This document shows, one piece after another, positions 1 to 64,000 of a stretch of 64,000 nt of DNA. Source of the DNA: Crossaster papposus (Eukaryota > Echinodermata > Asteroidea > Velatida > Solasteridae); NCBI GenBank assembly GCA_037893245.1, contig JBAIAA010000258.1, forward strand, positions 1,178,001-1,242,000, read 5' to 3'. The translations under genes and the position numbers were made by a program. Position 1 is the first letter of the stretch. The number at the start of each line of letters is the position of its first letter. A model generated the notes under the pieces. That model was given only the letters and a program-made list of their open reading frames with translations, was not told the origin of the DNA and did no database searches.

Positions 1-74
1 TGTACAAGAGCGGACAAGTTTTTTGCTTCTAATTTCCCAACAGAGCAATTGTTTGGTAGTACGGTATTTTTTTC

Positions 75-271
75 CGTATAACACCTGAATAAATCCTCCT
101 CATCTGATTGGTAGATTGTTGATCACGTGCATTAAATTATTTGTTCCATCGCACGGCACGGCCTCACCGCGACAACAAATTGTCCTATTCAATGGTTGTA
201 TTCAACGGTGAATAGAACTGACCAATCTCTGACCAATCAGATGGCCAGGATTTATTTAGGTGTTGTATAAA
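75..271. mobile_element. Short foldback MITE-like element
   Basis: The sequence around 76-115 (TATAACACCTGAATAAATCC, then an ATCTGATTGGT stretch) returns in inverted orientation at about 228-271. This makes a roughly 195-bp hairpin-forming unit with imperfect 40-45 bp inverted ends. It has no coding capacity. I could not define a target duplication, so the superfamily is open. The rest of 1-591 is AT-rich and shows no gene. Confidence 0.5.
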
Positions 272-611
272 ATGTTTCACATTTGTGCGATGGTAAGAAA
301 AATGTCATTCGGTGACAAATGGAATGTTTCATTCTACTCGGCTTTGCGGCAGCATTCCATCTGTCACCTCATAAAATTACATGTACTCTTACAATGTACC
401 CACCGCACTCACAAGCATTCAGTATAATATTCGCGGAGTCTTTTGTTCCATGATTGTCATACCGGTACATTCATTAACGGGGTACATTCTGCCCTGAAAT
501 CCTGAATTTTTATATTTTGGATTGATACGAACCCTTTTTCAAAGGTCTGGGTGAAAGGAAACTACGGTAACTTAACTGTGTCGCATAAACGTACATACAG
601 TTATGATCGAA

Positions 612-905
612 ATTATGATCACCATACGCGTATGCATTTACGCGTATCACGCTACGCGTATGATGCGCCAATAAAATGTTTCGGCTAAGCTTGTAAAATC
701 TGCTAAGGCATGTCTCCGCGTAAGCCTCCGCGTAGGCCAACGCGTAAGCCTACGCGTAAGTCTCCGCGTAAGCCAACGCGTAAGCCTCCGCGTAAGCTAA
801 CGCGTAAGCCTACGCGTATATGCGATGTTTCGGGAATTTACGTGATTACGCGTTAATGTGCGAGAAGTAGCATTCGCGAAAATACGCGTATCAATAGCGT
901 ACGCC
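612..905. repeat. CGCGTAAGC minisatellite at the outer palindrome end (left)
   Basis: The region is built of variants of ACGCGTAAGCCT and CCGCGTAAGC, tightly spaced from about 705 to 825, with further CGCGTA sites on both sides. It is CpG-rich in an otherwise AT-rich region. The mirror copy is at 12,842-13,132. Open frames across it (repeated AYAE and RRLTR peptides) follow from the repeat and are not gene evidence. Confidence 0.75.
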
Positions 906-3214
906 CGTCTACGTATCTCTTTCTCCAACGCAAGTTTTTCCAACTCTGTCCAAAGAGTTTTATATATTTTATAATCCGTTACTCCCCACACCCCAAAAAG
1001 AACAAAACGGAGTCGGGTTTTAAGCCTTACCTGCATCACGCTGTCCTTATTTATTTGCAACGATCGTCCTGTAAGTTGTAACCCGAATTGGTAGTCAAAG
1101 CGCCCCTTGTTTTCTTGATCAAATACAAAATTGTATTAAAATGAAGTATCGCGATGTATTTCCTAATCGAGACGATCTTGCAACAACAAAGAGCTGTTTC
1201 AAAACATAGAGCGTCACAGACTGTAACCGCAAGATGACACAAAGAGACCCACATCAAAGCTTTAGGGTTCAGGCGGTCTCACACAGACACTACAGAAAAC
1301 TACAATAGCGTTACATTAGGCGAACACGAAGGCCAAGAGCCAGTTTCATTGTATCGGGTCGGGTACCCGTAACCGAATTTATAAATTTCGACGCAATGTC
1401 CGAGACATCAGCTCAAAGTGAATTACCGACCATTCCAAAACTCCATTTTTTTTCCAGTTCGAATTTAGTTTTGTTTTGACTATCTTTGATGCATCTCCAG
1501 AAGCCCAGAAGCAAGCCCAATGTGTGTTTTTATAAAGTTTCTCGTAGCCAGAAAATGATCTTCTTTTATGCACCACAGATGGCGGAATAAAGTAAACAAA
1601 CATTCAAAGTGATTGGAGTTGTAATTGTACTTACACTAACCCTTGCCTGACAGATACAGCATTTATTTAAAAGGCGTTGGTCGGTGTATTCCTCGACCCA
1701 ATTTATATTTATCAGTCTTAGACCAACCGATGGTCATTAAATTGGGTAATATAGTTTGCCGTACTGATTTACAAAATGTATTAAGATGTACAAATAAAAA
1801 GATGTTAAAAAACCCTGAGCCTGTTTATTTACGAGAACCTAGTCCTACAAATAAATAATTCCTAAGGCTAATTATGTAATTTGCCTTGTTTTTATAGAAA
1901 ACAAGAGAAAGGGAACTTAAAGACTCGTTTGAATAAACTCCCAAAAAAATTCCAAACAGTTTTCAGGGGTAAATAATAATACGATTATATTCCAAGTAGG
2001 GGCAAGAAATCTAGACAATGATTGACAGCTGACCTACAAAATGTAGCAAGCGGGCCAACATGTGGCCTACCATTACTTTGGAATTTCAATAGGCTGGGGA
2101 TGTGAATGTCTCTTCATGGCATACAATTAAAACCTATGAAAAAGAGAGATTGTTAGAAAGAAGGTCATGATTGGACTGTTTCTTTTTTATGGGATGGTTT
2201 ATTAGTCAAAAGTCAACATTACTGGTCTGGCGGCTAGTGGAAAGAAAAAGGAGAAACCCTGTTAACAATAACAGTGACGGCCGGGCGGCGGATGAACTCA
2301 CTGAAGAATAGACAGCGGGGAGCTCTTGGAAGTTCGCCAACTTCGTCGTCTTTATTAATATAGCCTTCCTTATTGGTGGTTGGGGCTCGGGTTGTTCCTA
2401 TGGTTGAACAAACTGCCGTTCATAGACCAATCAAAAAACAATTCTGCAGTTTCACTTCAGTCGGCATAATCCTTTGTGATGTGGTTAATAGTGGGCCAGA
2501 GCGGCAGGTTCTCTCCACAGCTCCGATCCCACGGTTGGTAGCCGTTATGTTTCTTGTAAAAAAAATGCGACGCACTTTGTGAGACTATTTCTGCGGTTGT
2601 TGGCGCTGAAGTGTTGATTTTCGCTGACGTCACAAATTAATCGCGATATCATCGAATATCGCAAAGCTAATTAAAAAAAAAAATCACACCAAAGCTCACA
2701 GAATTGTACACGTTTATTCCACCGCAATATTTGTACTTGATTGTAGGCCCAAGGGCCACTGTTCTCGTATTCGTGTGTTTGTAATTTCGTGTTGCTCGTC
2801 CAACAAATTAAGTGTTTAGTTTCCAAACTTTAGGTTAGCGGCTGCTGTTGAAGAAGCTGTTTCAATTTTGTCAATTTTATCAAATGAAAATTAAATGAAA
2901 ATAAAATGTGGCAAATCACGAAATGACAAATAAAAGGAAAAATTAACAATGGAAATGTGTAAAAAAAAGTCATATCTACGTTCTTTGAACAGACTTTACT
3001 AGTTCTATTTCTGATACTGGTATATTATGTCAATTAAATGTTCATAGTATAAAAAAGCACGGCTTAACGTTATTCAAACAACGTTGTCACAGATACGGCT
3101 GGTAATTTAAGAACCATATTTTACTAACATCTCAAGTCAATTTTAAGGGCCATTTTGACTAATCCATTGTTGATAACTAACGTTGTTGACACTGTTGTGT
3201 TGAGGCGTAGGTGA

Positions 3215-3412
3215 TACAACGACGATTTCATGAAAAACACAAATGTACGCAAACAGTCTTCGTAAACGCTGTTTAAAACGTTGCGCAGCTACGCCAAGTT
3301 TCGTGAAATGCTCCGTAAGGAAATGGCGCAGCTACGCAACATTTTTGTTGCGTAAGCCTTGCGCCACTTTTGAAAATGGCGCAAGCTACGCACTTTTCGT
3401 GAAATCGGCTGC
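3215..3412. mobile_element. Decayed TIR element, E12 family (left arm)
   Basis: This is related to the element at 5,178-5,703. It shares a right terminus reading TTTCGTGAAATCGGCTGC and internal CGTAGCTGCGCCATTT-type words in both orientations. The left terminus is shortened to GATTTCATGAAAA. The equivalent copy in the right arm lies at 9,999-10,170. No coding capacity is seen. Confidence 0.6.
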
Positions 3413-3699
3413 TGGCCCGCAAATCACTTCACTAAATTAGAAATTTACAATAATTGATGGATAGCAAAGTGCAATTCCCCCACTAACAAAAAAGGTTAAA
3501 TGAATGAAGTCAAAGTGAAACTTGTCAAGAAATTGAATCTGAATTTCAGATAGTGAGATACAGTATTCTCTGGAAAAAGAAATAAAGTCGGGCCAGTGTT
3601 CGCAAACGTGGAAAAGAAATAAAATATTTCGTTAAAATTGACAAACGCTGATAAATCATTATCTCCACTCACAATTCTAACTCGGTTAACAATTGTTTT

Positions 3700-3981
3700 G
3701 GTATTTCTTTAAGATTTCAAAAGGATGACTGATGCTAAACAGGTAAGTACCGTTATACATGCATTAGGGCCTTTGAGCTTTCCCGAGTGGCGAAACAATT
3801 ATCACATACTACATAACCTTTCGTGCAAATTTTCATTGCGATTGTGAACTTTCCAGAATATCCTACATGAGGTCATTTTGTGACTTGAAGTTATATACAT
3901 GTGTTTTCTTATTGTTAGTACTTTCTATAGGTATTTCCCATCATGTACCTCAAAGTCAACTTCCATGGATTTGTGATAAAG
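3700..3981 (+). CDS. Possible two-exon transcript encoding a small secreted peptide (left arm)
   Basis: A good donor (CAG/GTAAGTACC) lies at 3,741. It is followed by an intron-like stretch and an acceptor (CTTTCCAG) near 3,855. The next exon-like segment carries an ATG at 3,867 and runs to a possible donor near 3,981 (GATAAAG/GTTTG). Reading from that ATG, a basic-polar start (MRSFCDLKLY) is followed by a leucine/valine-rich hydrophobic stretch (VFLLLVLSIGI), like a signal peptide. The 66-residue open frame is unchanged in the inverted copy at 9,338-9,538, and the donor is conserved too. I recognise no family. Because the duplication preserves surrounding DNA as well, identity is only weak evidence for a gene. 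Confidence 0.25.
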
Positions 3982-4592
3982 GTTTGTATTTTCATTATAT
4001 TAATTTTGCGTTTAACTTACACATCCAAAGCTCAATCACACCTCAGAATGTGTATGGCACGTCATAATTATACATCTCATTTGTTATGCCTTTGTTACTT
4101 ACTAATAATGTAATAGATTTGTTGAAGCATAATATTGCTTCCCCCACAATCGAAATTGTTAAAACAGATTTAATGTTGATCTTGCAATTTTTTTAAATGT
4201 ATTTTAATGTTACAAATTCCAATATTCGATTTGACAATTTATCATCACGTCATCTTATGCCGTTTGCGTCATTGTGTTATTCTCACTATTCCCATTTGTC
4301 AATATTGGGCATGATTGTCCCTTTTTAAAAATAAAAACTATCATGACATGTTTTTGTTTAAAACGTATTTAAAAAAATATGATTTTAAATTTATATATTT
4401 TTATGAATGACGACTACATGATATGTTAATTAAATGTTGAGTTAATGTTGTTATTGTTTTCTCACTGCATGCTTCAACTCCTCTGATTTGGCATTTCATA
4501 ATTGTTAAACTAACCGTGTCGACTTTGACGAGTATCACGATAATCCCAGGTTCATTTTGAGTTAAACCGCGGCAATTGGCCGCATGCCCTGC

Positions 4593-5177
4593 CCAACGCG
4601 ATGCCCCTTCAAACTTAACACTTACCGCTCGCGGCCAAGTTGGCCAGCATGCCCTTTTAAACACCAAGTCATGAATCCTCTAATTTAACTAGGCATATAT
4701 AGTAAAGAATTTTTGCATGCCATTTCGTTCTTTTTTTATCGTCGGCTATGACATGTCAGACGCTAGGAGTTACCTGCTACGAAAACCTGTATCTTGGCCG
4801 TTTTCCACGAACCTCAGCTTCGTCTTCGTTCTGGCTTCACGGAATTTCGTGAAATACGCTTACCGTATAGCACAGTAAGCAGGTATTTTTCGCTAACGGT
4901 AGCGCACAGCAGAGCCACAAAATTGGGCCCTGTAATTGTTGTGGACCCGTCATACCCAAGATGCGATGTCGTTTAGGTTGTACGGTTGTTATACCGCGTT
5001 GCTGCCTTGTACTAGTAGAAACAGTGCTACCAATGTCACCCGGTTGTGGTATCTGGTACGACACGGATACACTGGCTTCACAGTTCCAACTACATTTATA
5101 ACGATACAACTGGATGTGCTTCTTCGTTTATGACTCTGTTCCGAGGCCCGTGCAGTCTGCCGAATCCCTAGCACTTA
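4593..5177. other. Palindrome spacer, first part: no gene seen
   Basis: This stretch lies between the left arm and the first TIR element of the spacer. Several overlapping short open frames on both strands (up to 90 codons) occur at 4,794-5,174, but none shows a domain, codon bias or splice borders. I see no confident feature. Confidence 0.5.
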
Positions 5178-5703
5178 GCAGCCGATTTCACGAACAAATG
5201 CGTAGCTTGCGCCATTTTTGAAACTGGCGTAATGCTTACCCAACCAAAAAGTTATCCGTAGCTGCGCCATTTCCTTATAACCCATTTCACGAAACTTGGC
5301 GTAGCTGCGCAACGTTTGAAATGGCGTTTACAACGACTGTTAGCGTATATTTTTGGGTTTTTTTCACGAAATCGTCACCTTCGCCCGCCATTTTGAATAG
5401 TTTTGTCCGACTTTTCGCGGAATCGTGCGGAAACGTAAACAAATATATGTCAAGGGTAAAATAGTAATTCCTTTACTCCAATCATAAACCTGTGAGTGTC
5501 TTTTATCAAGCTTAATAAGATAAGCAATGACGGGCTCCACGTCAATTACGATTTGCCGGCAACATAGGTCATTTTCAGTCACTATGCCACATCTTATGCC
5601 ACCTAAATTTACTGCGCAAGCTACGTCATAATTTGTTACGCATCAAAAGAAAGTGGCGCAGCGGGGATTGCGCCATTGTGTAAGGTTTCGTGAAATCGGC
5701 TGC
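5178..5703. mobile_element. Non-autonomous TIR element, E12 family (526 bp)
   Basis: The ends are GCAGCCGATTTCACGAA and its inverse TTCGTGAAATCGGCTGC. Inside, words such as GTAGCTGCGCCATTT and TTTCACGAAACTTGGCGTAG recur in both orientations. A TTA lies just left of the element but not just right of it, so a Harbinger-type duplication is only suggested. There is no coding region. Decayed relatives sit in both palindrome arms. Confidence 0.7.
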
Positions 5704-5883
5704 AGGACTAAAGTTAACAAAAGAGCGCCTGACAACCTGTTCTGCATGGTCCCGTCTAAAACGGCCATTTTAATCAAATGACATTTCTCGTGTTTCTGGG
5801 TAAACCCCTGTAAATAGCCCAAAAATCCATCCGCCAACCTCATGAATACAATTATTTATTCGAGAGTTCTTAAAGCCATAGAA

Positions 5884-6231
5884 TTAGCCATTTGCGCGTG
5901 ACTCCGAGTTAAACATCTTGTACACTGACTTGCTCACACTTTTGGCACCGTTGAACTTTGAATTATCTAGACTAAAGACACTGTTGTCATATCGCGTGAT
6001 TCGGGGCAATCCTTACGGTACGCTAGTGTAACCCCCAGCTCCGGATGGTCTGGTGTCTTTGTGCCATTCTCGCCTATTGTGAACATTGTATTTGGTGCTG
6101 AACGTCAGTTACATAACTATGCAAGAGCTTTCCCATAATCATGTGATATGGCAACGGTGCCAAGCTGTGTGAGCAAGTCAGTGTACAAGATGTTATTCAA
6201 ATTTAACTCGGGGTCTCGTGCAAATAGCTTA
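5884..6231. mobile_element. Harbinger-type MITE with TTA target duplication (342 bp)
   Basis: The element spans 5,887-6,228 with about 70-bp TIRs. The left end starts GCCATTTGCGCGTGACTC and the matching inverse ends GTCTCGTGCAAATAGC; both arms contain a CTTGTACACTGACTTGCTCA block or its complement. It is flanked on both sides by TTA (5,884-5,886 and 6,229-6,231), the duplication typical of PIF/Harbinger elements. It carries no open frame of note. Confidence 0.8.
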
Positions 6232-6571
6232 ATTGAAGAAATATCACACTGGACCTCTGGTCTGGACTAGGTGGGTATTTTCGCTTTAATTGGGCTTGAA
6301 AGTGGCACTATTTAGCCATGTTGTAGAGGGATCATTTTTCAATAGCAAACCCACTAAAAAGAAAGATGAGGTGTTGATCATCATTTTTCTGTAGAGCCTG
6401 TACAGTAAGAGTTCTGAGTATTTTTAACAGAATTTAGTTTGGGCGTGTCTTATAAAGGGGTGCACGCAATATGGCAGATCTGCCGGGCTGCGTAGACTAT
6501 TTTCCTAGGATGGTTAGGGGTGGGGTTCAAATTCAGTCTCTTTAATTTTTTCATTGACTATTTTATTTGGT

Positions 6572-6963
6572 TTAAAAGGTAGAATATACCATTGGTAATT
6601 ACTTGAGTTATCATGAATAGGTGGATTTGGGGGGGGGGGGGGGGGGGGGTTGTATTTAATAGTAAATATCGTTTGACTGACCTGTCCGAAGTTTTACAAT
6701 CACGGATGCCGAGAAAAACAGCGTTTGTTTTCAACCGGCGTCGAGCAGTTATTCTTATGTTATCTTTGGTTTTTTCGCGATCGCCCTCCGGCGATTCCGA
6801 TTTTTTAAAATAAAATTATACTTTTCGGAATAATTACAGGATATCTTGCGCATTCATTTTGCTGGATGCATAGAATCATCATTTACTTTCAAATGAGTAA
6901 GATATTTCTTAATCATAGTACATTTTTTCGATATCTGCAAATGGTGTATATACTACTTTTAAA
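6572..6963 (+). mobile_element. M1-family MITE
   Basis: The ends are TTAAAAGGTAGAATATACCA and the inverse ATGGTGTATATACTACTTTT. The interior shares a fixed series with the other M1 copies: a G-rich run after GTGGATTTGG, then TGACCTGTCCGAAGTTTTAC, a TTTTTTCGCGATCG block and TTACAGGATATC. Here the G run has expanded to about 22 guanines (6,630-6,650). Other copies are at 14,250, 16,317, 41,326 and 58,652, with fragments elsewhere. Confidence 0.8.
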
Positions 6964-8782
6964 AGTTTATTGTCGGAGCGAGTTTACTTTAAGGAAAAGT
7001 AAGGATCTTAGAACCTAAGTGTCTCCCACTCAGTGTAGTGTAGATCCGCCAAGTTATGATAATTTCCCGTAACCATTCTAGGAAAACATTATGCCGCCAG
7101 GCAGCTTCAATGAGGCAGCTAATTTTAATATGAATGGCCAGTAGTTTGTAGAATCTCGGATTGCAAAACCATCCAGAAGTACGAACTTCCTGCATGGACA
7201 GGATTCAACAATCAGTGGTTGCGTTTGTATAATAGTTTCATTGGATCATACACAAGTTCAGGGGAAATATCTAATTGTGTTTTGTTGACCTCACACAAAT
7301 TTCAATATAATATTTTTCATCACAGTTCAATTACAGATTTGTGTTGCTTACAATAATCATATCTACATTAAAATGTATTTTTGGGATTTTCTTGAACTTG
7401 TTTACGTCTCCCATGAACTCTCCCAAGGCAACCCTTGAAATACTTCTTCGCCCAATTTATGGACACACCATTTTCCCTAGTTTTGGTTTGCTGGGCTAAA
7501 TATCACAATCATTGTTCATATGATTTCCCAGAAGGTTTTAATATGATAATTGTGCCAGTAAGCAACTTGGTGAATTTGCAGCTCACCATGAAGTTGTCAT
7601 TTTGGATCATTACTATGTTTACATAATTTTTCAGTCACTTATATGCTTTAGAAAATGTTATTGAAGTAAGGATATGTAAGTAGAATCACCAAAATACACT
7701 TTTCAAAAAAAGTTAATAATAATAATATTCCCCAGTATAGGAATAAATATTTTACGCGGCAGGGAATAACGATTTGTGCAAATTAGTCATATTTTGTTTA
7801 GTATGCCATTCTAGGGACCTTATAGAAGTGCACTGTGGTGAAAAATATTCTATTGCAATTTGTGTGAGGTCAAAACTTATTTTCCCTGGACTACATTTGG
7901 TTCATAGTGTTCTCTGATTAAAAAGTTTTTAGCACAAATCACAAATCAGTTTGCGTTTGTTTACTTCGAAGTCCTCATTCTAATAATCACAATTTCGAGT
8001 CATCATGTTTTAATATTTTCTTCTAATTATCGTTAATGTTGAGTTCATCATTGTTTTAATCTAACGCGTTCTCTCTAAAATGATCACTCCAACGTGTTTA
8101 CAATGCGCGTCATCCACGAATCAATAGCGATTAGCGCGTTTTAATCCCGATGAGCCAAAAAACAGCTTTTGTACAGGCGCTGCTGATGATATGATGCATG
8201 TCTACTATATACATGCAATGTACACAGAGATCAGTGTACACTACATGTACATGTAATATACACGGAGATCGGTGCATGCAGCGCACAGCGCGCAGTGTGT
8301 ATGGTGTGAACCCATTGTGCAGAAAGACAAATGTATACAATTGTATTACAATGTAAGCGACTTCCGGCCGAAAGCTTCGAAACTGCGCGCTGGGTCAAGA
8401 GGTCATCTAAATATAAAGTCGAGTTGATGGTGTGTTAGAGCATTGATATACATACTGTACATGTACGTCTACGTCTACGTCTACACATGTGCATGGCTTG
8501 TATAGGTGTGTGGTTTGTATGGGTGTGTGTATAATGTCTACGTCTTTCAAGTGAGCACTTTGGCCGCGGTAGCAGGGGTTTCTTAGTGAGCTTTCGTGTT
8601 TTTTGTTTTGGTTGGTGGTTGTTGTTGTTTTTGGTGGGGTTGTGGTTTTTTGTGTGATTGTTCTTGTTTTTTGGCGGGGGGGCCGGGGGGGGGGGGGGGG
8701 GGGGTTCTTAAGGTTTATTTTTTTTGGTTTGGATACTTCAGTCATTCAAAACAAATGTTTACACAAGCGGGGGTTGCTGGAC
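6964..8782. other. Palindrome spacer, last part: AT-rich, no gene seen
   Basis: 7.0-8.1 kb is AT-rich without supported features. 8,190-8,345 is rich in ACATGTAC words that can fold. At 8,595-8,705 a T/G-rich stretch ends in a run of about 24 guanines broken once by CC. Open frames over this tract (poly-Gly, poly-Pro, poly-Val) are low-complexity artefacts. Confidence 0.5.
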
Positions 8783-9337
8783 CGACAGGGCATGCGGCCA
8801 ATGGCCACGGTTAAGATCGATGCCTGAATTCGTTAGTGTAAAAAAATTAATATAATAAATTCAACTCAAAATGAACCTCGGATTATCGTAATACTCGTCA
8901 AAATCGACACGGTTATTTTAACAATGAAATGGCAAATCAGAGGAGTTGAAGCAGTGAGAAAACAATAACAACATTAAATCAACATTTAATTAACATATAT
9001 AATAAAATATATCAATTTAAAATCATATTTTTTTAAATCCGTTTTAAACAAAAACATGTCATGATAGTTTTTATTTTTAAAAAGGGACAGTCATGCCCAA
9101 TATTGACAAATGGGAATAGTGGAAATAACACAATGACGCAAACGGCATAAGATGACATGATGATAAATTGTCAAATCGAATATTGGAATTTGTAACATTT
9201 AAATACATTTAAAAAAATTGCAAGATCAACATTAAATCTATTTTAACCATTTCGATTGTGGGGGAAGCAATATTATGCTTCAACAAATCTATTACATTAT
9301 TAGTAAGTAACAAAGGCATAACAAATGAGATGTATAA

Positions 9338-9691
9338 TTATGACGTGCCATACACATTCTGAGGTGTGATTGAGCTTTGGATGTGTAAGTTAAACGCAAA
9401 ATTAATATAATGAAAATACAAACCTTTATCACAAATCCATGGAAGTTGACTTTGAGGTACATGATGGGAAATACCTATAGAAAGTACTAACAATAAGAAA
9501 ACACATGTATATAACTTCAAGTCACAAAATGACCTCATGTAAGATATTCTGGAAAGTTCACAATCACAATGAAAATTTGCACGAAAGGTTATGTAGTATG
9601 TGATAATTGTTTCGCCACTCGGGAAAGCTCAAAGGCCCTAATGCATGTATAACGGTACTTACCTGTTTAGCATCAGTCATCCTTTTGAAAT
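9338..9691 (-). CDS. Possible small secreted-peptide transcript (right arm copy)
   Basis: This is the mirror copy of the left-arm candidate. The open frame 9,538-9,338 reads the same 66 residues, with a hydrophobic N-terminal stretch, and the upstream donor (complement of ACTTACCTG) is retained near 9,665. If the unit is expressed, the window holds two divergent copies of one gene. No family is recognised and no codon evidence separates selection from recent duplication. Confidence 0.25.
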
Positions 9692-9998
9692 ATTAAAGAA
9701 ATACCAAAACAATTGTTAACCGAGTTAGAATTGTGAGTGGAGATAATGATTTATCAGCGTTTGTCAATTTTAACGAAATATTTTATTTCTTTTCCACGTT
9801 TGCGAACACTGGCCCGACTTTATTTCTTTTTCCAGAGAATACTGTATCTCACTATCTGAAAATCAGATTCAATTTCTTGACAAGTTTCACTTTGACTTCA
9901 TTCATTTAACCTTTTTTGTTAGTGAGGGAATTGCACTTTGCTATCCATCAATTATTGTAAATTTCTAATTTAGTGAAGTGATTTGCGGGCCAGCAGCC

Positions 9999-10170
9999 GA
10001 TTTCACGAAAAGTGCGTAGCTTATAAAGGCTTACGCAACAAAAATGATGCGTAGCTGCGCCATTTCCTTACGGAGCATTTCACGAAACTTGGCGTAGCTG
10101 CGCAACGTTTTAAACAGCGTTTACAAAGACTGTTTGCGTACATTTGTGTTTTTCATGAAATCGTCTTTGT
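9999..10170. mobile_element. Decayed TIR element, E12 family (right arm)
   Basis: It begins with CAGCAGCCGATTTCACGAAA and contains the same GTAGCTGCGCCATTTCC words as 5,178-5,703. It occupies the position equivalent to 3,215-3,412 in the left arm, so it was present before the inverted duplication. It is missing a short internal segment found in the left copy. Confidence 0.6.
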
Positions 10171-10686
10171 ATCACCTACGCTTCAACACAACAGTGTCAA
10201 CAACGTTAGTTATCAACAATGGATTAGTCAAAATGGCCCTTAAAATTGACTTGAGATGTTAGTAAAATATGGTTCTCAAATTACCAGCCGTATCTGTGAC
10301 AACGTTGTTTGAATAACGTTAAGCCGTGCTTTTTTATACTATGAACATTTAATTGACATAATATACCAGTATCAGAAATAGATCTAGTAAAGTCTGTTCA
10401 AAGAACGTAGATATGACTTTTTTTTACACATTTTCATTGTAAATTTTTCCTTTTATTTGTCATTTCGTGATTTGCCACATTTTATTTTCATTTAATTTTC
10501 ATTTGATAAAATTGACAAAATTGAAACAGCTTCTTCAACAGCAGCCGCTAACCTAAAGTTTGGAAACTAAACACTTAATTTGTTGGACGAGCAACACGAA
10601 ATTACAAACACACGAATACCAGAACAGTGGCCCTTGGGCCTACAATCAAGTAAAAATATTGCGGTGGAATAAACGTGTACAATTCT

Positions 10687-11065
10687 TTTTAAATTAGCTT
10701 TTACGCTTTTATGCAAACAAGAAACTATATAAAAAAAGTTACACTTGAAGATTAATGAAGTCATTTATACTGCATGATGAAATACGACGGTTAAAACAAA
10801 TCAAAACATGTTTCAAACTATAATTGGTGGAGGATACCATACCTTTTGAGCCACTGACTGAACAAAGCGACATTTAGTTTTTAACTGAGGACGAGCGAAT
10901 CCCACAATAGCACGGTGGCCAGTGAAGGACTGACAGACGTACACAAAAACAGGTCGCATTAAAATAACATTAACAGACAAGAGCAGAACAAAAAGGAACA
11001 AGGACGAGACAATCCTTGTAAGCGCTTGGGCGATACCGCTTTTTTTCAGCCACGATATATCGTCA
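10687..11065. other. Segment present only in the right arm
   Basis: Between two blocks that are adjacent in the left arm (around 2,660-2,700), the right arm has about 380 extra bases. The left-arm junction shows only an A-rich patch (AATTAAAAAAAAAAATCAC). An open frame on the minus strand (11,001-10,813) has a hydrophobic N-terminus but no recognised domain. Either the left arm suffered a deletion or the right arm an insertion; no TIR or target duplication was found. Confidence 0.55.
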
Positions 11066-12841
11066 AAAATATATCGCGATATTCGATGATATCGTGATTA
11101 ATTTGTGACGTCAGCGAAAATCAACACTTCAGCGCCAACAACCGCAGAAATAGTCTCACAAAGTGCGTCGCATTTTTTTTTACAAGAAACATAACGGCTA
11201 CCAACCGTGGGATCGGAGCTGTGGAGAGAACCTGCCGCTCTGGCCCACTATTAACCACATCACAAAGGATTATGCCGACTGAAGTGAAACTGCAGAATTG
11301 TTTTTTGATTGGTCTATGAACGGCAGTTTGTTCAACCATAGGAACAACCCGAGCCCCAACCACCAATAAGATTCGGGAAGGCTACATTAATAAAGACGAC
11401 GAAGTTGGCGAACTTCTGAGAGCTCCCCGCTGTCTATTCTTCAGTGAGTTCATCTGCCGCCCGGCCGTCACTGTTATTGTTAACAGGGTTTCTCCATTTT
11501 CTTTCCACTAGCCGCCAGACCAGTGATGTTGACTTTTGACTAATAAACCATCCCATAAAAAAGAAACAGTCCAATCATGTCCTTCTTTCTAACAATCTCT
11601 CTTTTTCATAGGTTTTAATTGTATGCCACGAAGAGACATTCACATCCCCAGCCTATTGAAATTCCAAAGTAATGGTAGGCCACATGTTGGCCCGCTTGCT
11701 ACATTTTGTAGGTCCGCTGTCAATCATTGTCTAGATTTCTTGCCCCTACTTGGAATATAATCGTATTATTATTTACCCCTGAAAACTGTTTGGAATTTTT
11801 TTGGGAGTTTATTCAAACGAGTCTTTAAGTTCCCTTTCTCCTGTTTTCTATAAAAACAAGGCAAATTACATAATTAGCCTTAGGAATTATTTATTTGTAG
11901 GACTAGGTTCTCGTAAATAAACAGGCTCAGGGTTTTTTAACATCTTTTTATTTGTACATCTTAATACATTTTGTAAATCAGTACGGCAAACTTTTGTAAA
12001 AGTACTTATATTACCCAATTTAATGACCATCGGTTGGTCTAAGACTGATAAATATAAATTGGGTCGAGGAATACACCGACCAACGCCTTTTAAATAAATG
12101 CTGTATCTGTCAGGCAAGGGTTAGTGTAAGTACAATTACAACTCCAATCACTTTGAATGTTTGTTTACTTTATTCCGCCATCTAGTGCATCAAAGAAGAT
12201 CATTTTCTGGCTACGAGAAACTTTATAAAAACACACAATGGGCTTGCTTCTGGGCTTCTGGAGATGCATCAAAGATAGTCAAAACAAAACTAAATTCGAA
12301 CTGGAAAAAAAAATGGAGTTTTGGAATGGTCGGTAATTCACTTTGAGCTGATGTCTCGGACGTTGCGTCGAAATTTATAAATTCGGTTACGGGTACCCGA
12401 CCCGATAAAATGAAACCGGCTCTTGGCCTTCGTGTTCGCCTAATGTAACGCTATTGTAGTTTTCTGTAGTGTCTGTGTGAGACCGCCTGAACCCTAAAGC
12501 TTTGATGTGGGTCTCTTTGTGTCATCTTGCGGTTACAGTCTGTGATGCTCTATGTTTTGAAACAGCTCTTTGTTGTTGCAAGATCGTCGCGATACTTCAT
12601 TTTAATACAATTTTGTATTTGATCAAGACATCAAGGGGCGCTTTGACTACCAATTCGGGTTACAACTTACAGGACGATCGTTGCAAATAAATAAGGACAG
12701 CGTACCGTGATGCAGGTAAGGCTTAAAACCCGACTCCGTCTTGTTCTTTTTGGGGTGTGGGGAGTAACAGATTATAAAATATATAAAACTCTTTGGACAG
12801 AGTTGGAAAAACTTGCGTTGGAGCAAGAGATACGTAGACGG

Positions 12842-13132
12842 GCGTACGCTATTGATACGCGTATTTTCGCGAATGCTACTTCTCGCACATTAACGCGTAA
12901 TCACGTAAATTCCCGAAACATCGCATATACGCGTAGGCTTACGCGTTAGCTTACGCGGAGGCTTACGCGTTGGCTTACGCGGAGACTTACGCGTAGGCTT
13001 ACGCGTTGGCCTACGCGGAGGCTTACGCGGAGACATGCCTTAGCAGATTTTACAAGCTTAGCAGAAACATTTTATTGGCGCATCATACGCGTAGCGTGAT
13101 ACGCGTAAATGCATACGCGTATGGTGATCATA
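12842..13132. repeat. CGCGTAAGC minisatellite at the outer palindrome end (right)
   Basis: This is the mirror of 612-905: tandem variants of TACGCGTTGGCTTACGCGG and related units, densest at 12,925-13,035. Unit order closely matches the inverse of the left array, so the array was copied with the arm and was not independently expanded. Confidence 0.75.
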
Positions 13133-13155
13133 ATTTCGATCATAACTGTATGTCA

Positions 13156-14249
13156 TGTACCCGTACCTTTATTTCCAGCCTGTATTGCTACCGGTATTTC
13201 CAGCCTGTTTGTTTAATGTACGCATTTGATACTCGTTTCATACCCGTTTGTTTCATACGCGAGAACACGTGTTCGAGCGCCGTGCGAAAACAAATGAAAC
13301 CGCCCTCGCACACACCCAGAAACCCACCTCGCCTGCAGGATCAGTTAAAGCACGATACGGAGCAGCTATCGACGCTCCGGTTTATCCGAATCTGTGCGAA
13401 ACAAACAGCCTTAAGCCAGTACCGGGTATGATGTCTTCCTCAAGCAGACTATTTAATGTACCGGTATGGTGTGCGATACACAATGCCAATACACAAGTTG
13501 TTTCTCACACAGTATCCGCAGAATGCGATGCAGTGGTGGAACATGTGTGACTGCAACATGTAGCACCCAAACAGCTCAAATGTTGAGAGTCAGAAATTTG
13601 AACACAAAAACTTTACAAAAATTACCAATTTCTAAAGAGGACATTTACATGTGTACATGTACCGGTACCGTATGTAGGTGTGTGGATTTATTATATCCTA
13701 CATTGTACTTTAACCAGTTTGCATCAGGGGAAGTGTATACATGGTATGGTTTGTACATTTTTTCAGGAATTCAAAGCGGGAGTTCAAAACACTTCACTTC
13801 AATCAAGACGCAAAAGGCCATCAACTACATGTGTACTAATTTCTAATTGAAGGAAACTGGCAAAGTTTACAGACTTTAAACTTCCTAAGAGGTAACGCCT
13901 TTAATGCAAACAGGAAATTTGTCATTACTCTTAATTGGAAATCCAACACAATCGGGATTTTCCCAGCAATACTGGAAGAGAAACTCGTGTTGCACGCATA
14001 TTTGCTATGATCACGATCGACTTCGGTGAGGGTTAATACAAGTAGAAAGCGTTGTTGTATATGTACATCCATGTACATGTACTTTTACCACACAATTTGC
14101 TTTTGCAGTAATTTTCTAAAATGGATGGGTTCAGGGGTTCATAATTATAGTCGATATTGTGACGCTAACCTATTTATTCCAACAATTTTTGGACTTTTTG
14201 GATGGCAATCGCTGGGAATTTGTAAATGGTGTATTCAACACCTTTAACC
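13156..14249. other. Unassigned single-copy DNA, no gene supported
   Basis: Overlapping plus-strand open frames of 100-141 codons occur at 13,006-13,846. They partly start inside the minisatellite and show no domain or splice pattern. I see nothing else to annotate. Confidence 0.4.
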
Positions 14250-14636
14250 TTAAAGGTAGTATACACCATTTGCAGATATCGAAAATATTTACTACTGAAT
14301 TATTAAGAAATACCTTACTCAATTGAAAGTAAATAATGATTCTAGGCATTCAGCAAAAGGATTGCGCTAGATATCCTGTAATTATTCCAAAAAAATGAAT
14401 TTTATAAAGAAAAATTCGCTCTCGCCGGACGGCGAGAGCGAAAAAACAAAGATAACATAAGAATAACTGCTCGACCCCGGTTGAAAACAAACGCTGTTTT
14501 TCGTGCTTTTCTCGGCATCCATGATAGTAAAACTTCGGAAAAGTCAGTTAAACGATATTTACTATGAAATACAACCCCCCAAATCTACCCATTCATGATA
14601 ATTTAAGCAATTACCAATGGTGTATACTACCTTTAA
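14250..14636 (-). mobile_element. M1-family MITE
   Basis: It begins TTAAAGGTAGTATACACCAT and ends with the inverse GGTGTATACTACCTTTAA. Reverse-complemented, it matches the other M1 copies, including CCGTCCGGCGAGAGC-type and TTACAGGATATC blocks. The GC-rich block at 14,415-14,440 can itself form a hairpin. It carries no coding capacity. Confidence 0.85.
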
Positions 14637-15017
14637 CTACCCCAAACTCATCAAACTTCAACTGCAGGTTTTGCTATGTTTTGGCAGGTTTTTGTACCAA
14701 AATATAGCAATTTGTTGTTGGACCTGGTTAAACTAAGTACATGTACTTGAATTCTGTGAGGTGTAGGGCAGAAAGGCATGTTGCTTGTTGGAGTTTTGGA
14801 GTTCCCATACATCCTGTGTCCCCACTCAAGCACATGTGTATCATGTACACATACATTTACGTACAGTACTGTATCACTGGCCAGTCTTTTACTGCACTTA
14901 TCCTGAACAATGAACAATGCATTGACCCATCTGTACCAAATCAATCAAACTGTAACTGTTAAAGTTTGGTTTGTTTTCTACCTGTAGTGCAAGAGCTTAG
15001 GGGGTTAGGGTTAAAAA
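14637..15017. repeat. Dispersed repeat R1, copy 1
   Basis: The block from ACCCCAAACTCATCAAACTT to AAGAGCTTAGGGGGTTAGGG has a second copy at 44,342-45,790. That copy is interrupted by an 800-bp element. Both copies lie next to an M1 sequence, which suggests one larger ancestral repeat. No protein is supported, although 14,651-14,962 has open frames on both strands. Confidence 0.65.
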
Positions 15018-15061
15018 AGTACTGGAACATTGCCAAATATCTCTCATTATTTTAATAAAGT

Positions 15062-15141
15062 GGCAAGAGAAAGACTTGAACTGAGCAGGATTTGAACTGC
15101 GACCTCTAAAATTACCATATTGGCGCTCTTCTAATCTTGCC
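15062..15141 (-). ncRNA. tRNA-like / SINE-head sequence
   Basis: On the minus strand the 80-nt segment begins GGCAAGA and ends TCTTGCC, a perfect 7-bp closing stem. It carries an A-box-like TAGAAGAGCGCC and a B-box-like GCAGTTCAAATCCTGC. The T-arm is too far from the 3' end for a normal tRNA, so it is more likely a tRNA-derived retroposon head or a tRNA pseudogene than a working tRNA gene. Confidence 0.4.
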
Positions 15142-15705
15142 CCAATGTTGGCACTTGGCAGTCTCCCAATTGTCAGCTATAATTGAATGGCCAGGGACCA
15201 CACCCAATTGTATGATACAACATGAGAAGCGACCCAAACATTTGAGGTACATGTACATTTGAGGTACATGTACATTTGAGGTACATTTGAGGTATAAATG
15301 TAAGCCAAGGCAGAAATACAGTACATATATGTCATGATTGAACTGATCTCTTTTGTTTTAGGATGGTAGTGGTACTTTTGGCAGAGTAATTGCTGGAAGA
15401 TAACACTAATAATTTGACATCATTATAAATCGTTATTAAGAAGTATTCACCGTTACTCACGTTACATTCGCGTTACTCACGTTACAACTTTCATTGGTTG
15501 CTTTGGTTACCTGTTTTCACATTGAGCACTAGGAGTACAAAGAAAACTCCATTTGGCAATTTTTTAATCCAAGGGAACTTCTGTGGATAAAACTTTATGG
15601 TGTTTTTATAACTCGTGTTACATTTCATGGCTACAATCAGATAACTGGTTTTCATCCACTTTATGCGAATGATGATTTTTTTTAGTGATATCACATTTAC
15701 TGTAC

Positions 15706-16186
15706 CTTAAAACTAAGCCTGCAACGGTTACCCGACCGTTCAAACGGTTACACGGTTACATTTTTTCAGTTCGGTTAACCCTTTTTTTATTTTATTTTTT
15801 TTATTTATTTATTTTTTATTTTTTTTCAAATAAAAGAAATCCCACCAATTGTCAACGTTGCGTGGGTTTCGTTAGAGCAGGTCACGAATAGTACAGTTGA
15901 ATAAATTTTGTATGGACATTTCTAATAGCTTATCTAACATATAGCAAGTCGGCCTATGAAATTGAATGCTTGACAATAAGCAATCGCAGATATGCGATTA
16001 TCAACACGTACAGTACTACACGCACACACTAAATTTCTTTATAAAGCCCATGCATTTTTTTTATTTTTTTTTTATTTTTATTTTTTTTAATATTTTTTTT
16101 AAATGTTGGTTACGGTTAACCGTAACCGCAAAACAACGGCTACACGGTTAATTTAATAACCGGAAACTGGCAGCCTTACTTAAAAC
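15706..16186 (+). mobile_element. hAT-type MITE (465 bp) with exact 8-bp target duplication
   Basis: The element is 15,714-16,178. Both flanks read CTTAAAAC (15,706-15,713 and 16,179-16,186), and the 8-bp length is that of hAT elements. Ends are TAAGCCTGC and GGCAGCCTTA. Subterminal words around CGGTTACACGGTTA and CGGTTAACCGTAACCG recur in both orientations, followed by long T-rich runs. There is no coding region. A second copy, split by a later insertion, is at 32,267-36,480. Confidence 0.9.
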
Positions 16187-16316
16187 TTGTGTCCTGTCCA
16201 ATTAAAAAAATCAACAAATCATTGGATTGACAATCAATAACCATCTGAAATGCCCAATGTTTAAATAAACATATTATATTTCAGAGTTATTTTTAGTTTT
16301 TAACATCAGTCAACTA

Positions 16317-16676
16317 TTAAAGTTAGTATACACCATTGGTAATTGCTTGAATTATCATGAATGGGTGGATTTGGGGGTTTGTATATTTTATTGTAAATAT
16401 CGTTTAACTGACCTGTCCGAAGTTTTATAATCGTCGGGCAGTGGTTCTTACTGTATGTTGATCTTGTTTTTTTCGCGATCGTCGTCCGGCGATCGTGAAT
16501 TGTTTTTTTAAAATTCACCTTTTTCGGAACAATTACAGGATACACATGTATCTAGCGCAATCATTTTGCTGGATGCCTACAATCATTATTTACTTTCAAA
16601 TAAGTAAGATATTTCCTAATATTTAGGTAGTAAATTTTGTGGATATATATCTGCAAATAGTGTATCCTACATTTAA
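16317..16676 (+). mobile_element. M1-family MITE
   Basis: The ends are TTAAAGTTAGTATACACCAT and the inverse AGTGTATCCTACATTTAA. The interior has TGACCTGTCCGAAGTTTTAT, TTTTTCGCGATCGTCGTCCG and TTACAGGATA in the family order. It is non-coding. Confidence 0.85.
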
Positions 16677-18755
16677 GCAGTTGTTTCTCTAAAAATATAA
16701 ACAAATCTTCAAAACAATTTATCTGTTTCATAACTGGGAGTATATGCAACAAAATAAAATGGGTGATTGGATTCAAAATCAAATTATATATTTTAGGGTC
16801 ATGACTACCATCTCATGGTATAACAATCACAGCACGAACTTGTTTTAAAACAATTCTCCAACTGATGTGAACACGAATTGCAAATTGGTATGGACAACAT
16901 AAAACATGAAGTTTGCACAAGGAAATGATAATACAGTGTACTAATTATTATGCCATGGATATAAATGTTATGACACACTGTTATGGGTTGGGACAAGGTC
17001 ACAGTATGCTTGTACAACTATCACAGTGATACATCATGTGGGGCCTGCTGTGTTTTTATTTGCTTGGGCCTCACTGCTGAAGCAAATATTTTTGTTGCAG
17101 GTGAACTTTCTTTTTCCAGTTTCAGTGATTTTGTCCATTCAATTTGCACAGGGTTGTTCAGACAACACACTTTATTGGCACTTTGCAAAGTTGGTTCGAC
17201 TTGAGATTTTCCAGTTTCCCTGGGGACCCTCCTCTGATGTGTGTAGAAACAAATCTGTGACGATTGTCAAGAAAGGTACCGGGTATGACGTTTATAATAT
17301 ATTAATAAATACCTACATGTAGGAGAGTTCAAAGCTTCTGATTGGTCGAGACTCGATCACGTGGAGGGCATTATCACGCAGTAATTATATTACCTATTAC
17401 GATTCACAATACCTAGAAGCTGCCGTTGGAGGCGCAAATCCTGCTGTACCCGCAGTGCATCATGGGGAAAGGTCGGCATCGGTTTGAAAAATGGTATTCA
17501 TTAACTCATTAGTTTTTACGTCTTTTTTGACGCGCACGATTAAAGTTCTAATTTTTTTCTGCAAATAACAATGTTTTAATCAACGACGCTTCCGGATACA
17601 TTTATGTTCATGTTGTACCGGTACCTCGCGTGAACAATGAAGAATAGATATTTCACTACAGTATATACGGAAGAAGTCGACCGTAAAGTTTAAAAGTGGC
17701 TCTTTTGAGTCAAACGCTTGGTGGCGCACTGCATTGTGAATCGCCCGAATTGACCAGGCTTTCAAAAATTGAAGCAAATTCACTGTTTATTTCCTAAATA
17801 AAAAGGTATTTATTCGGCTCGGTCTATTACCATTGGTCATCGCCCAACCCGGTCAATTATCACGCAGTAATGACCGGGTCCTCACCCTGTTATTTCCTAA
17901 ATAATAATAATATTGGGGGCTAATCCTCCTTACTGGCAGCTGTGAAGCTGAATAGCGAAGGATGTCACATTATTACCCCGGTCATTGGGCCCACAAAACA
18001 TTTCCATCTTTGCCCTCACAGGTACCCATTTACACCGTGGTGGAAAGAAGCAATGAATGGCAAAGTGCCTTGCCCAAGGGCACATGCACCATAGTCCCAA
18101 GCCGGACTTTAACCAACAACCTGCAGCTTTACCGACAGAGACAGCTGCTCAGCACAACTATTTGCTTAGCACAAACAAGTCTTGCTCAGTAAAAACAGGT
18201 TACCAGCCAAAATCTCATGTACCGGCATCTTTCATTTAAAGCAAAAACCAACTGAATACCACTAATAATAACATCCCATAACTAAAGGATTCCGTTCATA
18301 CGGGGTAAGCGCAGAATGCTTTTGTGCCAGTGATGTTAGCACTAAACAGTGATTGTATTCATACTACACCGTAACGGAATTCGGTGGCTAGCACAGCCAT
18401 GAAATTACACATTGTTCCTGTTTGTTCGGATGAATAACAACAATTCATTAATTTTCCTCGAAATGAAGACCGAAAACAAACGCATGTTATTTCCTTTGAC
18501 GGTTGCTACAGTACCGGTAAATGTAGAGATCTGCATTTCAATTCAGATCAAATTACAAATTTCCTGCTTTTCTCACTATTCTACATGTAGATGACAAAAC
18601 CAGAAACAAGTCATATTTTGGTGAAATTTAAGTTTTTCGTATACACTGTACATGTACATGTAGAAGGAAAGTCCAGATTTAATGCGATATATGCGACACA
18701 CAAATTATTGTGTTGTATGGATGCATAGATACATGTGTACATCATAATTCTAAAA
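16677..18755. other. Unassigned AT-rich DNA
   Basis: No gene is supported. An open frame at 17,026-17,322 (plus) begins with a hydrophobic stretch. It contains an acceptor-like TTTTTGTTGCAG before 17,101 and a donor-like AAAG/GTACC near 17,277, but no known domain. 17,330-17,480 shares a short block (GACTCGATCACGTGGAGGGC) with 31,030-31,075. Confidence 0.4.
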
Positions 18756-19065
18756 AACAGTACCCTGTGGAGACCAGACCACACTGGAGACAATGGGAGT
18801 GAAAAGGTCTCCGCAGGGCAATGATTCCTTTTGGTAAAACAAGGTTTCATGAAATAGATTCTTTGAGTTTTCCACAAAAAAAACCTAGTAATTTCCATGC
18901 CATATGGTCTGTCGCAAATTAATAACGTGTATTGGGTTTAGGGTTTACAGCCCAGGAAATTAACCCTAGTTGAAATGGGATCACTTTGAAAATAGCTCTC
19001 GCCGGTTACCACAATTTTGAACACGAGAACAAAGTGATGTCTTAACAAGTTTCTTAACAAATTTC
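18756..19065. repeat. Dispersed repeat R2, copy 1
   Basis: The segment from TACCCTGTGGAGACC through CACGAGAACAAAGTGATGTC aligns, with gaps, to 38,955-39,320. In both copies an AAGGTCTCC block is followed by a GAAATAGATT block and then a GAGAACAAAG block. No coding or terminal structure is recognised. Confidence 0.55.
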
Positions 19066-19702
19066 TTAACAAATGTCTTAACAAATTTCAGAATGAATGT
19101 ACCGTATGTTATGTTTTGTATCAATATGTGGTTTGGTTCAGCTAAAAGGAAAACCACTTTTGAGATGATCACATTTGAAAATTTAGCATTTTTCAAGCAA
19201 CCACAGTATTGCATGTACGGTGTATGTACCGGTACACAGGCTGAACGCTTGTTTACAATAATTGCGGACAGTGTGGTGAAAACTTTGTTTATCTTGTTAT
19301 CTGTTTATCTGCCACTTACTCTCTAAATTTGACGATTTCACAACTTTACCATTTTTGTTATTTTGAACCCCAACTCCATTACTGTAATTAAAGGGGGTTG
19401 CTTGATTTAACTCATGTTGCTTGCGATTTAAACAATAATAATAATAAATCACTGATTTAAATCATTTTTGGGTGTTTTTTTTTTTTTTTTTTTTGTAACA
19501 TTGATTTAGTAAAATACATGTAACCAATTTAGTAATAAAAAGGTTTAGAATATTTGAAAGAACGCTCCATCATCCCCCTAAATTTCACAAGTACTAGATA
19601 TTTATTATTACCACCAATCTCATACAGCATTAATGGCTCATTCGGACAAACTATTTTTCTAAACTATTTTTCAAACCATTTGTATTCTTATAAATAAAAC
19701 AC

Positions 19703-19837
19703 TTTAAAAGGTAGGATACATCATTTGCAGATATATCGCATCGCAATTTTTTACTGCCGAATTATTAGGAAATATATATCTTACTTATTTGAAAGTAAAA
19801 AATGATTCTACAATGTAGATATCCTGTAATTGTTTCG
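19703..19837 (-). mobile_element. M1-family MITE fragment
   Basis: It starts TTTAAAAGGTAGGATACATC and follows the M1 minus-strand order as far as TAGATATCCTGTAATTGTTT, then stops. The other half is absent. Downstream at 19,475-19,493 is a poly-T run. Confidence 0.65.
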
Positions 19838-20377
19838 GGTTTGGTTGGAGCGGGTCACATTACTTATTTTTTACTTTACCTGACAAGGGCACATTTACTT
19901 CTTGTAAAAGCTCCGCACAATACCACCAGGCAGATGAGGAGCTCAAAAGAGAAGACGCCAATAAGACTAAGCCACCTACATTGTGCAATTGGATAAAAAA
20001 GAAAGAGAACAAATACATGCATTTACATACGTGAGAGACGAAAAGGTGTTAGAGCTGTCCCGAATATATGAGTACATGTATTCGACCACCAATCAAATAT
20101 TCGAAAACATTATGTAGCTCTTGACCGGTTTAAATATTAAAAAAGAAAAAATATATGCTGCACGGCTATCGTATTGTTCTTTTTGACTGGAAATTACGAT
20201 ACTTTCAAAAAGAAAGAACAGTATTCCCTCCATAATGGAATGGATTGGGCAGTGTGAGTGACTTGCAGCATTTTGGCACCATGAACTGAAGTACGCGCGT
20301 TTAATTCTCAGTTTTTCGTATGAACGGAGACATACCGTATTTCTGTCTGCGTTACGTACTTTTGTACACGCAAGACG

Positions 20378-20440
20378 AGAAACCAAGTTAAAGTAATGAC
20401 ACTTTTCATGAACCAAGTCAAAGTAATGACACTTTTCATA
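20378..20440. repeat. Two-copy 30-bp tandem repeat
   Basis: ACCAAGTTAAAGTAATGACA followed by CTTTTCATGA occurs twice head to tail with one substitution. It is a local duplication without other signals. Confidence 0.6.
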
Positions 20441-20514
20441 ATACAGTGGGCTCTAAAATGAAGGGATTTTATTGAAAACCTACTGTACAGTATTAAAGAC
20501 TAGTTTAAAAAACT

Positions 20515-20636
20515 TCAGAAGAAACAAGGCAGACTCAAAACGCGGCCAGGGAATCCACGACAAAACGCCCAGCCAGTGCCGCAATAAATTAACAAATTTG
20601 AGGCGGGATTATAAGCATTGTGGGATCGGGAAAATC
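20515..20636 (+). pseudogene. Possible Myb/SANT-like domain fragment
   Basis: Within a 110-codon open frame (20,472-20,804) the peptide KTPSQCRNKLTNLRRDYKHC resembles the third-helix region of Myb/SANT-like DNA-binding proteins, such as those encoded by Harbinger transposons (typically T-x-x-Q-C-x-N-K-x-x-x-L). The rest of the frame is not recognisable. It is best read as a decayed transposon-derived fragment; chance similarity is possible. Confidence 0.3.
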
Positions 20637-21579
20637 ATCACAGCGAGCCTTTCCGAATGCGACCGTGTTGAGAAATCTGTAGTGTTAATTTACGGTGGCC
20701 CGAGCCAGATTCAGCGATACACGTTTCACGTAGAGGCTGGTGCACGCAATGAACAGTGTGAACGTTGCGTCTCCGTGATCCGTGTCGAAAACAACCCATG
20801 CTGAATCGCGTTGGATTCGGGTTACGTAGATACATGTACATGTACAGTAGTTTGAAAAGGCCTGTACATGTACCAATGGGGGTTACATGAGAACAATTCC
20901 TGGTTAAAATTAAAAATAAGGGTAAGTACTGTTTACTGCTGTACATGTACAGGTACTGTACGTAGTTTTGTTTAATTTTTTATGCACACAAAAAACAGCA
21001 CAATAGATAATTTCTATTATAATTTTAAAAAAAATTGTTGTGTACTGTACATGTAAACTGATGGCAGTTGGTCGTACAATTTTGAATAAAATCGCTCACA
21101 GAACAGGCATTAAATTATACAACATGTTTGCAGACAACAATAATACTTAAAAAATCTCTGTAACTGACCAACTACGGTACATCCATGTACTACAGTACAT
21201 ACTGTACATGTACATTGTATGTACTGTATGTACCGTATGTACATAACAATATCATCAATTTTTTGCATACTCAAAATAAACCTCTTTATTTGAAAGACAG
21301 ACTGTTTTCTATTGATATTAGACTTCAACGTACACATCACATGATACTGAATCACACAGTATGCACATTTAACATTGTTGAGTACTTCGGGTTTCATTGT
21401 GGAAACACAAAGTTCAAGCAAATCTAATTCCTTTTGAAATTACATATCAGTACCGGTACATGTACCGGTACATTGTATTGTACGGTATACGTGTACACAG
21501 TACCATGTCCAGCAGCCCATTTTACGAAACTTTGTAAAAAAAGCAAAGTCGTAAATAATATGGGTTATTGTTGCACATT

Positions 21580-21800
21580 TTGCTTTTTAACCAGTTCGCG
21601 TCGGATGCCGTGTAAAAAAAAAGAGATTCAAAACAGATGATGGACAAACATGTCATGAGCAAGACCTGAAATGTCTGTCAGCTACAATGTAGCGAAATAT
21701 CAGAGTGTGCTTCCCACAGATGCCGGCCTGAACCCGCCTAGGATAGTGTTAGATGAAAAAGAATCCCGTGCCTGTGCCCGGTTAATGTGCAATTAATCCC
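21580..21800. repeat. Dispersed repeat R3, copy 1
   Basis: The block from AGTTCGCGTCGGA to GTGCCCGGTTAATG, with GCCGGCCTGAACCCGCC in between, is repeated at 30,777-31,000 in the same orientation. It has moderate GC content compared with its surroundings. No open frame or TIR defines it. Confidence 0.6.
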
Positions 21801-24778
21801 AGCGCGAACAGGTTTAAGAGATACATGTACCACAAGATTCCGAAGAAAGTAATAGTGGGCGGAGGTGATTCAACATTTGCCATGAACGAACAAACTTATC
21901 TAGACAAACAGCCTTCATATAAAATGAAGTCACACCTGGATTTTTCTAGGTGTGTGATTCTATGGTTCAAGCTTGCACTGAACAATTAGTATGGCATTTC
22001 TTTGTAATATCTTGGTTTACACAGTAAAGCTTTTTTCTCTTCACCGACGCCCTTTAAAAAAAAAAATGTATGAAGTATAATTCTGCTGTAAATGTCTGCC
22101 GAGGTGTGAGGTACAGTGGGATTCAGGCGTGCGATTATTAGCACTTCTCATGAAGCTTTTAATCGAGCGATGGCATGTGATCTCACGCCTCAAATCTTAA
22201 GGTACTGTACATGTACATGTATGCAGATAAATGATGTTATCATCCTTATCCTTAAAACCCACATTGCGCAGCTACTGGTACATGTACTTGTACCGTACAT
22301 GTACAGTACATGTATGCCAAGTTTTGTGAAAATGTACAGCTGCGCAAAAATTTGTTGCACACGTCCTTCACATGGCATACCGGTAAGTTTAATGCAAGTT
22401 TTGTCAAACCTGCTGCTGCAAACCTTTTTTGTGTACCAGCAATTGACAGAATTTCAGTACAAGTACATGTACACTACATGTATGAACAAATTTACTGTTG
22501 GCAAATTCAGAAATGCCAAACACTCCAAATAGCTTATAAAAATGTCAAGCTCTGGAATTTGTTAGAGTGTGGCTTTCTGTGTTATAACTTTCTGAGGCCC
22601 CATCCCATCCCCCCCTCCCCCCAATCCTCTCAACCCCCTAATCCCCTAATCAGCTCTAATGCCTAAACAATTACAGCCAGCTGAACCATTTTGGCATGGG
22701 AGATACTAGTAACGAAATACACAATACAGTATTAAAAAAAATTGATGTTCAGCTTTTCCGACTAGGGGGGTTGTTTACTGTCGTGACTGAGATTATAAAA
22801 AGCGACACAACTAAAGAGTGTCAAATACGTTTTGAAAATTTCTCTTCAAGTTGAAAGTGCTGCAGATCTAAATCCATATGAACGTTATAGCTGATAGGGT
22901 AATTTACGCATGTTGTAAGATGGAAAAAACTATAATTCAATTTGTTAATAAATATGCAAATTAACCTCCGTGACTGACATTACCGTGACTGACATTACGC
23001 ATTAGATTCATAATGCCTGTTAACAGCAACACTGATTTGACATGAAAACAATGAATGTTCTGTCAACAATAGAAGTATCAATTAACTGTTTATGCTATAT
23101 GGCTATTTTCACAATCAGTGGTGTAACTTTGAAATTTTGAGGTTTGGGTCTGTATTTTTTTAACCAGTGGATAGAATTCTTAGATTTTTGGTCATGCAAC
23201 TATCCTGGGTAGGGGCTACCTCGGGTAGCTTAACAAAGTTTCTGTGTTTCTTCATATGGATATCCCAGACCCCAGAAGTGGGTAAATCCTACCACATTGA
23301 GTGGTCCGTTTTGTTGTACCTTTTGTTATTCAACCTATTTTTTTTGTTATGCATGCAATTTCAGGTTGCTTTTGGGTTATGATTAAGCACAAGGGATGGA
23401 TCTTTCTGCCATATAATTTTGACCTCTGATTCTGTTTCCGTTCTGTCACTAGGTCACTAAGGGTTGTCGTGTTTCGGAGGTTGTCGTGTTTCGGAGGTTA
23501 CATTTTCCGTTAACTTTTACTGTCAATATATTATGCATCACTTCTGATATTTGGAAATGACAAATATCCCACATGATTTTCAAGCTTGTTGCTGCTGATT
23601 ACATCTACTTTTGTTTGATATGTTTGTTTTTTTTGCTTAGTGGCAGCTTCGAGAGATTACATGCTTTCAAATATATTTGTTAACTTTTCCGTTAACAGTT
23701 TCGTAACCTCTGAAACATTGGATTATGTGGTCTACCTCTGAAATGAAAAAATGTGGTCATAAATTGAATAAACTAAAAAGTACTGATAAGACAACCCATC
23801 ATCCATAGAAAATATATTTGGAAAGGAATGTTGACTTTTTGGTTTATTGTGCAATGTTACATTTCCGTTAACACGGGTAACCTCCGAAACACAATGTAAC
23901 CTCCGAAACATTTCAGTTTGGTTTCATTCAGTTTACTTCTCCAAGAAAAAACTCTCGGACCTTAACATAATATGTATTAACACTGCAGTCATAAGGATTA
24001 AAATAGTTAGGTTTGTAACAACAAAATCAAGAAAGTGTGCTGTTTGAACACATGATTCTGAAAAAAACTGTTTCGGAGGTTACATGTTAACGTTTACAAC
24101 ACATAATGTAATTTGTAGGAACAGTGCACTCTTTTCTTTCAATTTTTTAGTTTTGTTGCTTTTCTACCCACTGAGAACTATTTGCAAAATGACAAAAAAA
24201 GTCTAGTTTACCTTTGATTTTGTTCTTAGGCTGCGATCTTTAGTAATTTGTGTAACATTTCCAAAACAAAACACAGATTGTAAAGGTTTTTGACGACAAT
24301 ATTTTCAAAAAATTCACTTTTTTGTAACTGCAGTTGGTCAAACCATTCCTGCTTTTAATGTTAAAACTACTTAACACTGCATTTTTTGTTCAAATTCTTC
24401 CATAGCTTAGTTTGCACACAACATAAAAAAGTCATGTTGTGGATTACAATGTTGTTTCGGAGGTTACATTAGCTGTTTACAACTCACTCAACCTGCATTT
24501 TTAATGCAGAGTGAACAAATTATACACTACTCATTGCAGTATATACAATGTAGCAGTAACTAATTGATTAGTTTGAGTCAAACATCTCTGCTGATGTTGA
24601 TGTATCACAGCCTTCAAGATCTACCATTTGGCAAAATAAAATTAAGAACACAAATCCACAGAGAAGATCTGAAATAGAAAGATAGAATAAGGGTCAAGAC
24701 GCAATACTACCGAGTGAAAAAGGACCATGGTACACATACTTTTATCATGCAGAGGAGCTTCATGAGAGCTCACTCAAC

Positions 24779-25098
24779 CTGGAAATCAGAAAATCCAACA
24801 TCAAAGCAAGCTTGGGTTTACTACTAAGTTCTATGAACTGAAACCTAAGAACGTCAAGTCGCTGTCACATTCAAGACACATAGCATGTCTGTGTGTTTAC
24901 TGTGTTAACATAAAGGAAAAGCTCTGTTGAATGGGAGAAGGTTCAATGATGAGAAGGTTCAATGATGAGACGGACTACATGGACATGCTGATGTGTGAAA
25001 AATCCCATGCTAACCGATTTCAAGAAGCCAAATGCATCCAAGGCAGCTGCTCAACATGTGGAAATCTCAAAGGCACAATCCGAGACTTCCGACTATGA
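24779..25098 (+). pseudogene. Decayed protein-coding remnant inside E1
   Basis: Two neighbouring reading-frame pieces look protein-derived. The first (24,779-24,930) includes FYELKPKNVKSL and ACLCVYCVN before a stop. The second (24,967-25,098) includes EAKCIQGSCSTCGNL. The cysteine spacing (CLCxYCxN, then CxxxxCxxCG) resembles a conserved but unnamed protein family that I associate from memory with invertebrate transposons; I cannot name it reliably. A tandem GAGAAGGTTCAATGAT duplication and stops separate the pieces. If real, it is what remains of the E1 autonomous protein. Confidence 0.4.
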
Positions 25099-26264
25099 TG
25101 ATTTTGTTGAAGCTTCATGAGCCACGGATGTAACCTGGTTGAACTTGAAATGGGAACTCTAAAAGGTTACGATGAAAACAGTTCTAGGATGTGTAAGCAA
25201 GCGGGGTACAAAGTTGGATATTTGATCAGAGCTTAATAAACAGCTCCCTGTTTCCACTTTTGCAGTTTAATTTCAGAGGGTTAATAATTTGATGAAAATA
25301 GTTCTTCGGAAGAACGATGCTAGGATGTACCGGTATATTACATGTACATGTACTTAAGCTAGCGAGGCACATGTATAGGGCACTGTTCTGAGATTGTTTG
25401 CAACAAAATATCAACTTGTTATTGTTAATTAAAACTTTATTGTTATTGTTCAATACCAGGGATATTATTACCAACTAACGTTAAATTTTGTGTTATCATG
25501 CATTACACATTTTGCACGCACATGTTCAGCAAATATGACTGTTTGGATTATAAAGACATGCCTCTGTAATTTGGGACATTTCAATGTTTCCCTAATGTCA
25601 CAGTCTAGTCCCTATTTACAATCTGAGGCAAAATGTTACCATTGCAAATTGGCTACATACATCAATCGCTCATGGTCCAATATGTAAATACACACAAATT
25701 CATGGGGGTAGGATAAGAGAAAATTGGGTTTAGGGGTTATTAAAGTTTGAAAGTTGTTGTGCACAAGTGTAAGGGTGTGTCTCCAAAAGGTATACCATTT
25801 CCCGTAATTTGATGTTTGATATTATTATGTATATTATTATTATTGTTATTATTATTATTATTGAGCCCATGAAGTTACAATAAAATGCATGTACTCTGCT
25901 AACCTTTTGATGAACAAAACACTGCAAATTGTTGTACATCCTACATGTACATATTGTAGGTGTTGGACCCTTCCAAACAAAATACAAAATAAGAAATAAC
26001 TGAATACACTGTAAAAACCTATCTCTGAAACAAAATGTGTACAGGTACGTATGAAACAGGATAGTCAAATAAGATTATGATTACAAAAACTAGCTAAAAT
26101 GTATGTTGTACAGTATGAGGGTTACCCTCACAGTTATAGCTGAATCCTCCAATTTTAATATGAGTTTGCACACACCATATCTAGAGTTAGGGTTTTTAAG
26201 TACAAATTTATCAGCAATTACTCAAGCAGAGGGAAAAATATAAATTTAAGACGATTATCTTCAA

Positions 26265-26960
26265 ATATACCAAGTGTCTCTATTACGAGGCTTATTCAGA
26301 ACTGAATAAAACTACTGTACATGTAAACAGTCCACTTCATTTGTTACATACATGCAAGTGGTTTATTAATATTGCAAACATTTGTTTGATGATGAAGTCT
26401 GATGCAAGAACACCAAAGCTGACAATACAAATGTTTTCTTGCCTCTTTGATGGATTAATAACATGTTAACTTCATGAACATACTTTGTGCTGTGTAGTGA
26501 TTCCTCAACTCTTGTCAGAGGTTTGTTAACACTAAATGTAACCTCCGAAACATATAGCAGTTGTTAACAGTAACCTCTGAAACACTGCTTTAGAAACCAG
26601 GAATATATATTTGAAACAATTTTTTTTCAAATATACTGAGTGTCTCAATTACAAGGCTTCTTCAGAACTGAATAAAACTACATGTAAACAGTCCACTTAA
26701 TTTGTTAACTCAAATAAAGTGGTTTATTAATATTGCCAACATTTGTTCGATGCTAAAGTATGATGCGAGAACACCAGGGTTAAAACAATACAAATCTTTT
26801 CTTGTCCCTTTGATGGATTAATAACTTGTTTAGCTCATGAAAATACTTTGTTCTGTGTAGTGATTCCTTAACTCTTGTCAGAAGGTATGTTAACACTTAT
26901 GTAACCTCCGAAACATATAGCAGTTGTTAACAGTAACCTCCGAAACACTGAATTAGAAAA
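26265..26960 (+). repeat. 330-bp tandem duplication inside E1
   Basis: Two copies, about 26,265-26,592 and 26,629-26,955, run in parallel from TCAAATATAC through GGTTTATTAATATTG to paired GTAACCTCCGAAACA words. Divergence is noticeable (substitutions and small indels), but the word pairs at the ends are nearly unchanged. Confidence 0.75.
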
Positions 26961-27785
26961 ATTCCAACTCTTGGACAGATCATGGGATTTTCCTGTTACC
27001 TTCACAGGTATGTAGGCCCAAGTGAACACTGTTTGTACAGGGCACAATACTTGGCCACTGTCCTAGGAAAGTGTTTTAAATTAAAAAATTGTCTGACAAA
27101 TAGTGATTTTTAACACTAAAATGGGATTAAATATTATTTCTGTAAAAAAATGAACTTCAGTTTGGGGATTTCTGGTTTTTAGTTCGGAGCTTTTACTAAT
27201 ACTTTACAATAAAACATGCCTTAACTAAGTATGCAGATATTTGGGGTAATAATAAATCTGCACCAAAAGAATGCTGTTTTTGTCAAATTTCAGGCCTCAA
27301 ATCATGTTTACCATCAATTTTGGTGACAATAATGAATAAATCAAGCTCCAAAATCATTGATTTCCTAAAATATATGTCTTAACTAAGATTTTTTTAATGG
27401 AAACGATTAAATATAATAGGTTTGAAATTTTGGACTCTTGGAAACAAAGTTACACCACTGATTGTGAAAATAGCCATATTTAAAGGAATAATTATAAGTT
27501 TGAGATGTTTAAATGTTGGATCATCCATTAAAAGTCACAAAATATGTCAAATATATAAAAACGCTCAATATATATAATTTATGTACCGGTACATCACATT
27601 TTTTGTCATTTTGAATTCAGGAGGCAGTTTTTATTGACGAAAATGTAAAGGAGGGGATGGTTACTCCCATTTTAGTAACATACCGTAGTCTTGTCAGTAC
27701 ATAACTTGTAGCTTTTCACGTGCTTCAAAGAATTGAGAGAAAAAAAAAGATATGTGACCCAGCACATCAAAATCAGCAATATGTT

Positions 27786-27976
27786 GAAAAATGACTTTTT
27801 GAGATATGTACCGGTACGTTGTAAGATTGGAAATTCTACAAGCTTTCTAATGGTACCCATCATAAGCCTGTATCTCATAGACAATAACTTCTCAGCTACA
27901 GGCTTGTGGTGAACATCATTAGGAAGCTTATGGAATTTCCAATCTTATTATGTACATATCGCAAAAAGTCATTTTC
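27786..27976. repeat. 190-bp imperfect hairpin
   Basis: The sequence around TAAGATTGGAAATTCTACAA (27,820) returns inverted around TTGGAATTTCCAATCTTATT-like bases (27,930-27,950). AATGACTTTTT at the left edge pairs with AAAAAGTCATT at the right. The loop lies near 27,880. It may be a small foldback element or a structured transcript; no flanking duplication was found. Confidence 0.5.
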
Positions 27977-29577
27977 CGACTTATTCCTGATTTTAAAGTG
28001 CGGGGTCGCGTACATGTAAAACTGATGCCTACATGAAAACATGCCTACACTTCTTTACACATACTCTGCCATCCTAGCCAGTGAGCAACATTCAACGTGG
28101 TTTAGATAAGATTCTAATTTTTGTTTTTCAATTTTCAGTACACCATGTAGATATGTCTAATTTTTTGTTTAAGTTTAGGAATCGAACTATAACAGTTTCT
28201 CAGCAACAGTCGAAGTAGATACCACATCCACACGATGTACAGCAAACTAGGCTTATCCCACCCCCACCCCCACTCGCCCCTCCACCTAACACACCACAAA
28301 TTTACAGCTTGGTGTATACTGGTAGTAGCATATCAGTAATTATAGGTTTAAATTTGTTGTGACTGACATTACATAGTCATCAAATTTATAATGCTCTCGT
28401 CCTCTATAGTTTATTCTAATCAGTCTTAATTACCAGGTTTTTTCCCTCTTTTTGTTGACCTACTTTTTCTTTGTTTCTCTACTATTCTTTGCTTGTACAT
28501 GTACATGTATGCCTCATACAATCCCCTCTCTTTCATTTGTTTCCCCTGTACTCGGCCTGTCTCTTTGCTGTTTTTGGCATTCTGCTTACACTCTTGTAAA
28601 ATGTGTGCAGTGTTTGACCTTTGTAATAATTATGCCAATATTTAAAAAAATAAAAAATATTGTCTAACATTTCTTCAATCAATGTACTTTAATCAAATGA
28701 AAAATATTCATGTTAAACATGTTAAATAGTGTGCCTGAAATGGGGTACATTTCATTAACAAATCCATGTCATTCACTTTATATCTGTACCTGTAGATTGG
28801 ATGATACACAGTAGTAGATTAAAAATACAAACTATGAGGGATCCTAGAGCATTATTTCAGTATTACACAAGCTTTACTAAGTTTCATTGTGGGTAATATA
28901 CAAGTTATCATCAGTCCACCCACTGTTTAAAATTTCGTCCATTAACTTAAATGTAATAACGTGACTGACATGACAATAGCGTGACTGACATTACATTGTG
29001 ACTGACATTACACTTTTGCTCAACTCACCAAATCTACAAATAACAAGTATTTTCCCTTTTGATAGTATTATTGCACTGCCCAGACCCCATGCTAAGAAAA
29101 TAATGAAGGGCACACTTTAATTGTTATCCAGTATGTTTTTATGGGAAAAATTATTGTTTTTTATGGCTGACATTACATTAAGCCCAAAGCGTTATTTTGA
29201 CGGCACATCCTGGGTATCTAACAGTAACATTAATTTCATATAAATAAAAGTTGTTTTTCTAAAAAGGGATACTAAGAGTTGTTATTTTAACACAAAAATG
29301 AATTTAATATCATTAGACTAATGCAAATTATACCAAAAGAAATAAGTTTTGTGTTTTACCTACAATTGGTAGCATAAAAATAGTATCAACTTCAGAGTGC
29401 TGTAACTTACAACATAATTGGTTTAGAACTATTTTTTTTTCATTTCTAGAAACTTCAGAATATACCCTGTTAATTTTGCAAAAGATATTTAGGAAAAAGG
29501 CATTTCAAAAAATTGACCCTCGTGTCGCACTTGCGTGGAATTGCCCACCCCCATCTCCTCGAGCCCGCCATCTCCTC

Positions 29578-29745
29578 GACCCCCCCCCCCCCCCCCCATC
29601 CCCTCGACCCCCCCCATCCCCTCGACCCCCCCCCATTCCCTCGACCCCCCCACCCCCTCGACCCCCCATCCCCCCCTCCCCATCCCCTCGACTCCCCCAT
29701 CCCCATCCCCATCCCCATCCCCCATCCCCCATCCCCCATCCCTTC
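29578..29745. repeat. C-rich minisatellite with G-quadruplex potential on the minus strand
   Basis: Variants of CCCCATCCCCTCGA are repeated, ending in CCCCATC units. The complementary strand has many runs of four or more guanines. Because several frames stay open, long Pro- or Gly-rich translations appear on both strands; they are not genes. Confidence 0.8.
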
Positions 29746-29936
29746 AAAAAAAAATGCACGTGGACCGGTACTACTGCGATATGGAGTAAAAAAGAAATAT
29801 ACATGCCGGTACTGTACATGTATATGTGCAAAGTGCTCTGATGAATGCTAGCAAACGCAAACCGTGTTTTCGAAAACAAACTTAAAACGTGCCAGGGCTG
29901 ACTTTGCCAAATACGGTATACCGGTAGGGACAACAT

Positions 29937-31434
29937 TATATTGTCAAGTCATTTTATGTATGTTGGTCATTTATTAGACAAATGAAGACACAATTTTCAT
30001 TAAAACAAAATAACAGCAGTTGAATGTGAATTTTGTACAAATTTTAATCAAATTTCACACAAAAATATTACTTAGAAATCTGTGGCTGGTTCGAAGGGGA
30101 GAAAGCGCATAATTATACCCCTTCATTATCATACAACCAGACAGTTATTAACATGGTACAGTGATGTACATACACACATACATGTAGTACCGGTACATGT
30201 AGTGTTTCTGACCACAAGTGTTCAATCGCATCAGATAGTTTTGTCGGACGTTTTAACACTTTTGACACTTTTTACAATTAATAGATGTAAAAAGCCCCAA
30301 ACTGATTTGTGGTGACAAATATTCAAGGACTGTTATTCAAATGTACAACACTCCACGAGGGCTGCATTACCAAATGTATACATACCGGTATGTGTGAACT
30401 TCAATTTCTGAAAATCACATGCACGATGTGACATTTGAGACCAAGTCTGGCTTCAGCAAATGTGCATTCCTTAAAAATTGGGTTTAGGTGCTAGCATGTT
30501 ACCGGTACATGTACCGAATGTTATAAATATCCTTGTGCGCAATTCTTGAGACAAGACGTCAGGTGTCTGGTATATTGGTTAAACAGCAGACAGGTGGAAG
30601 CAGCTTGACATGCTTGATGGAAATTTAGGCCGACTGGGTTGAATTACAAGAGAGCACGTACACGACACCATACATGTGTACACTGTAGACAGTGTTGTGT
30701 GAAAGATTGTCTTGCGGCTATCCACTACATGTACACAATGTACACTGTACAGTGTATATTATTTTAACTACATGTAGTTCGCGTCGGAGGACGTGTATAG
30801 ACAAAGATTTTCTAGAATTCAAAACGGACAACGGGTAAATAAGTCACGAGCAACTTGGAGCAAGACCGGAAATATCTGTCAGCGACCGGCTCATAGCGAG
30901 CAAGGCTGGGTGTGCTTTACCCACAATTGCCGGCCTGAACCCGCCTTGGATCGATGTTCGTTAAAAAATTCCCGCGCCTGGGTCTGGTCAATAAGCGAAA
31001 TAATCGATAGCTTCTGATACCGGTAGCTTCTGAATGGCCGAGACTGGATCACATAGAGGGCGTTATTTGTAGCCGCCTTTCAAGAAGAAGCGAATAAAAT
31101 GCCCCTGAACCAGCTATGATCAAATTCATGCATGCCAATGATTGGCCAAATAATACAACAGTCCAACAGCAACTTGCAACAGGACAGCAATCCATGTACC
31201 GGTACGCACACGTCAAATCTTGATACTGCGCGAAGTATGCAGGCGTGAAGAACATTTGTACATCAAAATCTACTGGTATTTTTGCCATTCATCCTCAATC
31301 CTTCAAAAATCTCCAAAACTGCAAGGAGGATGAGGGTTGGGGGATAAAGGCAGTCATTTTATGTCTTTTTATTTTGTTGAAGGGAGGGTTGATAAAAACT
31401 CTATAAATATAAATACTCTGCTTCCAAATCTCAC
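29937..31434. other. Downstream of TTYH exon 4: repeats only
   Basis: This contains R3 copy 2 (30,777-31,000), several ACCGGTAC/ACATGTAC words and a short block of ATCCTCAATCCT-type words (31,289-31,335). I looked for the next TTYH exon on the minus strand and found no hydrophobic open segment with proper borders. The next exon is probably further left or outside the window. Confidence 0.5.
30777..31000. repeat. Dispersed repeat R3, copy 2
   Basis: This is the second copy of the block at 21,580-21,800, sharing AGTTCGCGTCGGA, GCCGGCCTGAACCCGCC and the CGCGCCTGGGTCTGGTCAAT end. It is about as long as copy 1, with substitutions and small indels. Confidence 0.6.
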
Positions 31435-31682
31435 CTGATGGTTTCGTAATGCTGCACCTCCGCAACGGCCCCGCTGAGATCCAGGCTGTGGCCGTACGCT
31501 ACGCTGATCTGGCTGACGTTCTCCCTGGCCTTTCCCAGCAGGCTTTTCAGGGCTCGCGTCTCCTCCTGCAGCATGCGCTGCCGCGTGGCATTACTAGTCG
31601 ATGGGGGTAAGCGGAAGATTGCTTCCAGGGCATTGACCTCGCCTGCAAGGTCAACAGCGATACCTTTGTGTATTGCAGAGAT
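31435..31682 (-). CDS. ttyh: Tweety homolog, exon 4 (extracellular segment)
   Basis: The exon is bounded by an acceptor (GTTGCTCAACAG) before 31,682 and a donor (CATCAG/GTGAGA) at 31,435. It enters in phase 0, matching exon 3, and leaves in phase 2. It encodes 82 residues including GIAVDLAGEVNALEAIFRL, and near its end AVAEVQHYETIR. It aligns in order with the first extracellular segment of TTYH proteins, where a KxxVDL motif follows the second membrane helix and a short aromatic-acidic stretch precedes the third. Two N-glycosylation sequons (NAT, NVS) fit an extracellular position. TTYH proteins are plasma-membrane proteins proposed as anion channels; their exact role is debated. The following exon (membrane helix 3 onward) was not found. 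Confidence 0.85.
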
Positions 31683-32387
31683 CTGTTGAGCAACAAAAAG
31701 CGAGGTCAACTGCGATACATGTACCGGTACCTGTGTGTATTACGGAGATCTGTTGAGCAAAGTAAAAGGAGGTTTTGCTATAGACAAATCCAACGGCATT
31801 TTTTGTTTCCCTCTTCTTCGTTGGCAGCGCTGTTGGATTGGCCATGCGACGTGTCAGACGTTCGTCCACGAATTCATATTTTTGTTATCAGAATATAGTC
31901 TTCCAAAAACTTTGTTGTACTTTTTCGCAATAAACATTACAAATTAAAAAGAGACTCTAAATTTTTTTTTAAATGTCACTCAAGTGTGCATAAATATATG
32001 GCGCAACATCACAAGAGATTGCTTGCTATTTCGTACTGGCCCCAAAATAGCCGCGTCCAATGAGGGCACCCCACCATGCCTAGTCCATTGGATTTGTTCT
32101 GTAAATCATCCGAAAGAAAAACCTTAGCATAAATTCTGAGAGATGGGGGGGGGCCTAATGGTAAAGGCAAGTTTATACTACCGGTAGCAACTAAATTTGG
32201 CACACAGTTAGAGTATGTCATGAGAAAGATATTTGGATAGGGCCATCGCAGATTTGTCCTTTGAAATAAGGCTGCCAGTTTCCAGTTATTAAATTAACCG
32301 TGTAACCGTTGTTTTGCGGTTACGGTTAACGGTTAACCGTAACTAACATTTTTTTTTTAATTAAAAAAATGCATGGGCCTGCATTGC

Positions 32388-35300
32388 ATATGGCTCATTC
32401 TATAAATTTGGGGTCCAAGGTGTGACATGGGGGTTCAAATTTTAAATTGCTTTAATTGACAGTTTAAATGCATTTTTACCTAGTCCCAAGTATCAATATT
32501 TATGATTTAATTATCATTAGTGAACAGCTTTATGTATGAAAATTTGTCAGCCGTTTGAATTAAAGGGCAGCCTAAATATTACCAAGGTAACAGGGACGGG
32601 AAAATTTGCAATGCCCACCCATGTAAAAGGATGAAGCTTGACTATTTTAAGATGCCTTTTTCAACCATTAGGCAGAGTTTCATATGGGAATTAATAAATA
32701 TAATATGTGGAAAGGGTATAAAAAAGCAAAAATGTCTGTTAAGGCATACCTAATTATGCGACGGGTAAAAAAAAGAAGAAGGGTTTGTTAACTTTTGTAT
32801 TAAATTTTGTTTTGTTTACAAACCCTCTCATATACGAGTTAAATTATCTTGAAATGTTACTGTTGGTTATTTAGTTTGCTTTAAATATTTACTCATTTTA
32901 AATTGAAAGCATTTAAGTAGTTTCCTTGGATTCTAAAGAAAAATATATGTCAGAGGTAACTGGGACGGGAAACACTATAAATTGGAACAATATTTACAAA
33001 ACACAATAGCTCGTTTCCCTTTTCAGCAAAGCTGAAAATCCATTGTTATCCAGGTCTCTTTATTTATATCAGGCCATCCTTGCATGTCAGAGGTAAGTGA
33101 AAATGGGGTGGTTTTCAAGAAACAAATGTCTCCTAAAGACATTTATAGTCTCCTATAATTACACCGTACTTGAATTTTTTCCCAATTTCTAAGCACATCT
33201 TTAACACACTTATGCAACAAAGTTGGACAAAATGTCAATAATAAAGTATCTAGTTACACAAGGGCCATTTGCTCATCAAACCGTGTTCCCGCTTGACATG
33301 CTGTTTAATTCTGAGTGTGGTGTGTTAGTTGTACAATGTTGTAAGGTGCTAATTAAGCGCTTTGCTGTGCCTCACTCAAAATATGCCCTCAAGCAGTTCT
33401 TGTTAAGCAAAGGAGGCTTGGTTGGCAAAAAGCCACAGTTGTAAGAGAACGTATTCATCTACTTTGTTTTCTTCAACAAGTTCAACTTGGTAAACATTGT
33501 TTAAATGAACCAACACTTTAAATTCAACCTTTGTGTGTCACTCGGCTGAGAAAAGCTTCGCTTTTCTGTGGAATAATTAACTGTGTTTTGTTTTGTTTTG
33601 TTTATTGGGAAGGGGTGTATAATCATTTTAATATTACATTTAATTCACTGCAACAATACTGGTTCTTGATTACTCTTTAAAGTTTTGTTCAGAAAATTCA
33701 TAATTTTTTTTGGTTTTTAAACAGCATAGTTGGAGGTGAAAAGACTTCAACTACATGTACATCATCCAGGGGATGGATGTGTTCACTTCCTTCTGTCCAG
33801 TAATATCTTCACGTTTGTTTATGAACTTCAGACCAACTGTACTGTGCTGCAGCTTGCAAGTTGGTCACCTGCAATTTAGTAAACAAAAAAGAATATATTT
33901 AGTAGGCTGTGTGTTCTGTCATATTAAACCTTTTAAAATTAATTTTTTTTTTTTTTTTTTTTGGGTGGGGGGGGGGGGGGGGTGGGGTGGGTTCCGGCGG
34001 GGGGGGGGGGGGGGGGGGGGGGGGGAGGGTTTCGGGTTGGGGTGGGGTCTCGCCATTGACTGAACAACTTTACAAACCCAAATAATTATTCTAACTCAAG
34101 TTATAATTATAATATAATTTCTAACTCAATTATTCTAACCCCGCACTACTCTGTGCTGTAGGCCATACCATGATCAGTCCAAAAAAAGTCAGATTTTCCC
34201 CCTTTTTTTCATGGAAATCATTTAATCTTAAACTCGGCATGGTTTCCATGGTTTCGTCTGTTGTAATTTGTCTCTAAATCTGCGATCTAAAGTAAATTTA
34301 AAACAATTCGCGATAAACGTAACAAAAATATGGCGAAACCAATTTGCGCAGGCGCGGCGTGCACAGCTCTGCAGTATTGTTCAGCATTAACTGTTGTGCG
34401 CGCTAGTAGAGCGCCCTCTGTTGTTCGGTGCAACAAGCTGTGCACGCCTGCGCAGACTTGTTCCGCCATTTTTTTTTCGCGTTTGTCGCGATATATATTT
34501 TGTTTACCGTATTAATTATTCGCAAACTTGCTTTAAAAAGTGATATTATTGGCCCAGGCTTTTACTTTTAGAAACAACTATCGATGATACAAGTATTTTA
34601 AGAAAGCTCCAACGGTGATTCCGAGCCGAGGTGTGATTTAAAACAATGGCGACAAAATTGCTTATGGTGGCCGGCGTATGAAAAATCACGGCGTATCGGG
34701 GACAAGAGAAAATTACTGTCCCGGGTTACGCTGACCTGAATGTACCCGTATTATTCAGAAACTTACATTATAAAGTAACATTATGGGTGTAGGTTTTTAG
34801 GTTTAAAAACATTGCATGTATCTAAAGAAAGAAACAACTGTGATTTCAACGTGTGATTGGAAACAAAGCCAACAAAATCACGAACCTGGCCGGCGTATCG
34901 GGGACAACAAAAGTATTCATGTCCCAATCGATTTGATTACGTCGTTACAGAGATGATGTTTTTTATAGAATTAATCATAATTATATAAGGTGTGACAAAC
35001 AAAATATTCATAAATCGAACAAAACAAAGCTGTAGACTAGTCATGACCTAATACAATCGTACATGATATGTTAAAACTTACCTGAAAAAGGCTCCGAATG
35101 ACCGAGGTAACACGGGACGGGAAATCCTTTAACGTCCACCGAAGACTTCCATCCTGATCTAGTTAAGTTTCACTAACTTCAACTTTCTCAGTGTCACCAC
35201 AAATTTCCCTTCCACCGATATTCGAAATTTCAGTAACAAATGTGACAGTTATGCACTCGGTTTTTGTTAAATGAATCAAATACTAGCTGCCAGCGTAACG

Positions 35301-36118
35301 AAATCGACCGACGAAACGGACAACAAATTTGGGACGGTCAAACTTTGCCAGCCAGTCACACACGATAGAAAATAGCGCAAGAGGCACTTCGTTGGCGACA
35401 AGAAAGTGCACGTGTATGCACATCAGGGTAACTCTATCCTTTTCACATACGTTTGGGTTTTCCAAGTTTTATGAACAATTCAACATGCTCGACGTAACAC
35501 GCTCCCGAGGACAGGAATTGATCGCGCTTTCAATTCTCCACGCACATCTTTGCATGAAAGTGAAAAAATTATCACGCAAGTTATTTATCTTGTTCAGAAA
35601 ACTCGAGCCAAGATATGTTGATGGTTCTTACGTGGAAAAAAACAAGCTGTTCTGGGTAGAGCTGCACTGAATTGTGCACAACCAGCGTAACGCGTGGGAC
35701 AGAAAAATTTACGCCGGTACTGCCGAATTCAACAGGCCTGTGCTTGAAATGCATTGTTTGTGAAATGTCAATACTTTCATGGATTATTAAGTCAATCATG
35801 GTGATGATTATGAGTGGGTTTTAATTGGTTCAATTTATTTGTCTATTATAAGAAAACATGTATTAGTGGGTCGGTGTCCTCATGTCACACTTTGGGGGTT
35901 GAAACTACCATGGGACAGGCAGACATTTTGTATCGCAGAAAAAATGTTAACCACAATTAGGATCAAACTAATACAGTTTGAACATCATATGACATTGGGG
36001 CATATTATGCAAGAAAACTTTCAGAGTTGACAATTTTCTATATAATTAATAATGGCACTTAAAGATGAACAATGTGTTAAAAGCTCACTGGACCCAAAAT
36101 TTGTATACACAGCCATAT
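32388..36118 (+). mobile_element. TIR element E2 (about 3.73 kb) with GTAAC..GGGACGGGAAA words
   Basis: Ends are ATATGGCTCATTCTATAAAT and an imperfect inverse ending ATACACAGCCATAT; about 24 of the outer 31 positions agree. Inside, words of the form GTAACTGGGACGGGAAA recur at about 32,588, 32,953, 34,729 (inverse), 35,107 and 35,687, with weaker ones at 33,090 and 35,490. A paired GGCCGGCGTATCGGGGACAA motif occurs near 34,670-34,700 and 34,893. Open frames (for example 33,223-33,444, 73 codons) show no recognised domain. The tip ATATGGCT is shared with E1, but the words differ. Confidence 0.7.
33943..34035. repeat. Poly-T / poly-G low-complexity tract inside E2
   Basis: A run of about 20 thymines is directly followed by GGGTGGGGGGG and a run of about 24 guanines near 34,002-34,026. 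It has strong G-quadruplex potential on the plus strand. Base-calling or copy-number errors are likely here. Confidence 0.8.
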
Positions 36119-36370
36119 ATAATTTGCGCTGCTTCATCAAGGAATTTAGTGTGTGCGCGTAGTACGTGTTGATAATCGCAGTTCTGTGATTGTTAATTGT
36201 CTGCATCAAATTTTATAGGCCGACTGGCTATACATGTATGTTAGATACTATACATGTAAGCTATCAGAAATATCCATAAACAAATTTATTCATTTGTACT
36301 ATTTGTGACCTGCTCCAACGAAACCCACGCAAAGTTGACAATTGGTGGGGTTTCTTTTATTTATTTTTTT

Positions 36371-36406
<36 letters not shown>

Positions 36407-36569
36407 TTAACCGAACAGGAAAAATGTAACCGTGTAACCTTTTGAACGGTCGGTTAACCGTGTAACCGTGTAAGGCTTACTTTGAAACAAGCACAAATTC
36501 GTGTGGGAGCCGTGTCATTGTGTATTGGTCTACTGGTAGTTCAAATGCAAAACAATAGCACAGAAACTG

Positions 36570-37745
36570 CTCACTAGCAAGCTCACTAGCAAGCTCACTA
36601 GCAAGCTCACTAGCAAGCTCACTAGCAAGCTCACTAGCAAGCTCACTAGCAAGCTCACTAGCAAGCTCACTAGCAAGCTCACTAGCAAGCTCACTAGCAA
36701 GCTCACTAGCAAGCTCACTAGCAAGCTCACTAGCAAGCTCACTAGCAAGCTCACTAGCAAGCTCACTAGCAAGCTCACTAGCAAGCTCACTAGCAAGCTC
36801 ACTAGCAAGCTCACTAGCAAGCTCACTAGCAAGCTCACTAGCAAGCTCACTAGCAAGCTCACTAGCAAGCTCACTAGCAAGCTCACTAGCAAGCTCACTA
36901 GCAAGCTCACTAGCAAGCTCACTAGCAAGCTCACTAGCAAGCTCACTAGCAAGCTCACTAGCAAGCTCACTAGCAAGCTCACTAGCAAGCTCACTAGCAA
37001 GCTCACTAGCAAGCTCACTAGCAAGCTCACTAGCAAGCTCACTAGCAAGCTCACTAGCAAGCTCACTAGCAAGCTCACTAGCAAGCTCACTAGCAAGCTC
37101 ACTAGCAAGCTCACTAGCAAGCTCACTAGCAAGCTCACTAGCAAGCTCACTAGCAAGCTCACTAGCAAGCTCACTAGCAAGCTCACTAGCAAGCTCACTA
37201 GCAAGCTCACTAGCAAGCTCACTAGCAAGCTCACTAGCAAGCTCACTAGCAAGCTCACTAGCAAGCTCACTAGCAAGCTCACTAGCAAGCTCACTAGCAA
37301 GCTCACTAGCAAGCTCACTAGCAAGCTCACTAGCAAGCTAACTAGCAAGCTCACTAGCAAGCTCACTAGCAAGCTCACTAGCAAGCTCACTAGCAAGCTC
37401 ACTAGCAAGCTCACTAGCAAGCTCACTAGCAAGCTCACTAGCAAGCTCACTAGCAAGCTCACTAGCAAGCTCACTAGCAAGCTCACTAGCAAGCTCACTA
37501 GCACGCTCACTAGCACGCTCACTAGCACGCTCACTAGCACGCTCACTAGCACGCTCACTAGCACGCTCACTAGCACGCTCACTAGCACGCTCACTAGCAC
37601 GCTCACTAGCACGCTCACTAGCACGCTCACTAGCACGCTCACTAGCACGCTCACTAGCACGCTCACTAGCACGCTCACTAGCACGCTCACTAGCACGCTC
37701 ACTAGCACGCTCACTAACACGCTCACTAACACGTTCACTAACACG
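36570..37745. repeat. 12-bp satellite, 98 units, in tweety intron 3
   Basis: The array is exactly 98 units of CTCACTAGCAAG type. Units 1-77 (36,570-37,493) end in AAG, with a single internal variant (CTAACTAGCAAG at 37,338). Units 78-95 end in ACG. The last three drift (CTCACTAACACG twice, then TTCACTAACACG). An inverted copy of the word (GCTAGTGAGCATG) lies just beyond the right edge. Because the unit is a multiple of three, long Leu-Val-Ser or Ala-Ser-Glu frames stay open; they are not genes. The uniform left block suggests recent expansion. Confidence 0.97.
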
Positions 37746-38226
37746 CATGCTCTCTAGCATGCTAGTGAGCATGTTCATTTCATAATGTTCGGAAAGCCCT
37801 GTTTGACTACAACCAAAATGACACTGTGCAGCTTTGGCTGTCATTTTGGTTGCTCTCATAGAGTGCTTACCGAGAAGTTCCCGGATGTCAAAGTTGTTAC
37901 AAGAACAACAAGAACAACAACAATAACGCTAAGCGCGTTTAAAGCCGCCGTCTGCGGCGCGCACGGCTAAAAAAATTGGTAGAATAACAAGCAATTTTCA
38001 AAATATTTTAAATAGCTGCCCTTGTTTGTTGAGGTTGAGTATAGACAGACTATACAAATTGTGCACATGTATGAGTTTGAATTGTTGACTCTAGTCTTTG
38101 CCCAAGACTGGACTTGAGCACACCTCACATGGGCTGCATGCGACTGAATTTGAATCAGAGACCGAGTTTGAATCAGCGGCTGCAGAAAAAAAGTTTCTTG
38201 AATCAAGACTATCTATAGATCTATAC

Positions 38227-38338
38227 CTCCTCCTCAGCCGTTTCCATGGTGCTGTCGGCATCCTCTGCAGACTGGATCAGATGCTGCACCCCGGTAGTAG
38301 TGGTCTCATTGCCATAGAAACCTCCACCCACAATTGCT
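38227..38338 (-). CDS. ttyh: Tweety homolog, exon 3 (end of membrane helix 2 and start of extracellular domain)
   Basis: The acceptor is TTGAATTCTTTCAG before 38,338 and the donor GAGGAG/GTATAG at 38,227. The exon starts in phase 2, completing the alanine codon left open by exon 2, and ends in phase 0. It encodes 37 residues, AIVGGGFYGNETTTTG followed by an acidic stretch ending ETAEEE. The GxGFYGN-E-T signature at the end of the second transmembrane helix is characteristic of tweety homologs and is the strongest single identifier in the gene. NET is a possible N-glycosylation site. The preceding intron is 7.5 kb and the following intron 6.5 kb, both full of mobile elements. Confidence 0.92.
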
Positions 38339-38394
38339 CTGAAAGAATTCAAATCAAAACTTATTAATAATTGCCGAATTACTGTTGAGCGAAA

Positions 38395-38625
38395 CACTTT
38401 TCACAGGATTTTGCAGGATTGAGGTCACTTGGAAGTTGATGCATCGGAGGAATTTGCAGGATTGTTGATTGTGGTAGTAATAGGGCACTTTAGCAGCTCC
38501 ACATTTGGCTGCTTTATACTGTAGCTCAATGGTAAACCCACTGCAGGATTTTGCAGGATTCAGGCAGTGGGCCGCAGTGGTCACCAGTAATAAGTATTGG
38601 AGGATTTTGCAGGATTCAGGTTATG
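38395..38625. repeat. Word cluster GGATTTTGCAGGATT
   Basis: GGATTTTGCAGGATT, usually followed by GAGG or CAGG, occurs four times (about 38,405, 38,452 variant, 38,543, 38,601). Related words in the other orientation are found at 46,655-46,930, 57,965-58,190 and 61,838-61,885. The cluster looks like a small word-iterating element whose ends are not resolved. Confidence 0.5.
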
Positions 38626-38954
38626 TGTAAGAAAAGTAGGGTAGGGATCGAGTTAGTATTTTTTTATAACAAAACATACATAAGTTTACAGTATGAAATT
38701 AACATACACATGTACCGGTACCTGTACCTGTACACTGTACACTGTACACTGTACCAGTAAGTGAAAACCAAAATGGGACTCTCTTGAACATTTTGCACGA
38801 CAGCGAACATTTTCCATTCAAAAGCAAAATCAAATCTGCTAATAATAAGTTGGCAGCAATTGTACCGGTATGTTCAATTGAAGTAATTTACAAAATGTAC
38901 CGATAGGTACATTAATAGAGAGGTTTTATGATACCGGTATGTGCATACATGGAG

Positions 38955-39320
38955 GGAAATACAGGACCCTGTGAAGACATGAACACAATAGGGACAATGG
39001 AAATAAAAAGGTCTCCAGAGGATAATTTCTATAGATGAATAAGGTTCCACTTAATCCACTAGGAATTTTTTGAAATAGATTTTCGATTTTACTCAAATTA
39101 CTCAAAAACTAGGGATAGGGCTAGTGTTTGGGTTTACGGTAGTACATTGTACAAGTGTATGTACCGGTAGGATACGTACCGGTACAATGTATACCGTACG
39201 GTATGTATGTAGGTTGAAATTTCAACCCAGAAAATTAATTGTAGTAGAAAAAGAGAGCATTTTGAAAAACGTGCTCTACTTTCTAACCATTTTGTACTCG
39301 AGAACAAAGAGATGTCTCCA
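38955..39320. repeat. Dispersed repeat R2, copy 2
   Basis: This partner of 18,756-19,065 shares AAAAAGGTCTCC, TTTTTGAAATAGATTTT and CGAGAACAAAG blocks in the same order. In this copy the middle is interrupted by a run of GTACCGGTA words (39,155-39,210). It lies in tweety intron 2. Confidence 0.5.
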
Positions 39321-41325
39321 CAAGGACATGGTCGTGTATACTGTATACTGTACAAATGTACACAGATAAATCTTTTCTGTGATGCACAGGCATTTTATGT
39401 ACACACGACATTTTGATGTACATTGTACATACATACAGTTTCTATTTATTGTCCATTCCAACATTGTGGAATTTAAATTAACATTCCTACACAAAGTACA
39501 TATTTAATTTGCCAAATGTGGCGACCTTTCTTAATTTAGTCTTTCAATGTCAGTTAACACAACTTATTCGGAATGTCAAACACTAGTAATGTACCATACA
39601 TGTACAATGTACAATGTACAATGTACAGTGTACACATGCACACAGGGAATGATACAAATTTAGCTCTTGAGATACCATAGCATGAACTATGCATGACCCA
39701 GTCAAATTTGTTGGCTGGGTTTATTTATTCATGGTCAATTGTTAACAAGACAAGTTCCACAAATGAATAGCTGTGTCAGTGTCAACAAGAAATGAGTCAC
39801 AGGGGAGTGATATAAAATGCACATTGTAGTAGTGAACATCTGGTATCCGCATTATCTTGAAAGTTATGGTACAATGTATGTGCAATATATTGGGGCGTGT
39901 GAGCGGGCATCTGGGGGGAAAAAAAATTAAAAGAAACATGTACAGGTACATGTAGACTACCGGTACATGTATCTCTTGTTCAGTTGGTAAATTTATTTTT
40001 TAATTGTGTCCGAAAACTAGGCAATCATTCATGCCTTACTTCATAAATAATCACAAAAGTCGTGCAGTCGCTTTAGTTTTGGTAATGTTTGTAGAAAACT
40101 TACTCGGAAGAAATAAGACATTGTAAACCAATGTACTGGTAAGTCAGTGTGAGTTTTGTCTTGTTCTTCACGCGACCGGCGCAACTCGGCGACCAGACCG
40201 TATAATATGACTGTTTTGATTGCACAGGTCCTATATTCTTCACGACACATGTTTATTACCTTTCCCTAGTTTTCGTGAGTTTTCTTCAAACAACTTTTAA
40301 ACAAAAATTGTAAGGCCCAATTTTATTCACGCCTGATGACACAAACCATGAAGGGAGGAAGAAATAGCAGTGCATGCATAATGCACGCACCTACAATACA
40401 GCCAATGTTATATTTTTCATTTGCAAAAAAATGTGCTTCCGCTATTGCTTGGCGACTTGACTTATTACTTCCTTCTCAAAATTCTGAGAAGCCCAATTAT
40501 TAGCGTTTTGCCCAGTTTGGGTGGTGAGCACGAGCGGACATCGCGGTTTGATTTGTTTTCCAGCTTGACAAAACTGCATGTCAAACGCGGGATCGGGAGG
40601 ATGATTGGAAAAAACTAAAAACGCGAAGTCACACAAAAAAGAGCAGAGTTAGAAATTTAAAACCATTTCCTGTTTTGGAGTTTAGCGCACAGGATATAAA
40701 CTGAGAGTTTTGCAGTACAGATTGTGCAATACTGCAAAATAGATTTTAGGTGATGGATTTTGAAGACTATGGAGAATCACTGCAAACAATTTTTTTGCCT
40801 GCATGGTATCCTGAATCCGTCGGAATCCATTTGCTGGTGAATTGTTGCTGTATTCAGAATTTCTCCAGAATGTACCGGTACATGTATATATTGGTGGATT
40901 CTGATGGACTCAGGACACCAGCAGTTTTTGCATGACAAACTTGATGGATTCTGATGGATTCAAGACACTTTCTAATAAAATCACTCAAGCAAGGGGTCAA
41001 GGGTTAACAGAACAATAAGATTTATAAACTAATTATAAACTCAACAACTCGGGATTAAAAATTCACCTACCGGTACATGTATTTGACATGTTCCCTTTTG
41101 AATTGCAGATATTTGTTTTCTTCACTGTTAAAGGTGAATAGTTTCCCGATTACTTGGAGTTTTACAAATGTACCAATAATGACAATTTAAATGCTTTCTG
41201 ACTTATTTTTATAATTACCGGTACATTACATTTACTGTATGTGTACATACATGTACAATGTACTTATCGTTGTAGAGAAGGCCTTTGTTACCCTGCTTTG
41301 TTTTCCATTGTTCCTATTTGAAATC
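39321..41325. other. Tweety intron 2, unassigned part
   Basis: Mostly AT-rich DNA with many TGTACATGTACA and ACCGGTAC words. At 40,745-40,970 the word GATTCTGATGGATTCA occurs with variants in both orientations (for example GAATCCGTCGGAATCCAT), which suggests another small word-iterating element. Short open frames on both strands at 40,421-40,636 have no recognised domain. Confidence 0.45.
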
Positions 41326-41686
41326 TTAAAGGTAGGATACACCATTGGTAATTGCTTGAATTATCACGAACAGGTAGATTTTTGGGGTTGTATTTTATAG
41401 TAAATATCGTTTAACTGACCTGTCCGAAGTTTAACAATCATGGATGCCGAGAAAAGCACGAAAAACAGCGTTTGTTTTCAACCGACGTCGAGCAGTTACA
41501 ATGTATTCTTATGTTACATGTATTTGTGTTTTTTCACGAATAATTTCAGAATAATTACAGGATATCTATCGCAATAATTTTGCTGGATGCCTAGAATCAT
41601 TATTTACTTTCAGATGAGTAAGATATTTCCCAATAATTCGGTAGTAAATATTTTCAATATTTCCAAATGGTGTATCCTACCTTTAA
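41326..41686 (+). mobile_element. M1-family MITE in tweety intron 2
   Basis: Ends are TTAAAGGTAGGATACACCAT and its inverse ATGGTGTATCCTACCTTTAA, an exact 20-bp TIR match. The interior has the family blocks GACCTGTCCGAAGTTTAACA, GCGTTTGTTTTCAACCG and TTACAGGATATC. This is the best-preserved copy in the window. Confidence 0.9.
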
Positions 41687-42269
41687 ACACTAATTGCATT
41701 TCCCTGTGGGAAAAACAGATTTCTAAGGAATTTTGCTGTGGGGAAGATAGAGCAATTGAAACAAAAACTAAGTACTGCTACACCAAGAATTTTGTGATTA
41801 AAATCATAGATTCTATGCATACTGGTATGCATACAAATTTATCTTGAGTGACTTACCATTTGTACAAACAGTGTGGGACCACAGCAGCAAGCCTAATTAG
41901 CCTGCAGTGGCCTCACAGCATGGGATTCAAGTTAGTCAAATACATGCAAGTCCCAATTTATGGGGCAAAAATAAATTCAGACAAGGAAAATACACTTTTA
42001 GACATTGAGTATCGACAGAAATAAAGACACGATTGCGATGAATTCACATAAATGTACTACCAGTGGTACAGTAGTATCCTAAAATAATAAATTCCACACA
42101 TTGCATGCTCCACACATTTTAATCTGTAAAATTCCACCAAACAAAATGCTAACTGACCCAGACACCACACTGATAATGACAAAAACAGACTGGCCTAATG
42201 TACAATATACATGTGTACACCAGCAGGGCCTACTAATAGTACAAAAATGATCTGCAACATTACTCGGTA

Positions 42270-42500
42270 GGGTGCGTTTAGACACCGTTTTAAATTCGCT
42301 TAAAAAACTAGTCAACACGATTTGGTAAAAAGTTTTTGCTAAAACGATGTCTGAACGATTATAGTTTTAATAACAGAATCGATTTTATCTCGCCCCTAAA
42401 ACGGTGATTGAAAACACCGCAGGAGGAATGTTTAGATAAAACTGACCGCTTTATCTTCTTAACAGGGTGTCTGAACGGTTTTAGCTAAAACAGTTGACCT
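42270..42500. mobile_element. Word-iterating remnant (TGTCTGAACGGTTTTAG words)
   Basis: The left edge reads GGGTGCGTTTAGACACCGTT. GTGTCTGAACGGTTTTAGC, or variants in either orientation, recurs at about 42,283, 42,345, 42,400 and 42,468. The structure is like the other word-based elements, but the right end and any target duplication are unclear. Confidence 0.5.
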
Positions 42501-42856
42501 GGTGTTCCGTAAGCTGTTCTTGTAGCGCGCTCTTGGTGTAAACAAGTGCGGTAATTTTTTTTAAGTGCTCTGATCCAGTACAGTGATGCCTACAGTACAC
42601 GAAGCGCGCCAACAATGCGCGCTACCAGCGAATGGGTAGCCGCACGCCGCATACCGCCATCATAAGCCGCCATTGCAACGTTTTACCTCCATGGTTTTAC
42701 ACTGCTTTCGGTTTCGTTGTACAGTACTGTACAGTACCGGGTATATCTACTAGTTTATCTGTGTTTTTCGTCGATCATTAACATTAGCTGTACCGTACCT
42801 GTAATTCCAATTCTGTTCATCATCATTCTCGACGTATGTATACATGTACATGTAGC

Positions 42857-42985
42857 TCAACGCTTTTTCTCGGCATCCATGATTGTAAAATGATATTTAC
42901 TATAAAATACAACACCCCCCCCAAAAAAAAAAATTCACCCATTTCTAATAATTCAAGCATTAACCAACAATGTACCGTAATACAC
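42857..42985 (-). mobile_element. M1-family MITE fragment
   Basis: It runs from CTTTTTCTCGGCATCCATGA to TTACTATAAAATACAAC, then a C/A-rich tract and TTCACCCATTTCTAATAATT, in the minus-strand M1 order. The other half is missing and the terminus is degraded. Confidence 0.6.
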
Positions 42986-44112
42986 TTGAGTATTGTGTGG
43001 TGAACAAGCGAACACATAATCTTAGCATGAAGGAATAAAAACACTGCTCTTATTCCTCCATGATCTTAGCAAGCCGGCATTGCGCGAACAGCGTTGATGC
43101 TGCATTTTAAAAAGAGTATTTTGAACGAAAGTTTTTTCAGAATTTGAACTCTCAACATGAAATTGAGGTTTCTATAGAAATCTACATGTTTCACTGTGAG
43201 GCCAAATTGTATGTTTAGGTTTTTTAATTGTTTGTTGTAAGGCCGTTTTCAAATAACTTGGCTTCAGCATGAAATTACATGCAAAGAGTTTATGGTAGAA
43301 TTGTGTGTATAATTTCAAGCCATATAGCCAGTAAATTTTGAATTGGACACAGCCTAGACTTCCACCCACAGCAGTCAAAATATTGTAAACAGCTACATGT
43401 GTACAATGCAAAATGTTTGTTGTTGTTGCAAGAATCTTCCAAGGCTACACATGTACGTATTTGCATGTAGCAAAAAAAGCAGGGCCAATGGCATATGGGG
43501 CTTTGTTATTGTAAAACACTGCCTACATTGTATCAAAGGTGAAACAGTACAGTACAGTTAAGTACAAACAAACAGTATGTTTTATCAGTTATACTGAAAT
43601 GTGTACAGCTGATGCCTGAAAATCCAAGGGTCAACCAAATACCACTTTTTACTTACATGTACATTTATTAGAACATTTCCAGATTAGGCTCCGCTCAGTA
43701 AAACACTTTGCTGTGGTACATTGTACGTACCGGTACATGTAGTTTGCTTTTTTATTTTAATAGTTATTTTAACTACATGTACCGGTAGCAACATACATCA
43801 TGTACATGTACCGGTACATGTAAAAGTTATCCACTTTTAAATAAGATACCGGTAGTTTGGTACCAGGGGGTACATTGTACATGTATCTCGATAAAGTAGT
43901 CCAGGTCAAAGATTATTCAGAATAAAAACAACCACACGACATGACGCAATGTTATTGTAATTACGCATTGTTAGTGTAATTAACATGCAAATGTCACGTG
44001 ACCTCCTTTCACATTTATACACGCGCATTCGATAAATTCAAAATGATCTGTGACCTAAGTTTGTGTGAACAGCGCGTAGTTGAAATAACAATTACATTTT
44101 TCTTAACAATTA
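42986..44112. other. Tweety intron 2, unassigned part
   Basis: AT-rich with ACATGTACCGGTACATGT words concentrated at 43,725-43,880. No exon-like segment with borders was found on either strand. Confidence 0.4.
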
Positions 44113-44240
44113 AAGTATATCTAGTGCAATAATTTTGCTCGATGCCTACAATCATTTACTTTCAAATAAGTAAGATATTTCGTAATAATTCAGTAGTCAA
44201 CATTATTAATAGATCTGCAAATGGTGTATTATACCTTTAA
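44113..44240 (+). mobile_element. M1-family MITE fragment (right half)
   Basis: It starts within the family block (TATCTAGTGCAATAATTTTG) and ends GGTGTATTATACCTTTAA. It is directly followed by the 24-bp tandem repeat and R1 copy 2, an arrangement similar to that around 14,250-15,017. Confidence 0.7.
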
Positions 44241-44245
44241 AACTG

Positions 44246-44341
44246 GCTCATGGGCCTGTACACATTAATGCTCATGGGCCTGTACACATTAATGCTCATG
44301 GGCCTGTACACATTAATGCCCATGGGCCTGTACGCATTAAC
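44246..44341. repeat. 24-bp tandem repeat, four units
   Basis: Units are GCTCATGGGCCTGTACACAT plus TAAT. The first three are identical and the fourth has two changes. It separates an M1 fragment from repeat R1. Confidence 0.85.
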
Positions 44342-45790
44342 CCTAACTACCCCAAGCCCATCAAACTCCAACTGCAGATTTTGTTAGGTTTTGGCAAGTT
44401 TGGTACCAAACATTTTAGCAAATTGTTGTTGGACTTTGTTTGGCTCAGTACAAAAAGGCCAAGAGAGACTCTGTTGAATGCTGTAAAAAAGGGCAGAAAG
44501 GCACGAAACTTGTACAAATGTTGGAACTTGGGGGAATGCACCTGGCGTTTATTCGTGGGTGAGCTCACCCATGGTCACGGCACAGTTCCTGGTCAACTGC
44601 AAGTGTACACCCAATGTGTCATCACTCAAATACAGACTTAGCATGTTATCAGTTGTGGGGTAGGGTACCTTCTTTTGTTCTTTGTCCCCTTAGAAATCTC
44701 AAAATACATAGCGTTAGCCTGTGGGGTACTTTGATTTCTAAAGACAAGACTTGCGGGGTACAATTGTCCCTGTTGTTGCCCTTTGTTACCAGTAAGTGCC
44801 ACTTCGTAAAGGCACTAAACAATGCATAGACCCATCTGTTCCAAGTCGAACAAACTTCAACAAATTGGAGTTTGGCAGGTGTAAGTACTGTTAAGCCGTG
44901 TTCGCACTGGACTTTTTTTTGGGAAGGTTTTACTGAGACGATGGTAAAATAAAAAATGGTCAAATGTTACCACTGTTCGCACTTGGACTTTCGACACGGG
45001 AAAATTTTACCGAGACCGTGGGAGAAGTAGCCGAGCTGTCATTATAATGACTCGTGAGGGAGCTTTGCGTGACCTTTCTGCATTGACCCCGGTGTACCCA
45101 TTCGCGCGCGCGGGTTTTTTTTTTTGATCGCATCATTGACGCCATGCCATCATAGGTACGGTATTGCATCCGTTGTCGTGCTTTCTTTCGTCGTAAGACA
45201 CGTTGACGTTCTTTATTATCATTTGGAAATGATGCACTGGTAGCACCAATCAAACTTCCGACTGTATCAATAATAATATCTGCCATAATATTGACCAAAG
45301 GAACCCCAACTCTACGTAATCTTTTTGCAGAACCACGTGCGAATGTGATCACGATGCGATTTGCATGCATCAGCAGCGTGCCCGCACGTAAACAATGCAA
45401 AGAGCGCATGCGCGGTGTTTTGTGTAGCATGACCTTGCACTGGAGGGCCAGGTGAACGATTTCCTGGGCCGCTTTTACCGACACGCGCTGTTCGCACTGG
45501 ACTATCGTCTAGGGAAAAGTGACCAGGGAAGTTTTCGCGGGCAGCAGTTGGCCGGTAGAAGTACCCACTGGACTCGGGAGAAGTACCCGAGAGAAAAACG
45601 TCCTAGGCTGTCCGCACTGGACTTAAAATGGGAAAGTACCCATCGTCTAGGTATGTTTTATCATAATAAGTCCAGTGCGAACAGGGCTTTAGGGCAATAA
45701 TTACAGAACCTGTGTGCAGTTGTTGAAGTTTGTTAGGTTCGGTATGCGGTATGCTTTCTAGTGCAAGAGCCTAGGGGTTAGGGTTAAGAC
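44342..45790. repeat. Dispersed repeat R1, copy 2, interrupted by E5
   Basis: 44,342-44,893 matches 14,637-14,970 (for example CAAATTGTTGTTGGACTTTG), and 45,689-45,790 supplies the end, with AGTGCAAGAGCCTAGGGGTT. The 795-bp element at 44,894-45,688 splits the copy. Confidence 0.65.
44891..45691. mobile_element. Harbinger-type element E5 (795 bp), TTA duplication, TGTTCGCACTGGACTT words
   Basis: The element is 44,894-45,688, flanked by TTA on both sides. Ends are AGCCGTGTTCGCACTGGACT and the inverse AGTCCAGTGCGAACAGGGCT. The word TGTTCGCACTGGACTT recurs at about 44,898, 44,974, 45,490 and 45,611 and inversely at 45,669. A minus-strand open frame (45,484-44,960, 174 codons) contains an Arg/Lys-rich stretch (RQRVLRRKKARQRMQYRTYD). 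I do not recognise it; it could be a transposase remnant or chance. Confidence 0.8.
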
Positions 45791-45806
45791 ATTTTGTTTT
45801 ACTCAC

Positions 45807-45988
45807 GCACAAAGCAGAACCAGAAAAATGATAGAGCACTTCAAGCATGTGGTTTTTCGTTGTCGGTTGGGCACTGGATGGGCTTGTCGCCTTCTCTTCC
45901 TACAGCACTGGCACGTCCCGTATATGATAAGAACTAAAAGGCTGGCTAGCAGCCATAAGACGGGAACTGCGGCCCAGAAAATAAGCGT
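45807..45988 (-). CDS. ttyh: Tweety homolog, exon 2 (membrane helix 1 and start of helix 2)
   Basis: The acceptor is TTTACTTTGCAG before 45,988 and the donor TGTGC/GTGAGT at 45,807. The exon starts in phase 0, continuing exon 1, and ends in phase 2, which fits exon 3. It encodes 60 residues. First comes a transmembrane segment (WAAVPVLWLLASLLVLIIYG), then a cysteine- and arginine-rich cytosolic turn (CQCCRKRRR), then the start of a second hydrophobic segment (CSIIFLVLLCA). This order and the basic CC motif right after helix 1 match tweety homologs. The flanking introns hold Harbinger-type elements (44,894-45,688 and 47,318-48,348). Confidence 0.92.
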
Positions 45989-46654
45989 CTGCAAAGTAAA
46001 ACAAGATATTTTTTGTAGGAGTTAGGAGTCCAGTACCCATCATAACAGATTCCAACAAAACCTGATGTTGGAGTTTGTCTGGGTGGGAAATTGTTAGGAT
46101 TAAAATACAAAAACAAATAAAAAACACACATTGTACCTTACTTGGCTGTAAGTGAATAACTGTCATTTTATAGAAAAGAGGAATCTTTGGTATAAATGTT
46201 CAATGTTGGAATTGGGAAACAACCAGAACCTTTTTTTAACCCTAACCCTACCTAATGCTACTTTTTACTACTACATTTAATAGTAACAAGTAGTATAGTA
46301 TGCAGTACTCTCACTGACTTGTGTGCAATGCCTGTAGTAATTTTTAGTATTTGGTACCGGTCCTTTTTTCTTTTTTTTACTTCACCCCTAATTGCACTCG
46401 TAGTACAGTACTTTTTAGCATTGGGTCCCTCAGCATGTACACAGTGATGCTAAAGTCTAAATTACGATCTTACAATTTTATTATCTTTAACTGTTACCAG
46501 TACAATGTACATGAAGTGTTTCCATAACGGATACAATGTCTAGGATTGAGTACTGACCTAAGTTGTATAAAAAACAAATCAATAAATGCCATACCAGAAA
46601 TCTACATAAAGTCAAACCAATTCTTCAATACCATCTCAGGCCGAATGACCATGT

Positions 46655-46930
46655 ACAGTACTCCTCCAAAATCCTTTTTTTTCTTTAAAGTCAATCCTCC
46701 AAAATCCTCATTTAAAAAAAAAACCTATTCAGCCTCATTCCTCCAAAAACCTCATTTTTTAAAACCCCATTCAGCCTCAATGATAACAAATCCTCCACAT
46801 TTGAAACAACATTGTGCCTCAATCCTCCAAAATCCTATATTTTTTTTAAATACCATTCATCCTCAATCCTCAAAATTCCTCCAGAACTGCAATGAGGATC
46901 CTGGAGCATTCTGGAGGATTGAGGAAGGTT
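46655..46930. repeat. Word cluster CCTCCAAAATCCT in tweety intron 1
   Basis: Variants of AATCCTCCAAAATCCT recur about seven times with short A-rich spacers, and the inverse (GGAGGATTGAGG) closes the cluster near 46,910-46,925. It resembles the clusters at 57,965-58,190 and 38,395-38,625. The 128-codon open frame across it is a by-product. Confidence 0.55.
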
Positions 46931-47314
46931 AAGGATCTACATTTTGTTTGCAACACATCCTAATCCTTGAAAGAGTGGGTGCATGCAAACTACGGTACCG
47001 GTACATGTAATGTCTGGTTCCTCGACCTGACTATTCCCTGAACTTAAGTGTCAAAAACCAGACCACATGAACAGCATAATTATTATAACCCCAAAATCCA
47101 TCCATTTCTATGTGTATACATGTACATGTACATGTGATATGTTTTATACTTTGCCATAATTATATGCCAAGTGAAATACCACTTACATATATATTGTTCA
47201 TTTTTGGAAGTATTTTATTGCAATTGTATTGTATTTTTTTAAATAATTTTATATATATAATTTAATTAGCACACACATTCGCATTCACAATTATTAATTA
47301 TGTTCATTTACTTA

Positions 47315-48351
47315 TTAGGCCATGAGAATGAAAGTATGAGTTTACCGTCCACCGCCCGCATGGTCGTGGCGCCACCGCATGAAAAATTTCATTATTTAAA
47401 AAAATTTCATTATTTCTCAAAAAAAGTTGCACAGTTTTATCCCAAAAGTCTGTTTCACTTATTCCCTCCAAAAACGACGAATTCTACACCTACGATCATG
47501 GCGTTGTTCAGGGAGACATCTAGCGACTTGTAGTTACACTATTCTCGCGGTCGGCATGACGTCACCGGCCCTGTTTCTTGTCTCTGATTGGTCAGTGGTG
47601 GCTGTTAGTTATCACCCCCTCTGGACTCAAAGGGGAATGAGTAGCAATAAATAGTGTGGTGGTCTATGTGAAAAAAATCTAAATAATTAGTTATTGTCTA
47701 ATATCTATTAAACACTACTCCGAAATATTTTCAAATTTCATTGTTTTATAAAGTAACAAAATCTCCCACGATACACCGGGAAAAAAAGTATGCATTTTTT
47801 TATTGCTGTACAAAAACATAGAAAACACGTAATTCCCTGTACAAATTGAATGGAGGGCGACCCCTTTGCCCAACGGCGTGTGCAATAGGTGGAACAGCCT
47901 CCGACCGTGAGAATTACTGGGCGCCAAACGTGTCAGCCAATCACCGTCGTCCTCTTTCATCGGCTTGGCAACGCTTGGCCGGGACCCGGATGTTGCTTAC
48001 CGATTTGCCGATTTCGTGTGGGATTTCCCGTGTTGCATGTGCGTAAGTATTTTCATCATATCGAGCATTAAAACGATGAAAAGTCATAAATACGCAAATG
48101 AAAACCTGAATAATGTTTTGATGAATCTCGTAGATGTAATTACATCAAACGATGGCACAAATCTAACACGATATCTTGCGATTTTTGAAGGACCCAGCCG
48201 CAGCAGACGAATGCTCGCGTCATGATACAGGTCACGTGATTGCAGTATAATGAAAAATATTGAATAATGAATAATGAATAATGAAAAAAAGCCTCATCAC
48301 TTTTCAAAAAGTCTCGGACGGTAAACTCATACCTAAGTTCTCATGGCCTTA
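47315..48351. mobile_element. Harbinger-type TIR element (1,031 bp) in tweety intron 1
   Basis: The element is 47,318-48,348, flanked by TTA (47,315-47,317 and 48,349-48,351). Ends are GGCCATGAGAATGAAAGTAT and the inverse ATACCTAAGTTCTCATGGCC. After a short divergence both ends continue with GAGTTTACCGTCC or its complement. No transposase is visible; open frames at 47,846-48,225 on the plus strand have no known domain. Confidence 0.75.
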
Positions 48352-48689
48352 TGTACAGCTGCCTTGAGTCTAATCCGCAAAACTGTGAATGAAACTTGAA
48401 AAGGAAACTAATAATAGTAATGTGCCCGCCCATTTAAAAATCCCAATGCACAATACAATACAGTCAGTGGGCGAGAAAAATCACGGAGCTACATGTACAT
48501 GTATGGTAAAATCAATACTAGATTTTGAATGATTCATCTTCGACGAACAGTCTGGAAATGTCGACAGCCGTCATTTTTCCGATTTCAAATTTCTTAGATT
48601 TGAAGACACCGAACACAACAATTTTAAGCCAATAAGGAATGAAACTTAGTCAGTTTCCAATCTCGACAAAACAACAACGAGAAAATTAC

Positions 48690-48836
48690 CTGGACATATT
48701 TTGGGTCGTCGGGGTTGAATGTGGAACTGTATTTTTCGAAGCCTTGGTAGGAAACGTGCGGCCAATTGTGGAAGAACTCGGTCAGCCAAAATGGGACGAA
48801 TTCGTCGGCGTATTTGAAGTTCACCAAGTACCACAT
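48690..48836 (-). CDS. ttyh: Tweety homolog, exon 1 with start codon
   Basis: ATG is at 48,836-48,834, preceded in frame by a TAA nine bases upstream, which fixes the start. The donor is GTCCAG/GTAATT at 48,690. It encodes 49 residues ending in phase 0, with WLTEFFHNWPHVSY and STFNPDDPKYVQ. Tweety homologs begin with a similar short extracellular segment: a tryptophan-leucine helix with a P-H turn, then an F-x-P-x-x-x-x-Y motif before membrane helix 1. No signal peptide precedes it, as in the family. Together exons 1-4 give 229 residues, less than half of the roughly 450-540 residues usual for the family, so the C-terminal part is missing from what I can read. Paralogue identity is not assigned. 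Confidence 0.88.
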
Positions 48837-48949
48837 GGTTGCTTATTGGAGGAAGAACAAGTAAAAATGTCACTTATGATCCATGGATCCTTTTTTGTTG
48901 TTGAAGAATTATGAGGTGAAATTTGAGGAAAACAAAAACAAAACTTCGA

Positions 48950-50340
48950 AGACTGTATAATGTGTCAGTGTGAAACGCCGAGCAAGCAAGCTCTGATTAA
49001 GGTTCCTGATTTATTCTTTTCCATACAGTGTATGCAAAGCCCACTTGCACTATGCGCTGCACGGTACGCGTAGCTAGCGATCAATGGTACACTCAAATTC
49101 ACACGTTAGAAAATATAATAAAGTTAAGTCACCAGTGAAGTCTGGTACTTAGTATTCTTCACCTATCTAATATACTTATTATAACAATGGTGATCAGACG
49201 AATTCGCACACAACGGTGGCCCACAACTGACACGGAAAAAGCAAAAAAGTCACGGCAAAAGTAAAAAGGTCGGGGCAAAAGAAAAACCACCGCGGCAAAA
49301 GTAAAAGCGCTGTGGCAACTTTTGGTATGGAACGCCAAAGAGACATTTAAATGTGATCTTCAAATCAGTGATGCGCTTGAGTCACGATTGGCTATGGACT
49401 TAAATTTGGCCATCGGTGATTGACTTTCACTATCGGTGATCGATGAACCGATCGGTGACGGACTTTTACGATCGCTGAATAATACATGTAGTTTAGAAAC
49501 TTCCTTTCGGTTTTATTAGCCACTATAGCACTGTTTATTATTTGCGCTTGTCATCGACCAACTCGTGAGAAATAACTAGTCCAAAAGCTACACTTTTAAG
49601 ATTATACTTTGTGTGGACATTTAGCTCGTCGTTTTCAATTTCAATAAATGAATGTTAACCACTTTCCATTTTATAATTCAAAGTTTGCTTATTTGTATTT
49701 ATACATCACTATTCACCAAGTCACTCTCACTCTAGCTCACACCAATAAACTCCACACTTAACTTACCCATCATGTGTAACAAGGGGGAACAGGCTCTCGA
49801 GTTTTGATTCCTTCAGTGGCTTTCAGTTGGTGGGTTTAAATACATGTACATGTACCACCAAAAAGGAAGTCAAAGACTTATATAATTTGGTTTACACATT
49901 TACAAAGTATTCAAAATAATATAACATAGAATATAATAGTATAACAGTTACATAATAGCATAAAAATGTAATGAGATAGTGGTAGATGGTATGGAGGTGT
50001 TTACTTTATGGTTGGTTCCTAGCCCTGAAGGCTAATAAGGTAAAGATATTATTACAATGTCTCTGATGCACATAAATAAAGATAAAAGAAAATAGATTAG
50101 TTAGTGTGGTGTATCCAGTTGGATATTTTACTTATGTGAATGATGAAGATGAACACTTGAAAATACAATTGGGCGGACTGGGACACAAATTTGGTCCAGG
50201 ACGTTCAGCTCGCACTGGCCCTCACACTGGCCCACGCTTTTAAATATCGTAGTGTACACCCGACCCGAATGTCGTTTGGGAGATAAATCGCCGGCCCAGT
50301 GTACACAGACCGACCCATGCTCAGCCGTGGACCGCATCGC
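48950..50340. other. Upstream of the tweety gene: no gene, short word clusters
   Basis: This should include the promoter of the tweety gene, but I see no decisive TATA or initiator element. 49,226-49,320 repeats CGGCAAAAGTAAAA with variants. 49,400-49,475 repeats ATCGGTGATTGACTTT-like words. 49,850-50,110 is AT-rich and featureless. Confidence 0.4.
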
Positions 50341-50994
50341 ACGTACATTTACTGTTATATAGGTTTTCCCGGACGATATAGCCTTGGTCAAGGCGTTCAT
50401 CGTTACCCGTCCGTACGTGCAGCGCAGCGGTAATCGGAGCTCAAACAACAACCTCACATGGCTAGTATAATATATGCAAATTATCTGAAGCTACATGAAC
50501 GCCTTGGATCAATGGTTAGGTTGAGGTTTTGGGGGCGGTGCTCATTATGCTAATACTAGGTTAAGCTGACCTTTATAGTCGTTTTCTTATTGGTCGATCG
50601 TTGCGTAGAAACTGCATAATTTGAGCTAGCTGTGAAAGGTCATAGCTAGCTCGCAAGTGTTTACGAACACCGCCATCGTTGACATAATATTTTATCGGAG
50701 AAAGTTGAGTGATTTTTACAAGGGCTTGTAGGAATTACACATGAAGATTTGAACTGTCTTGCTTGATTGGTGAGGGTCGCAGTTACTCGCTCGTTTTGCT
50801 GGCTTTTTGCTTGAATGTTGACAATGTTATGGTCAAAACTAGTTGTGTTTAGCTGCTTAGTTTTGAGTTTTCAACCGCGGCGACTGGAGAAGGCCGCGAC
50901 TTTATTGAAACGTGTCGAACTCGGCCCTACATTATATCGCACGCATCTAATCCAGCGAAAAAACTTGCCTCAGTAAAACGTGGAACTCTGATAA

Positions 50995-51492
50995 TTAAAT
51001 GCCTTGCCGGCTGAATTTTTCCAAGAAAATAATTAAAGGAGTTATTGAAAATTTAAGACATTTGTCCCTGTTTAAATTACGATATTGCGATTTCTGCAGC
51101 CATAAACATGCCCCCTCCCCACAGCGTTGGACCATGCTTGGGCCATACAATATGGCGATAACGCACAGACCAGCATGCCTGGGTATAATGCCGATTATGC
51201 GGCGATAAGAAACTGACCAAACACCCTGAAAAACGCTGAGTACCATGGCCGTACGTGCAAGCTCCGAGCAAAATGGGGCTGCCTGAAAAATTACAGATTT
51301 CCCATAACCTGTCGGCAAATTCACAAAAACATCGTGACCACGAAGAAAGGATAGTAAGGCCTTTCGCTGCTCGGGTCTAAAATCTTCGAGGGATAATATT
51401 TTCGCTGCAGAATTCAAACAACACGACAGATCTTCGGACGACAGACGACGCTGAATATCCGCCATTTTGTCTGAAATGTTTAACTGCATCAA
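50995..51492 (-). pseudogene. RecQ-like helicase N-terminal fragment
   Basis: The frame starts at 51,492 (or at the better-placed second ATG, 51,465, MADIQRRLSSEDL). Residues about 36-70 read FRPEQRKALLSFLRGHDVF then NLPTGYGKSVIFQAAP, that is, the Q-region and Walker A (motif I) of RecQ-family DNA helicases. After about residue 88 the similarity stops; motifs Ia, II (DExH) and later ones are absent, although the frame stays open to 50,995. A possible splice border near 51,225 could explain this if later exons were lost. It lies inside the long-TIR element, next to the retrotransposon, and may be a captured host exon or a remnant of the element's own protein. Confidence 0.7.
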
Positions 51493-51612
51493 ATTTGATG
51501 ACGTCGGAATTCAACCGCGTTGTGATTGGACACTCCACATCTTAGCCCCGCTAAGAAGAAGAAGACAGCCTCTACGTAGCCTCCTCTACTAGTAGCTGTT
51601 ACAGCGAAACTA

Positions 51613-52131
51613 ATGTCTTCACCCCGCTCCCAGCGACCTCAACGTCAGCACGGGTCCTTTTCAGGACGTGCGGACCTGCCCGCCGAAAGCCTCGCAATCC
51701 TGCAACTCAACGTCGAAGGGCTCACCATCGCCAAGCTCAATGTCCTTGAACAGACTGCAACAAAGAACAAGGCAACTATCGTCCTACTCCAGGAAACACA
51801 TAAGAAGAACGATGCCATCCTTAAGCTTCCCGGGTTCACGCTAGCCGGCCACACCGAGAGCAAACATCACGGCCTGGCAACATTTGTCCAAGACGGCGTG
51901 TCCTGGTCACCGGTAGGCCAATGCGCTGATGACGCCGAAGTTGAATGGATCGCCACTAAGGTGCAGGAGACCACTGTGGTGAACGTCTACAAGCCACCAC
52001 CGAGCCGACTAGACCAAGGCTCTCTGCCAGACGTCCCTGCCCCAGCCTTATATGCCGGCGACTTCAACCGAGCCGGCACACTGACTGGGGGTACAAAACA
52101 ACCAACGAAGACGGCGAGTCTCTGGCAGAAT
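51613..52131 (+). pseudogene. Retrotransposon endonuclease domain, first part
   Basis: The frame starts MSSPRSQRPQ and shows exonuclease-endonuclease-phosphatase motifs: LQLNVEGL (residues 30-37, metal-binding Asn), LLQETHKK (residues 58-65, catalytic Glu61), and YAGDFN (residues 147-152). Just after DFN the frame shifts: the plausible continuation TDWGYKTTNEDGESLAE is in another frame from about 52,075. Coding similarity ends at 52,131 at the insertion. The protein would nick the target DNA for target-primed reverse transcription. The start is the first ATG in a GC-rich frame; upstream sequence offers none better. Confidence 0.85.
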
Positions 52132-52559
52132 CCCAGCAAACACAAAACGTTTAAAAAACGTTTTTTAAACGTTTAAGTAGGTCCGCTAGGTCTTCGTCCT
52201 AAATAAACGTTTAAAAAACGTTATTTAAACGTTTAATTAGGCCCGCTAGGTCTTCGTCCTAAATAAACGTTTAAAAAACGTTTTTTAAACGTCCGCTACG
52301 TCTTGATTTTTAACAAACGTTTAAAAAACGTTTGGAGAACATCTAATTTTGACCTAATATTTGCCCCAAAGCAAAGGTTTTTTTAAAACGTTTACAAAAC
52401 GTTTACGAAACGTTTGAAAAAGACGATTTTTTTCTGGACGTTTAAAAAACGTTTTCTTTACGTCCAAGTCAAATAAAAACTAATTGTAATTAATTATTGT
52501 TTTTTAATATTATGATTTAATATGATTATTATTTTGATGATTAAATTGAGTAGCCTAAT

Positions 52560-52640
52560 GATGGTGATTATGATGATGATTATGATTATGATGATCGATG
52601 ATGATTATGATTATGATCATGATCATGATCGTCATCCTCA
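52560..52640. repeat. GATTATGAT microsatellite
   Basis: ATGATGATTATGATTATGAT-type repeats run for about 80 bp inside E7. The His/Asn- and Ile/Met-rich open frames across this tract are artefacts. Confidence 0.8.
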
Positions 52641-52718
52641 TCGTGTGGCCCGTATGGTCGTCGTCGACGTCGTTGATGTACGTAATTGTTATATTTTGTG
52701 ACATCGATATCATGCGGT

Positions 52719-53413
52719 GCGCCGGTGTGAAAGGTAATTCTGTCCCCCCTGGTAAATGTGTCCCCCCGGACAGACTTACCAGGCCGTGACCCGGTAAATC
52801 TGTCCGGGGGGACACATTTACCTAGGTATTTCTGTCCCCCTCCAGGTAATTCTGTCTCCCTGCCCAACGTTAAACGTGTCCCCCTGGTAAAATTGTCCCG
52901 TGCAACGTCACAAGTCTAGCACCCACTAGACGCAACAACCAGTGTAGTACAGGTTCACACCTTCATGGTGCATCATTTGTGGCAGACTGTAGGATGTGTA
53001 GTGTACTACAAATTACAGGTGGTCAAAAGTGCTGCCACATTCGTGCTGGGTATACAGAATTTGTACGCGTGCAAGAAGTCTGAAAATACTGATTACCGCT
53101 AATTTCCCTTTCGCGCAGAAACGTAGATCGGTTGATTTAATTAACACAGTTATTTATATTTTTATTTTTATTTTGATAAATCGATGAAGGGAACAGAAGT
53201 CCAAATAATAAATACCATGTGGGCTTTTCATTGAAATAACATCAAAATAACCACTTATGTGTGGAACATTGGGGGACAAAATTACCTAGAGAGGGGACAG
53301 AATAAACTGGAGGGGGACGGAATTAACGGCTCTAGGGGGACACTTTTACCTAGGTAATTCTGTCCCCCCGGACAATTTTACCGGGGGACAGAATTACCTT
53401 CCACACCGGCGCG
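52719..53413. mobile_element. TIR element E4 (about 690 bp) with GGTAATTCTGTCCCCC words
   Basis: Ends are GCGCCGGTGTGAAAGGTAAT and the inverse ATTACCTTCCACACCGGCGC. The word GGTAATTCTGTCCCCC (or GGTAAAT.TGTCCCC) occurs about 14 times in both orientations, crowded at 52,732-52,900 and 53,268-53,400, with a 370-bp plain core between. In several places two words face each other and form perfect hairpins (for example around 52,795 and 53,345). No open frame is credible. The target duplication is ambiguous. Confidence 0.8.
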
Positions 53414-53661
53414 GCCTGGCTGGCCGCCTACGTACAGCGTGCATGCCATCGTTTATATTCAAACGCTATGTTGGATGTTCTTGAAAGGTTTTCTGAACGT
53501 TCTGAATAGGTTTTCTGAACGTTCTTAAAAGGTTTTCTAGACGTTCTTAAAAGGTTTTCTGAACGTTCTTAAAAGGTTTTTTGAACGTTTTTAAAAGGTT
53601 TTCTAGACGTTCTTAAAAGGTTTTTTAAACGTCTAAAGGTTTTCTAGACGTCCTAAAAAGG

Positions 53662-54294
53662 CACTGCAAAAACTGTGGTGTTAAAATTTTAACACCAATG
53701 TTTTTTTAATCTTTTGGAATGAACATTGGTGTTAAAATGAAGTAAAATGATTATTGAAGTATTAGTTTCAAATCAAGTACTGGTGTTACGTACTTTTGGT
53801 GTTAAATTTGACCTAGTGCGCATGCGTGTGTGAAATAAAGCCCTCTGATTGGTCGATAAGGAATTATGGTATATGTTAACAATAGTCGATGTTAAATTGT
53901 TGTATTTAGTCCAAAAACCCATTTATTTTACCATAATATGTAATTATTTAAACGATTCCATGATTGAATTTTGATTTTTGTGCAAACATAGTTAAAAATT
54001 CGCGTTACATTTTATTCGTTTTCAAATTTTGACATTATTCATAAAAACTAGCTGCGACTTCGTCGTGGACAAAAAAGCGTAGTATAAAACTAACAACGGC
54101 AATGGCTATGTGTGTAGTACGTATTCAGTAGGAATAGATTATTATTGTATATGGATGTGTAATGTGTAATAAGTCAGTTCTTTGTAATATTTCATTACGT
54201 AATTTGACCATGCAGTTAATATGTACAAAATTATAGTGTTAAAACGGTATGATCCTCAAACTGGTGTTATTCAACACCCAATTTGTTTGCAGTG
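53662..54294. mobile_element. TIR element E8 (633 bp) with GGTGTTAAAA words
   Basis: Ends are CACTGCAAAAACTGTGGTGT and an imperfect inverse ending CCAATTTGTTTGCAGTG. GGTGTTAAAATTTTAACACC near the left end is a perfect 20-bp palindrome, and GTGTTAAAA/GTGTTA words recur at 53,729, 53,782, 53,800, 54,236 and 54,263. A TA follows the right end, but the left flank does not match it. The outer CACTGCAAAAACTGTG tip is shared with E9. Confidence 0.75.
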
Positions 54295-54594
54295 TAGACG
54301 TTCTTAAAGGGTTTTCTAAACGTTCTTAAAAGGTTTTCTAAACGTTCTTAAAAGGTTTTCTAAACGTCTAAATGTTTTCTGGAGAGCTGGTCTGGAAAAC
54401 GAAAACGAGACAAGGTTTTAAATTGGTTTTTTAAACGTTTTAAATTGGTTTTTTAAACGTTCAATAAAAACGTTTTTTAAACGTCCAAAACCTACCACAA
54501 AAAAACGTTTACAAAACGTTTTTTTTGAACGTTTAAAAAACCAATTTAAAACGTTAAAAAAACGTTCAGAAAACGTCCGATTGTTAGCTGGGAT

Positions 54595-55345
54595 GGTCCT
54601 CCTCAGCCGATGCAGTCCTCCTCCTTGACCCAAAAGAACCCCACTCGTTCATCTCTGGGCGCTGGAACACTGAGACCAACCCAGACCTGGCTTTCGCCAA
54701 AGTCTCCGGGCAAGAACCACTGCCAATTCGGCGCATCCTGGACCGATTCCCTCGCTCACAACATCGCCCGTCACTAATCACAACACCATTATTGATCCAA
54801 CCGACAGAGGGAAAACCGGTCCGGAGATGGAACTTCCGCAAGGCGAACTGGGCAGACTTCACGCGAGATGTCAACACCGCTGCTGAAGCCCTGCCAGTGC
54901 CTACTGCCTCCAACATCGACGACGCGTACGAGGCCTACTGCAAGGTGCTACAAGCCGCTGCCAAAAAACATGTCCCGCGGGGAATAAGAAAGAACTACGT
55001 CCCCTGCTGGGACGAAGAATGTGAAGCCCTCCTGTGTGCCCACAATGAAGCCAAGAGCAATGTCGAGAGGGCCACAGCTGCCACAGATCTCTTTACCCGG
55101 CTAAACAACAAACGGAGAGAGAGGTGGACAGAGACCGTCGAGTCAATCGACTTCACCCACTCCAGCCGTCGAGCGTGGCAGACCATCAACACGTTGATTG
55201 GCCAGCGAAACAAACGAAAACCATGCCCCATCACTGCAGATGCCATCGCAGCACAGCTCATCAGCAATGGCAGGTTCCCCAACGCAGACAAGGCCTTCTC
55301 CAGGAAGACCACAGGCGAGGTGAATAACCTACGTAAGGTCTCCGG
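54595..55345 (+). pseudogene. Retrotransposon endonuclease end and linker
   Basis: After E7 the coding sequence resumes with AVLLLDPKEPHSFISGRW, then ILDRFPRSQHRPSLI, which carries the SxHRP catalytic-histidine motif of the endonuclease. A Trp/Cys-containing linker follows (WNFRKANWADF; VPCWDEECEALL). The frame is open to a stop at 55,358, but similarity to the reverse transcriptase continues in another frame from about 55,346, showing a one-base frameshift. Confidence 0.8.
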
Positions 55346-56994
55346 GTGCCGACTCTAACCTTTCGGGAGACTTCACCAATGACGAGATGGTTTCGGCTAT
55401 CAAACATCTGAAGCCAAACAAAGCAGCCGGAATCGACAACATCCACCCAGAGTTTATCCTACACCAGGGCAGCAAAGCATGGCTAAGATCTTTCTGCTCT
55501 GCCTGCTACCGCTCCTCCAAGCTCCCGAAGATTTGGCGCCGTGCAAAGGTCATCGCCCTCCTGAAGCCGAACAAGCAGAAGGACGACCCAAAGGGCTACC
55601 GGCCCATCGCTCTCCTGTGCGTCTCATACAAGATCCTGGAACGTCTCCTACATGCACGCCTCGACCCGGTGATCGACCCATCACTGCCGAAGGAGCAAGC
55701 CGGCTTCCGCCGCGGGAAGTCCACAGCAGACCAAGTGACCCTCCTCACTCAGGACATCGAGGACTCCTTCCAGAAAGGCGAGAAGGTGGGCGTCGTCCTC
55801 CTCGATCTAACGGCGGCGTACGATACAGTCTGGCTCCGTGGACTCCACCTTAAGCTCCTGCAGACGATCCCGGACCGACACATGGTGGGCTTCATCATGG
55901 AGATGCTGAGCAACCGTAGCTTCACCCTCCACACCAGCGACGGCCAACACAGCAGGCTGAGAAGACTTAAGAACGGTGTCCCCCAAGGTTCGGTACTAGC
56001 CCCGATGTTGTTTAACATCTACATCCACGATCTCCCAGACACTTTGTCAAGCAAGTATGGATACGCAGACGACCTCGCAATCCTGTCTGCCGACAAGTGC
56101 TGGGAGACAATCGAATCGGGGCTCACGGCCGACATGACTACCCTGTCTTCGTACCTGCTGAACTGGCGTCTGAAGCTCTCCGTGGCCAAAACCATGTCCT
56201 CTGCATTCCATCTCAACAACAGAGAGGCAAGCCGCGAGCTCAACATCATCGTCAACAACACCAGACTCCAGTTCCAGGCCACTCCGACATACCTAGGGGT
56301 CAAGCTCGATCGCTCCTTGACGTACCGCCAACACCTGGAAAATGTGTCAGCAAAGACATCAGCCCGCGTTGCCCTCTTACGACGGCTAGCTGGCACCACG
56401 TGGGGTGCATCGACCAAGACACTGCGCATCTCCACCCAAGCGCTGGTCTTCCCCGCCGCGGAGTACTGCGCCCCTTTCTGGTGTAGGAGCATCCACACCA
56501 AGAAGCTGGACTCTACACTCAACAGTGCCCTGCGCACGGTCTCCGGCTGTCTGCGTGCCACACCGGTCAACCAACTACCTATCCTCGCAGGCATCGCCCC
56601 ACCATCCCTACGTCGAGAAGCCGCCGTCCTGGCACTGTCGCGTAAGGCCACCAATGACGCCGACCATCTTCTTCACAAAACCGTTACAGAGACTCCACAC
56701 CGCATCCGCCTAAAGTCACGACGTCCTTTTAAGGAGCATGCCCACCAGCTCCTGTGCTCCGCTCCACCCGACGCTTCCAAAAGGCTGTGGCTCAAACGCC
56801 GGCGCTGGACAGAATTAAGAGTGGCAAGCAGCAGACCATTCCAGGCTACACCGTTTCGTGGAGGAGCCAGGCAAGCTGCTCGGCGAAGACCTGCCGCGCA
56901 AACAATGGACGATGCTGAACCGCCTCAGAACCGGCGTAGGCCGCTTCGCCGCGACTATGAAAGGCTGGGGGCTCAGGGCCTCCGCCGTATGTGA
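55346..56994 (+). pseudogene. Retrotransposon reverse transcriptase
   Basis: The open frame from the in-frame ATG at 55,387 has 535 codons. Motifs, counted from that ATG: LKPNKAAGIDNI (8-19), GYRPIALL (70-77), VVLLDLTAAYDTVW (136-149, motif A with Asp140), NGVPQGSVLAP (196-206, motif B), YADDLA (226-231, motif C with both catalytic aspartates), and TYLGVKLD downstream (thumb side). All catalytic residues are intact. From about residue 478 the frame turns into a low-complexity Arg-rich tail because of a frameshift; the true continuation is in the frame starting near 56,850. Residues before the ATG (SNLSGDFTNDE) belong to the same domain. Confidence 0.93.
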
Positions 56995-57232
56995 CTGTGG
57001 CCACCCAGAACAGTCAGTTGACCACATCATCGAGTCTTGCCCACAGCACTGGCCACCCCACGGCGAACATGGCATTATCATACTGGACGACGACACAAAG
57101 ACATGGCTTTCCTCCACCGGCCAAGTTGCAGGTGTGACGAAGAGACGATGGCAGCATACGAGAGAAGCCCCGCCTATACTTATCTGTATTCGCATACGAG
57201 GTCATGCGCTAGAAATGTGGCGCAAAATATAG
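56850..57232 (+). pseudogene. Retrotransposon C-terminal Cys/His segment
   Basis: It continues the reverse transcriptase protein in a shifted frame. LPRKQWTMLNRLRTGVGRF is followed by CDCGHPEQSVDHIIESCP, the CxCG..E....H....CP signature found at the C-terminus of many Jockey-group proteins. It ends with RGHALEMWRKI and a stop at 57,232. The 3' end of the element is A-rich (AAAAACATAAGATTTAAAAA), about 15 bp downstream. Confidence 0.85.
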
Positions 57233-57442
57233 GAAAAACATAAGATTTAAAAAACCGTTGATCCAAGGCGAAAAAGTAGCTTCAGTTGATTTGCATAAAT
57301 AGTGGCCGTATGAGGTCGCTGTTCGCGCTGTATCTTTGCACGGGGCCCGCGAGCTAGCAGCATTATGCGGGGCGCGCGTGGTGTGTATTTCTGGACGGAT
57401 AACGACAGACGGATAACGACGAACGCGCCTTGACCAAGGCTA

Positions 57443-58650
57443 CGGACGATATCGCGAAATGTGCACATAAGTTTGTAACTGGTGCATTCGTTTTCGTGCG
57501 AAATAGTATGAACGTTCACATTCCCGTTTTCTATTTAACAATTGATAATTCGTTTGTGCATAATGGTGCATCCAGTCGTAAGAAATCAGCACACGATTTA
57601 CCAAATGTGCGCTGAATTTAGTACATGTATATTGATAATTCATTTTAGCGCGAATATTAATGCACACCCGCAATCATGTTTTCCTTTTAATTTATCAACA
57701 ATCAATTTTGCTAATTGTGCAGCCGATTTTCTACGCATATGTATGCCTGGTCAAGCATTGGAATTCATTTATGCGTTTTCAAATATAACATAATGGGATT
57801 TAAACCAGGTGGTCTCGTCTTTGAAACATACGTCTTTGAGGCTGACGACGCGGACTATAGATGTATAGCAAATAGACCGGACATCAACCACTCATGTCTT
57901 GGTGGACCGTTCATTGACCGTACAGACAATTGATGATAGAGAGGTCATTAACAAAAACAAAATAACCTCAATCCTCCAAAATCCTCATTTGGATAAATTC
58001 CTAAGTAACTTTAATCCTGCAAATTCATCCAGCATTAGGCCTTATGACCTGGAGCCTGCATTATCATCCAGTGACAAACCCCTAAACGCCCTCAATCCTC
58101 CAAATTTATCTGATGCATCAACTTCCAAGTGACCTCATTCCTGCAAAATCCTGCAACTTGCAAAGAGGATTTTTGAGGATTTGGGATGGTTAGGGTTAAA
58201 AAACATTTAAGATAAAGAGCCAACACATATAGTCCCACAATCCATTGATTTAATAATGATTTAATCTAAGTTGTATCGTGAATTATATAGCCATATATAC
58301 TTTTTGAAATTGAATGCAGAATATGCGAATTTAAATTGTAACAAATGAAAAATAATATTCAAATCAGGCCGTGACACAATGATAAATCGATTTGCTGCGA
58401 AATAGATTGCACATTCTTAATAATCGGCCAAGCATACTTCAAACCGAAAGCCCTAGTTGTGTTTGTAATGTTTAAATGAAACGCTAAGCACATTCATTTT
58501 TTTAAATTAAACAAAATCAAATTGAATGCTCGTTTTTTGCGAAATAAAACTCGGACATACGTCGTTCTAAAAATCAGCGTGAAATTGAATGCATCTTTTA
58601 CAAATGCGGAATGTGCATATTTTGCGATATCGTCCGGGAAAACTATATTA
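57443..58650 (+). mobile_element. IS630-like copy A, right portion (deletion derivative)
   Basis: This part parallels 59,463-62,355 of copy B at both ends but lacks about 0.9 kb of transposase. Left: GTGCACATAAGTTTGTAACT, then TTTATCAACAATCAATTTTG. Middle: GAGGCTGACGACGCGGACTA (57,840), the start of the helix-turn-helix region. Right: AAACTCGGACATACGTCGTT and GCGATATCGTCCGGGAAAAC. The join between the helix-turn-helix region and the C-terminus (57,892/57,893) has no obvious microhomology beyond a few bases. Confidence 0.8.
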
Positions 58651-58651
58651 A

Positions 58652-59221
58652 TTAAAGGTATACTGCAAAAACTGTGTTTAGCGAGTAAACACTTTTCTAA
58701 ACACTTTCTTGCTATCAGTTTGTAAACATGTTTACATGCTAAACATGTTTAGCATGAGGACGGATTGTGTTTAGCCATTGAACGTGGATGTTTAGGAATT
58801 AGATGCGTGCGTTTAGCTTCTAAACATGTTTACAAAGTGATAGCAAGAAAAGTGTTTCCTCGCTAAACACAGTTTTTAGAGTGTAGGATACACCATTGGT
58901 AATTGCTTGAATTATCATGAATGGGTGGATTTGGGTTGTATTTTATAGTAAATATCGCTTAACTTATACCTGTTCGAAGTTTTACAATCAATGATGCGAG
59001 AAAAAACGGCATTTGTTTTTCTTTCTTTTTTCGCGACGGCCGCCTGGCAATCGTAAATTTGTTTTTATATTAAATTGTTTGGAACAAATACAGGATATCT
59101 AGAGCAATTCTTTTGCTGGATGCCTACAAATCGTTATTTACTTCAAATAAGTAAGATATTTCCTAATAATTCAGTAGTAATTTTTTCCTCGATATCTGCA
59201 AATGGTGTATCCTACCTTTAA
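58652..59221 (+). mobile_element. M1-family MITE interrupted by E9
   Basis: TTAAAGGTA (58,652-58,660) and TAGGATACACCATTGG (from 58,884) are the two sides of one M1 terminus, separated by the 223-bp element E9. The right end is GGTGTATCCTACCTTTAA at 59,221. The interior has lost part of the usual GCGTTTGTTTTCAACCG region. It is adjacent to the right end of IS630-like copy A. Confidence 0.85.
58659..58885. mobile_element. Mariner-type MITE E9 (223 bp) with TA duplication and TGTTTAGC words
   Basis: The element is 58,661-58,883, flanked by TA on both sides; removing it restores the M1 terminus exactly. Ends are TACTGCAAAAACTGTGTTTA and the inverse CTAAACACAGTTTTTAGAGT. GTGTTTAGC, AAACATGTTTA and their complements recur about nine times, and GTTTACATGCTAAACATGTT near 58,740 is part of a nested palindrome. 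There is no coding capacity. Confidence 0.88.
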
Positions 59222-59970
59222 GTAAAGACACTAGAAAGTTAAAGGACGTTGCTGCAATTGCAAATATAATTGACTTTTTTCACCGGTTACATAATGAGTT
59301 TCCTAACAACTTTCTTTCACAGTTTTTTTCCCTTGTTCTTCACATAAACTAAAGACACTCACGGGTATTTCACCACAGCAAACACATTTTTTATTTGCGA
59401 TACAACCGAACCTCGTATTCAAATTAACCACACGAGAAAATTACAAATTTAGGTTTTCCCGGACGATATCGCAAAATGTGCACATTCATTTGTAACTGGT
59501 GCATTCGTTTTCGTGCGAAATAGTATGAACGTTCACATTCCCATTTTTTATTTAACAATTGATAATTCTTGTTTGCAAAATGGTGCATCCAGTCGTAAGA
59601 AATCAGCGCACGATTTCCCGAATGTGCACTTAATTTAGTATATTCATAATTTATTTTCGCGCGAATTTGAATGCACACCTGCAATCATGTTTTCCTTTTA
59701 ATTTATCAACAATCAATTTCGCTAAATGTGCAGTCGATTTTCTACGCATTTGTATGCCTGGTCAAGCATTGTAATTCATATATGTGTTATCAAAAGTAAC
59801 ATATGGGGAATTAAACCATGCAGGTGGTCTCGTCTTTTGAAACATACCAAATAAATTCTTGTTTGCAAAATGGTGCATCCAGTCGTAATAAATCAGCGCA
59901 CGATTTCCCGAATGTGCACTTAATTTAGTATATTTATAATTAATTTTCGCGCGAATTTGAATGCACACCT

Positions 59971-60409
59971 GGGGTGCGTTCCACTTACGCGAACTGTTTG
60001 CGCGAACGTTCGCCAACGTTTTGAGTTGGCGTTAGTTGAAGTGGAACGATATTTTAAAAACTACGTTTTCAAAATGGCGGCGCCCAGTGAAAGTGACATC
60101 GTTTGGTTCGCTGCTTTTTGTCCAACTCATTATTTTTCTTTAAAAGATCACTGTGAATGCTCAAAACAATCCACCGTTTATAACGAAAAGTATAAAACGT
60201 AAATAAAAACCATGAAAAGAACCCTGCCGTCTGTTAACCGCTTCGCCATCATTAAAATACGTCACTGGCCAACAGCGAACAGCTCGGAATGTCGTTCGCC
60301 GTTTTCGCTAACGTTGGCCAACATAATTGGCGCACATTGCGTTCCAGTCACGCGAACAACGCTAACGTTGGCCAACGTTGGCAACGTTCGCTGGAGTGGA
60401 ACGCACCCC
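59971..60409. mobile_element. TIR element E10 (439 bp) inside IS630-like copy B
   Basis: Ends are GGGGTGCGTTCCACTTACGC and the inverse CGCTGGAGTGGAACGCACCCC without its first base. Words around GCGAACGTTCGCCAACGTT recur (59,986-60,020; 60,345-60,392). The interruption is clear because ATGCACACCT/GCAATCATG is continuous at 59,670-59,690. Short open frames inside have no domain; the duplication length cannot be settled from the C-rich border. Confidence 0.75.
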
Positions 60410-60695
60410 TGCAATCATGTTTTCGTTTTAATTTATCAACAATCAATTTCGCTAAATGTGCAGTCGATTTTCTACGCATTTGTATGCCTCGTCAAGCATT
60501 GGAATTCATATATGTGTTATCAAAAGTAACATATGGGGAATTAAACTATGCAGGTGGTCTCGTCTTTTGAAACATACCAAATAAATGCTATATAAACCCC
60601 TAAGTTGAAGAAAATCATTCTTTATTTGCTCAGCATTTGCCACGACCGCATCATATAGCTAGATTTTACTTTATGCCCCCTAAAATTATCCAATA

Positions 60696-61792
60696 ATGGC
60701 TGCAAGAGGGAGATACAGACGAGTCTCTGACGTTGATCGAAATCGTCTTATGGAATGCCTTTGAGGCTGACGACGCGGACTACTTATATGTAGCAAATAG
60801 ACTGGACATCAACCATTCAACGGCCAGATCAATCGTTGGCATATATCTCCGAGATGGTCGTCGTAACAGGCTGCCGAAAGGAGGACCAATAAACCGGAAG
60901 GTTGACGACGACATGAGAGATGCCCTTCATTAATATCTAGATGATAACCCCCTGATGACTTTGGTTCAACTCAATGCTAAATTGCGAGCTGATCTTCCTA
61001 ATAAGCCTTTTGTGACAACTAGCACCATAGCTAGAACTCTAGATGGCATGCTTGTAACTCTTAAACTAGCTGAAGATGTTCCAGAACAGAGGAATTCGTA
61101 ACGAGTCATAGATGCACGAGTTGTCTTTGCAAACTGGTTTCTCCGGCATGGTGTCCTTGGACACACTGTGTACATTGATGAGACTGGCTACAACATTTGG
61201 ACCCGTCGGTCTTATGGTCGCGCTGCTCGGGGAGTACCGCGCGCCGGCGAGACGTGTCGTCCATGGCCAGAGAGGCAGGCGAGTCAATGTGACGTTTGCA
61301 ATTTCTGGTGAGGTTGGACTTGTGGCTCACAGAATAGCATCAGAGACCGTGACGAGAGCGACTTTTGAGGAGTTCTTAGCGACAACTGTACAAGAATGTC
61401 GTATGCTCTTCCCCGCAGGTGAACGCATATATCTGACATATGACAACGCTCGTCCTCATGTCCGAGCCCAACTACCCCCTGATGCTAACAATTTTACCAT
61501 CAAACTGCTTCCCCCCTACTCGCTATTCTTAAATCCAACAGAAATGGCGCACTCAGCTTTTAAGGCGGGAGTGAAGCGCACATTGGGGTTACCTGCATGG
61601 CAAGACAGATTTGGAGACCAAGACGCAGCAGGCCAAGCTGGTGTGAACCTGCAAGTCTGGAGATCTCTCCGTCTCCAGGAGGTGGCTGCACTCAACGTTG
61701 GACAGGTGACACCTGCAAAATGCACTGCATGGTACAACCACTCTCAGACATATCTCCCTAGATGTCTTGGTGGACAGGTCATTGACGGATAG
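60696..61792 (+). pseudogene. IS630/mariner-like DDE transposase, decayed
   Basis: It starts MAARGRYRRVSDVDRNRLME at 60,696. A shift near 60,750 moves to the frame with a helix-turn-helix region (YVANRLDINHSTARSIVGIY; later FVTTSTIARTLDGML). Stops interrupt at 60,931 and 61,099. The DDE core starts VYIDETGYNIW (first Asp, about 61,175) and WTRRSYGRAARG. A second shift near 61,250 leads to the frame with YLTYDNARPHV (second Asp, about 61,440), then KLLPPYSLFLNPTEMAHS (third acidic residue, about 61,543). It ends GGQVIDG at 61,792. The protein would cut and join at TA sites. Two shifts and two stops make it inactive, but all three catalytic acidic residues are still encoded. Confidence 0.88.
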
Positions 61793-61837
61793 AAAATTGA
61801 ACTGATAAAATGAGAAGTCATTAACAAAAACAACATA

Positions 61838-61890
61838 ACCTCATTCCTGCAATTTGCAAAGAGGATTTTGGAGGATTTGGGGTGGTTAGG
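61838..61890. repeat. Short AATCCTCC-type word cluster in copy B
   Basis: ACCTCATTCCTGCAATTTGC and AGAGGATTTTGGAGGATTTG are the collapsed counterpart of the longer cluster at 57,965-58,190 of copy A. This suggests that a small word-based element was in the IS630-like element before the two copies separated and was later shortened in copy B or expanded in copy A. Confidence 0.5.
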
Positions 61891-62357
61891 GTTAAATTAA
61901 ACTAGATTTAAGATAAAGAGCCAACACATTAATGATCAATTAGTCCCACAATACATTGATTTATTAATGATTTAATCTAAGTTGTATCGTGAATGGTATA
62001 GCCATATATACTTTATTGAAATTGAATGCAGAATATGCGAATTTAAATTATAACAAACGAAAAAGAATATTCAATTCAGGCCGTGACACAATGATAAATC
62101 GATTTGCTGCGAAATGGATTGCACATTCTTAATAATCGGCCAGGCATACGTCAAACCGAAAGCCCAATCACGTGTTTGTAATCGTTTAAATGAAACGCTA
62201 AGCACATTCATTTATTTGAATTAAACAAAATAAAATTGAATGCTCTTTTTTGCAAAAATGAAACTCGGACATACGTCGTTCTGAAAATCAGCGCGAAATT
62301 GAATGCATTTTTTACAAATGAATGTGCACATTTTGCGATATCGTCCGGGAAAACCTA

Positions 62358-62979
62358 TATTGCAGGTAGATACCTTTAATTGGGAAATTAGATGGTTGGA
62401 GGAGCAGGCAAAGTAGCATACCGCCCTCTGTTGAAACTATGGCGTATAATCACAAAATTAGTTCCGTACCTGGAAACGCAAAAAGAGACATCTAGTAGTA
62501 TCACTAATTTACATAATTAATAGAAGGACAATTAAATTCGATTTATATTTTTACGATTTCATTTGTTTGTATAAACAGTGTTTAATCGGCACCATTCAAG
62601 TGCATTTCAACGAAAAATGATACTCCAATTGTCCGTACATTTCAAAAAAATTGTAACTCCGGGCCCTATTTAACAATGTGGTGGATGCGCACACCTGTTT
62701 GTGTTTTCGTAAAGAGGCCTTGACTACGGCGAGCGTACCTGTTTACATGTCCTGTTTTTGTGGGTGTTGATGTACATTTGTATGTACCGGGAAGGGTCGT
62801 GCGTAAAACGCAATTCCCTGCCCATCATCACTCAGTGGACAATAATTGAGAAATTGTTATTCCAATTCTACACTGCGTCAGTGAAATCAACACCAGGAAA
62901 ATGTCTTCCCAGGACGTGATAAAGAGTACGGCGAAGAAACTGTAAGTGTTCCTTTGCTTGTTCTTTTTTTATTTTATTT

Positions 62980-62983
<4 letters not shown>
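62358..62983. other. Unassigned DNA before the poly-G tract
   Basis: No gene is supported. A possible exon-like stretch AAAATGTCTTCCCAGGACGTGAT (62,898-62,920) opens with ATG TCT TCC CAG GAC and runs to a possible donor (AAACTGTAAGTG, near 62,942). It is too short to assign. Confidence 0.3.
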
Positions 62984-62984
<1 letters not shown>

Positions 62985-63012
<28 letters not shown>

Positions 63013-63068
63013 AGCGGGTTGCGGGGAGCGGGGAGCTGCTGGGGCTGCTGGGACTGGGCGGGGTTGTC
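62985..63068. repeat. Poly-G run and G-rich flank
   Basis: A run of about 26 guanines is followed by GAGCGGGTTGCGGGGAGC-like G-rich sequence. It has strong G-quadruplex potential on the plus strand. It directly precedes the 16-bp minisatellite. Confidence 0.85.
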
Positions 63069-63069
63069 G

Positions 63070-63290
63070 GTCACTTCGCCCCATTGCCACTTCGCCCCGT
63101 GCCACTTCGCCCCGTGTCACTTCGCCCCATTGCCACTTCGCCCCATTGCCACTTCGCCCCATTGCCACTTCGCCCCATTGCCACTTCGCCCCATTGCCAC
63201 TTCGCCCCATTGCCACTTCGCCCCATTGCCACTTCGCCCCATTGTCACTTCGCCCCATTGTCACTTCGCCCCATTGCCACTTCGCCCCAT
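63070..63290. repeat. 16-bp minisatellite CACTTCGCCCCATTGC
   Basis: About 14 units of CACTTCGCCCCATTGC occur. The first units are CACTTCGCCCCGTG variants and two late units read CACTTCGCCCCATTGT. The 16-bp period shifts frame each unit, so several frames stay open with LRPIATSP or GEVAMGRS repeats; these are artefacts. It ends against the terminus of the foldback element. Confidence 0.92.
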
Positions 63291-63292
63291 CG

Positions 63293-63710
63293 GGCGCGCC
63301 CGGCCGCGAATTGTTTTTTCCCAAACAGGTTTGCACAATTTCATGAATTATTCAGTAGTTTGGATGAGAAGTTATGTTTATTCATCGGAATAAAACATGA
63401 CGTCACAGCATTGTTGTTATTAGTTAACTAGTTACAATAAATCACTTTAAAGAACAGCTGTTGTCGAGCTGCTATACGTAGTGTAGTGGATAGTGGGATT
63501 GGCTATGGATCAAAGATCCCGGGTTCGAATCCTGCTGTAGTAGGTCACCTCGTTTTTCCTAGTCAAATTGATATCTTTAGAGTATTTTTAATTTAAGGGG
63601 AAAAGGAGACCTAGAACCTAAGTGTTGTACAGCGATCAACGCAACTACTGAATAATTCATGAAATTGTGCAAACCTGTTTTGGAAAAAAAAATTCGCCGC
63701 CCGGCCGGCT
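63293..63710. mobile_element. Foldback element with 65-bp inverted ends
   Basis: The left end CGCCCGGCCGCGAATTG, followed by AAACAGGTTTGCACAATTTC and ATGAATTATTCAGTAGTT, is mirrored at 63,643-63,710. A tRNA-like sequence lies in the middle. There is no open frame. The flanking sequence was not resolved into a target duplication. Confidence 0.75.
63469..63543 (+). tRNA. tRNA-like sequence (SINE head or tRNA pseudogene)
   Basis: The 75-nt segment has an A-box-like TAGTGTAGTGGATAG and a B box GGGTTCGAATCC. The ends can pair over seven positions (TGCTATA with TGTAGTA, including two G-U pairs), and the T stem has one mismatch. The D and anticodon stems do not form well, so no anticodon is assigned. 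A tRNA-derived retroposon inside the foldback element is more likely than a working tRNA gene. Confidence 0.45.
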
Positions 63711-64000
63711 CGTCTGCATGCTGCGCGCGTCGGTCAGCATGAATTTTAAGAGGGTTTCTATTTTCTAAAAATCACGGATTCATTGGTGGAGGGCGACAAC
63801 AAGGACTCCCCAAACCATACCCAAACTGCTATTGGCCGTGCTCAAATTACCATCTCTAGGCTACATTAGTTGTATACTTAAAAACAAAATTGTTGTGTTA
63901 ATGACGTAGGTTACTTAATTAGATCCTCTGTAAAGAAGAGGTCCGATTCAGTCGTAACGTTTAGTCTTGATCGAACATCAACATTAGGAACATACCACAA
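63711..64000. other. Right edge, no feature seen
   Basis: GC-rich for the first 30 bases, then AT-rich. No open frame, repeat partner or splice pattern is recognised. Confidence 0.5.

Follow-up and report, generated by a model that had tools for sequence, protein, structure and literature searches.

Putative lineage-specific transposase recognition words in a transposon family of Crossaster papposus

Introduction

Of known systems, the words described here come closest to the subterminal repeats found in CACTA and in hAT elements. In CACTA (En/Spm) elements these repeats are bound by TNPA-like proteins, and conserved terminal repeats are accompanied by a short motif that is repeated many times subterminally; from family to family within a genome this motif changes along with the DNA-binding protein and retains only a small common part (PMC2613891, available text). 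The elements of the present study share this organization but have 4-bp duplications and one long ORF where the CACTA element combines CACTA ends with a 3-base duplication and uses a separate protein for binding, and most of their words, unlike those of the CACTA element in the same source, share GTAA and a short free spacer.

Multiple short subterminal sites are also bound by hAT transposases. Within the superfamily the site varies from member to member (AAACGG in Ac, PMC3260210; CGATTCAT in Herves, PMC3143072) and may persist in non-autonomous elements, as far as the accessible parts of both papers describe them. Ac/Ds, unlike the elements found here, has 8-bp target duplications and sites within the terminal 200 bp (PMC3260210, accessible part). 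Several binding sites for the transposase domain in internally repetitive long ends are likewise described for the Foldback-like Galileo, of the P-element superfamily with a THAP domain (PMC3688188, in the text available). For Sola2, the transposase is reported to be 888 aa long, the TIRs short and the target duplications 4 bp and AT-rich, with ATAT, AAAT and ATTT among the examples (PMC3627910).

Private subterminal motifs are already known from transposon families, in the partly available sources as a few isolated examples. In the present case one genome contains many related ORF-bearing transposase lineages with words differing by graded steps (GGACACCAA, TGACACCAA, GGACRGAC). Six word strings had no occurrence in the literature searched, and no description of the words of the E1/E2/E3 family was found in the available literature on the CACTA, hAT and Galileo precedents, which included few subscription papers. 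Further candidates for comparison are the FB elements and, in sea urchins, the Foldback elements named TU.

Results

Repeated words in the window

The window, a stretch of 64,000 nucleotides, belongs to the 1.02-Gb genome assembly that was searched. Its word-bearing elements are as follows, with strand where one is assigned.

22648..29546: E3, split by E1; its left end is cut short in the window, and its right end reads GGGCAATTCCAC on the reverse strand
22783, 22970, 22985, 28359, 28961, 28981, 28998 and 29163, all minus strand: E3 words GTAATGTCAGTCAC
23101..27475, plus strand: E1, a 4.4-kb transposon without an intact gene, inserted in E3; ends GGCTATTTTCACAATCAGTGG
23097-23100 and 27476-27479: target duplication ATAT flanking the window copy of E1
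23470..24467: left word cluster of E1, word GTAACCTCYGAAACA at 23470-, 23487-, 23703+, 23877+, 23896+, 24069- and 24453-
24840..25110, plus strand: decayed transposase piece in E1, FYELKPKNVKSLSHSRHIACLCVYCVNIKEKL, then a CxxxxCxxCG-like stretch
26538..26947, plus strand: right word cluster of E1, words at 26538, 26570, 26901 and 26933, on two 363-bp duplicated units
32392..36114: E2, ends GGCTCATTCTATAAATTTGGGGTCC and GGCTGTGTATACAAATTTTGGGTCC, target duplication ATAT
32587+, 32956+, 34729-, 35107+ and 35687+: E2 words GTAAC-N(1-4)-GGGACRG
42270..42495: 42.3-kb cluster, beginning GGGTGCGTTTAGACACCG, words around CTAAAACGGT
44895..45687: E5, TIR GCC(G/C)TGTTCGCACTGGACTT, adjoining TTAA/TTTA; word TGTTCGCACTGGACTT
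52721..53410: E4, a 690-bp MITE, ends GCCGGTGTG; word GGTAAnnnTGTCCCCC at 16 sites in both orientations
53662..54294: E8, a MITE, ends CACTGCAAAAACTGTG and CACTGCAAACAAATTG; word GGTGTT(AAAA)
58661..58883: E9, a 223-bp MITE, ends TACTGCAAAAACTGTGTTTAGC and CACTCTAAAAACTGTGTTTAGC; TA target
59971..60409: E10, a MITE of high copy number, with ends GGGGTGCGTTCCACT; its words lie around GCGAACGTTCGCC and GCCAACGTTGGC

Word positions named in the original prediction were found again when the window was re-scanned. The best 12-mer (at most 2 mismatches, both strands) was compared with 6-20 dinucleotide shuffles per segment, and exceeded them in E1 (14 sites against shuffle maxima of 8 and 9 in two runs), E3 (9 against 7), E4 (13 against 3), E5 (6 against 4 and 3 in two runs) and E10 (4 against 3). 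E9 exceeded its shuffles with 8-, 10- and 12-mers (5 against 2, 5 against 3 and 4 against 3), E8 with 8-mers (6 against 3) and 10-mers (6 against 4) but not with 12-mers (4 against 5), and the 42.3-kb cluster with 10-mers (5 against 2) and 12-mers (4 against 2), its 8-mers being equal to shuffles (2 against 2). No enrichment was seen for E2 at these three lengths (12-mers 7 against 7); the bipartite form GTAAC-N(1-4)-GGGAC, picked after inspection of the E2 sequence itself, occurs five times in the window, all inside E2, and at most twice in 200 E2 shuffles. Three control segments stayed at or below their shuffle maxima: 6 sites (maximum 6) at 4001-8000, 7 (maximum 8) at 16001-20000 and 6 (maximum 6) at 46901-50000. 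Rfam at gathering thresholds matched nothing in the window.

The elements had been predicted to be made largely of one word each, with a different word in each element. Enrichment is borne out for most of them, E2 showing it in the post-hoc bipartite form and E8 and the 42.3-kb cluster not at every length. The description as largely one word suits E4 (36.2% coverage) but not E1 (3.8%), E3 (4.5%) or E5 (7.8%). Across the 16 segments compared, the E1, E2 and E3 words scored 0 in all other segments, as expected of private words, and the E5 word had a single match in a segment other than its own; at 2 mismatches, the short E4 pattern recurred in 10 other segments, up to 8 times (C381).

E1, E2 and E3

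The window copy of E1 is colinear with seven compared copies, in pieces that are 91-97% identical except for a few shorter ones at 88-92% and an internal duplicate. The 4-bp flanks match in 9 of the 12 copies having both ends, and ten word slots lie at fixed places that are the same across 13 copies. The word at 23470 is the product of a 17-bp tandem duplication and is absent in all 12 other copies. Genome-wide, the E1 word has 218 exact matches against 0 for the reversed control. From copy to copy the words vary less than their flanks, with 13/1770 differences against 227/13771, and 10/1320 against 185/10275 without three segmental duplicates; the first of these comparisons ignores a 4-base insertion that breaks one word (C429, slot 4), and the copies are not independent, some loci being segmental duplicates. 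The words reach as far as ~1.4 kb from an element end. Long E1 copies of up to 30 kb were considered as autonomous forms and rejected, as they are the 4.4-kb sequence interrupted by other DNA.

Genome copies of E3 are 84-91% identical (40 scored of 125 candidates). Its words are not clearly better conserved than the background (93/98 against 91.7%), and no 4-bp duplication was seen around the full-length copy on C61. The ends of E2 are similar to those of the C96 and C463 elements.

Transposase lineages and their words

The decayed coding piece links E1 to a large transposase family, for which it served as the lead: 85 matched stretches were found, 25 of them in open frames of at least 800 aa. 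Relatives of the piece are 50-60% identical and lie in open frames of 351-1472 aa. Target duplications read ATAT in E2, AAAT in C96 and ATTT in C463, and short TIRs are present in E1, E2, C96 and C463. An inverted-repeat search of the stretches fetched found no TIRs for C381, C301 and C553, so that in these three the word is linked to the element by nearness. Pfam gave no meaningful match, and no THAP domain, for the four family proteins scanned; the catalytic (DDE-like) reading is drawn from conserved motifs. These sequences are best explained as one large cut-and-paste family, in which the ends are of the GG(C/G)(T/C) type, the target duplications are 4 bp and AT-rich, and ORFs of ~810-1470 aa encode a predicted DDE-like transposase.

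Six lineages examined (C96, C463, C381, C301, C165 and C553) yielded five words, one of them common to C96 and C463. In most words GTAA is separated by 2-6 free bases (usually three) from a second half that is specific to the lineage; these second halves are GGACACCAA, TGACACCAA, GGACRGAC, TTGACTCCA, GGGACRG, CYGAAACA and CAGTCAC, and the C553 word is without GTAA. Against 200 shuffles, the words of these ORF-bearing relatives were counted 9 vs 0 times in C96, 3 vs 0 in C463, 4 vs 0 in C381, 10 vs 0 in C301 (one tandem array), 3 vs 0 in C165 and 6 vs 1 in C553. With the private half as anchor, GTAA lies three bases upstream at 9/9 C96, 3/4 C381 and 3/3 C165 sites, and at 2/5 C463 sites, the other three having it at 2, 4 and 6 bases. 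The C463 and C381 words were found with the C96 pattern as a guide (in a plain word scan the former does not stand out and the latter ranks only sixth), and C165 was chosen after the GTAA pattern was known, its word being spotted by eye. At the right end of C96, two sites have the sequence GGGACACGAA and depart from the GTAA-n3 form, and loose-pattern matches to the C96 right-side words are mostly chance-like.

Genome-wide, TTGTAACNNGGACRGAC has 18 matches against 5 for the reversed control, and 17 of the 18 lie ~3.3-3.5 kb beyond the putative catalytic stretch of seven 811-aa ORF copies. GTGTAANNNGGACACCAA has 519 matches against 1 for the control, and its spacer is free, 18 different spacers being present among the first 100 of the 519. 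Among the matches listed for contigs C1-C186, it lies within 8 kb at 5/6 transposase loci at least 66% identical to C96 and at 0/15 loci less than 60% identical; a C75 ORF, whose catalytic stretch matches that of C96 at 99% identity, lacks a word within 8 kb among the matches listed. In the C-terminal part, C96 is 62% identical to C463 and has the same word, 47% identical to C381, whose word differs by one base, and 31% identical to C553, whose word is unrelated. Word likeness follows protein likeness, and word and transposase lineage go together.

Discussion

Origin and possible function of the words

Judging from the sequences, it is likely that the words of E1, E2 and E3 are subterminal recognition sites for the transposase of their own lineage, and the E4 word, from its shape, is perhaps another such site. 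The transposase would bind several word sites near each end and so bring the ends of the element together. Non-autonomous copies would have lost the gene and kept the sites; new sites come from local duplication and are then inherited slot by slot. We infer that the word is bound by the transposase itself and that this binding explains its conservation.

The original prediction was instead that gene conversion or slippage may copy the word inside each element until each lineage has its own. As a rival reading, the words would be homogenized in this way and need no binding partner. Extra words do arise through local duplication, as seen in the 17-bp duplication of E1, in the repeat units that carry words, which measure 363 bp in E1, 213 bp in C301 (ten units) and about 190 bp in C96 (four units), and in a word-sized indel that separates two E10 copies. 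Spacers of GTGTAANNNGGACACCAA also agree in 43/90 pairs within clusters against 520/4860 between them (100 matches listed), the clusters being different families, and at the C25 locus one spacer, CGG, occurs three times. However, in E1, compared at 10 slots in the 13 copies that have both word clusters (128 cells), the difference is 0.172 of 15 bases for the same slot in different copies, and for different slots 0.467 within one copy against 0.469 between copies, with P 0.08 for extra within-copy likeness (copies shuffled within slots). The corresponding values in E4 (7 copies, 16 slots) are 0.113, 3.80 and 3.80 of 16. Words are thus more alike at the same position between copies than across slots within a copy, and homogenization is contradicted for E1 and E4 as sampled. 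The C381-type word forms 16 match pairs 330-375 bp apart, 13 with spacers CAG and CGC and 3 with CAG and CCG, no pair holding the same spacer twice; the outer slots of the C165 family retain spacer AT in 7/7 and AA in 6/7 copies; and in E4 variation is concentrated in the spacer (16 mismatches in its 3 columns, 5 in the other 9; 15 sites, plain 12-mer, at most 3 mismatches). Copying of words within an element is supported as local duplication and not as homogenization, which we regard as improbable. The outcome that the prediction had set against itself, words inherited by position or serving as binding sites of one transposase family, largely describes the data, with a site that differs by lineage.

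Alternatively, the words could be sites for a host protein, such as a zinc-finger repressor or a transcription factor, acquired by each lineage. The E1 words are numerous and reach deep into the element, selection for or against words by host proteins is conceivable, and a host factor that itself tracked lineage would be compatible with the word-lineage association. Against this stands the tracking of the transposase lineage by the words, C96 and C463 having related proteins and the same word, and we consider a host protein an unlikely explanation.

If the words are recognition sites for the transposases, they may form a modular address code within one superfamily and one genome, an idea that we advance tentatively. 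Constant GTAA, a short free spacer (usually three bases) and a lineage-specific half would insulate co-resident lineages from each other's elements; new addresses would appear as the second half and the protein changed together, step by step, and words would spread by local duplication. Because the words are graded and the lineages many in one genome, co-change of transposase and site specificity is directly testable by binding assays. Such a series would offer a natural setting for studying how transposases change the DNA they recognize, and a rule by which non-coding orphan elements could be matched with their transposases.

Relation to known superfamilies

Membership in CACTA (En/Spm) is ruled out by the ends GGCT/GGGT and the 4-bp duplication. 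Membership in hAT was rejected on its 8-bp duplication, as E1 copies have 4-bp flanks in the proportion given above (9/12) and the flank match of the window copy stops short of 8 bp. Several features are comparable to the published description of Sola2: the elements of this study have open frames of 889, 896 and 842 aa, the flanks are ATAT, AAAT, ATTT, ATAC, ATGT and TTAT, 4-bp AT-rich duplications are found in E1, E2, C96 and C463 (not at the C61 copy of E3), and the same four have short TIRs. These features fit Sola2 as it is described in the literature.

Other elements of the window

The reported elements are a mixture, in which E1, E2 and E3 form one group, E8 and E9 resemble each other at their outer ends, E5 is flanked by TTAA-like sequence, and E10 and E4 each form a high-copy MITE family of their own. 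E4 is tied to the E1/E2/E3 family by word shape alone; 40 of its 1472 candidate genome copies were scored, and a target duplication was not seen in 7 copies. TTAA target duplications are a feature of piggyBac or Kolobok elements, and the window copy of E5 is flanked by TTAA on the left and TTTA on the right. The left end of E8 resembles that of E9, and their words differ. TA target duplications are a feature of Tc1/mariner-like elements; E9 has TA flanks and sits in another repeat, unfilled forms of which lie at ~59210 and ~41678 in the window. E10 likewise has an unfilled form of its host repeat at ~59680, and its genome copies are 97-100% identical (40 scored of 1724 candidates).

Inheritance of the words by position

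The simplest account of the words, one in which we infer the binding, is that they are multiple subterminal transposase-binding sites. The original prediction had instead proposed homogenisation within each element, which would make words more alike within a copy than between copies. Genome searches for further copies covered the 1.02-Gb assembly in which the window lies on contig C258. The E1 word GTAACCTCCGAAACA gave 218 exact matches (reversed control 0; 100 places listed), and 17 stretches around clusters among the listed matches were compared. Copies are colinear across 4.4 kb; the longer ones, which reach 30 kb, include additional DNA.

The slot test, a slot being a fixed word position, used 13 E1 copies with both word clusters, 10 slots and 128 usable cells, leaving out C245 (left part outside the stretch), two deleted cells of C423 and the window-only slot 1. 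Words in the same slot of different copies show 0.172 differences per 15 bases, against 0.467 of 15 bases for different slots within one copy and 0.469 between copies; extra within-copy likeness had a P of 0.08 when copies were shuffled within slots. Slot 9 reads CTCTGAAACA in 12/12 copies, and slots 2, 7, 10 and 11 are identical in 13/13. A 4-base insertion breaking the word in slot 4 of C429 is not taken in by these counts; slot 10 of C17 falls in an alignment gap, yet its word was whole on recheck. For E4 (seven copies, 16 slots) the figures are 0.113 for the same slot and, for different slots, 3.80 of 16 both within and between copies, with 11 of the 16 slots identical in all seven. In both elements, different-slot words are no closer within a copy than between copies, contrary to homogenisation, and the words are therefore inherited by position.

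E1 words are better conserved than their flanks, among copies that are not independent (differences: 13 of 1770 versus 227 of 13771, Fisher P 0.002; without C334, C356 and C67, 10 of 1320 versus 185 of 10275, P 0.004). Words in the C61 copy of E3 do not differ clearly from background (93 of 98 versus 91.7%), and the C79 copy is uninformative on its poorly aligned left side.

Multiplication of the words

The extra word of the window E1, at 23470, arose by a 17-bp tandem duplication absent from 12/12 other copies. At its right end E1 is duplicated over 363 bp; each unit has two words, and the units agree at 29/30 word bases and 281/325 other bases. Likewise, C301 carries ten 213-bp units, C96 carries units of ~190 bp with inverted word pairs, and one E10 copy differs from that in the window by a word-sized indel. 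Therefore, local duplication adds words; no sign of homogenisation by this route was seen in the E1, C301, C96 and E10 cases.

Word enrichment and privacy

The reported words were found again in the window. Compared with dinucleotide-shuffled sequence (each segment shuffled 6 times in one run, 8 or 20 times in another), enrichment was clear in E1, E3, E4 and E5, modest in E9 and E10, and dependent on word length in E8 and the 42.3-kb cluster. Neither the plain E2 word nor three control stretches of the window exceeded the shuffles. The form GTAAC-N(1-4)-GGGAC, picked after reading E2, has 5 sites, all within E2, and never more than 2 in any of 200 shuffles. When 16 segments were cross-tabulated, the words of E1, E2 and E3 turned up only in their own element, and the loose E4 pattern also matched outside E4. 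The idea that words form most of an element fails for E1 (3.8% coverage), E3 (4.5%) and E5 (7.8%), with E4 (36.2%) as the exception.

A transposase family with private words

E1 ends in GGCTATTTTCACAATCAGTGG, and 9/12 two-ended copies have identical 4-bp flanks (ATAT, ATAC, GTAT, ATGT, TTAT), those of C375, C395 and C429 not being identical. Three of the nine (C226, C334, C356) have both flanks in common with small differences, and look like a single insertion later duplicated. The window E1 is inserted in E3 with an ATAT duplication. E2 ends, GGCTCATTCTATAAATTTGGGGTCC (ATAT), resemble E3 ends, GGGCAATTCYAC; no target duplication was seen at the C61 copy of E3.

A decayed transposase piece in E1 has 38 genome matches, many of them E1 copies; further matches, 50-60% identical, fall within open frames of 351-1472 aa. 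Loci were fetched from C125 and C301 (one family), C96 and C553, and later C463 and C381. Their proteins share the motifs CLCEYC...CxxxxCxxCG, DFGEN/DFAEN, SDDLTHD, SDGCSSQYKSK and HGKGPSDGESGVVK, or close forms, and from these are read as putative DDE-type transposases; of four proteins scanned, none had a meaningful Pfam match. The C96 TIR is GGGTCATTCCATTTATTTGGGGGCC (flank AAAT) and that of C463 is GGGTAGTTCCATTTATTAGGGGGCC (flank ATTT). A 141-aa catalytic query matched 85 stretches (26-100% identical), of which 25 sit in frames that run for 800 aa or more without a stop. Seven 811-aa frames (C53, C165, C352, C599, C841, C919, C1246) have equal or nearly equal match scores, a sign of recent movement. 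The C301 and C125 frames reach 1472 and 1337 aa through a long repetitive KGT/AEVAGTSHVA tail of unequal length.

Words by lineage
C96 and C463: GTAAnnnGGACACCAA
C381: GTAAnnnTGACACCAA
C301: GTAACATTTGACTCCA
C553: CGAACGTCA (without GTAA)
E2: GTAAC-n(1-4)-GGGACRG
E1: GTAACCTCYGAAACA
E3: GTAATGTCAGTCAC
E4: GTAAnnnTGTCCCC

The C96, C463, C381, C301, C165 and C553 words each exceed 200 shuffles. The C96 pattern guided the search that found those of C463 and C381; a plain scan did not single out the former and placed the latter sixth. With the lineage-specific private half as sole anchor, GTAA stands three bases upstream in 9/9 sites of C96, 3/4 of C381, 3/3 of C165 and 2/5 of C463, whose remaining sites have it at 2, 4 and 6 bases. 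In all three GGGACGGG of E2, GTAA precedes GGGAC by two or three bases, and two right-end C96 sites (GGGACACGAA) depart from the pattern.

The 3.7 kb downstream of the C165 frame, fetched after the GTAA pattern had been seen, holds GTAACnnGGACRGAC three times. Genome-wide, this word has 18 matches (reversed control 5), and 17 of them, all except C603, accompany the seven 811-aa copies, ~3.3-3.5 kb past their catalytic stretch. The spacers of its outer slots are AT in 7/7 and AA in 6/7 copies (GA in C841), and the middle slot matches exactly in 3/7.

GTGTAANNNGGACACCAA has 519 genome matches (control 1); the first 100 in the list, on contigs C1-C186, carry 18 different spacers. Among the matches listed on these contigs, it lies <8 kb from 5/6 transposase loci at least 66% identical to C96 (exception C75) and from 0/15 loci <60% identical. 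TGTAANNNTGACACCAA has 66 matches (control 13); its 16 pairs 330-375 bp apart have spacers CAG + CGC in 13 and CAG + CCG in 3, C25 has CGG three times, and some loci (C500, C630) look like segmental duplicates. Word likeness parallels protein likeness across five aligned proteins, a small number.

Of the mismatches in E4 sites found with a spacer-free pattern, 16 fall in the 3 spacer columns and 5 in the remaining 9 columns; earlier differences per column (spacer 65.7, rest 19.0) are biased, these sites having been chosen with a free spacer. Fixed halves around a free spacer speak for protein contact.

Earlier reports describe multiple subterminal transposase-binding sites in Ac (PMC3260210), Herves (PMC3143072) and Galileo (PMC3688188). 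Subterminal motifs of CACTA elements, as described in PMC2613891, vary between families together with the binding protein, which contradicts the premise that words stay constant among elements with the same ends. The description of Sola2 (PMC3627910) agrees in duplication size, duplication composition and ORF length; we do not file the family there. Coral MITEs with a conserved interior (PMC2872659) are arranged differently. The novelty lies in a bipartite plan common to the words and in how many lineages reside together.

Other elements and surroundings

As one class, the elements hold together in part: E1-E3, perhaps with E4, belong to one transposase family with private words, and the rest are several MITEs with internal repeats and no tie found. 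E4 is perhaps tied to this group solely by word shape; no target-site duplication was visible in its 7 copies. E4 and E10 (1472 and 1724 first-look candidates) are high-copy MITEs whose top copies are 97-100% identical. E9 has a TA target, and the left end of E8 is similar to that of E9. The C505 copy of E4 has GG -> TA symmetrically at both ends. Beyond the left terminus of the C463 element (fetched stretch L052, 84-713) stand three (G/A)TAACTGGAACACTTT words, perhaps a separate element with its own word. G- and C-runs occur in the C165 stretch too.

Features in the window
29540-29750: C-rich minisatellite adjoining the E3 right end
33940-34035: G-rich run within E2
36569-37740: 12-bp unit GCTCACTAGCAA, 97.7 copies, 99% alike; minus strand open for 404 codons
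~45.9 kb, minus strand: peptide, read by eye, matching Pfam Tweety (E 9.6e-9), taken as a sign of an animal host
52136-54590: units AACGTTTAAAAAACGTTT / ACGTTCTTAAAAGGTTTTCT in a repeat ending CCCAGC(A/T)AACA, broken up by E4 and E8
52721-53410: E4, abundant MITE, ~98% identical, symmetrical ends
55387-56994: reverse transcriptase ORF of a LINE-like element (RVT_1, 535 aa, E 6e-34)
60680-61800: DDE_3 transposase remnant near E10 (Pfam E 1.5e-8)
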